This document shows, one piece after another, positions 1 through 54,285 of a DNA stretch of 54,285 bases. The notes under the pieces were generated by a model. That model made no database searches, was not told the origin of the DNA, and saw only the letters and a program-made list of their open reading frames with translations. The first letter of the stretch is position 1; each line of letters starts with the position of its first letter. This DNA is from Rhodanobacteraceae bacterium (GTDB taxonomy: Bacteria > Pseudomonadota > Gammaproteobacteria > Xanthomonadales > Rhodanobacteraceae): NCBI GenBank assembly GCA_016790075.1, contig JAEUPP010000060.1, positions 1-54,285 of the forward strand. The letters are read 5' to 3'. A program made the translations under genes and the position numbers.

Positions 1-843
1 ATCGGCGGTGTCCAGGGCCAGCAGTGCCTGCAGTTCAGCCGTCACCGCGGCACCGATGCCAGGTGCCGACTGGGCCTTGAGCGTGCTCGCCAGTGTCGCT
101 GCTGCGGCCATGACCCGCGCCAGATGATCACGCACGCGTTGCTGCTGGGTGCTGGCCAGGGCCCGCGCCGACGCCGGCAGGCGCAGCCCCTGCAGGATGG
201 TGTTGTCGGCCTCCAGTCGCGCCTGGGCCAGCAGCGCCTGGGCCTGCAGGGTGGTTACCGCTGACCAGAGGGCGTCGCGCGAGGCCGATGCCTTCGCAGG
301 GCCTTCACGCGGCGCGGCTTGCAGCTGGCCACGCAACGCATCATGCGCCCGGGCGTAGGCAGAAAAGGCATCCGTTGCGGCCTCCGGTGTGGTGACGGCC
401 GGGTGGGGTTCCGTCGCGCGGGCCTGCGCAATCGCCGCGCGGGTGTCCTCACCGCGCAGCAGGCGGTCGAGGATCGTGGGTGGGGGTGTGGCCGGTGTAA
501 TCGATGTGTCTTGTGTATTTTTATCTTTTGCGCTGATTCGGCCGCTCATTGCGGCGTTATCGCGCGTAGCGCCTGCAGCGCGAGCACGACGAGGCGGAAC
601 GGCCAGCGTGCGCACAGACGCCACCTGGTCCACCACCACCGGTGACGCCGACGCCGCCAGCGCCGCCCGTTCCGCAGCCAGGATCTCCGCCCGTGAACGG
701 GCAGGTGCTGCTGGCGAGGCCTCGCCGGCACCCGGCGTGGTCGCACTGGCCACCGCCCGTGCCGGCGCGGCCAGGCCGGCAGCACAGGTCAGGGCAAAAC
801 TCAGCGCGGCAATGGCCAACTGCAGCAAGGTGGGGTGGGTCAT
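1..843 (-). CDS. Ala-rich exported protein, 3' end outside the window
   Basis: An open frame of 281 codons runs from an ATG at 843-841 to the left edge with no stop, so the protein is truncated by the window. The N-terminus (MTHPTLLQLAIAALSFAL...AAPARA) is a clear signal peptide. The rest is Ala/Thr/Pro-rich, with a low-complexity segment (about residues 35-130) and then an Ala/Leu/Gln-rich part that looks helical (about 165-280). I see no catalytic motif. The start lies 11 bases after the stop of the giant gene on the same strand, so the two are almost certainly co-transcribed. The part outside the window may hold the functional domain. I do not recognise the family, and any link to the giant is inferred from position only. 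Confidence 0.8.
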   Translation of the reverse strand, partial: MTHPTLLQLAIAALSFALTCAAGLAAPARAVASATTPGAGEASPAAPARSRAEILAAERAALAASASPVVVDQVASVRTLAVPPRRARAAGATRDNAAMSGRISAKDKNTQDTSITPATPPPTILDRLLRGEDTRAAIAQARATEPHPAVTTPEAATDAFSAYARAHDALRGQLQAAPREGPAKASASRDALWSAVTTLQAQALLAQARLEADNTILQGLRLPASARALASTQQQRVRDHLARVMAAAATLASTLKAQSAPGIGAAVTAELQALLALDTAD

Positions 844-854
844 TCTTCGCGTTC

Positions 855-3800
855 TCACGGGCGGTCTCCGCTAGTCGGCTTCGCGGAGAGCGGCAATCGG
901 GCTGGCGCGAACAGCAGGCGCGGCAGCCAGCCCGCTGCTGTCGCCATGTGCTTGGGCGGCAGCGTTTCAAAGTCGTGGCAGAACAGCAGATCCTCCAGCC
1001 CGTCCTGGAAGCCGTTGCGGAACAGCAGGTCCAGCGGGCGCCCGGCCGCACAGCTGCGCAGTTGTACCGGCAGGCTCGCCAGCACGGTCCATTGGCTCTG
1101 GCCCTGGCTATTGCGCAGCGATGCACTGAGCTCGATGCGGTAGGCGCCCAGCGTCAGCGTGTCGGTCGCAAAGGTCGAGCGGCGGGCGACCTCGGCCCCT
1201 GGGTTCAGGCTGATGCTGTAGTCCTCCTGCGCCAGCGCCGCGCCGCCGCCATCGGCCTGCAACTGCAGGCGCACCGGCGCGGCGCTGAGCGCCAGCGTGC
1301 CGCTATTGCGCAAGGTGTAGTCGACCTGCAGCGGATCACCGCGGCGCAGGCTGATCGCCGCCGCCGTGAACTGCGCCGCCATTGTTTCGCCCGCCGGCGG
1401 GGTATAGGTCACGCTGATGCGGACTTCCTCGCCGATATTGCCGGCCCGGTCCGTCGCCCGCAGGCGCAGGCTATTGGCGCCCGGCTGCAGCGTGGCGGCG
1501 GCGGTGCGGAAATTACCGTTGGCATCGGCGCGCACGACGGTAGTCAGCCCAGGAGCCTCGACGGCGACATCGGCCTCGGGTTCGGTACTGCCGGCTACGT
1601 CCTGTGCCGGATCGGTCACCGTGCTGCCGGGGACGGGTTCGCTGACGACGACCGTCGGTGCATCGCGGTCCAGCGTGAACCGGATCTCGCGCACGGCCGT
1701 ATTGCCGGCGCTGTCATCGGCCTCGACCCGTAGCGTATAGCTGCCGCTGGCCGCTATTGCCGTGCCGGCGACATAGGGCTGGCCATTGAGGCTGAGTGTG
1801 CTCGTGCGCAGATGCGCGTCGCTGACCGTGATCTGCGGCGTCACTGCCTGATTCAGGAGCGCACCGTCAGCTACGCCGTCAATGGTGATTTGCGGCGCTG
1901 TGCTGTCGACGCTGAAGGTGATGACGGCGGACAAGGTCTCGTTGCCTGCGGCGTCGCGCGCGCGCAGGCGATAGTCATGCGCGCCATCGGCAAGCTTGAG
2001 CGCGGTGCTCTCGAACGTATCGGCCGCGGTACTGCTCAGCGCCGACCAGGGCCCTCCGTCGACGCGGGCGTCAACCGCAACAGGTGGGCTCAGCACATCG
2101 CTGGCCGTGGCCCGCAGGCGCAGTGGGGCGGCCAGCACTGCATCGGCCAGCGGTGCCAGTGCCTGCAGCAACGGGGCGCTGCGATCGACGACGAGAACGT
2201 TCTGCGTGTCCAGCGGCTGCCAGTTGCCGTCGCGCTGTATCTCCAGCGCGACGCGGGTATTGCCCAGCGGCCAGGCGGTGCTGGCGAAACTGGCCGTATC
2301 GCTGAAGATCTCGCCGCCGGCAAAGGGGCGGGCGTAGCTGCGCTGGGCGAGTTCGCTGCCATCAGCGGCGAGGATGCGCAGCCGCAGCGATTGCGTGGCC
2401 AGGGCGACCGTACCTGGATTGCGCAGCTGCAGGACCACCTCCAGCGCGCTGCCATGGGGCAGTTCCGCCTGGGCGGGTTGCACGGTGCCGATCAGAGGCT
2501 GGGCCGTTTGCGACTCGAACCGCACAGTGACCGCGCGCGTCGCACTGGTATTGCCGGCGGCATCGGTGGCGACCAGGTCAATGCGGTTGTCGCCTTCGAC
2601 CAGCGGCACCGCGGCAAAGTGTGCGCGGCCGTTGGCCTCGGCCAGGCGTTCGGCCTGGTAGGCGCCGGCCGTCAGTGTCACGCGCGCGCCGGCTTCGCTG
2701 TCGGCACTTACGTCGACGGCGCTCTGGTTCACGTTGCTGCCGTCCGCAGGACTGGTAATCGTGAGTCCGGGTGCGGTGCGGTCCAGTGTGAAATGCCGGC
2801 TGGCCAGGGTCAGGTTGCCGGCCGTGTCATAGGCCTGCACGGACAGGGTATAGGCACCGTCCGCGGTGACCGGCGTGCCCGAGACATAGGGCTGGCCGTT
2901 CAGCCGCAGCGTGGTCCGCGCCGTATCCAGGTAGCTGTCGCTGATCGTGACTGTCAGGGTGACGATCTGGTTGGTCAGGGCACCTTCGTCCACGCCGCTG
3001 ATGCTGACTTGCGGGGCGGTGGCATCGACCTCGAAGGCCGTGGTCTCGCCCAGGCTTTCATTGCCCCAGGCATCGCGGGCGCGCAGGGTGAGGCTGTGCG
3101 CGCCGTCGGCGAGACCACTCAGATGCAGACTCCAGCGGCCGTTGGCATCGAGTGCCAGCGGCTGCCACTGGCCACCGTCGATGCGCGCCTGCGCCTGGGC
3201 GATTTCGGAGTGCGCATCAGTGATGCGCGCGCTCAGCGTCACCAGGGCAGGCTGCCGCTGCGGCGGCGCGGGGGATTCCTGCGCAATGACCGGCGCCAGT
3301 TCATCGACGACGGAGAAACCCTGGCGTGCCAGATCGCGCCACAGGCCGGCCGTATCACCGGGCAGACGCGCGTCGAGTACGGCCACATAGGCCTCCAGCG
3401 CCAGCGGTGGCACCGCCAGGGCCAGACGCTGCTCACGGCTTGCACCGGCCTCAAGACGGATGCTTTCTTCGCGCTCGAAGACCGCACTCAGGCTGGCGGC
3501 GCGCAGCACCCGCAGGCGTAGCTGCAGGTCGGTCGGGGCGGTGCCAGCATTGTCGGCACGGTAGATCAGTTCGCCCGGCTGGCCGGCGACCAGGCGTACA
3601 CCGGGGGCGAACGCCAGCGCGCCGGTCAGGCGCGGACTGGCTCCGGGTTCGGCCAGCTGCAGGCTGGACTCGGTGCTGGCCTCATAGCCTGGCGCACTCA
3701 GGCGCAGGCGCAGGCTGTAGCTGCCGGCGGCGGCGCCCTGAGTTGTCCACGTATCCACTTTGCGCAATTGGTATCCGGGCGCCAGTGTGCCCAGCGCCTG

Positions 3801-6800
3801 GGTTGCGTTCCAGACTTCGCTGCCGGCGGCGGTATGCACCGAGACCCGCAGGCTGGCGCCGGCCAGCAGCGCGTTGCCGGCAGCAAACTGCAGCCGGCTT
3901 TCGATCTCGACCGGAAGGCCAAGGGTCTGCTGTGCCGGCGTGGCGCTCAGCGCCAGATCGATGCGCCGCAGCGCCTCGATCGTGAATGGGGCGCTGCGTT
4001 CGGCGGCCAGCGTGCCATCGCCACGCAGCAGGCGCGTGCGCAGGTGGTAGTCGCCGGCCAGCACGCCGCGGCTGTTCCAGTCCAGGTTGCGGCTGAACGT
4101 CTGGCCGGTGGCCAGGTCGGTGATCGTGCGTTCGCCCAGATCGGCGACACGCAGGCCGTCGTCGGCCAGGATTTCCGCCTGCAGGCGGCCGCTGAACAGC
4201 GCGCCCGGATTGCTGACGTGAATCGCGCCGGACAGTAAGGCATCCGGTGCAAGCAGGCTGGAGCTCAGGGCGACATCGAGCAGCGGTTCAGCGCTATCGC
4301 TGAGCGCAAGCTGCGCTTCGGCCGTGTTATTGCGTTCGTCGGCTTCGCCGATGGCATTGGCTGGATCGACCCGCAGGCTCAGGCGATAGACGCCGCTCTG
4401 AGTCAGTGTGCCGAGATTGAAGCTCAGTGCCTGGGCCTGGCCGGCGGCGAGCGCAAACGGCGCCGGCGCGGCCAGCGTGCGGCTGCTGCCGTCGGGCGCG
4501 CGCAGGCTGGCTTCCAGCACGATGCCGCTGGCAGCGGCGCTGCCGCGATTGCGCACACTGGCCAGCACGGTTACGGCCTGGCCAGGTACGGGCGCGGCGG
4601 GGACAAAGAACAGGTCTTCGCTGCTCACGCTCAGATCCGGCAGGGCTGCGCCGTCGAGTGTCAGCGTCAGGGGCGGCGACAGGCTGCTGCGGTTGCCACC
4701 CGCATCGGTGGCGGTGGCCGAGAACCCGTTGCTGCCGGCACGCAGCGCCACCGGTCCGGCGCAGAAGGCGCCGGGCGGCTGCACGGTGTAGAGCCGCGTG
4801 ACGCCGATATCGTTGATGCCGATGACGGCGATATGTCCACTCGCACTCCAGAGGAAGGTACTGGTGTTGTTGCCATTGACCGGTGCTGGTGCATCAAAGC
4901 GCAGCGTGCCGTCCAGCGCGCTGCGGCCTTCGATGCGGTCATGGTGGAGCACGCTGATTTCGCTGCGGTCGGGCGACCAGGCAAAGGCCTGGGCTGAGTC
5001 CGGCAGGGTGAGCCAGGGATCCGCCGCACGTGTCACCAGGTCATAGCGCCACAGGGTCCGTTCGCTATTGCCGCTGCGCGCGACCACGAGGCGACCATCC
5101 GGCGACCAGCGTGGCCAGACAAAGGTGTCGGCGGCGATGCTGCTGTGCACGCGTCCTGCGTCGAGATCGACGATCAGGAAACGGCCGTCGCTGGTCGCCA
5201 GCGCGGCATAACGCCCGTCGTCGCGCAGGTGCATGAGTTCGTCGGGCGCCAACGGGTAGTCGGTCAGGCCGCTGATGGCACGGGCTGCGCTGCCGTCGCG
5301 GCGTATCCACCACAGCGACTCGTTGGTGCTGCCGCCATGGCGGCCGTAGAACAGCAGGCGGGTTTCGTCGGCCGAGACGGCGTAGTTGCGGATGGCCTGG
5401 GCTGTGAACGGCAGTGCCTGAGGTGCGGCATTCTGCACTTTTGCAAACAGCTGCTCGCCGCTGAGGTAGTACAGCGTTAGCCCCCGCGCCGACCACTGTG
5501 GCAGGCGTGCCTGTGCCGCAACGGTTTCGACCTGTTCGGTACGCAGGTCGACGATACGCAGGCCGTTGTCGGCATCGGCGAGGTGCCAGCCGTCCGCCGC
5601 CAGCCGCAGCGGCGAATAGGTCTGGCTGCCTGCGGTGGGGTAGTCGCGTGACTGCAGGCTTGCGGCGGCAGTTGCCGTCACGATCGCGCTGCCGTCGCGC
5701 CAGATCTCGATCTGGCTGCCCGGTTCGGCGCGGCCGCAGATCAGGCTGCGGTCGGTGTGGATCGCAAGCGGCCCGCCGTCGGCGGTGGGATAGGTCAGCA
5801 CCGGTGCCGGTGGCGGCAAGGTGTCGCGCGGCACGCCGCTGGCAGCGGCGCTGGTGCCGCTGCGATTGCCCGCCGCGTCGACGGCTTCGACGGTGTAGAA
5901 GTAGCGCGTGCCGTTGTTCAGTGGTGCATCGCTGTAGCTGGCCGTGGCGATGCTCGCGATCTCGCTGTAACTGCCGTCGGCGGCGAGTGCACGGCGCAGC
6001 ACGTAGCGCAGGGGCGTGCTGCCTTCGCCGGCACGCCAGCTCAGCTGCAGCAGGCCACCCTGCGGTGCGGCGCTTACGCTGAGATCACGCGGAATCCCAG
6101 GTCCGCTGCCGGCGACGACCAGGGTGATGCGGTTGGATGCGCTGCTGGCATTGCCGAACGCATCCAGCGCGATGACTTCATAGGCATAGCTGCCCAGGGC
6201 CAGATTCGCATCGACATGGCGGCGCTCCGCGCTCGCGGCGAGTTCAGCCAGTACGGCGCCATTGCGTAACAGCCGGTAGCGCGCGACATCGGCTGCCGTA
6301 CTCGCCGTCCAGCTGAGGGTTGCATTGTTTCCGTCCAGCGTGCCGCTGAGCACGACCGGATCCGGTGGCGTGGTATCACCGATGCCGACTTCAGCCGGGG
6401 CCGACCAGGGGCTTTGCAGCGCGGCGTTGTTGACGGCCGCGACGCGGTAGCGGTGCTGGCCGTCGAGCACGGTCTGCTGCAGCGTGGTCGTGGTGAGCAG
6501 GTGCCAGGCGCGTACGCGGACCTCGGCCAGGGTCAGGCGGGCATAGCCGCCGTTGCCGGTCGGCGAGCGCACGGCAATACGCAGCCTGTCGGTGCGGTAC
6601 GCCTCCGGCAGCGCCACGCTATGCGTGGCCGCGGCGGCGCTGCGCGACTGCAGCAGACGAACCCAGCCCTCGTGGCCGGCATGGGCGTAAATATCGAGAT
6701 TGCCGCTGGCGTAGCCCGCATCGCGCCAGTCGAACTCCAGCGCACTGACCACGGCGGCGCTGCCGAGATCAATTTCCAGCAGCGGATCGCTGCCGGCTTC

Positions 6801-9800
6801 GGCGCTGGCGGGCTCGAATGTGGTGGTGATGTCCCACCAGGTATCGAGGTTGCCGTCGGCAACGCCTTCGGCGCCGCAGCAGGTGGTGCTGCCCGGGGTC
6901 AGGCCGGTCAAGGTGTCGTCGGCGCGTACGCTGCCGCCGTTATGTTCGACGCGATAGCCGAGGAGATCCGGTTCGCTGTTCGCATTCCAGTTCAGGCTGA
7001 CTTCGTAACCAGCGGCACTTGCCTGCAGGCCCGTCGGCGCCGCCGGAGCGCTCGCACGCCGGACCCAGCGCGTAGCCGCGCGCGAACGGTCTCCGTCCGC
7101 TGTGGTGACACGCAGCGTGAACGCGCTCTCGCCGCTGGCCAGGGCGAGATCAGGCAGCGTGAAGCGGCCGTCGCCACTGGTCGCGCCGCGGTTTTCTTCA
7201 GCGCCCTCGCCGATGCGCAGGCTGAGCTGGCCGGGCACTGCGCTGCGCCCCTGCAGGGTGACCGTGGCCTGGGCCGTGGGAGTGAAGGGCTGTTCCAGAC
7301 TCAGTGAGAACACCTGGGCCTCGTCGCTGGCCGCATCGGACAGGTTGCCGGCCGCGTCCAGCGCCCGCACGCGATACTGGATACGGCCATCGGCACGGCC
7401 TGGATGGCTGCGGGTATTTCCTGCGGCATCGTCGCCGACCTGCTGCCAGCCGCTGCCGTTGTCGGCCTCGACGCGATAGGCGACCACGCTGGCATCGTTG
7501 CTCGCTGTCCACTGCAGGTTCACCGTAGCGCCGTCGGCGCTGGCCGAGAGTGCGCCGGGGCCGGCTGGTGCGGTCAGGTCGGCATAACGCACCCGAACCT
7601 GCGGCGGCTGTGGATCGCTGAGACCGCTGTTGTCCAGGGCCAGGGCACGGATGTCGTACTCGCCCAGCGGCAGTTCGCCCGGAGTCCAGCGTATCCGGTA
7701 AGGCGCCTCGGTCTGCGCCGTGCCCAGCGTGGTCCAGCTGCTGGCGCCTGCGGCGCGATAGGCGAACTGCACACTGGCGATGTCGCCCTCGTTGCTGGAG
7801 GCGCGTACATCCAGCGTGGTTTCAAAGCTGATGCCGTTCTCGGGTGCGTCGATACGCAGATGCGGCGGGCCGTTGTCGACGGGGCCGAGTTCGGCCGGGT
7901 CCGAGGCTGCGCTGATATTGCCGGCCTGATCGATGGCAAAGACCACGTAGCGGTGTGTGCCATCGGGCAGGGCCGCATCGCGATAGCTCGCATCGGGCAG
8001 GGCATAGCCGCGCAGATCCTGCGGCAGTTGCGCCGGCCCGTTGACCAGGCGGCCGTTGCGATAGAGCAGATAGCCGAGCAGGTCGGTTTCGCTGTTCGGG
8101 TTCCAGCTGACCACCCCGTCGGCGGCCTGCAGCACGGCGTTCAGCCCCTGCGGCGCGGCCGGCGCGAGGTTGTCGACGATGACTTCGATTTCGCGCGCGG
8201 CTTCGTTGCCGCTGCGATCGCGGGCGAGCAGGCGCAAGGTCACGGCGCTGTCCTGGGCAAACGCAAGGCTGTCCCAGTGCGCCAGCAGCGCGTCGCGCTG
8301 CGGCAGCCCGCCCTGGGCCAGCACCACACTCGCCCCGCTGCCGTCGCTGCGGCGCGCGCTCAAGCTATAGCTGTCGAAATCGTCGCTGCTCCAGGCCGTG
8401 CCCAGCACGGGCACTACGCCGTGGACGCGGCTTGCGGCCAGAGGGGCATGGATGTCGACCTGGGGCGGAGTGCGATCCAGCGTCGCCTCGACGCGGTTGC
8501 TGCGTGGGCTTTCATTGCCGGCACGGTCTATCGCGCTGACTTCATAGCGCCATAGACCGTCCTGCAGCGCGCTGTCGACATGGCGCGGCGCCGTGACCAG
8601 GGCCGGGTTGAGGCGTGCGCCGTTGCGATAGACCGCATAGCCGGCCAGATCAGCGGCGTCGGGGGCGGACCAGTCCAGCACGGCGTCGCTGCCCTGCAGA
8701 CTCAGGCGCAGCTGCAGCGGGGCGGGCGGTGCGCTGCGGTCCAGGCGCAGATCCAGCCGGGCATCGGTCTGTGCGCCCGTGACATCGCTGGCGCGTACGC
8801 GCAGCACGTAGTCGCCGTCCGGCAGCGGCAGATCGAGATCGGCCAGCGTGCCGGCATCGACGCCGGCCAGTCCGCGATACAGCGGAGTCCATTGATCCGC
8901 CAGGGCCGCGCTCGGTGTTGCGACGGCGATCTGGTAATCGCGCAGATGCGCATCGCGCACACTGCCCTGCAGCAGCAGCCGGCCGGCGATCGCGGCGCCA
9001 TTGGCTGGACTGCTGAGCACGATCGCGGGTGGCGTGCCGTCGATGGCGATGGTCTGCTCGGCACTGGCCTCGTTGCCGGCCAGATCACGCACGCGCAGGC
9101 GCAGGCGGTAGTCGCCGTCGGCCTGAGTCACGACCCACTGGCCCAGCGCAGCGGCGGTCACCGGGCTATTGCCACTGGCTATGACGGCGCCGCTCTCGCT
9201 GCCGGCCGGTACCAGTTCCACGCGGTAGTCGCGCAGATGGGTGTCGCTGGCGCTGCCGAGCAGAACCTGCGGTGCCGCGGCGCGCGGTAGCACGCTGGCG
9301 GCGGCCGGTGCGGTCAGCGCGGCTTCGGGTGAGGTCTTGTCCAGGGTGAAGGACTGGGTGACCTCGCGCCGGTTGCCCGCGCCATCCTGCGCTGTCACGC
9401 GCAGCTGATAGTCACCGGTGGCGAGGGCGTCCAGAGCGGTCAGGGTCTGCACGCCGTCGTTGCCGCCGCCCAGCCGGGCCACGATGGCGCCGCTGCCGGC
9501 CGCGACCAGTTGCGCATCGTAACGGTCCAGGTGCGTGTCCTCGACGCGGAAGGTCACGCTGTCCCGGCTGCTGGCATGGCCGCCGGCTGGTGTCAGCACG
9601 CTGATCACGGGTGCTGCGGTGTCGAGCGTCAGCGCCAGCGTCCCGGACTCGGCGATCGCGGGTGCGGCTGCATCCCGCGCGACGATATCGACGCGGTAGC
9701 GGCCATCGGCCAGTCCGCCGCCGTTCCAGTCCAGCCGCGCCGTGCCGGCATTCATGGCGACGTTCTGCGCCAGTTCGGCCACGACCGCGCCGCCGGCATC

Positions 9801-12800
9801 GAGCACACGCAGGTCAACCCGCGCCGGCACCAGCAGTTGCAGGCGCAGCTGGGTCTGGTCGAGACGGCCGTCGGCATTGGGTGAGAACAGTTCCGGTACG
9901 GCGCTGGCGCCGCCGAGCACGGCCAGTGGCTGTGGAGCGGCGAAGGCCTGCGCGAACTCGGCGCTGTTGCCGAAGTCATCGGAGGCGCGCAGCAGATAAC
10001 GGCCGGCCTGGGCCACCGTGCCACGGCTCCAGCGCCCGAGTACGGCCGGCTGTGGCACCGGCTCGTCGTCTTCGGCCAGCAACTGGCTGCTGCCGCTGTG
10101 TTCGACGCTGAGTTGCCAGTACGGCTGCGCTGCAGGAAAACTGGAGAAATGCGCATCGTCCACGCTGCCGCTGATCGCGACGACTGCGTCCTGCGGCACC
10201 GCGCCGGCCGCTGGCGCGGTGATGGCGAGCACCGGCGGGGTGGAGTCGACGTCGACCACGTAATAGCGCGTTGCGGTCCAGCCGCAAGCATCGCTGGCCT
10301 GTACGCGAATGACGTAGTAACCGTCGGCGGCGGGGTTGCCGCTGACCTGTCCGTTCCAGCTCACGGTGAACGCGCCACTGATCTGCTGGCCCTGGGCCAG
10401 CGTGCTGAGTTCGTTGCCGACCTCGTGGCGCGTAGCGCCGTTATCCAGCACCGTGATCAGCGCATGCAGGCTGGCGCGATAGTCCAGCGGTTCGCGCGCG
10501 ATCAGCGGAATGGTCGCGTTGCGGAAGCGCGGCGCGCCGTTGCGCGAAAGCCCGAGTACCGGCTTGTGCGATTCGGCCCGTGGCTCACCCTCCGGCCGCG
10601 GCGTCAGCAGGAACAGCGTGCCGGTCTGCGGTTCCGGCGCGCCGCCCAGACCCAGTTCGGCCACACTGTCCAGGTCGAAGGTCGTGGTGCTGCAGACCAC
10701 CGCGCCGGAGGCGTTGGCGACCTCGAGCTCGGCCGTGACACGGCCGTTGAGATCAGCAACGGCCGGACCGTAACCGGCCAGTTCGCGCGGCAGCAGATCA
10801 GGCGCGGCCGGGTATCGGGTCTTGCACTCCTCGCTGGAAAGCAGCCCTGAGCTGCCGGGGCATACCGTGCCGATATCACTCGCGTTGGATTTCAGTGCGA
10901 ACTGGTAGCTCACCGTCGAATCGCTGCGCATCACGCTGCCCAGGCGCAGCGCCGGGTAGCCGCTGCGCGCGTCGAGGGTGGCGCAATAACGGCTGCCACT
11001 GCTGGGCCAGTCGAGTTCCGCTTGCGGCGGGTCGTGGTCGATCTCGACGCTGCGGCTGCCGCTGAAGCGCAGCGCGGGGCCGTTGTCGGCGACTGCGTTG
11101 GCCAGGTAGCGGCCTTCGGCGAAGCCTGCTGTCGACAGCACCACAGTGCGCAGCCACGGTGGATCGGACGGCGTCCTGTCGTTGCGTGTCGGTGTCTCGT
11201 TCAGCAGCGGATGTACCCCGTTCGCGCCGACCAGCGCGAGCTCGTAATGCTGCATCACGAACTCGGCTCCGGCGACGAAGCGCCAGCGCTGCGTAGGCAC
11301 ACCGGCACAGCGCTCGCCGAGTACCGGACTGGCGCCCAGCTGCAGTTGCTTGCTCCCGTCGGACGTGTCTCCGGGTCCGCAGCGGTTTTCGGTGATTTCG
11401 CTTTCCGCCACGCGGCCGGCACCGGCGAGTACGGCCTGGATCGTGGCCGCTGACTGCCTCGGCAAGCGGAAATAGGCATGCCTCGCGTTGTAGGCCGTCG
11501 CCGGTTGCATGCGGTAGTTGCCGCTGGCGATCGCATCCGGCCGGGCCCCGAGGCGCAACTGCACCGCTGCGGCAATGCCGTCGTAGAACACCGGTACCAC
11601 GACCTGCAGGTCATCGGAATAACTTGTCAGCAGCTCCCTCACCTCGGGCGGCGCCACGTCGGCCGTGTTCACACCTGGACAGAACACGATAGGCGTGGCG
11701 AGCCCGCTAGTGCGCACGCGCAGCTGATCACCGTAGAGGCGGCTGCCGTCGCTGCGTATGCCGACTGCGCGCAGGCGCCGGTCGGCGCCCTGGGGCAGGT
11801 TGCGCCAGGGCAGGGACAGGCGGATGCCGCGGTCGCGGTGAGCAAAAACGAAGGGCGCCTGGGTGCCGGGCAGGGTGGCGAACACGCTCCATTCACCGGG
11901 ACGGCTCGTATCGGCGATTTCGATATCGATGGAGGCCAAGCCGGCGCTGCCGTCCTGCAGCCAGAGCTCGACCTGGTCGGGATCATCGATCACGAGTTCG
12001 ACCGCGGTGGGGAAATCTGCCGGGTAACTGACCGCGCCCACGCTTGGCGCCTTGTAGACATGCCGCGCGCTGCAGTTGCCGCCGGAGCAGTTCGCAAACA
12101 GCAACTGTTCGACCACACCGCCGAGTTCGTGCAGGGTGCGGTTGCCGGCGCGGTCGTAGGCCGCAGCGCGCAGCGCCTTGCCGGCGAGGCCGCGGTAACC
12201 CGTTTGCAGCAGGTTGCCCTTGGCATCGTGGGGCGCTTCCTGCCAGTCGCCGCCGGCCAGCGGGCGGGTCTCGTAGCGCAAATAGTCGAAATGCCGATCC
12301 GTGGCGGCACCGACCACGTTGAGCTGGTCCGTATAGTCCGGCGTGGGCGCAACGCCGTCGTCGAACGGCAGGTTGGGCTGTTCCAGCCAGCCGGTGAATA
12401 CGGGCGGCGTGGTATCGAGGCTGATTTTCAGCGTTTGCCCGGCAACGTCGGCCACATAGTCACCATCGGGCAGGGCCTGGCCGCCATCATTGCGGCCGTC
12501 CCAGATGAATTGCTGCGGCCCCGCGCTGAGCAGCGCATCCTGCTCGCGTACGACCTGGCCCAGCGCATTCCTGATGCGCAGCGCAATCTGCGCGTTCGTC
12601 GTCAGGCGGTAGCGCAGCGTGGCGACATCCTTGACCCCGTCGCCGTTGGGCGAGAAATAGCGCGAGTCCAGGCCCAGCTCGAACACCGGCGAACCGAACG
12701 AGGACAGGGCGGAAGCGATACGTGTGGTCGTATTGCCGGCCTTGTCCACGACGCGCAGCCGCACCAGGTACTGGCCCGGCGACGGCGGTATCCAGCTCAG

Positions 12801-15800
12801 GAATTCGTCACCGAGCACCGGCTCGTCCTGCGGCGGCGTGATCGCCTGCCATTGCGTCGGTGCGGCGGGCAGGGCCCAGTCCAAAGTGTAATAAGCAAAA
12901 TTGATATCGGCGGCGACGCCGGACAGGCGCACGGCCCGCCCGCTGGGTTCGGCCCAGAGCTGCGCTGACAGGTTGACCAGCGCCGTAATCGCCCGTGGCT
13001 GCGCGGTACCGTTGCCGGCAATCAGGTTGGCATCGTCGCCGCTGATTGCCGGCGCCAGGTTCTCAATCGCTTCACGATAACGCCAGGGGCGGCTGGACCA
13101 GCGGCCGGCGTAGCCGTAGCGGCTGTCGCTGGTGAACGCGCCGGTATCGACCAGGCGCAGCCGCGGCTGCAGGTCGGCCGGCAGCTGAGTGGTCTGCTGT
13201 ACGCCGGCGATGCGTGTCTGGCTGCCGTCATCGACATCGATCGCAAACGCTTCCAGCGTAGCGGGTTCGTGACCGAAGCAGCGGCCTGCTTCGCAAGCGA
13301 CCGGGCCTATATGTTCGCTGGCCAGCAGCACCACGGCCTGGCGTGTAGCCGGATCAAACCACTGTCTGCGGCGGTCGCTGCTGAGCCAGCCGCCGCTGGG
13401 ATGCAGCGTGTCGGCGCGGCGATGGCCGCTGTCGAACCGCTCCGGATCGGGGCCGAGGTCAAGGCTGGAGTCGGTAGGCGGCAATTGCGCGCTGGCGCGC
13501 ACAGCGCCGTCGCGGTTGACGATCTGCACCTGCCGCGCCAGTGCATCGATGACCAGCAGGCTGTCGTCGGCGCTGATCCATTGCGCGTCCAGGCTGGGCA
13601 GGTAGCCGGGTTCGCTCAGCGCCGGGAAGGTGTGTGGCACGGGTGTGTATTGCTTCAGCAACGTTTCCGTACCGGTCTCGGTGCGGAACAGGTGCAGGGT
13701 TTCGCTGTTGTTGGCGAAACGCCGGATCACGGCGCGGGTGCCGTCGGGATTGAGGCGGATGCTGAGCTGCTGCCCTTGCTCTGCGGTGGGCAGGCTGACG
13801 ATGCTGCGCTGCGTATCCTGCGGCACATAGTAGGACGGTGGTGTTTCCTCGCTGATCGGCGAGCGCCAGACGTAGTAGCCATGCGCGAATGCGCGCAGCT
13901 CGGCGCTGTCGTCGGGCATGGGCCGCAGCGGTGTCCTGGTCCGCGTCTGCAGGTTGTAGATATAGAGCTGTGGGAAGGCGCCGCCAATCACGCGGTTCGC
14001 ATCCAGGAAACGTGGCTGCTGGCGCCGGAACCCTTGCTCGACGGATATCGCCGCGGCGTCGAGCACGATCACCTGGTCGGTCTGATCCGTTGCAGCGACG
14101 GCGAGTGCACGCGTGTAGTCCCGCTCGATATAGAACGCGATCCAGCGGCCATCCGGCGAAAACTGCTGGGCGTCCAGCGTATCGAGCCGGCCCTGCGCCG
14201 TACCAAGGAAGTTGTGCAGCCAGCGCGCCGACAGGACGGCCGTCAGCTCTGGCGCCACCGTATTCGTGCGGTAGAGGCCCTCCAGCGTTTCCAGCGGATT
14301 GTTCGAGCGCGAGCGCGCGAACAGGGTGTCGCGGGTCGCCGCCGTAGCGGGCGGCTGGAACCAATGACGCTCGGGCGGCAAGGGCGCATCGGCCAGCAGC
14401 GGCGTATCGATCGCGGCAATCAGGCTGCTGCGATCCGTATCGACGCTGAGGCTGAGCGTTGCCGTGACCTGCCCCGCCGTAACCCGCTCGGCGATGTAAA
14501 CCCCGTCCGCTACGACGCGCCCGCGCTGGTCGCGGCCATCCCAGACCAACTGGCCGCTGTTCGCGGAAGCGGCGAGTACCTCGTCATAACGGCGCACGAT
14601 GCGGCCGGCGCCATTGCGGATCAGCACATCCACACGGCCGGTGCCGTCGCGCGCAAGGAACAGCGCGGTCGCATCGCGCACCCCGTCGCCATTGGGCGAG
14701 AAATAGCGTTCGCTGGCGTAAAAGCCCGCGTCCTGCAGCAGCAGCGGCAGGATGGCGAGGTTGTTGCCTTCCTGGTTCTCGCGCACCTGTGCGGTGGCAT
14801 CAGCGACCAGGCTGAGCTGACGCGCGCCCGGCTGCAGGCCGAAGGCCCAGCTCCAGCTCAGTGTGGTTTCCGCACCAGCGGCGAGTTCAGCGATGAGCTG
14901 GTCATTGCCGACTGCGACCCCGTTTTCGGCGTTGCCCTCGAACAGGCGCACAACCACGTTGCGCGCGGCCTGGGCACCGAGATTGCGCACCAGAGCCTGT
15001 ACCTGCTGCGCGGTGCCGGCGGCCGGCTGGCTGGGCACCAGGGTCATGCCGGCGCTGGACACGGCGATATCGGCAAACGGCAGTACATTGAGTGTATGCA
15101 GTGCAAGATTGTTGCTTTCATCCGATTCAGCAATCTGCTGATCGGCATCCGCGGCAACATAGACCGGCGTATCACCGGCCAGACCCAGTTCGGCCACATT
15201 CATGACGGCACTGGTTTCGCCGCCGGCGGCGATGCCGGGAATCACCACCTGGGCGATACGCGTGCCGCCGCTGCGTGGGTCGCTGGCGTACAGGGCCAGC
15301 GTGGACCCGGGGCTTGCCTCGGCGCCGAGGTTACGCAGGCGCAGGCTCAACTGCAGCGGCTGGCCCTGCAGGGCGGGCAGCGGGGTGAACTGCAGGCTAT
15401 CGGAGACGATGGCGAGATCACTGCCGCTGCCGGCCACAATCGTGAACGGCAGTTGCGCCGTGTTGTTGTTTTCGTCGAGTTCGGCGATCTCGTTGGCTGC
15501 ATCCAGAACAACATTCAAGCTGGCTGCGCCGGTCTGGCGTGCACGCCAGTACAGGCGGCGTTCCAGGGTCTGGCCCGGATCCAGCGTGACGCGGGTGTCG
15601 AGCAGGGTTTCCTCGGCTGCACCCTGCTGCAGCACGACCCGCAGCGCCGCGTTGTTGGCACTCAGGGTGCCGCGATTGCGTGCACGCACGCGCAGGCTGA
15701 CATCGCGGCCCTGGGTGGCGGCGCCGTCGAGCAGGGCGAGATCACTGGGCAGCACCTCAAGATCGAGGCTGGGTCCGAAGGGCAATACCAGCTGTGCTTC

Positions 15801-18347
15801 GTTGTTGTTCTCGCGCGCCTCGGCGACCTGGTTGTCCGGGTCGGCGACCAGACGCAGGCGCAAGGCCGCTGGCGTGGTCGCGGCAAATTCCAGCTGCAGC
15901 GGTACGGCGGTGCCGGCCGGCAGGTCCAGGCTGGCTGTTGCAAGCAGGCGCGGTGGATTGGCTTCGTCGTAGAGCGCCAGACGTGCGGCGCTGACGGCTG
16001 TGCCGCCGGCATTGCGCACCTGGCCGCTTAACTGGATCGTTGACGGCAGTTGGGCCAGCGCCGGCGGCGTCAGCGTGAAGCGCGCCGCATCGAGGGCGAT
16101 ATCGGCCTGGGCCGGCGCCGTGGCCACGTTAAGCGGAATCGCAATGCGGTTATCACTTTCGTTTTGCTCGGCAATGGCGTCGCCGGCGTCGAGCAGCAGC
16201 CACAGGGTGCGCGGGCCGGAATGTCCAGAACTGTCCCAGCTCTGCTGCAGCAAGGCCGTGGCGCCGGCGCTCAGCGCGGGGACGGGCTGATCCGCCCCGA
16301 TCGCTATGCCGCCCTGAGCCGGATCGCCGTCGTACCAGCGGGCGAGGCTGGCAGGCGTAGGCGCTGCACCGGTGTTGGCGACGCGCACCTGCAGGGTCAG
16401 CATGTCACCGACGATGGCATCGGCCGGCAGCACGCTGGGTGCCGCGGCGGCGGCCAGATTGGGCTTGTTGTCATAGAGCCGCGCCAGCGCTGCGCTGGCG
16501 GTGAGGTAGACGCTGCCCTGCCAGTCGCCGGCCGTCTGCTGGGCCGCGATGACGTAGCCGCGTGCGCTGTCGGCGGCGAGTGCTGGCAGCGGCAGGCGGC
16601 CGACCAGACTGTACAGCTCGATGGTGTCAGCCAGTGTGCTGTCGCCGGGCAGTGTGCCGCTGTCGCCAAAGCTGCCGTCGGCGCGGCGGCGGCTGGCCAG
16701 CCACTGGACCGCGGCGTCACGGATGGTCAGGTGGGCACTTTGCGTTGAGGTGCCGAATACACGCGTGGCCCGCAGGGTTGGCAGCAGGCGACCGCGGCCC
16801 GAGGCGGCGAGGGCAAAGCTGCCGTCGCTGTTCTGCCGGCTGCCCAGTTGGGTCAGCGCCCGACGCACGGCGTCACCGTCAGCATCACGCCGGGCCAGTG
16901 CATCAGCAACATGTGCCGTATCCAGCGTGCTGTCTTCGAGTCCGGCGGCCAGGCTCCAGCCGCCGGCGCTGCTCTGCGCGCCGAGCAGCGCGGTACTTGC
17001 GGTTTGCGCTGAAGCGATCAGTTGCCAGCCCTGCTGGTCGCGATTGGCCGGTGTCTGCGCCGCGAGCCAGTCGCGGGCGCGGCCAAGTCCGGGCCAGCTG
17101 GGATCGACCTGCGCCAGCAGTTGCACCGCGGCTGCAGTATCACGTACAGCGGTTGCAGCACGGTCCTGCCAGTGGCCGTCGGCCTGCTGGCGCTGCTTGA
17201 TCCAGTCGACCGCCGCAGCAATGCCGGGCGGTGCGGCGGCCGTGCCGCTGCCGCTGAGCACGGACGGCAGTTGCGCCGACTCCGCCAGGGGTTCGTTATA
17301 TAGCCGCAGAGAGGCACGGCCATCCGTGGCCTGATTGAAAAACTGCTGCAGGCGTATACGCACGCCTTCGAGCGCAGCCAGGGTAGCCGGTGGCACCGTC
17401 TCGCCGGGACGCTTGATCAGGATCAGCGCGGCGCGAAAGTCCTTGGGCGCCTGCGCCGCAGCGGGAATGCGCGGACCTTCCGCGGCGATGATCTGGTCTA
17501 TGGCTACCGTTTCCCCCGTGCCGCCGCTGACCGCGCCCAACCGCGGCAGGTCGAGCGCATTGCCATCACCACCGGTGATGAGGTTCATGGCCGGCACTTC
17601 GGATGCGGCCGCGAAGCCAGCCAGATAGAGGTCAAGGGGGCTGAAGCGCTGCCGCACGGCGACGCTCTCGTAGCGGCCGTCGCTGCGGCGACTCCAGTCC
17701 GCGCCGTACATCAGCGAGGCGTCGGTATCGAGGAAGTAGCTCCAGTGCGAACCCTCGCGGCCGATCAGGGCGCGGCTGGTCTCACCGGCCGGGGTGCGGT
17801 AGGACACGCGTGCACCCCAGCGGTGCATGATTTCGTGGGCCAGCGTGGTCTGCACGTCGCGGTAGCGCGTTTCGCCGGGTACGAAGGCATAGCGGCTGGT
17901 CGCGGCCATGTCGATATAGCCCTGCAGGCGCGCGGCGCTGCCATAGTGCTGGCCAAAATCGAGCAGGGGCGTGCCGATGCCGCGCACGTCGTTGCGCAGT
18001 GCGGTATAGAACGCGAGTGCAGTGCCGGTTTCAAATTCAAACGTCGTGAAGGTGACGAGGAAGTCGTACTGGTCCGCATGCGTCGCGTAGAAACGCTGTG
18101 CGACGGCCATGCGGGGAGCATCGAGGCTGCGGCTGTAGTCGCCGTCGAGTTCGATGACCGTCAGGTTGCCGAGATCGACGCTGCCGAGCACCGTTGCGTT
18201 GCCGGCCTTGGTGCGGGCGCTTGCGATATCGGGTATGTGTACGCAGTCGTCGAGCAGCAGGGCCGGCGCGGTCGCGCGCGTGGCGGACGGCAGCACGAGC
18301 GCTGCCAAGGCGGCGGCGAGCAGTGCCAGGGGGCGCGCAAATCGCAT
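855..18347 (-). CDS. Giant (5,830 aa) secreted multidomain protein: zincin-like, toroid, CARDB, beta-propeller, Ig/FN3, F5/8C
   Basis: One uninterrupted frame with a signal peptide (MRFARPLALL...SATRATA). Domains in order, residues approximate: zincin-like metalloprotease module with HEIMH at 171-175, followed by GREGSHW, a DASLMYG stretch and FSPLDLYLAG (about 30-370); an alpha/alpha-toroid-like repeat with DGHWQ, AGGWSL, DGSFA and DGSFGDSG turns (about 375-625); five CARDB repeats ending in ENNN/ESNN-type turns (about 626-1205); an FSPNGDG/FlgD-like Ig domain (1214), with a second near 1896 and an FSPNADG variant near 2819; a TolB/WD40-like propeller (about 1320-1770); a Cys-containing region (about 2080-2690); many Ig and FN3 repeats; F5/8C (about 3805-3952); a second propeller (about 4226-4524); then CARDB/Ig super-repeats to the end. 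There is no C-terminal membrane anchor. The ATG overlaps the upstream stop (TGATG). Probably a cell-surface or secreted adhesin or protease; substrate and secretion route are unknown. Confidence 0.93.
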   Translation of the reverse strand: MRFARPLALLAAALAALVLPSATRATAPALLLDDCVHIPDIASARTKAGNATVLGSVDLGNLTVIELDGDYSRSLDAPRMAVAQRFYATHADQYDFLVTFTTFEFETGTALAFYTALRNDVRGIGTPLLDFGQHYGSAARLQGYIDMAATSRYAFVPGETRYRDVQTTLAHEIMHRWGARVSYRTPAGETSRALIGREGSHWSYFLDTDASLMYGADWSRRSDGRYESVAVRQRFSPLDLYLAGFAAASEVPAMNLITGGDGNALDLPRLGAVSGGTGETVAIDQIIAAEGPRIPAAAQAPKDFRAALILIKRPGETVPPATLAALEGVRIRLQQFFNQATDGRASLRLYNEPLAESAQLPSVLSGSGTAAAPPGIAAAVDWIKQRQQADGHWQDRAATAVRDTAAAVQLLAQVDPSWPGLGRARDWLAAQTPANRDQQGWQLIASAQTASTALLGAQSSAGGWSLAAGLEDSTLDTAHVADALARRDADGDAVRRALTQLGSRQNSDGSFALAASGRGRLLPTLRATRVFGTSTQSAHLTIRDAAVQWLASRRRADGSFGDSGTLPGDSTLADTIELYSLVGRLPLPALAADSARGYVIAAQQTAGDWQGSVYLTASAALARLYDNKPNLAAAAAPSVLPADAIVGDMLTLQVRVANTGAAPTPASLARWYDGDPAQGGIAIGADQPVPALSAGATALLQQSWDSSGHSGPRTLWLLLDAGDAIAEQNESDNRIAIPLNVATAPAQADIALDAARFTLTPPALAQLPSTIQLSGQVRNAGGTAVSAARLALYDEANPPRLLATASLDLPAGTAVPLQLEFAATTPAALRLRLVADPDNQVAEARENNNEAQLVLPFGPSLDLEVLPSDLALLDGAATQGRDVSLRVRARNRGTLSANNAALRVVLQQGAAEETLLDTRVTLDPGQTLERRLYWRARQTGAASLNVVLDAANEIAELDENNNTAQLPFTIVAGSGSDLAIVSDSLQFTPLPALQGQPLQLSLRLRNLGAEASPGSTLALYASDPRSGGTRIAQVVIPGIAAGGETSAVMNVAELGLAGDTPVYVAADADQQIAESDESNNLALHTLNVLPFADIAVSSAGMTLVPSQPAAGTAQQVQALVRNLGAQAARNVVVRLFEGNAENGVAVGNDQLIAELAAGAETTLSWSWAFGLQPGARQLSLVADATAQVRENQEGNNLAILPLLLQDAGFYASERYFSPNGDGVRDATALFLARDGTGRVDVLIRNGAGRIVRRYDEVLAASANSGQLVWDGRDQRGRVVADGVYIAERVTAGQVTATLSLSVDTDRSSLIAAIDTPLLADAPLPPERHWFQPPATAATRDTLFARSRSNNPLETLEGLYRTNTVAPELTAVLSARWLHNFLGTAQGRLDTLDAQQFSPDGRWIAFYIERDYTRALAVAATDQTDQVIVLDAAAISVEQGFRRQQPRFLDANRVIGGAFPQLYIYNLQTRTRTPLRPMPDDSAELRAFAHGYYVWRSPISEETPPSYYVPQDTQRSIVSLPTAEQGQQLSIRLNPDGTRAVIRRFANNSETLHLFRTETGTETLLKQYTPVPHTFPALSEPGYLPSLDAQWISADDSLLVIDALARQVQIVNRDGAVRASAQLPPTDSSLDLGPDPERFDSGHRRADTLHPSGGWLSSDRRRQWFDPATRQAVVLLASEHIGPVACEAGRCFGHEPATLEAFAIDVDDGSQTRIAGVQQTTQLPADLQPRLRLVDTGAFTSDSRYGYAGRWSSRPWRYREAIENLAPAISGDDANLIAGNGTAQPRAITALVNLSAQLWAEPSGRAVRLSGVAADINFAYYTLDWALPAAPTQWQAITPPQDEPVLGDEFLSWIPPSPGQYLVRLRVVDKAGNTTTRIASALSSFGSPVFELGLDSRYFSPNGDGVKDVATLRYRLTTNAQIALRIRNALGQVVREQDALLSAGPQQFIWDGRNDGGQALPDGDYVADVAGQTLKISLDTTPPVFTGWLEQPNLPFDDGVAPTPDYTDQLNVVGAATDRHFDYLRYETRPLAGGDWQEAPHDAKGNLLQTGYRGLAGKALRAAAYDRAGNRTLHELGGVVEQLLFANCSGGNCSARHVYKAPSVGAVSYPADFPTAVELVIDDPDQVELWLQDGSAGLASIDIEIADTSRPGEWSVFATLPGTQAPFVFAHRDRGIRLSLPWRNLPQGADRRLRAVGIRSDGSRLYGDQLRVRTSGLATPIVFCPGVNTADVAPPEVRELLTSYSDDLQVVVPVFYDGIAAAVQLRLGARPDAIASGNYRMQPATAYNARHAYFRLPRQSAATIQAVLAGAGRVAESEITENRCGPGDTSDGSKQLQLGASPVLGERCAGVPTQRWRFVAGAEFVMQHYELALVGANGVHPLLNETPTRNDRTPSDPPWLRTVVLSTAGFAEGRYLANAVADNGPALRFSGSRSVEIDHDPPQAELDWPSSGSRYCATLDARSGYPALRLGSVMRSDSTVSYQFALKSNASDIGTVCPGSSGLLSSEECKTRYPAAPDLLPRELAGYGPAVADLNGRVTAELEVANASGAVVCSTTTFDLDSVAELGLGGAPEPQTGTLFLLTPRPEGEPRAESHKPVLGLSRNGAPRFRNATIPLIAREPLDYRASLHALITVLDNGATRHEVGNELSTLAQGQQISGAFTVSWNGQVSGNPAADGYYVIRVQASDACGWTATRYYVVDVDSTPPVLAITAPAAGAVPQDAVVAISGSVDDAHFSSFPAAQPYWQLSVEHSGSSQLLAEDDEPVPQPAVLGRWSRGTVAQAGRYLLRASDDFGNSAEFAQAFAAPQPLAVLGGASAVPELFSPNADGRLDQTQLRLQLLVPARVDLRVLDAGGAVVAELAQNVAMNAGTARLDWNGGGLADGRYRVDIVARDAAAPAIAESGTLALTLDTAAPVISVLTPAGGHASSRDSVTFRVEDTHLDRYDAQLVAAGSGAIVARLGGGNDGVQTLTALDALATGDYQLRVTAQDGAGNRREVTQSFTLDKTSPEAALTAPAAASVLPRAAAPQVLLGSASDTHLRDYRVELVPAGSESGAVIASGNSPVTAAALGQWVVTQADGDYRLRLRVRDLAGNEASAEQTIAIDGTPPAIVLSSPANGAAIAGRLLLQGSVRDAHLRDYQIAVATPSAALADQWTPLYRGLAGVDAGTLADLDLPLPDGDYVLRVRASDVTGAQTDARLDLRLDRSAPPAPLQLRLSLQGSDAVLDWSAPDAADLAGYAVYRNGARLNPALVTAPRHVDSALQDGLWRYEVSAIDRAGNESPRSNRVEATLDRTPPQVDIHAPLAASRVHGVVPVLGTAWSSDDFDSYSLSARRSDGSGASVVLAQGGLPQRDALLAHWDSLAFAQDSAVTLRLLARDRSGNEAAREIEVIVDNLAPAAPQGLNAVLQAADGVVSWNPNSETDLLGYLLYRNGRLVNGPAQLPQDLRGYALPDASYRDAALPDGTHRYVVFAIDQAGNISAASDPAELGPVDNGPPHLRIDAPENGISFETTLDVRASSNEGDIASVQFAYRAAGASSWTTLGTAQTEAPYRIRWTPGELPLGEYDIRALALDNSGLSDPQPPQVRVRYADLTAPAGPGALSASADGATVNLQWTASNDASVVAYRVEADNGSGWQQVGDDAAGNTRSHPGRADGRIQYRVRALDAAGNLSDAASDEAQVFSLSLEQPFTPTAQATVTLQGRSAVPGQLSLRIGEGAEENRGATSGDGRFTLPDLALASGESAFTLRVTTADGDRSRAATRWVRRASAPAAPTGLQASAAGYEVSLNWNANSEPDLLGYRVEHNGGSVRADDTLTGLTPGSTTCCGAEGVADGNLDTWWDITTTFEPASAEAGSDPLLEIDLGSAAVVSALEFDWRDAGYASGNLDIYAHAGHEGWVRLLQSRSAAAATHSVALPEAYRTDRLRIAVRSPTGNGGYARLTLAEVRVRAWHLLTTTTLQQTVLDGQHRYRVAAVNNAALQSPWSAPAEVGIGDTTPPDPVVLSGTLDGNNATLSWTASTAADVARYRLLRNGAVLAELAASAERRHVDANLALGSYAYEVIALDAFGNASSASNRITLVVAGSGPGIPRDLSVSAAPQGGLLQLSWRAGEGSTPLRYVLRRALAADGSYSEIASIATASYSDAPLNNGTRYFYTVEAVDAAGNRSGTSAAASGVPRDTLPPPAPVLTYPTADGGPLAIHTDRSLICGRAEPGSQIEIWRDGSAIVTATAAASLQSRDYPTAGSQTYSPLRLAADGWHLADADNGLRIVDLRTEQVETVAAQARLPQWSARGLTLYYLSGEQLFAKVQNAAPQALPFTAQAIRNYAVSADETRLLFYGRHGGSTNESLWWIRRDGSAARAISGLTDYPLAPDELMHLRDDGRYAALATSDGRFLIVDLDAGRVHSSIAADTFVWPRWSPDGRLVVARSGNSERTLWRYDLVTRAADPWLTLPDSAQAFAWSPDRSEISVLHHDRIEGRSALDGTLRFDAPAPVNGNNTSTFLWSASGHIAVIGINDIGVTRLYTVQPPGAFCAGPVALRAGSNGFSATATDAGGNRSSLSPPLTLTLDGAALPDLSVSSEDLFFVPAAPVPGQAVTVLASVRNRGSAAASGIVLEASLRAPDGSSRTLAAPAPFALAAGQAQALSFNLGTLTQSGVYRLSLRVDPANAIGEADERNNTAEAQLALSDSAEPLLDVALSSSLLAPDALLSGAIHVSNPGALFSGRLQAEILADDGLRVADLGERTITDLATGQTFSRNLDWNSRGVLAGDYHLRTRLLRGDGTLAAERSAPFTIEALRRIDLALSATPAQQTLGLPVEIESRLQFAAGNALLAGASLRVSVHTAAGSEVWNATQALGTLAPGYQLRKVDTWTTQGAAAGSYSLRLRLSAPGYEASTESSLQLAEPGASPRLTGALAFAPGVRLVAGQPGELIYRADNAGTAPTDLQLRLRVLRAASLSAVFEREESIRLEAGASREQRLALAVPPLALEAYVAVLDARLPGDTAGLWRDLARQGFSVVDELAPVIAQESPAPPQRQPALVTLSARITDAHSEIAQAQARIDGGQWQPLALDANGRWSLHLSGLADGAHSLTLRARDAWGNESLGETTAFEVDATAPQVSISGVDEGALTNQIVTLTVTISDSYLDTARTTLRLNGQPYVSGTPVTADGAYTLSVQAYDTAGNLTLASRHFTLDRTAPGLTITSPADGSNVNQSAVDVSADSEAGARVTLTAGAYQAERLAEANGRAHFAAVPLVEGDNRIDLVATDAAGNTSATRAVTVRFESQTAQPLIGTVQPAQAELPHGSALEVVLQLRNPGTVALATQSLRLRILAADGSELAQRSYARPFAGGEIFSDTASFASTAWPLGNTRVALEIQRDGNWQPLDTQNVLVVDRSAPLLQALAPLADAVLAAPLRLRATASDVLSPPVAVDARVDGGPWSALSSTAADTFESTALKLADGAHDYRLRARDAAGNETLSAVITFSVDSTAPQITIDGVADGALLNQAVTPQITVSDAHLRTSTLSLNGQPYVAGTAIAASGSYTLRVEADDSAGNTAVREIRFTLDRDAPTVVVSEPVPGSTVTDPAQDVAGSTEPEADVAVEAPGLTTVVRADANGNFRTAAATLQPGANSLRLRATDRAGNIGEEVRISVTYTPPAGETMAAQFTAAAISLRRGDPLQVDYTLRNSGTLALSAAPVRLQLQADGGGAALAQEDYSISLNPGAEVARRSTFATDTLTLGAYRIELSASLRNSQGQSQWTVLASLPVQLRSCAAGRPLDLLFRNGFQDGLEDLLFCHDFETLPPKHMATAAGWLPRLLFAPARLPLSAKPTSGDRP
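1060..3637 (-). repeat. Four-domain super-repeat in the giant protein (CARDB-like + three Ig), two full units plus a terminal half unit
   Basis: Within the giant gene the pattern CARDB-like/Ig/Ig/Ig occurs at about 3637-2515 and again at about 2500-1395. A third CARDB-like domain (about 1383-1060) closes the protein. Matching landmarks in the two units are DGGQW/DGGPW, then SISGVDEGALTNQ/TIDGVADGALLNQ, then LRLNGQPYVSGT/LSLNGQPYVAGT, and the LRNPGT/LRNSGT turn of the CARDB-like domain. The second Ig of each unit also shares nucleotide stretches (around 1760-1800 and 2880-2920), so the unit arose by segmental duplication of about 370 codons. Boundaries are by eye. Confidence 0.8.
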
Positions 18348-18718
18348 CAGCGCCGTCCCCTCGCCGGATTGACGAGGACTTGAGTTTCCGACAAGGGCAG
18401 CGGGTCGGTTGCGTGCAGCAGATGCTGATCGAGCGCGCTGAAATCAATGCTTGCGCCGCGGGTGATGCTGATCGAGAACGCGTCGCTGCGGTCGGGCAGC
18501 AGGCGCGTGAAAGTTGCTTGCGTCGGACGGATTTCGGCGACACGCCAACTGCTTTGCGGCACTGTTTGGCCGCGGCCCAGGCGCAGCAAGCTGCCGTCGT
18601 TGGCGGACAATACGATGGCGCCTGAATCGGCGGATAACGCAGCAACCGTATAAGGCGCTGCGGTCGCTGTGTTTGTTGCGAGAAAAAGAAACAAAAAGAC
18701 TAATTTATTAATAGTCAC
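18347..18718 (-). CDS. Small exported protein (123 aa), coupled to the giant gene
   Basis: The start is a GTG at 18718-18716, chosen because GGAGG lies 8 bases upstream and a good signal peptide follows at once (TINKLVFLFLFLATNTATA, then APYTV). Upstream in-frame ATGs would bury that signal. The mature part of about 100 residues contains SGAIVLSANDGSLLRLGRGQ and SSWRVAEIRPTQATF. This resembles the small beta-rich periplasmic domains of GspC or PilP ('variable-R-L-x-x-G-x-W-R-V'), but the likeness is weak and by eye. The stop overlaps the start of the giant gene by one base (TGATG), which points to translational coupling. It could be a chaperone, anchor or secretion partner of the giant. The function is unknown. 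Confidence 0.82.
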   Translation of the reverse strand: MTINKLVFLFLFLATNTATAAPYTVAALSADSGAIVLSANDGSLLRLGRGQTVPQSSWRVAEIRPTQATFTRLLPDRSDAFSISITRGASIDFSALDQHLLHATDPLPLSETQVLVNPARGRR

Positions 18719-19080
18719 AATGCCGGCCTCCGCCGGTCGGAGCGCGGATGCGATTGCTGCAGGCGCAAGCCCGACAACTGCCGTGCGGCAACACATGCGC
18801 GATCTTCATTGACAGGTACGCACAGCCGCGGCGTTCTCAGGGTGAAGCGACCGCGAATCGTGCGTACGTGGAGCCGGCCGTATCGGTAAGGCACACGCCG
18901 ATCGTCCGGCTCAGGATTCCCCGCGGCTAGGATAGCGGTTGTCCCGCCGTGAGCAAGCAATTAGTCAGCCAGTGTCTGCCCGAGCCCCGAGGCAGGGCCG
19001 TACGCTGCAGCTGGGGTCTGGCCAGAAGCCAGGAACCTGGCAACTGCGGTCAGCCCCGTTTCCTGCGCTATTCTTGCCGG
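18719..19080. other. Divergent intergenic region with a spaced inverted repeat
   Basis: This 362-base stretch separates the minus-strand exoprotein operon from the plus-strand DUF6164 gene, so it should hold both promoters. It contains an 8-base inverted repeat, GTACGCAC (18816-18823) and GTGCGTAC (18860-18867), spaced by 36 bases, and a short TGCCG-tg-CGGCA palindrome near 18778-18789. No convincing -35/-10 pair was found. Short open frames here lack coding character. Confidence 0.4.
18727..18731 (-). promoter_or_regulatory. Ribosome binding site deciding the GTG start of the small exported gene
   Basis: GGAGG on the minus strand lies 8 bases before the GTG at 18718. The first codons after it are markedly A/T-rich, which favours initiation. 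No comparable site precedes the upstream ATG candidates. Confidence 0.7.
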
Positions 19081-19446
19081 ATGCCCACGCTGCTCCTGAA
19101 CCTGCGCCAGACACCCGATGACGAAGCGGATGAAGTCCGCGAGCTGTTGCAGGTGAATGCCATCGATTTTTTTGAAACACCTGCCAGCCGCTTCGGCATC
19201 TCCGCCGGGGCCATCTGGCTTGCCGATGAAACCCGCGCCGACGAGGCACTGAACCTGCTCGCCCGCTATCAGGCCCAGCGTCGCGAAACAGCACGCGCGG
19301 CATACGCGCAGGCGCGGGCCGAGGGCAGGGCTATGGGTTTCTGGCGGCAATTGCGGCGTGAGCCGGTGCGCGTCGTGGCGGCCTTGATCGTGATCGCCGT
19401 GCTGATCGCGCTAACGGCGTTGCCGTATTTCCTTCTGCGCGACTAG
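19081..19446 (+). CDS. DUF6164 family protein (121 aa)
   Basis: The start ATG at 19081 gives MPTLLLNLRQTPDDEADEVREL, which matches the beginning of DUF6164 proteins as I remember them. The longer upstream frame (from 18949) adds a Cys/Arg-rich stretch that is not typical. The soluble N-terminal half (about residues 1-75) contains FFETPASRFGISAGAIWLADE. One C-terminal membrane helix lies at about 96-117 (VRVVAALIVIAVLIALTALPYFLL), ending in LRD. It is probably an inner-membrane protein with its N-terminal domain in the cytoplasm. The family has no established role that I know of. It stands alone, divergent from the giant operon and convergent with the HU-like gene. Confidence 0.85.
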   Translation: MPTLLLNLRQTPDDEADEVRELLQVNAIDFFETPASRFGISAGAIWLADETRADEALNLLARYQAQRRETARAAYAQARAEGRAMGFWRQLRREPVRVVAALIVIAVLIALTALPYFLLRD

Positions 19447-19523
19447 CTCGCGTTTCTCACACCCGTTCATAGCGAGGCCGCCGGGACGCCGTCCTGTTCG
19501 GATTTTCCTTGGCTGCAGAAACG

Positions 19524-19550
19524 ACAACCGGGCGACCAGCGCCCGGTTGT
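19524..19550 (-). terminator. Hairpin between the convergent DUF6164 and HU-like genes
   Basis: An 11-base perfect stem ACAACCGGGCG/CGCCCGGTTGT with a 5-base loop lies 34 bases after the HU-like stop. On the minus strand it is followed by CGTTTC, a weak U tract. On the plus strand there is none. It probably ends the HU-like transcript. Confidence 0.55.
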
Positions 19551-19583
19551 GTAGCTCCTGTGCGGCTGACCGCGGGACGGCGA

Positions 19584-19958
19584 TTACAGTGCGGCGTCCT
19601 TCAGTTTCTTCAGTGCACGTGCCTTGATGCGCACGGTCGCCGGCTTGGCCGGGAACCAGCGCTCTTCACCGCTGAACGGATCTTTGCCAAAGCGCTTCTT
19701 CTTCGCCGGCACGGCCTGCGCCGTGACCTTCAGCAGGCCCGGCAGGGTGAAGACGCCGGCGCCTTTCTTGTGGATTGAGCCGAGTATCGTCGCTTCGAGT
19801 GCGGCGAGGACGGCCTTGGCGGCTTTGGGTTCCACGCTGGCCTGTTCGGCGAGGTAGCGGGCGAGTTCGGACTTGGTGAACGAATCCTTGATCGGCTTCG
19901 GTGCTGCCGCCGGCTTGGCGGCGCTCTTGGTCTTGCTGGTTGCTGCTTTCTTGGCCAT
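19584..19958 (-). CDS. HU/IHF-family DNA-binding protein with Lys/Ala-rich N-terminal tail
   Basis: Encodes 124 residues. The first 25 or so (MAKKAATSKTKSAAKPAAAPK) form a basic Lys/Ala/Pro tail. The rest matches the HU fold: helical SFTKSELARYLAEQASVEPKAAKAVLAAL, then the beta-arm region with GVFTLPGLLK and RFGKDPFSGEERWFPAKPATVRIKA. In ordinary HU the arm has GRNPQTGEEI; here it is GKDPFSGEERWFPAKPA, so the DNA-inserting Pro is kept in an altered context. Canonical HU is about 90 residues, so the tail is extra. Likely a nucleoid protein that binds or bends DNA, with the tail adding non-specific contacts. The gene is monocistronic, with its own upstream region. Confidence 0.9.
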   Translation of the reverse strand: MAKKAATSKTKSAAKPAAAPKPIKDSFTKSELARYLAEQASVEPKAAKAVLAALEATILGSIHKKGAGVFTLPGLLKVTAQAVPAKKKRFGKDPFSGEERWFPAKPATVRIKARALKKLKDAAL

Positions 19959-20250
19959 GGGCTTTGGTTCTCGGTGACAGAGAGTTTCGCCCGCGCGATT
20001 GTCGGCGGGCGGCCAGTGTCGGCGGCGACACTTTACTGCATCCGCAGCGCAAGATTTAAGCGGTTTTTAGCCGATTGTTGTGCAGGAGCACGCAACGTAT
20101 GCGGCAATAACCGCGCATGCTGCACTGCAATCGCGTAGTGGCCGCGTTTTCGAGTATCTTTCGCGGTTGCCTTGCGCGCCGCAAATGCCTCGCACCGTGC
20201 AGAGCGGCAGCAGCTGCGGTGGTTGTTTCCGGCTGTTGCCGTGAGTCGAC
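19959..20250 (-). promoter_or_regulatory. Leader and promoter region of the HU-like gene
   Basis: This stretch has no gene and must carry the HU-like promoter. A 7-base hairpin, AGTGTCG/CGACACT with a 4-base loop (20015-20032), sits 57 bases before the start and would be in the leader RNA. Several TTGC-type hexamers and an A/T-rich patch (20050-20072) lie upstream, but I cannot assign a promoter confidently. Confidence 0.35.
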
Positions 20251-20279
20251 AAAATTATAAAACCACGCATTGTTGCGTG
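20251..20279 (-). terminator. Rho-independent terminator after the amidohydrolase gene
   Basis: Read on the minus strand, a 6-base stem CACGCA/TGCGTG with loop ACAA (20264-20279) is followed by GTTTTATAATTTTG (20263-20250). It lies 45 bases after the amidohydrolase stop, with the stem-then-T layout expected of an intrinsic terminator. Confidence 0.65.
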
Positions 20280-20323
20280 ATGTGTCTGGCTGGATGATCG
20301 CCAGGCCGCGTTATTCGAGGCCG

Positions 20324-21652
20324 TCAGGGCGACTTCTCGACACGGCCGTCCTTGATAACCCAGGCCACTTGCTTCAACACGCGCACGTCGGCGAGGGGAT
20401 CGCCCGAAACGGCGATAAGGTCGGCGCGCTTGCCGGGTTCTATGCTGCCCAGATCCTTGTCCACGCCGAGCAGCTCGGCTGCGTCCAGCGTCGCGGCGCG
20501 TATCGCCTGCGCCGGAGTCAGGCCGAATTCGACCAGGAGCTCAAATTCATCGGCATTGCGGCCGTGCAGGCTCACGCCGGCATCGGTGCCAAACGCGATG
20601 CGTATGCCGCCGGCTACGGCTTGGCGCAGCGCCTTGCCGGTGACGCTGATGCGCCACTCGATTTTCTTGCGCACCTCGTCCCGGTAGGCGTCGGGGTTTG
20701 CCGCCAGGCGTTCCTTGTACCCGTTGACTGTCGACAAGGTGGGCACATACCAGGCGCGATGCTTGCGCCATAGCGCCAGCGTGTCGGCGTCGAGCAACGT
20801 GCCGTGTTCAATGGAGTCGGCGCCGGCACGCAGCGCGAGGGCAATGCCATCGGCGCCGTGTGCATGTACGGCGACTTTGCGGCCGTAGAGGTGTGCGGTT
20901 TCTACAATGGCCCGTGCTTCGTCTTCAAACATCTGCTGGCCCAGGCCTGCGCCTATGCGGCTGTTGACGCCGCCCGTAGTCGCCATCTTGATGACATCGA
21001 CACCACGGGCGATCTGGCGGCGCACGGCGCGGCGGCAATTGTCGGCGCCGTCGCAGGTCGTGTGCTCCGCGGCGATGGCATCGTGCAGCGAGTCGTTGAA
21101 GCCCAGCGTCGGATCCATATGGCCCGCAGTCGTGGAGAGCGGCGCTCCGGCGTCGAGTATGCGCGGGCCGGGCAGCTTGCCCGCGGCGATGGCATCACGT
21201 AGCGCGAGCGTAACGCCGCCACGGTCACCGAGATTGCGCACGGTGGTAAATCCGGCGGCGAGCGTCTTGCGCGCATTGACCGCGGCCTCGTAGGCGAAAT
21301 GTGCGGTGTCGTGGGTAACGGCGTCGAGTTGTGCTTCTATGCCGGCCTTGTCTGATGCCAGATGGACGTGGCTATCGATCAGCCCCGGCAGCACGTAGCG
21401 CTCGCGCAGGTCGAGCACGCGTGTGGTCGCTGGCACCTCGGCGAAGGCTTCTGCGGCGGCATGTCCGTCACGCACGGCGGCGATGCGCCCATTGCGGATC
21501 AACACGGTCGCGGCGCTGCGTGGTGCCTGTCCGGGACGATCCAGCAGCGGCCCGGTTTGCACAATCAGCCATTCGTCGTTTTGCGCAGCAACACAGGCCG
21601 GCAGCGCCAGCGACAGGGCAAGCAGCGTGCGGTGCAGCAGCGTGTTGGGCAT
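20324..21652 (-). CDS. Exported metal-dependent amidohydrolase (imidazolonepropionase/Xaa-Pro dipeptidase-like)
   Basis: The start ATG at 21652 gives a signal peptide directly (MPNTLLHRTLLALSLALPACVAA). The longer upstream frame would add 37 atypical residues. The 442-aa protein shows the amidohydrolase pattern: DSHVHL for the first two metal-binding His, TTVRNLGDRGG, KMATTGGV, HAHG and IEHG for further His ligands, and AFGTDAGV for the catalytic Asp, then the C-terminal composite beta domain with GSIEPGKRADLIAVSGDPL. These periplasmic relatives often hydrolyse dipeptides or cyclic amides; the substrate here cannot be read from sequence. It is a single gene with its own terminator. Confidence 0.92.
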   Translation of the reverse strand: MPNTLLHRTLLALSLALPACVAAQNDEWLIVQTGPLLDRPGQAPRSAATVLIRNGRIAAVRDGHAAAEAFAEVPATTRVLDLRERYVLPGLIDSHVHLASDKAGIEAQLDAVTHDTAHFAYEAAVNARKTLAAGFTTVRNLGDRGGVTLALRDAIAAGKLPGPRILDAGAPLSTTAGHMDPTLGFNDSLHDAIAAEHTTCDGADNCRRAVRRQIARGVDVIKMATTGGVNSRIGAGLGQQMFEDEARAIVETAHLYGRKVAVHAHGADGIALALRAGADSIEHGTLLDADTLALWRKHRAWYVPTLSTVNGYKERLAANPDAYRDEVRKKIEWRISVTGKALRQAVAGGIRIAFGTDAGVSLHGRNADEFELLVEFGLTPAQAIRAATLDAAELLGVDKDLGSIEPGKRADLIAVSGDPLADVRVLKQVAWVIKDGRVEKSP

Positions 21653-21843
21653 AGCGGTAAGCCAGGGGCAAAGGGTGGCCGAGCATAGCTCAGTGCGGCT
21701 GCAACGGGCTTGTGGTGCCGGGCTGTACGGTTCGCTGGCATGGCAGCGCTGTTGCAGCCTCAACGCGCGGCGCTGTACCGCGCGTGGATTGACATACGAC
21801 GTCGTTCGTAGAAACTGCCCGCTCTCGCCCGCTGGAGCCGTTT

Positions 21844-23634
21844 ATGATCAAGCTGCTGAGACTATTGTCGCTGGGCCTGCTGTTTCTCTTCGCCGGTATC
21901 GGCCGCGTCGCCGCTCATGATGACGATGTGGTGCAGGGGGGGCACTGGGCAGGCCCCATGCATAGCGGCTCGTGGTTCACTCCAGAGCGTAGCGGCGAAG
22001 GTTTCATACTCGAAGTGCTACCGGACGGCAGCGCGGTTGCGGCCTGGTTTACGTTCCCGGCCGCGGGTGAAGCCGGTGAACAGATCTGGCTGATCGCTGC
22101 CGGTGGCGAGGTCCGCGGCAACCGGCTTGTGTTCGATCAGGTCTACCGGCCGCGTGGCGGCCGCTTCGGTGCCGCCTTCGACCAGACGCAGATCGAGAAC
22201 GTGCGCTGGGGCCGCTTTGAATTCGCGTTCGAGAACTGCAGTACGGCGAACTTCACCTACGAAGGCAGTGGCAACTACGGCAGCGGTACGCGCCGCATTC
22301 AGCGCCTTACGAGCATCGACCAGGTTGACTGCGAAGGGACGCGGGCCCTGGCTGAAGGCGGCGGGCGTGCGCTGTCAGGGCTGCGTGGTCGCAGCGGTAA
22401 CTGGTTCGTACCTGGGCGTTCCGGCGAAGGCTGGTTCATCGAAGATCTGCCGGGCGAGCGCATGCTGGTCTATTGGTTCACCTACGATCCGGCCGGCAAC
22501 ATGTTGTGGCTTACCGGCGTGGGTCAGCGCAGCGCTGATAACCGTCTCGCGGTCGAAGCCTATGTCACGCGCGGCACGCGCTTCGGCGCTGCGTTTGATG
22601 CAAGTGCAGTACGCCAGCAGCGCTGGGGCCGTATCGAATTCGATTTCACTTCCTGCACCGGCGCTGCTGTGCGTTACGCCGCCGATGAAGCCGCCTACGG
22701 CAGCGGCGCCTACACGTCGGCGCGCGTGACCGAGCTGGCTAGTGCTCCCTGCATTGATGGCACACCGCCGCTTCGCATTGGGGGCAACTGGGTCGAGGCG
22801 GCGCGTATGCCCGATCCGGCGCAGTCCGAACATGCCGCGGTTGCTTACGAAGGCAAGCTGTATGCGCTCGGCGGTTATGGCGACAACACCGGCTTCAAGC
22901 GCTATGACCCAGGCAGCGACAGCTGGAGTGTATTGCCAGCACTGCCGGGTGGCCGCCATCACCTGGCGGCGTTTGCCGATCGTGGAGCAATTTACGCCGT
23001 AGGCGGTGCGCCCATAGGCGGCGGCGACTCGACCTCCAAGGCGTTCCGTTACGACATGGCGCGGACAGCCTGGGAGCCGGTCAGCGAACTCAGCGGCACC
23101 TACGGCAGCCAGGCCGCAATGCTCAACGGCCGCGCCTATATCGGCCGCTCGGATGGCAGTCTGGAGGAGTTTGACCCGCGTCAGCGCGCCGTGCGCAATA
23201 TCCGTGCGCCGGATACGGTCGAGCGCGATCACGCGCAGGTGATCGCCTTCCTCGGCGAAATCTGGGTGCTAGGCGGGCGCTCGCCGGATACGCGCACTAC
23301 CGCGATCTATGATCCCGTCAGTGAAAGCTGGCGTGCCGGCCCTTCGTTCCTGCATGTGCGCGGCGGTTTCGCAGCCGCGGTCGTCGACAATCAGATCCTC
23401 ATTACGGGCGGCGAATGGCTCAGCGGTTTCAACATGAGCCTGGTCGGCATGACCGAAGCCTATAACGCGGGCGCGACGCGCTGGGTGGCGGGCCCTGTAT
23501 TGCCACAGCCTGTGCATGGCGTGGCCGGTGCAAACCTCAACGGCCGTTTTTATATAGTCAGCGGATCGAACAGGGCAGGGCTTGGAACCGGCGCAACCGG
23601 ACGCTTGTTCTGGTGGAAACCCGAAGTCCCGTAG
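21844..23634 (+). CDS. Exported protein with two tandem SG-x-WF/RSGEG domains and a Kelch-like propeller
   Basis: Encodes 596 residues with a signal peptide (MIKLLRLLSLGLLFLFAGIGRVAA). Two homologous domains of about 130 residues follow. The first has SGSWFTPERSGEGFILE, GGRFGAAFDQ and WGRFEFAFENC (about 40-165). The second has SGNWFVPGRSGEGWFIE, GTRFGAAFDA and WGRIEFDFTSC (about 180-300). From about residue 315 come Kelch-type repeats (LYALGGYGDNTGFKRYDPGSDSW, IYAVGGAPI, IWVLGGRSPDT-TTAIYDPVSESW, ILITGGEW). Each of the two domains ends near Cys residues that could form disulfides. Probably a secreted or periplasmic binding protein; the ligand is unknown. The RSGEGF domain is frequent in Xanthomonadales exported proteins by recollection. 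Confidence 0.9.
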   Translation: MIKLLRLLSLGLLFLFAGIGRVAAHDDDVVQGGHWAGPMHSGSWFTPERSGEGFILEVLPDGSAVAAWFTFPAAGEAGEQIWLIAAGGEVRGNRLVFDQVYRPRGGRFGAAFDQTQIENVRWGRFEFAFENCSTANFTYEGSGNYGSGTRRIQRLTSIDQVDCEGTRALAEGGGRALSGLRGRSGNWFVPGRSGEGWFIEDLPGERMLVYWFTYDPAGNMLWLTGVGQRSADNRLAVEAYVTRGTRFGAAFDASAVRQQRWGRIEFDFTSCTGAAVRYAADEAAYGSGAYTSARVTELASAPCIDGTPPLRIGGNWVEAARMPDPAQSEHAAVAYEGKLYALGGYGDNTGFKRYDPGSDSWSVLPALPGGRHHLAAFADRGAIYAVGGAPIGGGDSTSKAFRYDMARTAWEPVSELSGTYGSQAAMLNGRAYIGRSDGSLEEFDPRQRAVRNIRAPDTVERDHAQVIAFLGEIWVLGGRSPDTRTTAIYDPVSESWRAGPSFLHVRGGFAAAVVDNQILITGGEWLSGFNMSLVGMTEAYNAGATRWVAGPVLPQPVHGVAGANLNGRFYIVSGSNRAGLGTGATGRLFWWKPEVP

Positions 23635-23698
23635 GCGGTCGTGGCGCAGGGGGGCTACGGTAATCGTGCCGTTCGAAAATTCAACGAACACCATCGGC

Positions 23699-23817
23699 TG
23701 GGCTTTAGCCCATCATCGAGGTGATGGGCCCGCAGCGATGGCGACGGTTTTCCCGGATTACGCTGCAATTGTCAGCCACGGCAACGGATGCAGCGTGGTG
23801 GTGGGCTGAAGCCCACC
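23699..23817. repeat. REP-like palindrome pair
   Basis: Between the Kelch gene and the spermidine synthase gene are TGGGCT-tt-AGCCCA (23699-23712) and GGTGGGCT-ga-AGCCCACC (23800-23817). On the minus strand the second begins TAGGGTGGGCTTCAGCCCACC, a form I recognise as a dispersed REP in many Xanthomonadales. The first overlaps an alternative hairpin, CCCATCA-tcgagg-TGATGGG (23709-23728). Together they form a BIME-like doublet that could also act as an RNA-stabilising or terminating structure for the Kelch transcript. Confidence 0.75.
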
Positions 23818-23899
23818 CTATGCGATCGATACGCGGATTGAATAAATGCATGCAAAGTAACTTTGTACGCATATTGGATTGGTGTGTGTTCTTTGCCGC

Positions 23900-25438
23900 T
23901 CAGCGCATGGTGTTGCGCCAGTCGCGTTCGTAGTAGCGAACCAGGGCCTGGGTATCGAGCTGGTTGGGCTCGACGGCCGGGCGGGGCAGATCGGGCGCGA
24001 AGCGGAAGAGCTCTGCGGTCGTCAGAGCATCGAGATAGCGCGTCGCGACATCGTAGCGCTGTGGCGGTGAGTACTGACGCGTGGCCCGGCCCGCGAGCAG
24101 AAAGCCCCATTCGCCGAATGAAGGTACATTGACGTGGTATGGCCAGGTGGCGAGCCCTGCTTCGCGCAGGCTCGCTTCTATGCACCAGTACGCATGTGGC
24201 GCGTAGTACGGCGACGTCGCCTGGATCGCGACCAGCGCGTTGTCGTTCAGGCGACGGGCAAGCAGGCGATAGAACGGTACTGAGTAAAGCTTGCCCAGGG
24301 CGAAATTGGTCGGATCGGGCAAGTCGATGAGGATGACGTCGAAGCGCCTGTCTTGGTCTTCCAGCCAGCGTCCTGCATCGGCGTTGACGACCTGTACACG
24401 TGGGTCGCTCAATGCACCCCGGTTCAATGCCACAAGTTCCGGATGCTGCGCAAACAGCCGGGTCACGACCGGGTCGAGGTCGACCACGGTGACCTCGCGT
24501 ACCGAGGCATGCTTGAGCACTTCGCGCACGGCCAGTCCGTCGCCGCCGCCCAGCACGAGTACCGAACGTGCACTGCTGTCCTGCAGCGCCGGATGCACCA
24601 GCGCCTCGTGATAACGGTATTCATCGCGGGTGGAGAACTGCAGTTCGCCGTTGAGGTAAAGGCGCAGGTCATCGCGCCAGCGCGTCAGCACGACACGCTG
24701 ATACGCGGAGGTTTCCGCATAGACGATCTCGTCACCGTACAGGCGCTGCTCGGACCAGGCGGTCAGGCGTGGCGATGCGAGCAGGGCGGCGATGAGGACC
24801 GTCAGCACCAGCACAGCGCGTAGCAGGATGCCGCGCCGCTGCGGCAGGACGTCGCGAAACGCATACAGCGTGTACAGCGCAACGCCGGCATTGAGCAGAC
24901 CGAACAGCAGTGCGGTGCGCGCCATGCCCAGATGCGGCGCGAGCAGCAGTGGAAACAGCAGGGACACGAGCAGCGCGCCAAGGTAGTCGAAGGTGAGTAC
25001 GCGGCTCAGCATGTCGCCCAGTGCGAGCCGGGTCTCGGCCTTGCGTGCGTCGAGCAGGCGCATGACCAGCGGAATCTCGCTGCCGACCAGCATGCCTATG
25101 ACGAAGACCAACGCGTAGAGCACGGTGCGGAACGGCAGCCCGCGCGCACCGAACAACAGGAACAGCAGGCTGGCAGACAGCCCGCCCACCAGTGCAATCA
25201 GGAGTTCGATTTCGAGGAAAGCGCGCAGAAGATCTGCGTCTTTGACGAAGCGCGACAGGTGCGAACCAATGCCCATCGCGAACAGATAGCAGCCGATGAC
25301 GGTGGAGAACTGCAGCACCGAATCGCCCAGCAGATAGCTCGCCAGTGCCGCGGACACCAGCTCATACGCCAGGCCGCTGGACGCTGCGACGAAGACTGAG
25401 AACACCAGTACATGGTCGGGGCGCAGCGGCTTGAGCAT
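23900..25438 (-). CDS. speE: Membrane-anchored polyamine aminopropyltransferase (spermidine synthase homologue)
   Basis: Encodes 512 residues. The N-terminal half carries about seven hydrophobic segments (residues 10-235, for example VLVFSVFVAASSGLAYELVSA and TVLYALVFVIGMLVGSEIPLV). The C-terminal half is a spermidine synthase fold: LYLNGELQFSTRDEYRYHEALVHP (substrate loop), VLVLGGGDGLAVREVLKH (dcAdoMet site), VTVVDLDP, DAGRWLE, and DVILIDLPDPTNFALGKLYS with the catalytic Asp region. The reaction would be transfer of an aminopropyl group from decarboxylated S-adenosylmethionine to putrescine or another amine, here at the inner membrane. No speD or partner DUF350/DUF4178 gene lies beside it. 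The specific amine acceptor is unknown. The symbol is family-level. Confidence 0.88.
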   Translation of the reverse strand: MLKPLRPDHVLVFSVFVAASSGLAYELVSAALASYLLGDSVLQFSTVIGCYLFAMGIGSHLSRFVKDADLLRAFLEIELLIALVGGLSASLLFLLFGARGLPFRTVLYALVFVIGMLVGSEIPLVMRLLDARKAETRLALGDMLSRVLTFDYLGALLVSLLFPLLLAPHLGMARTALLFGLLNAGVALYTLYAFRDVLPQRRGILLRAVLVLTVLIAALLASPRLTAWSEQRLYGDEIVYAETSAYQRVVLTRWRDDLRLYLNGELQFSTRDEYRYHEALVHPALQDSSARSVLVLGGGDGLAVREVLKHASVREVTVVDLDPVVTRLFAQHPELVALNRGALSDPRVQVVNADAGRWLEDQDRRFDVILIDLPDPTNFALGKLYSVPFYRLLARRLNDNALVAIQATSPYYAPHAYWCIEASLREAGLATWPYHVNVPSFGEWGFLLAGRATRQYSPPQRYDVATRYLDALTTAELFRFAPDLPRPAVEPNQLDTQALVRYYERDWRNTMR

Positions 25439-26042
25439 GGGCGGCGGTCAGTAAACGGGCCGCGAGCTTAGCCTGATCAAGGTGCACAAAGCACCTGGTG
25501 CGACGGCGCCGCACTCGCGTTACACAGCGACTGCTCAACCGCTTCGACAGCCCGCTTGGCTATCGGATCCAGGCGTGGATGCCGGCGTCCTGCAGTTAGG
25601 CCCGACGACAGCTGCTTGCCATGACATGAAGGGTTGCCCCCGCGCCGGGTCGATCAGGCGTCTTGTTGCCATAGGCAGATAACGCCCGGGCAAATACGGG
25701 ATTCAACTTGCCCGGTACGGCCTTGGTCTGGCGGCAGTTGTTGTCGGTTGATGCGTGGACGAACACGAGCGCACCGCCACGGTGCAACAGTTCTAGGTCG
25801 TCGTCATGACCGGCTTCGGTGTCTGCTGCTTTGTAAATATGGATTTTTATCCTGTCTGACAGGTTCGCGTCTTCGGCCGATCCGACGGCACAAGCGGCTA
25901 CGCCGGCGGTAAGTCCGCTGGTGGATGCCAACGACCCGGCGCATTAGATCGACAGGCTGGTTTTGCCCTGTCGCCGCCGGGAAGCAGTGAACTCGGCACG
26001 GACGTGCGTTGCGCCTGCAACCTGGCGGGAATCCGCGGGTGT
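25439..26042. other. Intergenic stretch of about 600 bases without a convincing gene
   Basis: No open frame here has a credible protein. One minus-strand frame (25931-25596, 111 aa) has no recognisable motif and atypical codon use, and it overlaps an A/T-rich patch (25828-25850). A tight palindrome CCTGTC-t-GACAGG lies at 25851-25863 and might be an operator. The region should contain the promoter of the spermidine synthase homologue and the 3' region of the helicase gene. Confidence 0.4.
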
Positions 26043-28004
26043 CTAGCGACGTCCCTTGTGCTTGCCGCCGCCGCGATGCCCTTCCGGTGCTTCGTCAGCG
26101 CGTGTGATACGCAGTTGCTGACCCGACACCCAGACTTTCTTCAGGTGCTTGAACACATCAGCCGGCATGCCCTCGGGCAGGTCGATAAAGCTGTGGTCGT
26201 CGCGGATTTCGATTCGGCCAATATTCGCGCTGTCCAGCCCAGCTTCGTTCGCGATCGCACCGACGATATTGGCCGGTTTCACGCCGTGACTGTGGCCGAC
26301 TTCGATGCGGAACGTCTCCATGCCGGTTTCCTGCCGGCGCGGGCGCTCGGGCCGCTCCGGGCGCTCGGCACGCGCAGGGCGCTCGCGTGGTGTACGTTCG
26401 GCGGCCTTGCCCGCGGCTGCGTCCAGGCTTTCCCGGCGCGGCATCGGCGTGCCTTGAACCACTGCATCCTGTACGCGTGGCGCTTCGCTGCCGGAACGAT
26501 CCGCAGCCGCAGGATGGCGCGGCTTGGGCGAGGCGGCGTTCGACGCGTCTCGCTCGCGGCGTTCGGGCCGTGGCCGTTCGCTGCGTACTGCACGTTCGCC
26601 GCGCGGGCTGTCACCGTCGCGGCGCGCGACCCATTTCTCGCGCTCGTGGCGCTCGAACTTGGCTTCCGGTTCCAGCAGCAGCGGTGTATCACCCTGCGCC
26701 AGACGCGCGAGTGCGGCAGCGATCTCGACGGCCGGCACATCGTGTTCTTTCTCGTACTGCTCTATAAGTTGCTGGAACAGCTCCAGCCCGCCCGCGGCAC
26801 GTGTATCGCTGATGCGCTGCTTGAAGCGCGCAATGCGCTGGTCGTTGACAGCTTCCACGGTGGGCAGGCTCATCGGCTCTATCGGCTGCCGCGTGGCGCG
26901 CTCGATCGCGCGCAACATGCCGCGTTCGCGCGGCGCGACAAACAGGATGGCATCACCACTGCGGCCGGCGCGGCCGGTGCGGCCAATGCGGTGTACATAG
27001 GCTTCCGTGTCATACGGGATATCGAAGTTCAGCACATGGCTGATGCGTTCGACGTCCAGCCCGCGTGCGGCGACGTCGGTGGCGACGAGGATGTCAATCT
27101 GGCCATCCTTGAGCCGTTGTATCGTGCGTTCGCGCTGCTGCTGCTGAATGTCGCCGTTGATGGCCGCGGCAGCGAGACCGCGGGCGGCGAGTTTCTCGGC
27201 GAGTTCTTCGGTCGCCGCCTTGGTGCGCGCGAAGATGATCATCGCGTCAAACGGTTCGGCTTCGAGGATGCGGGTCAGGGCATCGAGCTTGTGCAGACCG
27301 CTGACCTGCCAGTAGCGCTGGCGGATATTCGTCGCGGTCGTGGTCTTGGCCTTGATCGTGACTTCGACCGGATCCTTGAGGTGGGTCTGGGCAATGCGCC
27401 GTATTGGCGCCGGCATGGTTGCGGAGAACAGCGCGATCTGGCGCGTCGGTGGTGTTTTCTGCAGCACGGTCTCGACATCGTCGACAAAACCCATGCGCAG
27501 CATTTCGTCGGCTTCGTCGAGCACCAGACAGGACAGGTTGGACAGATCCAGCGTGCCGCGGTCGAGGTGGTCAATGACCCGGCCCGGTGTGCCGACGACG
27601 ACCTGGACGCCGCGACGCAGGGCTTGCAGCTGTGGGCCGTAGCCCTGGCCGCCATAGATGGGCAGCACCTGGAAACCCGGCAGGTGGGCGGCGTATTTCT
27701 GGAATGCCTCGGCAACCTGGATGGCCAGTTCGCGCGTCGGTGCCAGCACCAGCGCCTGGGGATAGCGCTTGTCCGCGTCAATCCGCGCGAGTATGGGCAG
27801 CGCGAATGCCGCGGTCTTGCCCGTGCCGGTCTGGGCCTGGCCGAGTACGTCGCGCCCGGCCAGCAGCGGGGGAATCGTTGCTGCCTGGATGGGCGACGGC
27901 GCTTCGTACCCAACCTCGTCCAGCGCCTTGAGCACCGTTGCCGGCAGATCCAGTTCGCGGAAGGTGGACGGACCCGGCTGGGCGCTTTCGGTGGATTCGG
28001 TCAT
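26043..28004 (-). CDS. deaD: DEAD-box ATP-dependent RNA helicase with DbpA-type RNA-binding domain (DeaD/CsdA)
   Basis: The start ATG at 28004 gives MTESTESAQPG and a 653-aa protein. The frame stays open for 48 more codons upstream, but those residues are not helicase-like. Motifs in order: FRELDLPATVLKAL-SPIQ (Q motif), AQTGTGKT (Walker A), PTRELA, GTPGRVIDHL, LDEADEML, SATMP, the recombination lobe with IIFARTKAATEELAE, VATDVAARGLDVERI and HRIGRTGRAGR. After a charged Arg/Glu/Pro-rich linker (about 430-570) comes a DbpA-like RNA-binding domain (FRIEVGHSHGVKPANIVGAIAN...DDHSFIDLP) and a basic tail, HRGGGKHKGRR. It acts in the cytoplasm on structured RNA, typically ribosome assembly and cold adaptation. 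Confidence 0.95.
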   Translation of the reverse strand: MTESTESAQPGPSTFRELDLPATVLKALDEVGYEAPSPIQAATIPPLLAGRDVLGQAQTGTGKTAAFALPILARIDADKRYPQALVLAPTRELAIQVAEAFQKYAAHLPGFQVLPIYGGQGYGPQLQALRRGVQVVVGTPGRVIDHLDRGTLDLSNLSCLVLDEADEMLRMGFVDDVETVLQKTPPTRQIALFSATMPAPIRRIAQTHLKDPVEVTIKAKTTTATNIRQRYWQVSGLHKLDALTRILEAEPFDAMIIFARTKAATEELAEKLAARGLAAAAINGDIQQQQRERTIQRLKDGQIDILVATDVAARGLDVERISHVLNFDIPYDTEAYVHRIGRTGRAGRSGDAILFVAPRERGMLRAIERATRQPIEPMSLPTVEAVNDQRIARFKQRISDTRAAGGLELFQQLIEQYEKEHDVPAVEIAAALARLAQGDTPLLLEPEAKFERHEREKWVARRDGDSPRGERAVRSERPRPERRERDASNAASPKPRHPAAADRSGSEAPRVQDAVVQGTPMPRRESLDAAAGKAAERTPRERPARAERPERPERPRRQETGMETFRIEVGHSHGVKPANIVGAIANEAGLDSANIGRIEIRDDHSFIDLPEGMPADVFKHLKKVWVSGQQLRITRADEAPEGHRGGGKHKGRR

Positions 28005-28212
28005 GGGTCGGGCTCGCGGAGGGCGGCCTATTGTGGCCGATGCGGCCCCGAAATGCTTGGTTTGCCGCCAGCCGCCCTGCAGCCGCAGCGGGTTCGCACA
28101 CAACAAGGCAGCAAAGGAAAAAAATACGCTAGAGTCCTGCCGCCGCAACCGGTTGCTCCGCGTTTGTTTCCATCCATCGCCGCCGTTGGCGGCTCAGCGA
28201 CGAGGATTCCGC

Positions 28213-29163
28213 ATGTCCGCACCGTTTGACACGACGGCTGGCAACCGTGTTGGCCAGCTGGGCATGACCCTGTCATCCATCGCCTACGCAGCCGATCAGA
28301 CCCGCATCGAAAGCTTGCTGGCGGATACCTCGCTGGCGACCGGCGGCGACTGGACCCTGGTCTGGTATGCGCGCGATGCCGGCAATCAGGTCTTCGTGGT
28401 GCAGCATGGACCCAGCGGCCAGTATGCAATCGCGATACGCGGCTCGGTTACCGACCCAAAGACCAAGGCGTTCTGGATCGACTGGCTGGCTCAGGATCTC
28501 AGCGTGTTCCGCATGGCTGACTGGCCTTACGGCGGGGCACCGGCCGGAGCACGCATTTCCCACGGCTCCCTGCAGGGACTCAGTAGCCTGCTCCTGCTCA
28601 AGGATGCCGCGCACGGCGATCTCGTCAGTTTCTTCCGCAACAGGGCCCGGCCGTATCTCACGGCGGTGGTCGGCCATAGTCTCGGCGGCGCGCTGGCCAG
28701 CATGCTGGCGCCCTACCTGCAGCAGCAGTTCTCCACTGGCCAGAGCCACACTGATCAGAGCCGCACTGATCAGAGCCGGTTAGACTTCTGGCCAGTCACG
28801 TTCGCCGGTACCACCGCGGGCAACGACGTATTCGCGGACTGGCTGAGCGACCAGTTCGCCATGGCCAACAGCCGCTACTACAACGTCAATGATCTGGTGC
28901 CGCATGCCTTCCAGGCGCTGGACTGGATTCGCACATCATTTCCGGATGGGCCGAAACTGCCGATCGAGCTGATCCCGCTGCTGGGACTGATCCGAGAGAC
29001 GCTCAAGCTCGAAAAGGCAAACTACGCCCAGCCTGGCGCCGGCGTAGCGTTGCAGGGACGCATCGATCGCGGCGACAACTGGTTTGCCGAGGCGGGACTG
29101 CAGCACAGCGGAGCGAACTATCTTGCGCTGCTCGGTGCACCGCCGGTAAACAACGGCGGCTGA
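28213..29163 (+). CDS. Class 3 lipase-like alpha/beta hydrolase
   Basis: The start ATG at 28213 has GAGGA 7 bases upstream. The protein is 316 aa with no signal peptide. The nucleophile elbow GHSLGG (Ser156) is preceded by AIRGSVTDPKTKAFWIDWLAQDL, the class 3 lipase 'RGT' strand. A second half with FAGTTAGND and YYNVNDLVPHAF carries the likely catalytic Asp, and LQHSGANYL supplies a His. A 15-base unit is repeated three times in tandem just after the elbow (28741-28785), encoding QSHTD-QSRTD-QSRLD in a surface loop. It would hydrolyse ester bonds of lipids, probably intracellularly. It ends 3 bases from the stop of the opposing DUF4345-like gene. Confidence 0.88.
   Translation: MSAPFDTTAGNRVGQLGMTLSSIAYAADQTRIESLLADTSLATGGDWTLVWYARDAGNQVFVVQHGPSGQYAIAIRGSVTDPKTKAFWIDWLAQDLSVFRMADWPYGGAPAGARISHGSLQGLSSLLLLKDAAHGDLVSFFRNRARPYLTAVVGHSLGGALASMLAPYLQQQFSTGQSHTDQSRTDQSRLDFWPVTFAGTTAGNDVFADWLSDQFAMANSRYYNVNDLVPHAFQALDWIRTSFPDGPKLPIELIPLLGLIRETLKLEKANYAQPGAGVALQGRIDRGDNWFAEAGLQHSGANYLALLGAPPVNNGG
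28741..28785 (+). repeat. Three-copy 15-bp in-frame tandem repeat in the lipase gene
   Basis: Units CAGAGCCACACTGAT, CAGAGCCGCACTGAT and CAGAGCCGGTTAGAC are contiguous and in frame, each adding five residues (QSxTD/QSRLD). The first two differ by one base, so the expansion looks recent and could vary between strains. Confidence 0.85.
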
Positions 29164-29166
29164 TCG

Positions 29167-29538
29167 TCAGTTCGCCCGCAGGCACAGGGCGAGCGCGGCC
29201 AGCAACAGGAAAAGCTCCAACCCGGCCACGGCCAGCATGGTCGTGCCGGGCACGCCGTAACGCAGGATGCCCGCCAGGCGATAAATCACCAGGCCAGCAT
29301 AGAGAAACAGCGAGAAGACCAGGCCTGTGCGCTGCGGCTCCGGCCCTGCATACACCGTCCAGGCGTAGAACGCGGCGAGGCCGAGTTCAAGGCCGCCATA
29401 GACAGTCAGGAATTCGACCCGGCCCTGCGCGTCCAGAGTAAAGCCCAATGCGGCGGCGATACGTTCCGGCACCAGGCTGGAGGCCAGCGCGAAGGCGGCG
29501 TAGAGCACGGCATTGATTAGGAGATAGGCGATGACCAT
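29167..29538 (-). CDS. DUF4345-like small integral membrane protein
   Basis: The start ATG at 29538 gives a 123-aa protein with four hydrophobic segments: AYLLINAVLYAAFALASSL, FLTVYGGLELGLAAFYAW, GLVFSLFLYAGLVIYRLAG and TMLAVAGLELFLLLAALAL. The pattern 'P-E-x-x-A-x-x-GFTLDAQGRVEFLTVYGGLELG' is that of DUF4345 proteins as I recall. The longer upstream frame (to 29889) runs through the promoter region of the divergent gene and is not credible. The role is unknown. It is convergent with the lipase gene and divergent from the YcaQ-type gene. Confidence 0.78.
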   Translation of the reverse strand: MVIAYLLINAVLYAAFALASSLVPERIAAALGFTLDAQGRVEFLTVYGGLELGLAAFYAWTVYAGPEPQRTGLVFSLFLYAGLVIYRLAGILRYGVPGTTMLAVAGLELFLLLAALALCLRAN

Positions 29539-29719
29539 GGCTTGCCCGCGGATCGCTGGAGTGAGTGCAGAGCACTGTAGCGCAGCCGGTGCGCGGTTTG
29601 CATCGGTACGCCCGCGCGGACGAGTCCGGCTACACTGCGGCGCCGCCAGGGCACGATCGCGTGCCCGCCTTGTCATTCCGGCGTCTCGCCGCGACGGGAT
29701 TGTGCAAAATTGCAATATA

Positions 29720-29725
29720 TATAAA
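29720..29725 (+). promoter_or_regulatory. A/T-rich candidate -10 region before the YcaQ-type gene
   Basis: TATAAA sits within an A/T run (29706-29727) that stands out in this GC-rich DNA, 16 to 20 bases before the GTG start. A paired -35 at proper spacing is not clear (TTGTGC at 29700-29705 is only 14 bases away). Confidence 0.3.
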
Positions 29726-29740
29726 GGCTCATCCACTGCC

Positions 29741-30997
29741 GTGACGCCATCATTGACCCTGAGTGAGTCCCAGGCGCGGCTGCTGCATCTCGCGGCACAG
29801 GGACTGCTGCTTGCGCCGCGCGCAAAGGCCACGCCGGCGCGCCTGCTCGCGGCCATCGCGCGCATGGAGCTGCTGCAGATCGATACCATCCATGTGGTTG
29901 CGCGCAGCCCATACCTGACCTTGTTCTCGCGTATCGGTGCCTATCCGGCGTTGTGGCTGGACCGGGCGCTGGCACGCGGGCAAGTGTTCGAGACCTGGGC
30001 GCACGAAGCCTGTTTTGCGCCGATGGCGGACTTCGACCTGCATCGTGATTTCCGTGCCGGGCGTATGAACCACTGGGCGATGCGTCACGCGGCACGGGTG
30101 CGCAGCACACACCGCAAAGAGACCGATGCCTTGCTCGCGCATGTGGCCGAGCGTGGCGCGGTGCGTTCAGCCGATTTCGAGCGCAGCGACGGACAGAGCG
30201 GCGGCTGGTGGGGCTGGAAAGCCGAAAAGCGCTGGCTGGAAGCCTTGTTCGGCACGGGCGAACTCATGGTTGCGCGGCGCGACAACTTCCAGCGTGTCTA
30301 TGATTTGAGTCCGCGTGTGCTGCAGGCCGCGCGGCGGCACCGGATCGAATGTGAGCCGCAGACGCCGGAAGCGGTCAAGCGCGAATGGATAACACGTTCG
30401 ATCAAGGCCCTCGGTGTGACGCCGGCGCGCTGGATCGCCGACTACTTCCGCCTGGGCCGGCAGATCACGGCTGACGAACTGGCGCCGCTGCTGGAAGCCG
30501 GCGTTATCTTCAGTGTGCGCGTCGAGGGTTGGGACAAGCCGGGCTATGTGCACGCCGATCATCTGCCGCTGGCGCAGCGCGCAGCCAAGGGCGCGCTGCG
30601 CGCGACGCATACCACGCTGCTGTCGCCATTCGACCCGGTGGTCTGGGATCGCGCGCGCGCCTCGGCGCTGTTCGCCTTCGACTACCGCATCGAGTGTTAT
30701 ACGCCCGAACCCAAACGCCGCTACGGCTACTTCGTGCTGCCGCTGCTGCGGCGCGGGCAACTGGTCGGCCGGCTGGATGCGAAAGCGCACCGGCGTGAAG
30801 GCCGCTTCGAGGTCAAGGCCCTGTTCCTCGAAGACGACGTAACCGGCGACGAAGCCCTGGCGACGGATCTTGCCGCCGCCATCCGCCACTGCGCCGATTG
30901 GCACGGGACACCGCAGGTCAGTCTGGGCCGCAGCGAACCACGTGCGTTTGCCGTGCCGCTGCGGCGGGCCTTGCGCGCGCTGGATCAGAGCGACTGA
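29741..30997 (+). CDS. YcaQ/AlkX-type DNA glycosylase (winged-helix, HTH_42 family)
   Basis: The start is taken as the GTG at 29741 (418 aa); a TTG at 29753 is an alternative, and the open frame upstream is not protein-like. Family hallmarks: SQARLLHLAAQGLL, the catalytic-region motif MELLQIDTIHVVARSPYLTLFSRIGAY, FETWAHEACFAPM, WWGWKAEKRWLEALFGTGELMVARR and LLSPFDPVVWDR, then the C-terminal wing with YGYFVLPLL-LVGRLDAKAHR. The Q-x-D at Q46-D48 matches the AlkX (YcaQ) branch rather than the QxQ of AlkZ. The family removes bulky or cross-linking N-alkyl purine adducts from DNA. It stands alone here with no toxin or biosynthetic neighbours, which suits a general repair role. Confidence 0.9.
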   Translation: MTPSLTLSESQARLLHLAAQGLLLAPRAKATPARLLAAIARMELLQIDTIHVVARSPYLTLFSRIGAYPALWLDRALARGQVFETWAHEACFAPMADFDLHRDFRAGRMNHWAMRHAARVRSTHRKETDALLAHVAERGAVRSADFERSDGQSGGWWGWKAEKRWLEALFGTGELMVARRDNFQRVYDLSPRVLQAARRHRIECEPQTPEAVKREWITRSIKALGVTPARWIADYFRLGRQITADELAPLLEAGVIFSVRVEGWDKPGYVHADHLPLAQRAAKGALRATHTTLLSPFDPVVWDRARASALFAFDYRIECYTPEPKRRYGYFVLPLLRRGQLVGRLDAKAHRREGRFEVKALFLEDDVTGDEALATDLAAAIRHCADWHGTPQVSLGRSEPRAFAVPLRRALRALDQSD

Positions 30998-31211
30998 CTC
31001 AGTCTGGGGATTCATCCCCGGGCAGTGCAGGCAGATTCAATTCGCGCAGAAACCTATTGCTGAAAGGCGGGGCAGCCACAGTAGTGTCGAATTGGGGCAT
31101 TTCGCGGGGTTGTTCTCATGCAGCATGCCCCCGCCAGTGGCCAGCGGGGGGCCGTAGTGTAGACGCAGCTCCGGCGCCGTTGCCTGTGCCGTGATCAGCC
31201 GGTTGCGGTAG

Positions 31212-31664
31212 TCAGAACAGGTCGAAGCGTAGTCCTTCGCGTTCGTTGTCCCAGATCGTCGATACGATCCACCAGCGCGCACCGTCGTGGAACAGCTGGA
31301 TGGAGTTCGCGCCGCGTTTGAGCAGGCCGCCGCCGTCGGCTTCGGTGCGTGCTTCGTAGCGGCTCCAGACATGGGCAATCTGGCCGAAGCGTTCGACGCG
31401 TTGCGCGGTTTCGACTTCAAAGAACGCGTTCTGCGCGAAGAAAGGCGTCACATTGGCGATGTATTGCTCGACGCTGAAACACTCGGCCCGGGGTTTGCCG
31501 TCAGCATCAATCACGGTGCGCAGGCTGCGTGCGCCCGGCAGATGCAGGGCACGGAAACGTTCCCAGTCGCGCGGCGCGCCGGCGGCTCCGGAAATGCAGG
31601 CATAGACGGCACGCACCAGGGTGCCAGCCTGTTGCGCATCATGGCTGACAGGTGTGTCGCTCAT
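31212..31664 (-). CDS. NTF2-like/SnoaL-type protein
   Basis: The start ATG at 31664 (150 aa) has GGAG about 7 bases upstream; the frame stays open 17 codons further. The protein has the cone-shaped NTF2 pattern: an initial helix (LVRAVYACISGAAGAPRDWERFRALHLPGARSL), a central helix (SVEQYIANVTPFFAQNAFFEVE) and strands HVWSRYEARTE, GANSIQLFHDGARWWIVSTIWDNE. Such proteins may be small enzymes or ligand binders; catalytic residues cannot be assigned. It is a single gene; about 200 bases on each side show nothing but spacer. Confidence 0.78.
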   Translation of the reverse strand: MSDTPVSHDAQQAGTLVRAVYACISGAAGAPRDWERFRALHLPGARSLRTVIDADGKPRAECFSVEQYIANVTPFFAQNAFFEVETAQRVERFGQIAHVWSRYEARTEADGGGLLKRGANSIQLFHDGARWWIVSTIWDNEREGLRFDLF

Positions 31665-31877
31665 CGCGGGCTCCGCTGCTGACGTCGCGGCAGCCTTGCG
31701 CAGTGCAGGCTTCAACCTCCAGTGCCGAAAGTTGCGGACACTTTGCCGCGCACTGCGTCGTATACAACGACTGGAGAACGCTCAGCAGCGTTCAGGAATG
31801 GGCGCGACTGAGCCGCCCCTTGCAGCCAGGACAGGCGATTTTGACGGCGACGGAGAGGACGCGTAGTCTCGCGCGCC

Positions 31878-32420
31878 GTGCGCATCTCATTCGTACTCGA
31901 AGCCGAAGACGTCGCGCGCTTTCATGCGGCGCTTGCGCGTGCGGAACGCCTTGCCGACTGCATGGACGAGTGCGAAGTCGTGGAGACGGCCAAGGAAGCC
32001 TTGAACACCTTGCCGCTGGCAAGTGCGCCAGCCTATGTACGGCAACGGCTCGTCTGCGTGCAGCAGATGATCCTCATGCTGGAGGACGAAGCCTGGTGCC
32101 TGCCTGGCGACGAGCGGCGCGAGCTGCTGCGCACGCTGATTTACTTCGCTGATCCGGAAGATCTGATTCCCGATGAAGTCGCCGTGATCGGATTGCTCGA
32201 CGATGCGATCATGCTTGAGCTTCTGCTGCGTCGTCTGCGCCATGTCATCGACGCCTACATGGACTTCTGCGACTACCGGCGCAAGCTGCAGGCGGACACC
32301 GCGCTGGAGCGTACGCACCTGAGCGTGTTGCTGGCGCGCCGCCGGGACGCGCTGCGGCTGCGCATGCAAAGGCGAGTCGCCCGTGTGCCGGCGCTGCGTG
32401 GCCTGCCGGCTCCGCGTTGA
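31878..32420 (+). CDS. YkvA/DUF1232 family protein
   Basis: The start is a GTG at 31878, giving MRISFVLEAEDVARFHAALARAE (180 aa). The DUF1232 signature is clear in the middle: LLRTLIYFADPEDLIPDEVAVIGLLDDAIMLELLLRR, matching the family's 'Y-DP-DLIPD-x-x-x-G-LDD' pattern. Flanking regions are strongly helical, and the C-terminus is Arg-rich. No clear membrane helix is present, unlike many family members. No function is established. It lies 84 bases before the slyD-type gene on the same strand and may share its transcript. Confidence 0.83.
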   Translation: MRISFVLEAEDVARFHAALARAERLADCMDECEVVETAKEALNTLPLASAPAYVRQRLVCVQQMILMLEDEAWCLPGDERRELLRTLIYFADPEDLIPDEVAVIGLLDDAIMLELLLRRLRHVIDAYMDFCDYRRKLQADTALERTHLSVLLARRRDALRLRMQRRVARVPALRGLPAPR

Positions 32421-32504
32421 GTCGGCCCGGCTTCTTCGCAGTGCAAGGTGACGCGCCGGGCTGTGGCCGCTACCATGCGCCCCTTTTTAGTCGCAGGCAG
32501 CAGC

Positions 32505-32993
32505 ATGAACGCGGAGAAGAACAAGGTCGTCAGCTTCCACTACACCGTGACCGGCGAAGACGGCGAAGTCGTCGACAGTTCGCGTGAGCGCGGCGAGCCG
32601 CTTTCGGTGCTGCTCGGTCATGGCAACATCATTCCAGGCCTGGAAAAGGCGCTGGACGGACGCGCCGCCGGCGACATGTTCACGGTGCAAGTGTCACCCG
32701 AAGAGGCTTACGGCCTGCGCAATCCCGACGCCAAGCAGCGCGTGCCCAAGAAGTATTTTCAAGGTGCGCAGAAGCTCAAGGCTGGCGATGTGACCGTGCT
32801 CAGCCTCAAGGATGGCGGCCATCGTGTGGTCACCGTGGTGAAGGTCGGCATGACCGCGATCGATGTGGATATGAACCATCCGCTTGCGGGGCAGAAGCTC
32901 ACCTTCGACGTCGAACTTACCGATGTGCGTGAGCCGGAGCCGGTCGAGCTGCAGCACGGCCACGCGCACGGAAAGGGCGGTCACGCGCATTGA
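32505..32993 (+). CDS. slyD: SlyD-type FKBP peptidyl-prolyl cis-trans isomerase
   Basis: The start ATG at 32505 gives MNAEKNKVVSFHYTVTGEDG (162 aa). FKBP motifs: DSSRERGEPLSVLLGHGNIIPGLEKAL, the IF (insert-in-flap) chaperone domain (about residues 70-125, with EEAYGLRNPDAKQRVPKKYF and DMNHPLAGQKL), and a short His-rich tail, HGHAHGKGGHAH, that can bind nickel. It acts in the cytoplasm as a prolyl isomerase and chaperone, with possible metallochaperone activity. The His tail is much shorter than in E. coli SlyD. Confidence 0.93.
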   Translation: MNAEKNKVVSFHYTVTGEDGEVVDSSRERGEPLSVLLGHGNIIPGLEKALDGRAAGDMFTVQVSPEEAYGLRNPDAKQRVPKKYFQGAQKLKAGDVTVLSLKDGGHRVVTVVKVGMTAIDVDMNHPLAGQKLTFDVELTDVREPEPVELQHGHAHGKGGHAH

Positions 32994-33001
32994 GCGCGGC
33001 G

Positions 33002-33026
33002 GTCCTCAGGCCGTCATGCTGAGGAC
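33002..33026 (+). terminator. Hairpin after the slyD-type gene
   Basis: Perfect 8-base stem GTCCTCAG/CTGAGGAC with a 9-base loop, starting 9 bases after the stop. No T run follows, so it may be a Rho-assisted end or an RNA-stabilising hairpin rather than a classical terminator. Confidence 0.45.
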
Positions 33027-33179
33027 TGATCGGCGACGTGGTTGACTGTTGCCGTGGGCAGCGTATCGATCACTCGCCGCAGCTGAGGATGTGGTGCGCC
33101 GGTGCGGCGCAACTGCGTTTTACGAAGTGCTTGCATCCGCCTCCGGTGGTTCTGCCCGCGCGGAGGCGTCGGTTTCGCC

Positions 33180-33683
33180 TCAACGGATCAGCCGCTTCGC
33201 TCCGGCGTAGTGCTGCCGCCAGTAGTCGCCGTCCAGGGCGTCGAGGCGTACTGTCCCGCCGCGGCTGGGGGCGTGCACGAAACGGCCTTCGCCGACATAG
33301 ATGCCGATATGGCTGATGCTGCCGCCGTCGCGGAAGAATACGAGATCACCCGGCGCCAGTTGCGCGCGTGACACAGAGGGTGCCGCCAGGCGATTGATCT
33401 CTGCGGCGCTGCGTGGCAGGCGCGCGCCGGCGACATCGTGGAAGATGTAGCCAATGAGTCCACTGCAATCGAAACCGCCTTCCGGCGTATTGCCGCCGTA
33501 GCGGTAAGGCGTACCTACCAGGCTGATGGCGCGAAACAGGATGTCGTTAGGGTCTGCCGTGATGCGCGGTGCGCTGATCGGTGCGCGCGGCGGTGGGCCT
33601 GTGCGGCAGGCGCTGAGCAGAATGGCGAGCAGAAGCAGTGCGCTCCAGCTGCGCACCCGCGACGGTGAAGGTGTTGCGTTCAC
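33180..33683 (-). CDS. NlpC/P60 lipoprotein endopeptidase
   Basis: Encodes 167 aa. The N-terminus is a lipoprotein signal with lipobox LLSAC. The NlpC/P60 papain-like domain follows: GTPYRYGGNTPEGGFDCSGLIGYIFHDVAG with the catalytic Cys, LPRSAAEI, APGDLVFFRDG, and SHIGIYVGEGRFVHAPSRGG with the catalytic His and the third polar residue. It would cut cell-wall peptides (gamma-D-Glu to diamino acid) from the periplasmic face of a membrane. Its ATG overlaps the stop of the amidase gene by 4 bases (33680-33683), so the two wall enzymes are probably translated together. Confidence 0.93.
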   Translation of the reverse strand: MNATPSPSRVRSWSALLLLAILLSACRTGPPPRAPISAPRITADPNDILFRAISLVGTPYRYGGNTPEGGFDCSGLIGYIFHDVAGARLPRSAAEINRLAAPSVSRAQLAPGDLVFFRDGGSISHIGIYVGEGRFVHAPSRGGTVRLDALDGDYWRQHYAGAKRLIR

Positions 33684-34252
33684 GGCCGGGCACCGGGCTG
33701 GAGACGTAGCAGGCCGCTGGAGTCCAGGCGCGCCCAGGGAAACAGGGGCCCCGGATCGCGCTTGCGCCGCACGCGCAGCGCCGCATCGTCGCTGGCGGCA
33801 ACGTAGTCCCTGTCGAGGTCTTCGTGGCCGGCGACCCAGCGCAGGCCGGCATGTACAGTGCGCAGCTGCTGCAGCAGTGCGAGCAGGCGCTCGATCTGCG
33901 CCTCGGTATAGGGTTCGTCCATCAGCTGGTGACGCGAGTCCAGCCAGTCGGGCCAGCGGCCGCGGTTGGCCAGCTCAATGCCTATGGCCCGTTCGTTGTA
34001 GCCGCGTGTGTGATGCGCTACGCGCTCGTCGGTGACATAGCGATAGATGGTGCCGTCATAGTCGATGTAGTAGTGGCCGCTGTTTCCGGTGCCCGATGCG
34101 TACAGCACCTGTTCGCCGTAGCGCCGCGCCGTGGCCAGGTCCGGCAGCTCCGTGCAATGGATCACGACCAGATCAATATCGGTGCTACGCCGCTGCGCGA
34201 GGCGTTCGATGTAGGGCAGCGGCTGATCGTGTATGGCGACATCGGCAGGCAT
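33680..34252 (-). CDS. N-acetylmuramoyl-L-alanine amidase (Amidase_2/AmpD-like)
   Basis: Encodes 190 aa without a recognisable signal peptide. Amidase_2 pattern: LVVIHCTE (first Zn His), SGHYYIDYDGTIYRYVTDERVAHHTRGYNERAIGIELANRG (second His and family core), and VAGHEDLDRDYVAASDD-RRKRDPGPLFPW (third ligand area and the 'K-x-DPGP-F-W' motif typical of AmpD-like amidases). It would cleave the amide between N-acetylmuramic acid and L-Ala. The lack of a signal peptide suggests a cytoplasmic, recycling-type enzyme. Its coupling to an NlpC/P60 lipoprotein suggests a shared role in wall-peptide turnover. Confidence 0.92.
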   Translation of the reverse strand: MPADVAIHDQPLPYIERLAQRRSTDIDLVVIHCTELPDLATARRYGEQVLYASGTGNSGHYYIDYDGTIYRYVTDERVAHHTRGYNERAIGIELANRGRWPDWLDSRHQLMDEPYTEAQIERLLALLQQLRTVHAGLRWVAGHEDLDRDYVAASDDAALRVRRKRDPGPLFPWARLDSSGLLRLQPGARP

Positions 34253-34344
34253 GGCAGCAGTCTGTCACGTGCTGCGGCGGCTGCCAACGCAGCACGTGCT
34301 AGCATTCGCGCCCAGTCGCAAGCGCAGGTATGTGAGGTACTCCG

Positions 34345-34896
34345 ATGAAAGGTCATGTCATCTTGTCGCACGGCTCTGACAGCGGTCCTGACGGGACCAA
34401 AGTCAAAGCGCTTGCTGCGGTCGCAACCTCCTGCGGCTGGCGTGCAAGCCGCGTCGACTGTCGTGATCTGGATGCTCGTGGCATGGCCGCCTGTATTGAT
34501 CCGCGCATTGCACTGCTCAAGCACAAGTTGCGTCCCGGCGAGCGTACCTTGCTCGTGGGCTCCAGCATGGGGGCATTCACTTCGGGGCTCGCCTCGCTGG
34601 AGATGGAGGTCAGCGGGTTGTTTCTCATTGCGTTGCCCCTGGAAATTCCGGGTTACGCACAGCCGCTGGACGCACGCCAGGTACCCACGACCATCGTCCA
34701 CGGCTGGAATGACGAGATCTGTCCGGCGTCTGCGGTCGTGACGTTCGCGCAGCAGCGTTGTGCCACCCTGCTCATGCTGCCTGATACGCATCGCCTTGCT
34801 GACCATGTCGAGGTCATCGCCGAGCAGTTCCGTTTGTTCCTCGCTGCGATCGAAGCCGAGTCGGATCTGGCCACGCTCGCCGACGCTTCCGAGTGA
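34345..34896 (+). CDS. Small alpha/beta hydrolase (YqiA/UPF0227-like), coupled to rlmKL
   Basis: Encodes 183 aa. It opens with MKGHVILSHGSDSGPDGTKVKAL, the oxyanion-loop HG motif. The nucleophile elbow is GSSMG (Ser74). An acid residue lies in IVHGWNDEICP, and a catalytic His in TLLMLPDTHRLADHVE. The protein is about the size of YqiA-type esterases and probably cytoplasmic. The substrate is not readable. The stop overlaps the GTG start of rlmKL by 4 bases (GTGA), so they form an operon. Confidence 0.87.
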   Translation: MKGHVILSHGSDSGPDGTKVKALAAVATSCGWRASRVDCRDLDARGMAACIDPRIALLKHKLRPGERTLLVGSSMGAFTSGLASLEMEVSGLFLIALPLEIPGYAQPLDARQVPTTIVHGWNDEICPASAVVTFAQQRCATLLMLPDTHRLADHVEVIAEQFRLFLAAIEAESDLATLADASE

Positions 34897-37040
34897 GCAC
34901 GGTGCTGCGGCTGTTCGCGACCTGCCCGAAAGGGCTGGAGTATCTGCTGCGCGACGAATTGACGGCGCTGGGCGCGAGCGATGCGCGTGAAGCGCTGGCA
35001 GGTGTGCATTTCAGCGGCACACTCGAGCTCGCCTATCGCGCCTGCCTGTGGTCGCGTCTGGCCAGCCGTATCCTGCTGCCCCTGGCCGAATTTGACGCAG
35101 CGGATGCGGAGTCACTGTACGACGGTGTCGCCAATGTGGATTTTTCTGCACACCTTGCGCCCGGTGGTCGTTTTGCGATCGATGCGGTCGGTGCGACGCG
35201 CGGCATCAGCCATAGCCACTACGCCGTGCAACGCGTCAAGGACGCCGTGGTCGATCAGTTCCGCCAGCGCGTCGGTGCGCGGCCGGACGTGGATACCGAA
35301 CACCCCGACATACGGCTGAACCTGCTGTTGCGGCGTGAGCGCGGCACGCTTTCGCTGGATCTTTCGGGCAGGCCGCTGCACCAGCGCGGCTGGCGTCGCG
35401 GCCATGGTATGGCCTCGCTCAAGGAAAACCTTGCAGCGGCGCTGCTGTTGCGCGCGCAGTGGCCGGTCGTGCATGCGCAGGGCGGGGTACTGCTGGATCC
35501 CCTCTGTGGGTCAGGTACCTTGCTGATCGAGGCGGCCTGGATGGCGGCTGACGTTGCACCGGGCTGGAAGCGCGACTACTACGGCGTGGTCGGCTGGCTC
35601 GGTCACGATGCGGCGCTGTGGCGATGCTTGCGCGAGGAAGTCGACGCGCGAGCACAGCGTGGGTTATCGGTGCTCGCCGCGAAGTTCTTTGGCTTCGACG
35701 ACGATGCCGGTGTGCTGGAGGATGCCCGGCACAACGCGCAGCAGGCCGGCGTGGCCGGATTTCTGCATCTGGCGCGCCGCCCACTGCAGCATCTTGAGCG
35801 TCCGCAAGGTTGTGCGGCGACGGGACTGGTCATCACGAACCCGCCCTACGGCCAGCGCATCGGCGATCGCGATGCGCTGCTGCCGCTGTATCGGCAGCTT
35901 GGCAGCAAGCTGCGCGACGAGTTTCCGGGCTGGCGCGCAAGCGTGATTACGTCGGACGTGGATCTTGGCCATGCGATAGGGCTGCGCGCCGTCAAACGTT
36001 ATGCGGTCTATAACGGCGCACTCGAATGTCAGCTATTGAACTTCGATCTGGCCGAACGGCAGGCCGAGGTATCGCGCGAACCCAAGCCGCTGTCGGCGGG
36101 TGCGCTGATGCTGAAGAATCGCATCGAGAAGAACCGGCGGCATCTGCGCAAGCGCGTCGAGCGCGAGGGGGTGCACTGCTATCGCCTTTACGATGCGGAC
36201 TTGCCGGAATACGCCGCTGCGATCGATGTGTACGGCGATCATCTGCATATCCAGGAGTATCAGGCGCCTGCCTCTGTTGACGCAGAGGCCGCACGTCAGC
36301 GCTGGCGCGAACTCGTGCGTGTCGCCAGCGAAACGCTGGCCGTGCCGCGCGAGCGGATTGCGCTCAAGCAGCGCTCTCGTGGCAAAGGCGGCGAGAAATA
36401 CGGGCGCATGGCGCAGCGCGGCGAATTCCTGACCGTGCAGGAAGGCGGTCTGCAGTTTCTCGTCAACCTTTGGGACTATCTTGATACAGGGTTGTTTCTC
36501 GATCATCGGCCCTTGCGTGCGCGTGTGCGCGAACTGGCCCAGGGACGGCGCTTTCTGAACCTGTTCTGTTATACCGGTGCGGTCAGTGTGTACGCCGCGG
36601 CGGGTGGTGCGGCGCGTACGACCAGTGTGGATTTGTCGACAACCTATCTTGAATGGGCTTCGCGCAATCTCGTGTTGAATGGGTTCGCCGGTGCGCGACA
36701 TAACCTGGTGCAGGCTGATGCGATGGCGTTCCTTGCCAACGACGAAGCCGAATACGACCTGATCTACGTCGATCCGCCGACGTTTTCCAATTCCAAGCGG
36801 GCTGAAGACTTCGATGTGCAGCGCGATCACGCACGACTGCTGCTGCGATGCGCGCAGCGCCTGGCACCAGGCGGGACTATTCTGTTCTCGAACAATTTCC
36901 GCCGCTTCCAGCTCGACACGACGGCATTGACCGGGCTCGCTATTCACGAAATCAGCGCGAGCACTATCCCGTTTGACTTCGAGCGCAACCCGCGCATACA
37001 TCGCACGTGGGAACTGCGCCCAGGTGAGCCTCGCAATTGA
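34893..37040 (+). CDS. rlmL: Bifunctional 23S rRNA methyltransferase RlmKL
   Basis: The start is a GTG overlapping the upstream stop; 715 aa, the usual size. The N-terminal THUMP region (about 1-165) is followed by the RlmL domain with DPLCGSGTLLIEAAW (SAM site) and TNPPYGQRIGD (NPPY catalytic motif) that makes m2G2445. The C-terminal RlmK domain has FLNLFCYTGAVSVYAAAGGA, SVDLSTTYLEWASRN and YDLIYVDPPTFSNSKR, which makes m7G2069. The fused two-domain form is typical of gammaproteobacteria. It acts on large-subunit rRNA during ribosome assembly. It is second in an operon with the alpha/beta hydrolase. Confidence 0.96.
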   Translation: MSTVLRLFATCPKGLEYLLRDELTALGASDAREALAGVHFSGTLELAYRACLWSRLASRILLPLAEFDAADAESLYDGVANVDFSAHLAPGGRFAIDAVGATRGISHSHYAVQRVKDAVVDQFRQRVGARPDVDTEHPDIRLNLLLRRERGTLSLDLSGRPLHQRGWRRGHGMASLKENLAAALLLRAQWPVVHAQGGVLLDPLCGSGTLLIEAAWMAADVAPGWKRDYYGVVGWLGHDAALWRCLREEVDARAQRGLSVLAAKFFGFDDDAGVLEDARHNAQQAGVAGFLHLARRPLQHLERPQGCAATGLVITNPPYGQRIGDRDALLPLYRQLGSKLRDEFPGWRASVITSDVDLGHAIGLRAVKRYAVYNGALECQLLNFDLAERQAEVSREPKPLSAGALMLKNRIEKNRRHLRKRVEREGVHCYRLYDADLPEYAAAIDVYGDHLHIQEYQAPASVDAEAARQRWRELVRVASETLAVPRERIALKQRSRGKGGEKYGRMAQRGEFLTVQEGGLQFLVNLWDYLDTGLFLDHRPLRARVRELAQGRRFLNLFCYTGAVSVYAAAGGAARTTSVDLSTTYLEWASRNLVLNGFAGARHNLVQADAMAFLANDEAEYDLIYVDPPTFSNSKRAEDFDVQRDHARLLLRCAQRLAPGGTILFSNNFRRFQLDTTALTGLAIHEISASTIPFDFERNPRIHRTWELRPGEPRN

Positions 37041-37156
37041 TCGCGAATGCTAAAAATCTGTTAACGACTGACTAGCAGGCAAGATCAGGATTCGATAAGC
37101 AGCGATTCAGCCGGCGCGCCCCAGCATGCGAGCCGCAATCCCGCCGGGTTATCGCC

Positions 37157-37603
37157 ATGAATGCCAAAACTTCGACTTCGCTTCGCCGTGTCGTACTTGT
37201 CCTCGTAACGCTGGCCGCTTTGGCCTTTGGTGCCGCCGCTTCGGCGCGGGATCGGGTCAGCATCAGTATCGGTGGCCCGGGCTATGGCGTCAGTTACTCC
37301 AACTGGGGCGGCGGCCACTGGGGCGGTTACTACTCCAACCATCGCCCGTACTACGGATACGGTTATTACGGTGGCTACCATGGCGGTTACCGCGGTCCCT
37401 ATCGCGGCGGCTACTACACCAGCTATTACTCGCCTTACCCCGCCTATCCCAGAGTTGTTCGCCATCACTACCGTCGCCCCGTCGTCGTGCGCCATGTCGA
37501 GCGCTATTACGACGACGATGACGGCTATTACCGTCGTTCCAGCGATCGCTACTACGAACGTGACGACCGCTACCACGATCGCGACCGCTACTACGATCGG
37601 TAA
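37157..37603 (+). CDS. Exported Gly/Tyr-rich and Arg/Tyr/Asp-rich protein
   Basis: Encodes 148 aa with a signal peptide (VVLVLVTLAALAFGAAASARD). The mature part has two low-complexity zones: a Gly/Tyr-rich one (about 38-100; GGGHWGGYYSNHRPYYGYGYYGG and similar) and a highly charged C-terminus of Asp/Arg/Tyr/His runs (RYYDDDDGYYRRSSDRYYERDD-RYHDRDRYYDR). No catalytic motif is visible. Such proteins occur as small envelope or matrix proteins, with tyrosines that could cross-link or bind metal or polyphenols; that is speculation. A good terminator follows, so it is a single-gene unit. Confidence 0.85.
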   Translation: MNAKTSTSLRRVVLVLVTLAALAFGAAASARDRVSISIGGPGYGVSYSNWGGGHWGGYYSNHRPYYGYGYYGGYHGGYRGPYRGGYYTSYYSPYPAYPRVVRHHYRRPVVVRHVERYYDDDDGYYRRSSDRYYERDDRYHDRDRYYDR

Positions 37604-37666
37604 GTCCCGCAGGGTTTCGCCGGCAGCTCAAAAACCTGGCATCTGATCAGGCGCTGCCGGCCTCCG

Positions 37667-37705
37667 GCCCCGCTGTCTTTCCCCTGAGATGGCGGGGCTT
37701 TCTTT
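37667..37705 (+). terminator. Rho-independent terminator after the Gly/Tyr-rich gene
   Basis: Perfect 7-base stem GCCCCGC/GCGGGGC with an 18-base loop, followed by TTTCTTT. It lies about 64 bases after the stop of the Gly/Tyr-rich gene and before the next plus-strand gene. Confidence 0.75.
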
Positions 37706-37798
37706 GCAGCAGGCGATGAGTGACATTCCTGACGTTTGGACGTCGCGCATGCGCGGGGCGCCGTGGTACAAAGGGCGCCGTTTTCGACGGTCATTCCA

Positions 37799-38458
37799 AT
37801 GCAACATAGCGCCAAGCCGGCTCGCGAGGGTAACGGGCCCTCGCCGACTCTGACTTTTTTCCGCCAGTGGCTGAAGAACCCGCTGTCCGTAGCGGCACTT
37901 TCGCCGTCGGGCAAGCAGCTTGCCCGCCTCATGGTGCGCGAACTGCCGGCCCAGACACAGCGTGTGGTCGAACTGGGCGGTGGTACCGGTGTGTTCACCC
38001 AGGCCATGCTGGATCGTGGCATAGCGCCGGAAAACCTGTTTGTCGTGGAGCTCAATGCGGAGCTGCACAAGTTTCTGCAGAACCGGTTTGCGGCGGTAAA
38101 TGTCGTCTGTGGCGATGCACGAGAATTGCCCGCCCTGGTCGCGCAGGCAGGTTTCGATCGTGATGGCGCCGTTGACGCCGTGGTCAGCGGTCTGGGTTTG
38201 TTGTCGATGCCACGCAGCCTGCAGCGCGATATCTTGCGTGCGGCGTTCGATGTGTTGGGGCCGGAGGGGCGCATGGTGCAGTTCACCTATGGCCCGGTCA
38301 GTCCGGTGCCTCGCGAAACGCTGGATGAGCTTGGTCTTACCGTGCGCCGCGGCGGCTTCGCCTGGTGGAACATACCCCCTGCTTCGGTCTTTATTTATCA
38401 GCGTGCGCGGTCGCGTCCGATTGCACCGGTGCGTGCGGGCGAACGCAACGGCGCATAA
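37799..38458 (+). CDS. Class I SAM-dependent methyltransferase, PmtA/rRNA-dimethylase-like
   Basis: The start ATG at 37799 gives [21 protein letters not shown] (219 aa); the frame stays open 21 codons upstream. Motifs: [27 protein letters not shown] (helical lid as in phospholipid N-methyltransferases), [16 protein letters not shown] (SAM-binding motif I), [15 protein letters not shown] (motif II acid), VCGDARELP, and [14 protein letters not shown] in place of the NPPY/NLPY loop. The likely role is methylation of a lipid amine such as phosphatidylethanolamine, but the substrate cannot be fixed from sequence. It lies 62 bases before gltX on the same strand. Confidence 0.8.
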
Positions 38459-38470
38459 GCGCAGGGAAAA

Positions 38471-38517
38471 GGGTGCAGTTTGCTAACATAGGCGCCCTTT
38501 TTGCCGCCGATGCACCC
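38471..38517 (+). promoter_or_regulatory. Inverted repeat in the gltX leader
   Basis: GGGTGCA (38471-38477) and TGCACCC (38511-38517) bracket 33 bases, and the right arm ends 3 bases before the gltX ATG, where a ribosome binding site would be. A TAACAT hexamer (38483-38488) inside could be a -10. No normal Shine-Dalgarno sequence is visible. This could be an operator or an initiation-masking RNA structure; it may also be chance. Confidence 0.35.
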
Positions 38518-38520
38518 GCA

Positions 38521-39924
38521 ATGACTGTTCGTACCCGTTTCGCGCCGAGTCCTACCGGCTATCTCCATATCGGCGGCGCTCGCACTGCGCTGTATTGCTG
38601 GCTTGAATCGCGTCATCGCGGCGGCGAGTTCATCCTGCGGATCGAGGACACCGATCGCGAACGTTCGACCGAGGCCGCGGTGCAGGCCATTCTTGACGGC
38701 ATGCACTGGCTGGATCTCAGCCATGATGAAGGTCCGTATTACCAGACACTGCGCATGGAGCGTTACCGCCTGGTCGCTGAGGAGCTAGTGCGTGCCGGCA
38801 AGGCGTACTACGCCTACGAGACCAAGGAAGAGCTCGAAGCCATGCGCAGTGCACAGATGGCGGCCAATCAGAAACCGCGCTACAACGGTGCTTATCGGGA
38901 CCGTAACGAGCCGCTGCGGGATGATCCGAATCGCGTGATTCGCTTCAAGAACCCGCCAGCCGGTTCGGTCGTATTCCACGACAAGGTCAAGGGACGCATC
39001 GAATGGAGCAACGAAGAACTCGATGACCTCGTGATCTTCCGTTCGGATGGATTCCCGACCTACAACTTCGCTGTCGTCGTCGACGATATCGACATGAAGA
39101 TCACCGATGTGATCCGCGGCGACGATCATGTCAACAACACGCCGCGCCAGATCAACATCTACAATGCGCTCAATGTAGCGCCGCCGAGTTTTGCCCATCT
39201 GCCGATGATTCTCGGTGCCGATGGTCAGAAGCTGTCCAAGCGGCACGGCGCCGTCAGCGTCATGCAGTATCGCGACGACGGCTTCCTGCCGCATGCCTTG
39301 CTGAACTATCTCGTGCGCCTGGGCTGGTCTCATGGCGATCAGGAAATCTTCTCGCGCGCGCAGATGATCGAACTGTTTGATGTGGCGAACGTGAACCATT
39401 CGGCGGCGCGGTTTGATCTTGAAAAACTGTCCTGGCTGAATCAGCAGTACCTCAAGAGCGAACCCCCCGAAAGCCTGGTGCCGCATCTGCAGTGGCACCT
39501 CGATGCCTGTGGTTACGATGTTTCAGCCGGCCCCGCGCCTGCGGACGTGATCGTCGCCCTGCGCGAGCGTAGCCGCACCCTGAAGGAACTGGCCGAAAAG
39601 GCTGCGGTCTGGTATGGCCCCATCGCCAGCTGGGATGACGCGGCAATTGCCAAGCATCTGACTACGCCGACAGCGATCCCGGCGCTGCAGGCCGCGCTAG
39701 CTTCGCTCGCTGGTGTGGCAGAGTGGAAAGTGGAACAGGTGCACGGCGCCATCGAAGCCGCTGCAGCGGCCATAGGCGAGGGCATGGGCAAGATCGCGCA
39801 GCCGCTGCGCGTCGCAATGACCGGTACTCAGGTTTCGCCGGCTATCGACCAGACCGTTTTCCTCGTCGGCCAGTCGCGCGCACTTGCCCGCATCGAAGAG
39901 GCGCTCAAGCGCGCCGGTGCCTGA
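38521..39924 (+). CDS. gltX: Glutamyl-tRNA synthetase
   Basis: The start ATG at 38521 gives [22 protein letters not shown] (467 aa, normal for bacterial GltX). Class I signatures: HIGG near the N-terminus (HIGH equivalent) and [12 protein letters not shown] (KMSKS equivalent). The [22 protein letters not shown] stretch and [11 protein letters not shown] begin the anticodon-binding half. It charges tRNA-Glu, feeding both protein and tetrapyrrole synthesis. Two small membrane-protein genes follow on the same strand, the first 15 bases after the stop. Confidence 0.97.
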
Positions 39925-39939
39925 GCGCGGAGTCCGCCC

Positions 39940-40296
39940 ATGGAGTCCTGGGTAGAGCGACTGCTGCAAGGGATCGACCTCGAAGCGCCGGACGCAGCGC
40001 TGCAGGTGTTCCTGCGCATCATGGGTCTGGTCGACTGGTGGCTGCTACTGTGGCTTACCCTGCTATGCATGGCCGTGGGCGGTCTGATTGGCTGGCGGCG
40101 CGGCACGTTCTGGCGTGACGTTGCCCTGGCGGCAGCTCTGGGGCCGCTGGGTTGGGGCGTGTCGTTTCTGTTGCCGCCGCCGACACGCGCCTGCCGACAG
40201 TGCGGCTGGCGCAATACGCTGAAGGTCGCTGCCTGTGCCCGCTGTGGCGGGCAGTTATCCGTTGCATCGGGGCAGGGCGCCGCTGCGCCTAAGTAG
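39940..40296 (+). CDS. Small membrane protein with C-terminal zinc-ribbon-like CxxC pairs
   Basis: Encodes 118 aa starting 15 bases after gltX, so probably co-transcribed. Two hydrophobic segments (about residues 30-50, WWLLLWLTLLCMAVGGLIGW, and 58-78, VALAAALGPLGWGVSFLLP) precede a small Cys4 module, CRQCGWRN...CARCGG, that would bind zinc in the cytoplasm. I recall similar uncharacterised proteins beside gltX in Xanthomonadales, but I do not know a function. Confidence 0.82.
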   Translation: MESWVERLLQGIDLEAPDAALQVFLRIMGLVDWWLLLWLTLLCMAVGGLIGWRRGTFWRDVALAAALGPLGWGVSFLLPPPTRACRQCGWRNTLKVAACARCGGQLSVASGQGAAAPK

Positions 40297-40389
40297 TGTC
40301 GTTATGCACGAATGCAATCCCTGACCTCCAGCGGTTGACCTCAAGGCTGACAAAGCCGATTGTGCGATTACATTGCGCAGGAGACCACC

Positions 40390-40839
40390 ATGAGTACGCC
40401 GTCCAACTCCCCCGACATGCTGCCTCCGAACGATCTGCCGCCGCCGCCGCCGAACGCGCCGCCGCCCGGTGCCGGCCCTAACCAGGAAGAACGCCAGTGG
40501 GCCTTGTTTGCCCACCTGTCATCGTTGCTCGGGGCACTGCTGACTGGAGGCATCGGGGTTTTCATCGGGCCGCTGGTGATCTGGCTGATCAAGAAGGAGA
40601 CGATGCCGTTTGTCGACGATCAGGGCAAAGAAGCACTGAACTTCAATATCACGTTTGCAATTCTCGGCGTTGCGCTGCTGATCCTGACCGTGATCACCCT
40701 GGGCCTTGGTGCGCTGCTGACGGTTCCGGTCGGTCTTGCCGCTGCTGTGGCCTGGCTGGTGCTGACCGTGATTGCTTCGATCAAGGCGAGTGAAGGCGTC
40801 AGCTATCGCTACCCGCTGACTTTGCGACTGATCAAATAA
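40390..40839 (+). CDS. DUF4870 family membrane protein
   Basis: The start ATG at 40390 follows GAGACCACC (149 aa). A Pro-rich cytoplasmic N-terminus (LPPPPPNAPPPGAG) leads into the DUF4870 core: QWALFAHLSSLLGALLTGGIGVFIGPLVIWLIKKETMPFVDDQGKEALNFNIT. Two or three more membrane segments (ILGVALLILTVITLGLGALL, VGLAAAVAWLVLTVIASI) follow. This is a Tic20-like fold by family comparison. The function is unknown. A strong terminator lies 14 bases downstream, ending the plus-strand gltX run. Confidence 0.9.
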   Translation: MSTPSNSPDMLPPNDLPPPPPNAPPPGAGPNQEERQWALFAHLSSLLGALLTGGIGVFIGPLVIWLIKKETMPFVDDQGKEALNFNITFAILGVALLILTVITLGLGALLTVPVGLAAAVAWLVLTVIASIKASEGVSYRYPLTLRLIK

Positions 40840-40852
40840 CCACGGCGATTCG

Positions 40853-40885
40853 CAGCGGTGCGCCGTAACGGTGCACCGCTGTTTT
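40853..40885 (+). terminator. Rho-independent terminator after the DUF4870 gene
   Basis: Perfect 9-base stem CAGCGGTGC/GCACCGCTG with an 11-base loop, directly followed by TTTTC. It separates the plus-strand gltX cluster from the convergent ispA gene. Confidence 0.8.
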
Positions 40886-40905
40886 CTGCCGGGTACCGGC
40901 CAGTG

Positions 40906-41826
40906 TCAGGCCTGCCGGTCGGCAACGAAGCGTGCTATCTCGATGAGTTCAGCCACCGGCCTGTCCAGCGTGGCAACACTTGCCACTGCTTCATCGGTCA
41001 GCACCGCCAGCAAGCGGCGGGATTCTTCCAGACCGTGGATGGCGGGATAGGTGGGCTTGTCGTTGGCGGCGTCCTTGCCGGCGGTCTTGCCGATAAGTTC
41101 GCTATCACCTTCGATATCGAGTATGTCGTCGCGGATCTGGAAGGCCAGGCCTATGCAATGGCCATAGTGTTCCAGCTTTTCCAGCTCGGCACTGGTGCGA
41201 CATCCGGCGGCGAGTGCACCGAGCCTTACTGCGGCGCGAATCAGTGCTCCGGTCTTGTGCGCATGCATGCGTTCCAGTTCGCGGGCATCCAGTCGCTTGC
41301 CAACGGCCGCGAGATCGAGCGCCTGGCCGCCGGCCATGCCATGCGAACCGCAGGCCGCGCCGAGCTCGCGCAGCATTGCGATGCGCGTCGTCGGATCGGC
41401 GCGCAATGCGGTATCGGCGGCGAGCAACTCGAAGGCCAGTGCCTGCAGCGCGTCGCCGGCCAGAATGGCCATGGCTTCGCCAAAGGCGATGTGGCAGGTC
41501 GGGCGGCCGCGGCGCAGCTCGTCGTTGTCCATCGCCGGCAGATCGTCGTGGACCAACGAGTAGGCGTGAATGATTTCAACCGCGGCAGCAGCGGCGTCAA
41601 GCTGGTCCAGTTCAGCGCCGAACGCGCGCCCGCTGGCATAGACCAGCAATGGCCGCAGGCGCTTGCCGCCGCCGAGTACGGCGTAGCGCATTGCGCGATG
41701 CAGTTCGATTGGCGCCTGGTCGTCGGCGGGCAGGAAACGCGAGAGCTGGATCTCAGCGCGATCGGAATAGGCCAGCAGTGCGGCCGACAATACCGTCACA
41801 GGGGCCGGCGCGGCCGACAGGGTCAT
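40906..41826 (-). CDS. ispA: Farnesyl diphosphate synthase (short-chain polyprenyl synthase)
   Basis: Encodes 306 aa. Prenyl synthase motifs: YAVLGGGKRLRPLLVYA, the first Asp-rich motif LVHDDLPAMDND, GDALQALAFELL, the K-TGALI helix, and the second Asp-rich motif FQIRDDILDIEGD-IGKTAGKDAANDKPTYP. It condenses isopentenyl diphosphate with dimethylallyl or geranyl diphosphate to farnesyl diphosphate for quinones and undecaprenyl phosphate. The ATG overlaps the xseB stop by one base (TGATG), so the two are coupled. The dxs gene that often follows is not here; the cluster ends at a convergent terminator. Confidence 0.95.
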   Translation of the reverse strand: MTLSAAPAPVTVLSAALLAYSDRAEIQLSRFLPADDQAPIELHRAMRYAVLGGGKRLRPLLVYASGRAFGAELDQLDAAAAAVEIIHAYSLVHDDLPAMDNDELRRGRPTCHIAFGEAMAILAGDALQALAFELLAADTALRADPTTRIAMLRELGAACGSHGMAGGQALDLAAVGKRLDARELERMHAHKTGALIRAAVRLGALAAGCRTSAELEKLEHYGHCIGLAFQIRDDILDIEGDSELIGKTAGKDAANDKPTYPAIHGLEESRRLLAVLTDEAVASVATLDRPVAELIEIARFVADRQA

Positions 41827-42080
41827 CAGGGGGTTTCGGGCTGGAACGGAACGGCGCTGTCCGGGTCGGTCGGATCAAGCAGCAGGCGTACGCGGAGTTC
41901 GGCTTGCTCAAGTGCGCTCTGGCAATTGCGGTAGAGCGCGACGCCGCGTTCAAACGAGGCGAGTGAATCGTCGAGGCTCAGGTCACCATGTTCCATGCGA
42001 GCGACGAGCTGTTCGAGTTCATCGAGCGACTTTTCAAAGTCGACGATCTGGTTCGGCGTTTGGACGGCGGTATTGGACAT
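41826..42080 (-). CDS. xseB: Exodeoxyribonuclease VII small subunit
   Basis: The start ATG at 42080 gives MSNTAVQTPNQIVDFEKSLDELEQLV (84 aa, normal). The family helix-hairpin is clear: LEQLVARMEHGDLSLDDSLASFERGVALYRNCQSALEQAE, followed by the conserved end of the second helix. The small subunit binds several-fold to XseA to form the single-strand-specific exonuclease. The longer frame upstream (to 42425) overlaps tilS and is not protein-like. It is coupled to ispA, the usual arrangement. Confidence 0.95.
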   Translation of the reverse strand: MSNTAVQTPNQIVDFEKSLDELEQLVARMEHGDLSLDDSLASFERGVALYRNCQSALEQAELRVRLLLDPTDPDSAVPFQPETP

Positions 42081-42198
42081 GGCGCGAAAACTAGCGTTTC
42101 GGTCTGTCGCGGTCAATTGAGACGTGTGCAATGCGGTAGCAGGCGCACACTTTGGCTGGTCTGAACCAACAACAGTGCGGATAGCGGCGTCCGTGTTC

Positions 42199-43518
42199 TC
42201 ATGCGGGCGGGGAAATGGCGGGCGCAGGTTCGTATTGCAATGGCCCGCCGAGCAGACTCGCGGCCCGTTCGGTCTGCCACAGGTCGGCCACTGCCAGCAG
42301 TTCGTTGTCGGCAAAAACCAGCGGCAGACGTCCACGCAGCCAGGGCGGCACGCCGGCTTGCTGCAACAGGTCGCGCAGTTCGCGCGTATGCGCATGCGAC
42401 TGCGGGCGCAGACGCTCGCCGCCACGGCGCAAGCTCACGGTCAGGGCCAGCGGCTGCGCCGGTGTCGCGGACAAACTCAGGCGACCGCAACCGTTGGGTA
42501 GGGTCAGCGGCGTACAGCCGTCCCAGACTTGTGCCCAGTCGGCAGGCAGGGGGGGCTGCGGCGACAGCGCGTAAAGCAGGTCGCGGTAGCGGCGCAACTC
42601 GGCTCCGGCCCAGCTCACGCAGGGATTGCGTTCATCCTGCGATTCACTCAGCTGGCGTTGCAATTGATCAATGTGCACATGTTCTGGTGACGCCAGGCCC
42701 AGCCCGCGCAACCAGGCGCGCAAGGTCAGTGGGCGCAATGCGTCGCTGAGGGCGAGCCAGCCGGCCCAGTTCAAGGTTGTGGGATCGAGCCCCTGCAACT
42801 GCGTCAGTGCGATAGCGGCATCGTGCTCGAGTTGCGCCGCCGCCGCCGCCTGCCAGCGCGCACTGTGGCCGATCGCGGTATCGAGCTGCGGCCAGCGCTC
42901 GCGTAGCAGGGGCAGTATCGAGTGGCGCAGGAAATTGCGGGCGTGGCGCGGGTCAGCGTTGCTGGGGTCGTCTATCCATTGCAGCGCCTGCGCCTGTGCA
43001 TAGGCGCGCAGCGCCACACGGGGCAAGCCGAGCAGCGGGCGCCAGAGTTGATGTGCACCGAACGGGCGCAGCGCGCGCATGCCTCGCAGGCCGTCGGGGC
43101 CACTGCCGCGCAGCAGCTTCAGCAGCACCGTTTCGGTCTGGTCATCCGCGTGGTGCGCAAGCACCAGGATCGCGCCGGCCGGCAGGTGGCGGCCGAAAGC
43201 CTCGAAGCGGGCCGCCCGCGCGGCGGCTTCGAGGCTTTCGCCGCGTCCGCGCAGTACCTCAACCCGGACTATGCGCAGTGGCAACTGCAAGCCGGTTGCG
43301 ATGGTCTGACAGTGCCTTGCCCAGTCGGCGCTGTCGGCGTGCAGGCCATGGTCGACGTGAATGGCGCTGAGACCGCGCGTGCGCGCGGCGGTCAGGTTTG
43401 CGAGGGCATGCAGCAGGGCCAGCGAGTCAACACCGCCGCTATAGCCTACGCACAGCGGACCGGCTGGCAGGGCGGCAAGCTCCTGATCGAGATGGCGCGG
43501 AAGTCGCGGGGCGTCCAT
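42199..43518 (-). CDS. tilS: tRNA(Ile)-lysidine synthase
   Basis: Encodes 439 aa. The PP-loop ATPase signature is CVGYSGGVDSLALLHAL near residue 25; LVLAHHADDQTETVLLKLLRGSGPDGLRGM is the TilS core motif. HARNFLRHSILPLL, the middle helical domain and the C-terminal TilS domain (HTRELRDLLQQAGVPPWLRGRLPLVFADNELLAVADLW) follow. It converts the wobble C34 of the AUA-reading tRNA-Ile to lysidine using ATP and lysine, an essential decoding step. It lies 20 bases after accA on the same strand. Confidence 0.97.
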   Translation of the reverse strand: MDAPRLPRHLDQELAALPAGPLCVGYSGGVDSLALLHALANLTAARTRGLSAIHVDHGLHADSADWARHCQTIATGLQLPLRIVRVEVLRGRGESLEAAARAARFEAFGRHLPAGAILVLAHHADDQTETVLLKLLRGSGPDGLRGMRALRPFGAHQLWRPLLGLPRVALRAYAQAQALQWIDDPSNADPRHARNFLRHSILPLLRERWPQLDTAIGHSARWQAAAAAQLEHDAAIALTQLQGLDPTTLNWAGWLALSDALRPLTLRAWLRGLGLASPEHVHIDQLQRQLSESQDERNPCVSWAGAELRRYRDLLYALSPQPPLPADWAQVWDGCTPLTLPNGCGRLSLSATPAQPLALTVSLRRGGERLRPQSHAHTRELRDLLQQAGVPPWLRGRLPLVFADNELLAVADLWQTERAASLLGGPLQYEPAPAISPPA

Positions 43519-43538
43519 CGCGTCAGTGACCCGGCGGA

Positions 43539-44495
43539 TCAGCCTTTGTAGGCGCCGTATTTGCGCAGCCGCAGGTAGCGCTGATCAAGCAGCAACTGCG
43601 GCTCCAGCCGCTCCAGTCCATCGAGCTGGCTCAGCAGCACTTGCTTGAGCCGTTGCGCCATCGCCTGCGGATCGCGGTGTGCGCCACCCAGCGGTTCCGG
43701 CACGATCTGGTCGATAAGGCCGAGCTCGAGCAGGCGGGGCGCGGTAAGCCCCATGACTTCGGCGGCGTCCTTGGCCTTTTCGGCACTCTTCCAGAGGATG
43801 GAGGCACAACCTTCCGGCGTGATAACCGAATAGGTGCTGTATTCCAGCATCAGGGTGCGGTCGCCGACGCCGATAGCGAGTGCGCCGCCGGAGCCGCCTT
43901 CGCCGGTTACGGTGCAGATGACGGGTACGCGCAGCTCTGCCATTTCGAGCAGGTTGCGTGCGATGGCTTCGGACTGGCCGCGTTCTTCAGCGCCGACACC
44001 CGGATAGGCGCCCGGCGTATCGATAAAGGTCAGTACCGGCAGACGGAAGCGCTCGGCGAGCTTCATCAGGCGCAGCGCCTTGCGGTAGCCCTCGGGCCGC
44101 GGCATGCCGAAGTTGCGCCGGATCTTGGTCTTGGTGTCGCGGCCTTTCTGATGGCCGATGATGAGGACGCTGCGTCCGTCGATGCGGCCTATGCCGCCGA
44201 CGATGGCGGCGTCATCGGCATAGGCGCGGTCGCCGGCGAGTTCGACGAACTCTTCGCAGATTGCGCCTATGTAGTCGAGCGTATACGGACGTGACGGGTG
44301 CCGCGCCAGCTGCGATACCTGCCAGGGCGTGAGGTTCCTGAAGATTTCTGCAGTCTTGAGCTTGAGCTTGTCCCGCAGCCGGGCAATCTCTTCGTCGATA
44401 TTGAACGCCTGGCCGTGGCTTGCATGCCGCAGTTCCTGGATCTTGCCTTCCAGTTCGGCGATTGGCTGTTCGAAATCGAGGAAGTTCGGGTTCAT
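43539..44495 (-). CDS. accA: Acetyl-CoA carboxylase carboxyltransferase alpha subunit
   Basis: The start ATG at 44495 gives [22 protein letters not shown] (318 aa, normal); the longer frame upstream is not conserved-looking. Family landmarks: [97 protein letters not shown] and [15 protein letters not shown]. With AccD it forms the carboxyltransferase that makes malonyl-CoA in fatty-acid synthesis. It sits 73 bases after dnaE. Confidence 0.97.
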
Positions 44496-44568
44496 TCGTA
44501 GGGGTAGATACGGACAAAGGCGCGCAGTATAGCGGCTTGTAAGAGCCAGCTGGGGGGGCTGATCGGCG

Positions 44569-48132
<3,564 letters not shown>

Positions 48133-48180
48133 GGCGTCGGGGTCCGGCGGGGCAGCGTAAGCGCAGGCCCGCGCGGGAAC

Positions 48181-48201
48181 AAGGCTTGACAAGGCTTGAC
48201 A
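48181..48201 (+). promoter_or_regulatory. Tandem AAGGCTTGAC repeat with duplicated TTGACA, between dnaE and the acylase gene
   Basis: Two perfect copies of a 10-base unit lie at 48181-48190 and 48191-48200, giving two consensus -35 hexamers TTGACA (48186-48191 and 48196-48201). No good -10 is found at standard spacing, so promoter activity is unproven. The acylase start has GGAG 6 bases before its ATG. Confidence 0.45.
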
Positions 48202-48338
48202 GGGAGTAAGGTCATGCTGGCGTTGCGTGGCATACAAACGTTCGTGCTGCAGCGCCGAATGCTCTGATTGTTGCTGGCAGATATGCTTGTGCATGGCCAT
48301 CGCGACGGTCGCGAACGCGGCCTCTCCGGGAGATCAAG

Positions 48339-51200
48339 ATGCGTCAGATCCTTCTGTTGCGCGGCTGCCGCCGCGCCATCGTGTTTGCTGTCGCCGCCGC
48401 ATTGCCACTGGTGGCGCTTGCCGGGCCGGCCCGTGCCGAGCCAGTCAAGATTCCTGAGCTGCGCGCCGCTGCCAGCGTGGCTACGGATGCGGAAGGCATT
48501 CCGCTGATCAAGGCGCAGAACGAGCACGATCTTGCCTTCCTGCAGGGCTATGCGCATGCGCGCGACCGTTTCTTCCAGATGGACTTCAGCCGCCGCGGCG
48601 CCAGCGGCACGGTCGCCGAACTCGTTGGACGCAGTGCCCTGGCCAACGATGTGCAGACGCGAACCCTGGGCCTGCGCCGCGCCGCCTGGGCGACCTGGCA
48701 AGCCGCCAGCGACGATACACGCGGCTGGCTCAAGGCCTATGCCGACGGGGTCAATTACTGGCTGCGCTCGAGCAGCAGCCTGCCGCCGGAATACAGCGGG
48801 CTGGAGATCAGCCAGATCGAACCCTGGTCGCCGGTGGACAGCATCGTGATCGCCAAGGCGCTGGCGTTTCAGCTCTCGTTCGATCTCGATATCCAGTCCA
48901 CGCTGGAGCTCGGCGCCTACCAGCAGGCCGGGCGCGCTGGCAATTTCGACGGCACTGCCCTGTATTTCGGCGACACCCACCGGCTGGCGCCCAGCGACAG
49001 CCGGGTGACCATAGCGCCGGCTGCCGGCAGCGCACCGGCGCTTGAACTTGCCAAGTCGTCGGTCGAGGTGGCCCCGATTGCGAGCAGCACGCTGGAGCTG
49101 GCGCGCGCGTATCGGGACAAGATCGCCGACCACCCGCTGATCGGTCCGCATCTGAAACCCAATGAAGACCGGGCCGGGTCCAACGAATGGGTACTCTCCG
49201 GCGCCTTGACCCAGTCGGGCAAGCCCATCCTGTCGAATGATCCTCACCTCAGCCTGGCTCTGCCTTCGGTTTTCGTCGAACAGCATCTGTATGCAGCGAC
49301 GAATCCGGTGCTGAACGTGACCGGTGTGACCGTAGCCGGCGCGCCGGGGGTGATCCAGGGCTGCAACGACAAGATCTGCTGGGGCACGACGCAGAACCCG
49401 CTTGACGTTACTGATGTCTTCCAGGAGACGTTCCGCATCAACAGCTACGGCCTGCCGTATGCGACGGTGCATGGTGGTGTCGAGGAACCCGTGGAATGGG
49501 TGTTCCAGAATTTCTATGTGAACAAAATTGGCGACGCTGTTGCCAACAATCTCGAGCGTGACAATTCGATCGGCTATACCAGTGGCGCCATTACCGTGAT
49601 CGTGCCGCGGCGCAATCGCGGCCCGGTAGTGCAGATTTCCGGTGCCTCGGGCCTTTCGGTCGCCTACACCGGCTGGGGGCCTACCAGCGAGCTCGAATCG
49701 TTCCGTCGCATCAATCGCGCGCAGAACCTTGCCGAGTTCCAGCAGGCGCTGAGCTATTTCGATGTGGGCTCGCAGAACTTCGCCTATGCCGATGTGGACG
49801 GCAACATCGCCTATTTCACCAGTGCGGAACTGCCGCTGCGCACCGACCTGCAAACGCTCAATACCGCGGATGGCAACCGCCCGCCGTGGCTGATTCGTGA
49901 CGGTTCGGGCACGCTCAAGCACGACTGGCTGGCGCAGCGTGTGCGACAGCCTAACCAGGCCGTCCCGTTTGAAGTGTTGCCGGCCGAGGAAATGCCGCAA
50001 CTTGTCAATCCGGCCAAGGGTTGGTTCGCCAACGCGAACAACGACCCCGTCGGAACCACGTTGGACAACAATCCGCTGAACCAGGTGCGTCCGGGCGGTG
50101 GACTCTACTATCTGAACTTCAACTACTCGTCGTATCGGATGGGCCGCATCGATCGCCAGCTGGCAGCGCTGGTCGCGAGTGGACGCAAGCTCACCGCCGC
50201 TGACATGAAGGCGCTACAGGGAAACAACCAGCTCATGGATGCGGAGCTGGTGTCGCCACACCTGGTCAACGCACTGCGCCGCGCCAAGACTGCGGGCGCC
50301 TGGGCTCCGTTGGCGGCGCTGGCCGCAGATGCGAACCTCAATGCAGCGGTGACGCGTATCGAGCAATGGGATTTCAGCACGCCGACCGGGCTGCAGCGCG
50401 GCTTTGATCCTGGCGACAATCCCAGCGCGCTCGCGGCGCCGACGGCGGCCGAAGTCGAGGCCAGCATAGCCGCAAGCCTGTTTGCGATCTGGCGCTCGCA
50501 GGTGATTCGCAACACCGTCGATGCGACGCTGACCAAGGTCGGGCTGGGCTCCGCATTGCCCAGTGGCACGGATGCCTATGCCGGCCTCAAGTTCCTGCTC
50601 GACAGCTTTCCGGTGCTGCGCGGCAAAGGTGCTTCGGGCCTGAGTTTCTTCAGCGTGCCGGCGGCGCTCGGTACGCCGCCGACACCGGAGGATGCGCGCG
50701 ACTTCGTGCTGCTCAAGAGCATGCAGGATGGCCTGGCGCGTTTTGCGAGCGCCGATTTCGCCGCCGCCTTCGGCGGTTCGACCAACCTCGCCGATTACCA
50801 GTGGGGCAAGTTGCACCGCATCGTATTCGCGCACCCGCTGGGCCCCTTCTTCAGTCTGCCGGGTGCCAATCCCTACGGCTTCGAGAATTATTCCGCCGTG
50901 CTACCCGGTGTGGCGCGCGCCGGCGGTTTTGATGCGGTCGACGCCTCGACGCATAACACGCGCGCGAACGCGGTCAACGAATTCATGTTTTCGCGCGGCG
51001 CGGCGCGGCGCTTCGTAGGCGAAATGACGGCGGAGATCAGCGCGAGTGAAATCATTCCCGGCGGTCAGAGCGCTGTGCTGGGCAGCCCGTTCTATGCCAG
51101 CCAGCTTGGCCGCTGGCTCACGAACAACTATCACGCGTTGCCCGTAGGCATTGCTGCGGCGACGGCGGCCTCGCCCAGTGTGCAGGAGTTTGTTCCGTAA
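48339..51200 (+). CDS. Exported penicillin-acylase-family Ntn hydrolase
   Basis: Encodes 953 aa with a signal peptide (AIVFAVAAALPLVALAGPARA). The alpha-chain part has GIPLIKAQNEHDLAFLQGYAHARDRFFQMD, typical of the family. The beta chain should start at Ser281 in AGSNEWVLSG, the N-terminal nucleophile freed by autoprocessing. GKPILSNDPHLSLALPSVFVEQHL and GVTVAGAPGVIQGCNDKICWGTTQNP follow, with the conserved Asn near the oxyanion hole. The family hydrolyses amides such as penicillins, acyl-homoserine lactones or lipopeptides in the periplasm. Substrate choice cannot be read here. It is divergent from dnaE. Confidence 0.93.
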   Translation: MRQILLLRGCRRAIVFAVAAALPLVALAGPARAEPVKIPELRAAASVATDAEGIPLIKAQNEHDLAFLQGYAHARDRFFQMDFSRRGASGTVAELVGRSALANDVQTRTLGLRRAAWATWQAASDDTRGWLKAYADGVNYWLRSSSSLPPEYSGLEISQIEPWSPVDSIVIAKALAFQLSFDLDIQSTLELGAYQQAGRAGNFDGTALYFGDTHRLAPSDSRVTIAPAAGSAPALELAKSSVEVAPIASSTLELARAYRDKIADHPLIGPHLKPNEDRAGSNEWVLSGALTQSGKPILSNDPHLSLALPSVFVEQHLYAATNPVLNVTGVTVAGAPGVIQGCNDKICWGTTQNPLDVTDVFQETFRINSYGLPYATVHGGVEEPVEWVFQNFYVNKIGDAVANNLERDNSIGYTSGAITVIVPRRNRGPVVQISGASGLSVAYTGWGPTSELESFRRINRAQNLAEFQQALSYFDVGSQNFAYADVDGNIAYFTSAELPLRTDLQTLNTADGNRPPWLIRDGSGTLKHDWLAQRVRQPNQAVPFEVLPAEEMPQLVNPAKGWFANANNDPVGTTLDNNPLNQVRPGGGLYYLNFNYSSYRMGRIDRQLAALVASGRKLTAADMKALQGNNQLMDAELVSPHLVNALRRAKTAGAWAPLAALAADANLNAAVTRIEQWDFSTPTGLQRGFDPGDNPSALAAPTAAEVEASIAASLFAIWRSQVIRNTVDATLTKVGLGSALPSGTDAYAGLKFLLDSFPVLRGKGASGLSFFSVPAALGTPPTPEDARDFVLLKSMQDGLARFASADFAAAFGGSTNLADYQWGKLHRIVFAHPLGPFFSLPGANPYGFENYSAVLPGVARAGGFDAVDASTHNTRANAVNEFMFSRGAARRFVGEMTAEISASEIIPGGQSAVLGSPFYASQLGRWLTNNYHALPVGIAAATAASPSVQEFVP

Positions 51201-51254
51201 CAGACATCCCGCGACAAACAGGGCAAGTGCCTACGTCCTGCCGTGGGCCCACGC

Positions 51255-51283
51255 CTCCAGCGCTGGTTTGGCCGGCGCTGGAG
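51255..51283 (+). terminator. Hairpin after the acylase gene
   Basis: Perfect 9-base stem CTCCAGCGC/GCGCTGGAG with an 11-base loop, 54 bases after the stop, followed by only CTTTGC. It may end transcription, though the T run is short. Confidence 0.5.
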
Positions 51284-51455
51284 CTTTGCAGGGTCCGGCA
51301 GGGTTGCGGCAACTGCAGCTGTTTCTTTTGCCGGGCGTGTTTGTTGCGGCGCCGCGCTGTTTCGGGACCGGGTACGCTTGTGCCACTGGGCCGCGCGACG
51401 ATAATGCGCGTCCAGACTGCGCATGCGCGCAGCCGCCGCGAGTAATCCATTCCGC

Positions 51456-53132
51456 ATGAGTTTGAGTTCCGAACAATATGCCGTCGCCATGGCGGATCTT
51501 CGGCGCGGCATAGGCCTGGGGCAGTCAGCACCGGCGCTGCGACAGTTTCTTGGGCGGCTTGAGGTCGGCAAGGCTGGTATCCAGCAGTGGGTACGTAGCG
51601 CCGAAGATCTGTTGCGCAGCAATCACCCGGTTCCCGCTGGCATGCTGCTCGAGGCGGGGCTGAATCGTTGGGCCACGTCGACCACCCTGCGTTATCTCTA
51701 CGGTGTTGCCTTGCGCCTGAGTGGCCACTTGCGCGAGGCCGAGCAGACGTTCCGCGAGGTCATTGCCGCCGAGCCCAGTCATGCCGACGCACCCCTGGCC
51801 CTGGCGTTCATGCTGCGTGAGCAGGGGCGTCTGGGGGCGGCGAGTGAAACGGTGCTTGCGCTGTGGCGGCGCCATGCGCGCACCCGTATGGGGGACGCGC
51901 GCACCCTGCGTTTTCTGCAGGAATGCCAGCGTAGCGCCGAGGCCGAAGAGATTTCCCAGTCCATCCTGGACGGCAACCCACGCGACGCTGAACTGTTGTC
52001 CATGACTGGCGAGATCTCGCTGACCCTGGGGCGTTTTGGTTCGGCTCGCCGGCGCCTGCGCCTAGCGGTAGAGATCGACCCACAGCAGGCAGCTGCCTGG
52101 CTGCGTCTGGCGCATACGCACAAGTTCACCCGTGGCGACGATCCGGATCTGCAATTGCTGGAAGAGGCGCAGCAGCGCACCGACCTGCAGGAATCGGCCG
52201 CACTCTGTGCGGCCTTCGGTCTGGGCAAAGCGCTGGACGATCTCGCTGAGCGCGAGCGCGCTGCGCAGGTGCTGCGCAAGGCCAACGCGCGGTCGCGTCT
52301 CGCGTTTCCCTGGGATCAACATGGCTGGCAGCGTTTTGTCGAGGTGCAGCTGCGCACACGTGTGCCGCTGCCGCTGCCCGTGGACGAGCGGATCATTCCC
52401 GTATTTGTCGTCGGCCTGCCGCGCTCTGGCACCACCCTGGTTGCGAGCCAGCTGGCCAAGCATCCGGATGTCTGCAATCGCAGCGAGCTGAATTGGATCG
52501 CCGCGCTGGCGGCGCAGCTCGGACCGTCGCCGGGAACCGGCGCGCTGTCGACGGCGGCACATCTGTATCGCAGTCAACTGCGCCAGGACGATACGCCGGT
52601 GCGCTGCTACATCGACAAGAACCCGCTGAATTTCCGTCACCTGGGCCTTATCGCGGCCATGTTTCCGAATGCGCGCATCATTCATTGCCGCCGGGACCTG
52701 CGCGATACCGCGCTGTCGCTCTGGAGCCAGCATTTCGCCCATGACGAGATGAACTGGGCCTATGACTTCGCCGATATTGGTGCCTATGCGCGCGGCTATC
52801 AGACGCTGATGCAGCATTGGCGCAAGGTATTGCCGATCCGCGTGCTGGAGCTCGACTACGAAAGCCTGGTTGCCAACACGGCAGCGAATGTGGCGCGCCT
52901 GTTCACCTTCCTCGGACTGCAGCCGCCTCCGGCAAGCGCGGCGCCGCCTGCCGCGGCTGACAAGAAACCGCCGCGCGGTCCGGATGCACCGCGGGACGCG
53001 ATCGCGACCGCCAGCGTCTGGCAGGCGCGCCAGGGTGTGTATGGAAGTTCGGTCGGACGCTGGAAGGCGTATGCACCGCTGTTGCCGGAGATGGAGAAGC
53101 TAGGCGTCGAAATCCCCAAGTGGGGCGGCTAG
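51456..53132 (+). CDS. TPR-containing sulfotransferase
   Basis: The start ATG at 51456 gives MSLSSEQYAVAMADLRRGIG (558 aa); another ATG at 51423 adds 11 residues, and neither has a clear ribosome binding site. TPR-like helices fill about residues 30-240 (LLEAGLNRWATSTTLRYLYGVALRLSGHLREAEQTFREVIAAEPSHADAPLALAF and similar). The C-terminal sulfotransferase domain has the PAPS 5'-phosphosulfate loop FVVGLPRSGTTLVASQLAKHP near residue 320, IDKNPLNFRHLGLI, ARIIHCRRDLRDTALSLW (3'-phosphate site) and WQARQGVYGSSVGRWKAY. An Ala/Pro-rich linker interrupts its end. Substrate unknown. Its last 17 codons are repeated 874 bases downstream. Confidence 0.92.
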   Translation: MSLSSEQYAVAMADLRRGIGLGQSAPALRQFLGRLEVGKAGIQQWVRSAEDLLRSNHPVPAGMLLEAGLNRWATSTTLRYLYGVALRLSGHLREAEQTFREVIAAEPSHADAPLALAFMLREQGRLGAASETVLALWRRHARTRMGDARTLRFLQECQRSAEAEEISQSILDGNPRDAELLSMTGEISLTLGRFGSARRRLRLAVEIDPQQAAAWLRLAHTHKFTRGDDPDLQLLEEAQQRTDLQESAALCAAFGLGKALDDLAERERAAQVLRKANARSRLAFPWDQHGWQRFVEVQLRTRVPLPLPVDERIIPVFVVGLPRSGTTLVASQLAKHPDVCNRSELNWIAALAAQLGPSPGTGALSTAAHLYRSQLRQDDTPVRCYIDKNPLNFRHLGLIAAMFPNARIIHCRRDLRDTALSLWSQHFAHDEMNWAYDFADIGAYARGYQTLMQHWRKVLPIRVLELDYESLVANTAANVARLFTFLGLQPPPASAAPPAAADKKPPRGPDAPRDAIATASVWQARQGVYGSSVGRWKAYAPLLPEMEKLGVEIPKWGG

Positions 53133-53190
53133 CGCAGGAATGGACAGGGGCGGTCAGTTGGCTGTCCGCGGCCATTGTTTCCAGCACCAA
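53081..53190. repeat. Direct repeat copy 1 (sulfotransferase/VanY 3'-end junction)
   Basis: This 110-base segment aligns without gaps to 53955-54064 with 87 of 110 identical positions by manual count (about 79%); the last 37 bases match at 35. It covers the last 17 codons of the intact sulfotransferase gene and, on the opposite strand, a remnant of the M15 peptidase 3' end. Confidence 0.88.
53154..53190 (-). pseudogene. Remnant of an M15 (VanY) carboxypeptidase 3' end
   Basis: Read on the minus strand this piece encodes WCWKQWPRTAN and a stop, against WCWKQRPRTAN and a stop at the end of the peptidase gene at the right edge. Upstream codons (towards 53240) no longer resemble the peptidase, so only the last 12 codons survive. 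It lies inside direct repeat copy 1. Confidence 0.7.
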
Positions 53191-53225
53191 AGTTTCCCGT
53201 GTCCGCTGCGCTTGTTGTTCGTCAG

Positions 53226-53387
53226 CACTACTGTCCGACACGTTTAGGGGGTGGTCCTCCGCAAGCCCCTGCCTGCGCGGACTGCAGCGCGTGTCAGGGT
53301 GTCATCTTTCTGATTCCGGACCCGCGCCAGAAACGCCGGGTCCCGATAGGCAGCTGTTTCTGCCGTGATTCCTGTCGGACAGTAGTG
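53226..53387. mobile_element. Candidate MITE or IS remnant with 15-bp perfect inverted ends
   Basis: CACTACTGTCCGACA (53226-53240) and its exact complement TGTCGGACAGTAGTG (53373-53387) bound a 162-base non-coding segment. It contains another palindrome GGACCCG/CGGGTCC. I see no transposase and no matching target duplication in the immediate flanks. It occupies the gap between the sulfotransferase gene and the hemerythrin promoter. Confidence 0.6.
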
Positions 53388-53465
53388 TTGGTGTATATTT
53401 TGGTAATTTTTAGGTCGCGGCCGCGCATTGAAGCTTGCAAAAAATTGTTAAGCACAACTCGGTTT

Positions 53466-53479
53466 TTGATCTGGATCAA
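53466..53479 (+). promoter_or_regulatory. FNR/Anr-type box before the bacteriohemerythrin gene
   Basis: TTGATCTGGATCAA is a perfect match to the FNR consensus TTGAT-N4-ATCAA. Its centre is 72 bases before the ATG. If it acted at the usual -41.5 position, transcription would start near 53514, about 31 bases before the gene. It suggests activation under low oxygen. Confidence 0.75.
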
Positions 53480-53544
53480 TTCCAGCTATCACTGCGCGGT
53501 TCAGGCTTGTCTTCACCCTGTACCGGGTTCACTTGGAGCAGAAC

Positions 53545-53943
53545 ATGTCATATATCACTTGGACATCGGATCTTGATACAGGCGTAAAGATGGTAGACCA
53601 GCAACACTTGCAGATTGTCGAGGCGATCAATCGCATTCACGAAGGGAGTGAAGCAAAGCTGAGCCACTCAGAAATAGGCAAGCGGGTGGACGCTTTGGTG
53701 GCTGTGGCGGTGAATCATTTTCGGGATGAAGAGAAGCTCATGCAGGATTCCGGATACGAGTACTTCGATATTCACAAGGGGGTTCATGAGCGGTTCGTCG
53801 CTGAGCTTGCAAAGCTGGTCGGGCGGTTCAAGGACCAGTTGGACGATACCGGTCCGATTCTGGATATGATGGATAACTGGCTTTTCATGCATATTCGGAA
53901 CAACGACAAAGGGTATGTCCCATCTGTGCAATCGCACATGTGA
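53545..53943 (+). CDS. Bacteriohemerythrin
   Basis: The start ATG at 53545 is 6 bases after GGAG and gives MSYITWTSDLDTGVKMVDQQH (132 aa). All seven di-iron ligands of the family are present: His21, His58, Glu62, His77, His81, His116 and Asp121 (VDQQH, NHFRDEE, HKGVH, HIRNND motifs). It reversibly binds O2 and may store, carry or sense it in the cytoplasm. The gene is visibly less GC-rich than its neighbours (roughly half G+C by eye), and it lies between diverged direct repeats, so it may have been acquired. An FNR/Anr box precedes it. Confidence 0.95.
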   Translation: MSYITWTSDLDTGVKMVDQQHLQIVEAINRIHEGSEAKLSHSEIGKRVDALVAVAVNHFRDEEKLMQDSGYEYFDIHKGVHERFVAELAKLVGRFKDQLDDTGPILDMMDNWLFMHIRNNDKGYVPSVQSHM

Positions 53944-53954
53944 GATGTTCTGCC

Positions 53955-54064
53955 GTTGCCAGAGATGGATAATCCCGGCGCTGAAACAGCCAAGGGAAGC
54001 GGCTGGTGCGGGAACGAACTGTGGTGGTCAGTTGGCAGTCCGCGGCCTTTGTTTCCAGCACCAA
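53955..54064. repeat. Direct repeat copy 2 (sulfotransferase/VanY 3'-end junction)
   Basis: Gap-free counterpart of 53081-53190, 874 bases away. Here the sulfotransferase part is a dead tail (its stop codon position reads TGG and no gene is attached upstream), while the opposite-strand part is the real 3' end of the M15 peptidase gene. Confidence 0.88.
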
Positions 54065-54285
54065 TGCCAGGGCTCGTAAGCGATTCCGTGGCGATTTTTG
54101 CGCGGAAACGAAAGAAAAAAATTAAACTTTCCCGCATTATTAATAAGCCAGCGGAATGCGGGCGAGCCCTCGAACTCCTCTTCGAGCGGGGCGAAGCCCG
54201 GTGTAGTGATATCGATCGCGCGTCCGCTATGGTGTTCGCTATAGCCGGGGGCTGCGCTGACTTCAAGTATCTGTGCCAGATTCTG
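54028..54285 (-). CDS. M15/VanY-type D-alanyl-D-alanine carboxypeptidase, 5' end outside the window
   Basis: From the right edge, 85 codons read in one frame to TGA (54030-54028). SAAPGYSEHHSGRAIDI is the M15B 'S-x-H-x-x-G-x-A-x-D' zinc motif with two ligands, and HGIAYEPWHW has the catalytic Glu and the third His ligand. The tail WCWKQRPRTAN follows. It would remove the terminal D-Ala from peptidoglycan peptides or act as an endopeptidase in the periplasm. The N-terminus and any signal peptide are beyond the window. Its last codons overlap direct repeat copy 2, and a diverged copy of its tail remains at 53154-53190. Confidence 0.9.
   Translation of the reverse strand, partial: QNLAQILEVSAAPGYSEHHSGRAIDITTPGFAPLEEEFEGSPAFRWLINNAGKFNFFLSFPRKNRHGIAYEPWHWCWKQRPRTAN

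What the first reader, a model, noticed from the sequence alone, without database searches (positions are those of the whole stretch)
1..18718. Three-gene exported module built around a 5,830-aa composite exoprotein
A small exported protein, a giant exoprotein and an Ala-rich exported protein are joined by TGATG overlap and an 11-base gap. The giant joins a zincin-like HEIMH module and an alpha/alpha toroid to CARDB, propeller, Ig/FN3 and discoidin domains, a set I do not know as a described system. The tight coupling suggests that the flanking proteins help export, anchor or control the giant. Domain calls are by eye; the joint function is inference.
Basis: partly seen in the sequence, partly recalled or inferred. 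Interest (0 to 1): 0.75.

Follow-up and report, generated by a model that had tools for sequence, protein, structure and literature searches.

The report
Giant-protein toxin operon with secretin-docking adaptor
A bacterium related to Tahibacter carries an operon in which a small protein shaped like a type II secretion docking domain precedes a 5,830-residue exported giant and the start of a second, Rhs-type giant that looks like a polymorphic toxin, suggesting an undescribed way to export very large weapons.

Summary
The 5,830-aa giant and the small upstream protein are real. The "Ala-rich protein" is only the first 286 residues of a gene cut off by the contig end; in relatives it is a 3,510-3,640-aa inactive-transglutaminase/Rhs protein with a variable C-terminal tip, a described kind of polymorphic toxin. 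In 299 genomes of the order, giant and Rhs gene lie on one contig in the same order in 17 of 17 cases where both profiles match one contig. The giant aligns collinearly with 10 relatives. Its N-terminal HExxH...H domain gives a confident model without a clear PDB match. The small protein has the fold of the GspC/GspB/PilP homology-region (HR) domain, which binds the secretin entrance; a sequence model of it, run over 1.33 Mb, hits elsewhere only gspC (18 of 18). It precedes 14 of 16 giants of the first survey but was not found in one family. Best reading (inferred): a T2SS-docking adaptor for a two-giant toxin pair. The Rhs toxin kind is known; the HR protein plus zincin giant I did not find described. 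Function is untested.

The parts
18347..18718 (-). Small exported protein (123 aa from GTG 18718; a longer 149-aa frame from ATG 18796 is open). N-terminal hydrophobic segment, then one HR-type beta domain (GspC/GspB/PilP fold); no PDZ match.
855..18347 (-). 5,830-aa giant exoprotein, collinear with 10 relatives over its whole length
   Evidence: by 150-aa bins identity 0.20-0.52, occupancy 0.84-1.00
17250..18272 (-). N-terminal zincin-like domain (aa 26-366) of the giant; holds the most conserved bin; no Pfam family for the window copy, no clear PDB fold match
17823..17837 (-). HEIMH motif (aa 171-175); H, E, H invariant in 17 of 17, with a further invariant His 26 residues on (aa 201, window 17745-17747) as candidate third ligand
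16413..17255 (-). Squalene-cyclase/TED-like alpha/alpha toroid (aa 365-645)
14658..16607 (-). Region with tandem CARDB domains (aa 581-1230, five stretches); a further CARDB lies at about aa 4570-4677
12948..14345 (-). First beta-propeller region (aa 1335-1800), WD40/TolB-like; among the less conserved parts
6540..6875 (-). Discoidin (F5/8 type C) domain, aa 3825-3936
4578..5630 (-). Second propeller-like region (about aa 4240-4590); Pfam PD40/DPPIV_N below cut-off
1..858 (-). 5' end (first 281-286 aa) of a transglutaminase-Rhs gene, cut by the contig end; not a complete small protein

Best explanation
A polymorphic-toxin operon with two giants and its own secretin-docking adaptor. SHOWN by sequence or model: (1) the first gene encodes a PDZ-less protein with a signal-peptide-like start and one HR domain, the fold that in GspC, GspB and PilP contacts the N0 gate of a secretin; (2) the second encodes a very large chain (zincin-like domain, toroid, CARDB, propellers, Ig/FN3, discoidin) of fixed architecture; (3) in relatives, the third encodes a transglutaminase-like domain without the catalytic Cys, Ig-like domains and a long Rhs region ending in the Rhs-associated core and a variable tip, followed by a small ORF (the window holds only its first 286 residues). 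INFERRED: both giants cross the inner membrane by Sec; the HR protein sits at the T2SS secretin entrance and recruits or gates these substrates; the giant forms the surface or extracellular carrier (discoidin, Ig and CARDB arms for binding) and its zincin domain processes or releases the Rhs partner; the Rhs shell carries the tip toxin into a target cell; the small downstream ORF gives immunity.
For: Linkage: among 299 genomes of the order, zincin giant in 21 (one partial match, G064, dropped), strong Rhs match (over 450 bits) in 21, both in 19; same contig, strand and order in 17 of 17, 16.6-19.1 kb apart; Fisher p 9e-26, not corrected for kinship. One of the two Rhs-only genomes (G066) has the giant's tail (57% identical to the G050 giant over 1,834 residues) directly before the Rhs gene. 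10 further named genomes have the arrangement; in two of them (G318, G331) the Rhs match is short and at the contig end. HR fold: nine of the ten best VIA-align rows are entries of GspC, GspB, PilP, PulC or pilus/secretin complexes (which chain is PilP in 3jc8 and 4av2 is inferred). HHalign P 2e-5, probability 77, on the HR part of GspC against 0.3 or less for two controls. The iterated HR model run over 11,568 ORF segments (1.33 Mb) hit, outside the upstream windows, 18 segments at E <= 0.5, all 18 gspC; the un-iterated model hit 11, of which 9 gspC and two others at E 0.23 and 0.39. Leave-one-out of the 12 small proteins: E 4e-6 to 2e-33. The window's genome has two gspD over the cut-off, each beside a gspC/T2SSC-like gene, one below Pfam's cut-off. 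Ig/FN3 parts of T2SS substrates carry secretion information read by GspC homologues (PMC12369372, passages); the HR of GspB binds the secretin N0 domain (PMC9239104, passages). Toxin side: Rhs core 37-65% identical, last 180 residues 19-29%, in 6 proteins; RES, Tle1-like and Stv domains at tips; catalytic Cys aligned with Asp; GN[DH][VA]DQ in 13 of 13.
Confidence: 0.48

Rival explanations
1. The HR protein is not an export adaptor but a periplasmic partner of the zincin domain: it binds and restrains the peptidase (or helps it fold) until the giant has left the cell.
For: HR stands directly before zincin proteins even where these are short (L089, L094, L112; L119 too, but there an Rhs match lies 20 kb downstream, so its 1,592-aa frame may be a broken giant), and the two genes overlap by TGATG in the window. 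The zincin domain holds the most conserved bin of the giant.
Against: The specific likeness to gspC over all else in 1.33 Mb has no reason under this view; HR was not found before zincin giants in one family.
Confidence: 0.2
2. The HR protein docks to the type IV pilus secretin PilQ (as PilP does) or alters it, and the giants act in pilus-linked surface behaviour.
Against: GspC rather than PilP is the best structural match, and the sequence hits were gspC frames, though I did not check that pilP frames were in the DNA scanned. No pilus gene among the 10 neighbouring proteins scanned in the window.
Confidence: 0.12
3. The unit is not a weapon: the giant and the Rhs protein are a surface adhesion or nutrient-capture complex, and the variable tips are not toxins.
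For: Only 3 of 11 tips scanned match a Pfam domain over the cut-off, one of which (Stv) is named a putative adhesin; the giant is rich in adhesion-type domains.
Against: Tip variability behind a conserved Rhs core, the RES and Tle1-like matches, and a small same-strand ORF at -29 to +18 bases behind 16 of 16 genes read to their end are marks of polymorphic toxins (PMC3482391, passages).
Confidence: 0.15

Closest known systems
Signal peptide-inactive transglutaminase-RHS polymorphic toxins (Zhang et al. 2012, PMC3482391; passages seen)
   Same: The third gene of the relatives: transglutaminase-like domain lacking the catalytic Cys near the N-terminus, Ig-like domain, RHS repeats, variable C-terminal tip.
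   Different: About 3,510-3,640 aa against a peak of 1,400-1,600 aa for RHS toxins in that paper; preceded by the zincin giant and the HR protein. The word CARDB does not occur in the held text of that paper, of which the last part is not held.
GspC / GspB (T2SS) and PilP (type IV pilus) HR domain
   Same: HR fold (six strands in the model) and profile-level sequence similarity to GspC HR.
   Different: Stand-alone domain with a signal-peptide-like start, no PDZ, encoded with its presumed cargo instead of in a T2SS or pilus operon.
Tc (TcA-TcB-TcC) toxin complexes
   Same: Multi-protein unit in which an Rhs shell holds a variable tip (recalled, and PMC6425310 passages).
   Different: No SpvB or TcdB domain among the Pfam matches of the two Rhs proteins scanned; the partner giant is different in domain content.
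Bacterial teneurin-like YD proteins (PMC6425310; passages seen)
   Same: YD-shell proteins with Ig/CARDB-type arms and a variable C-terminus.
   Different: There the CARDB/Ig arms and the YD shell are one chain; here they are split over two giant chains.
Bdellovibrio Bd0108/Bd0109 (PMC3818213; passages seen)
   Same: Small exported protein paired with an exported Rhs-like protein.
   Different: Bd0109 is about 550 aa; no relation of Bd0108 to HR was tested here.

Membership tests
Signal peptide-inactive transglutaminase-RHS polymorphic toxin | N-terminal export signal | tested here: inconclusive
   Hydrophobic N-terminus followed by an Ala-rich stretch, judged by eye only; no signal-peptide predictor available.
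Signal peptide-inactive transglutaminase-RHS polymorphic toxin | Transglutaminase-like domain without catalytic Cys | tested here: met
   In relatives: PF01841 E 5e-8 in two scanned; Cys of 3isr aligns with Asp (match E 0.009); GN[DH][VA]DQ in 13 of 13. The window copy ends before this domain.
Signal peptide-inactive transglutaminase-RHS polymorphic toxin | RHS repeats and Rhs-associated core | tested here: met
   In two relatives: PF05593 E 2e-60 and 1e-109, TIGR03696 E 3e-16 and 4e-18. Not seen for the window's own gene: the rest was not found on other contigs.
Signal peptide-inactive transglutaminase-RHS polymorphic toxin | Variable C-terminal toxin tip | tested here: met
   Core 37-65%, last 180 residues 19-29% among 6 relatives; RES, Tle1-like, Stv.
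Signal peptide-inactive transglutaminase-RHS polymorphic toxin | Immunity gene directly downstream | tested here: inconclusive
   Small same-strand ORF behind 16 of 16 genes read to their end; the one scanned matched no immunity family.
GspC (T2SS clamp protein) | HR domain fold | tested here: met
GspC (T2SS clamp protein) | PDZ or coiled-coil domain after HR | tested here: not met
   Protein ends about 20-35 residues after the HR core; no PDZ among Pfam matches at E <= 1.
GspC (T2SS clamp protein) | Permanent inner-membrane helix | not tested
   The N-terminal helix could be a signal peptide or an anchor; no predictor available.
GspC (T2SS clamp protein) | Encoded beside gspD | tested here: not met
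   Both gspD genes are on other contigs with their own gspC/T2SSC-like genes.
HR-domain proteins in general | Binds secretin N0 domain | not testable with these tools
   No complex prediction or binding assay available.
Known zinc metallopeptidase families | HExxH plus third ligand | tested here: met
   H, E, H and a later His invariant in 17 of 17; zinc binding itself untested.
Known zinc metallopeptidase families | Sequence or fold match to a named family | tested here: inconclusive
Tc toxin TcB/TcC | SpvB/TcdB-type N-terminus | tested here: not met
   Not among Pfam matches of the G004 and G003 Rhs proteins at the thresholds used.

The most novel reading that the evidence does not exclude
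A cargo-encoded secretin adaptor: polymorphic-toxin operons carry their own GspC-type HR domain, which docks on the T2SS secretin and opens a dedicated lane for a two-chain giant toxin (zincin-bearing carrier plus Rhs shell). This would be a cargo-specified way of T2SS substrate recognition and a two-component Rhs delivery device outside T6SS, Tc and CDI.
Probability: 0.38. Interest if true: 0.85.

Novelty: new variant of a known kind. Interest (0 to 1): 0.68.

Why it matters
How the T2SS recognises its substrates is poorly understood (PMC12369372, passages). An operon that encodes its own HR domain next to its presumed cargo offers a simple, testable answer for one class: the cargo brings its docking piece. 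It would also explain how Rhs toxins with a signal peptide but no T6SS, Tc or CDI partner could leave a Gram-negative cell, and it adds a conserved carrier with frames of about 5.4-7.0 kaa and an apparently new zincin-like domain to polymorphic toxin biology, in Xanthomonadales-type bacteria, Acidobacteriota, Myxococcales and others.

Tried and rejected
Third gene as a small exported helper: rejected. Tc toxin and T9SS: no SpvB/TcdB found in the proteins scanned; CHU_C/T9SS matches are weak and internal. Rest of the Rhs gene on other contigs of the same genome, sought with two relatives' proteins: only matches to the Rhs-repeat part; the transglutaminase part was not found, so it probably falls in an assembly gap. 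C-terminal IF..GF motif as a general sorting tag: a pattern scan of the window found nothing; NCBIfam gave only a sub-cut-off MYXO-CTERM match in one relative. A second T2SS as a strict partner: suggestive in the family (4 of 4 carriers, 9 of 72 non-carriers with best E below 1e-160, counted by hand; the four are from two genera, kinship not corrected) but not specific. Zincin model: Z too low for any family. Regulation, 18300-20000: no sigma-70-like site; 6 terminator-like sites against 2.6 expected, not pursued. Rfam: no match. Plasmids: one distant match, 28% over half the query, in a 748-aa Granulicella protein. Paper searches made: (open-licence full texts only).

Rows dropped before counts: partial match G064 from the zincin list; Rhs matches under 450 bits from the Rhs list (51 of 72 genomes with any match). 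Five named genomes that are also in the order sample were left out of the 10. Of 57 named loci, four have no testable upstream sequence (L078, L101, L110, L129); G002 and G073 were likewise not testable for HR. Tips: 11 of the 16 complete tips at hand were scanned; L158 gave no readable Rhs frame, L165 runs off its contig and L166 looks split, so these three were left out.

Full report
1. What is in the window. On the minus strand a small ORF (18347-18718 from GTG; 149 aa if read from the upstream ATG) overlaps by TGATG with a 5,830-aa ORF (855-18347), and a further frame begins 11 bases after its stop (ATG) or overlaps it (GTG at 858) and runs off the window at base 1. The window is a whole contig of a 5.6-Mb, 83-contig assembly.

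2. The third gene. Among 61 genomes a search with the 286-residue end found, besides itself, three congeners, each inside a frame of 1,385-3,622 aa. Behind the giant of G001, G003, G004, G006, G007 (two loci), G044, G045, G047, G050, G056 and G059 lies such a frame, several cut by contig or fetch ends. The six read to their own stop (G003, G004, G007a, G044, G045, G050) hold 3,510-3,640 aa counted from about 60 bases before the giant's stop (the 4,979 aa printed for G003 include open frame overlapping the giant). Pfam finds, in the two scanned, a transglutaminase-like domain, DUF6531 and many RHS repeats over the cut-off and Big_1 just below it; NCBIfam finds the Rhs-associated core. The transglutaminase motif reads GN[DH][VA]DQ in 13 of 13 proteins, and the alignment to 3isr puts Asp where the Cys of GVCRD stands: the domain is presumably inactive. 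This is the architecture that Zhang et al. 2012 describe as inactive transglutaminase-RHS polymorphic toxins (PMC3482391, passages). The window copy stops before that domain, and the rest was not found on other contigs, so its own Rhs part is inferred from relatives.

3. Toxin-like tips. In six complete relatives the 400 residues up to the DPxG motif are 37-65% identical over aligned columns, the last 180 residues 19-29% by forced global alignment. Of 11 tips scanned, three match a Pfam domain over the cut-off: RES (G004), Tle1-like phospholipase and Stv; one matches Tox-URI2 below the cut-off; seven match nothing. Genes read to their stop are followed on the same strand by an ORF at -8 to +18 bases (6 of 6) or -29 to +9 (10 of 10); these are mechanical ORFs and were not compared with each other.

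4. Linkage. In 299 genomes of the order, the zincin domain (alignment A2) gave full matches in 21 genomes and the Rhs N-terminal half (A3) strong matches in 21; 19 have both; 17 have both on one contig, always on the same strand and in the order giant-Rhs, 16.6-19.1 kb apart; in G040 and G060 they are on different contigs. The two giant-only genomes are the window's own (contig end) and G215 (85% complete). Of the two Rhs-only genomes, G066 has the tail of a giant (57% identical to that of G050 over 1,834 residues) directly before the Rhs gene, and in G077 the match lies on a 3-kb contig. Among 39 genomes reached through named loci, 10 further ones show the arrangement, among them Dokdonella, Lampropedia, Thermoanaerobaculia, Acidobacteriota and Myxococcales; in G318 and G331 this rests on short matches at the contig end, and in G335 the zincin frame is only 1,592 aa. 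Five more are the order-sample genomes again. Exceptions: G321, G324, G342 (giant-length frame, Rhs match on another contig), G332 (divergent), G317 (Rhs gene upstream of a short zincin protein); many others hold only a shorter protein with the domain, or no Rhs match. Weaker transglutaminase-Rhs relatives occur in genomes without a giant, so the giant goes with one subclass.

7. Mechanism. GspB HR binds the secretin N0 domain (PMC9239104, passages); GspC-type proteins hold the T2SS together through HR, and Ig/FN3 domains of some substrates carry secretion information that depends on GspC's PDZ domain (PMC12369372, passages). The genome has two gspD over the cut-off. The simplest reading is that the HR protein sits at a secretin entrance for its operon partners. 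Against this stand the absence of HR in one family, the association of HR with short zincin proteins, and the lack of any binding data; the rivals are kept at real weight.

8. Second T2SS. Within the family, 4 of 4 sampled carriers and 9 of 72 non-carriers have a GspD match below 1e-160 (counted by hand; three carriers are one genus); the others show as their best match one of about 1e-138 to 1e-150. It is a hint, not a rule; outside the family high-scoring GspD is common.

9. Novelty. The Rhs toxin is a known kind. I found no description of the HR protein or the zincin giant as its partners in the searches made, which cover open-licence full texts only. I file the operon as a new variant of a known kind; if the adaptor is shown to work, the export route would be new.

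Noticed in passing
L082, L084 (Tahibacter soli, G007:C18:145001-225000): One genome carries two copies of the HR-giant-Rhs arrangement about 53 kb apart on one contig (the second Rhs gene was read only in part), with a T2SS gspD about 52 kb from one of them.
   Followed up: partly
window 26004-28229 (+) and 26043-28148 (-): Two ORFs of 741 and 701 aa overlap almost fully on opposite strands; no Pfam match at 1e-5 for the plus-strand one, the other was not scanned.
   Followed up: no
window 21844-23634 (+): Kelch-type propeller protein next to an amidohydrolase (20324-21763, -); other neighbours include RlmL-, TilS-, DnaE-, penicillin amidase- and TPR-sulfotransferase-like genes.
   Followed up: no
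L114:8856-9560: Dense run of short repeats directly upstream of the giant in a relative without a detected HR gene, partly masked.
   Followed up: no
L093, L098, L099, L101, L111, L125 (Nitrospirota): The zincin-like domain lies in the C-terminal part of other large frames, so it is a module also used outside this operon.
   Followed up: no
G050 and G056 giant C-termini: The giant ends in a hydrophobic helix plus basic tail, like a CTERM sorting signal (MYXO-CTERM below cut-off in one), whereas Tahibacter giants end in motifs like IF..GF...FC.DF; the way of anchoring may differ between lineages (by eye).
   Followed up: partly
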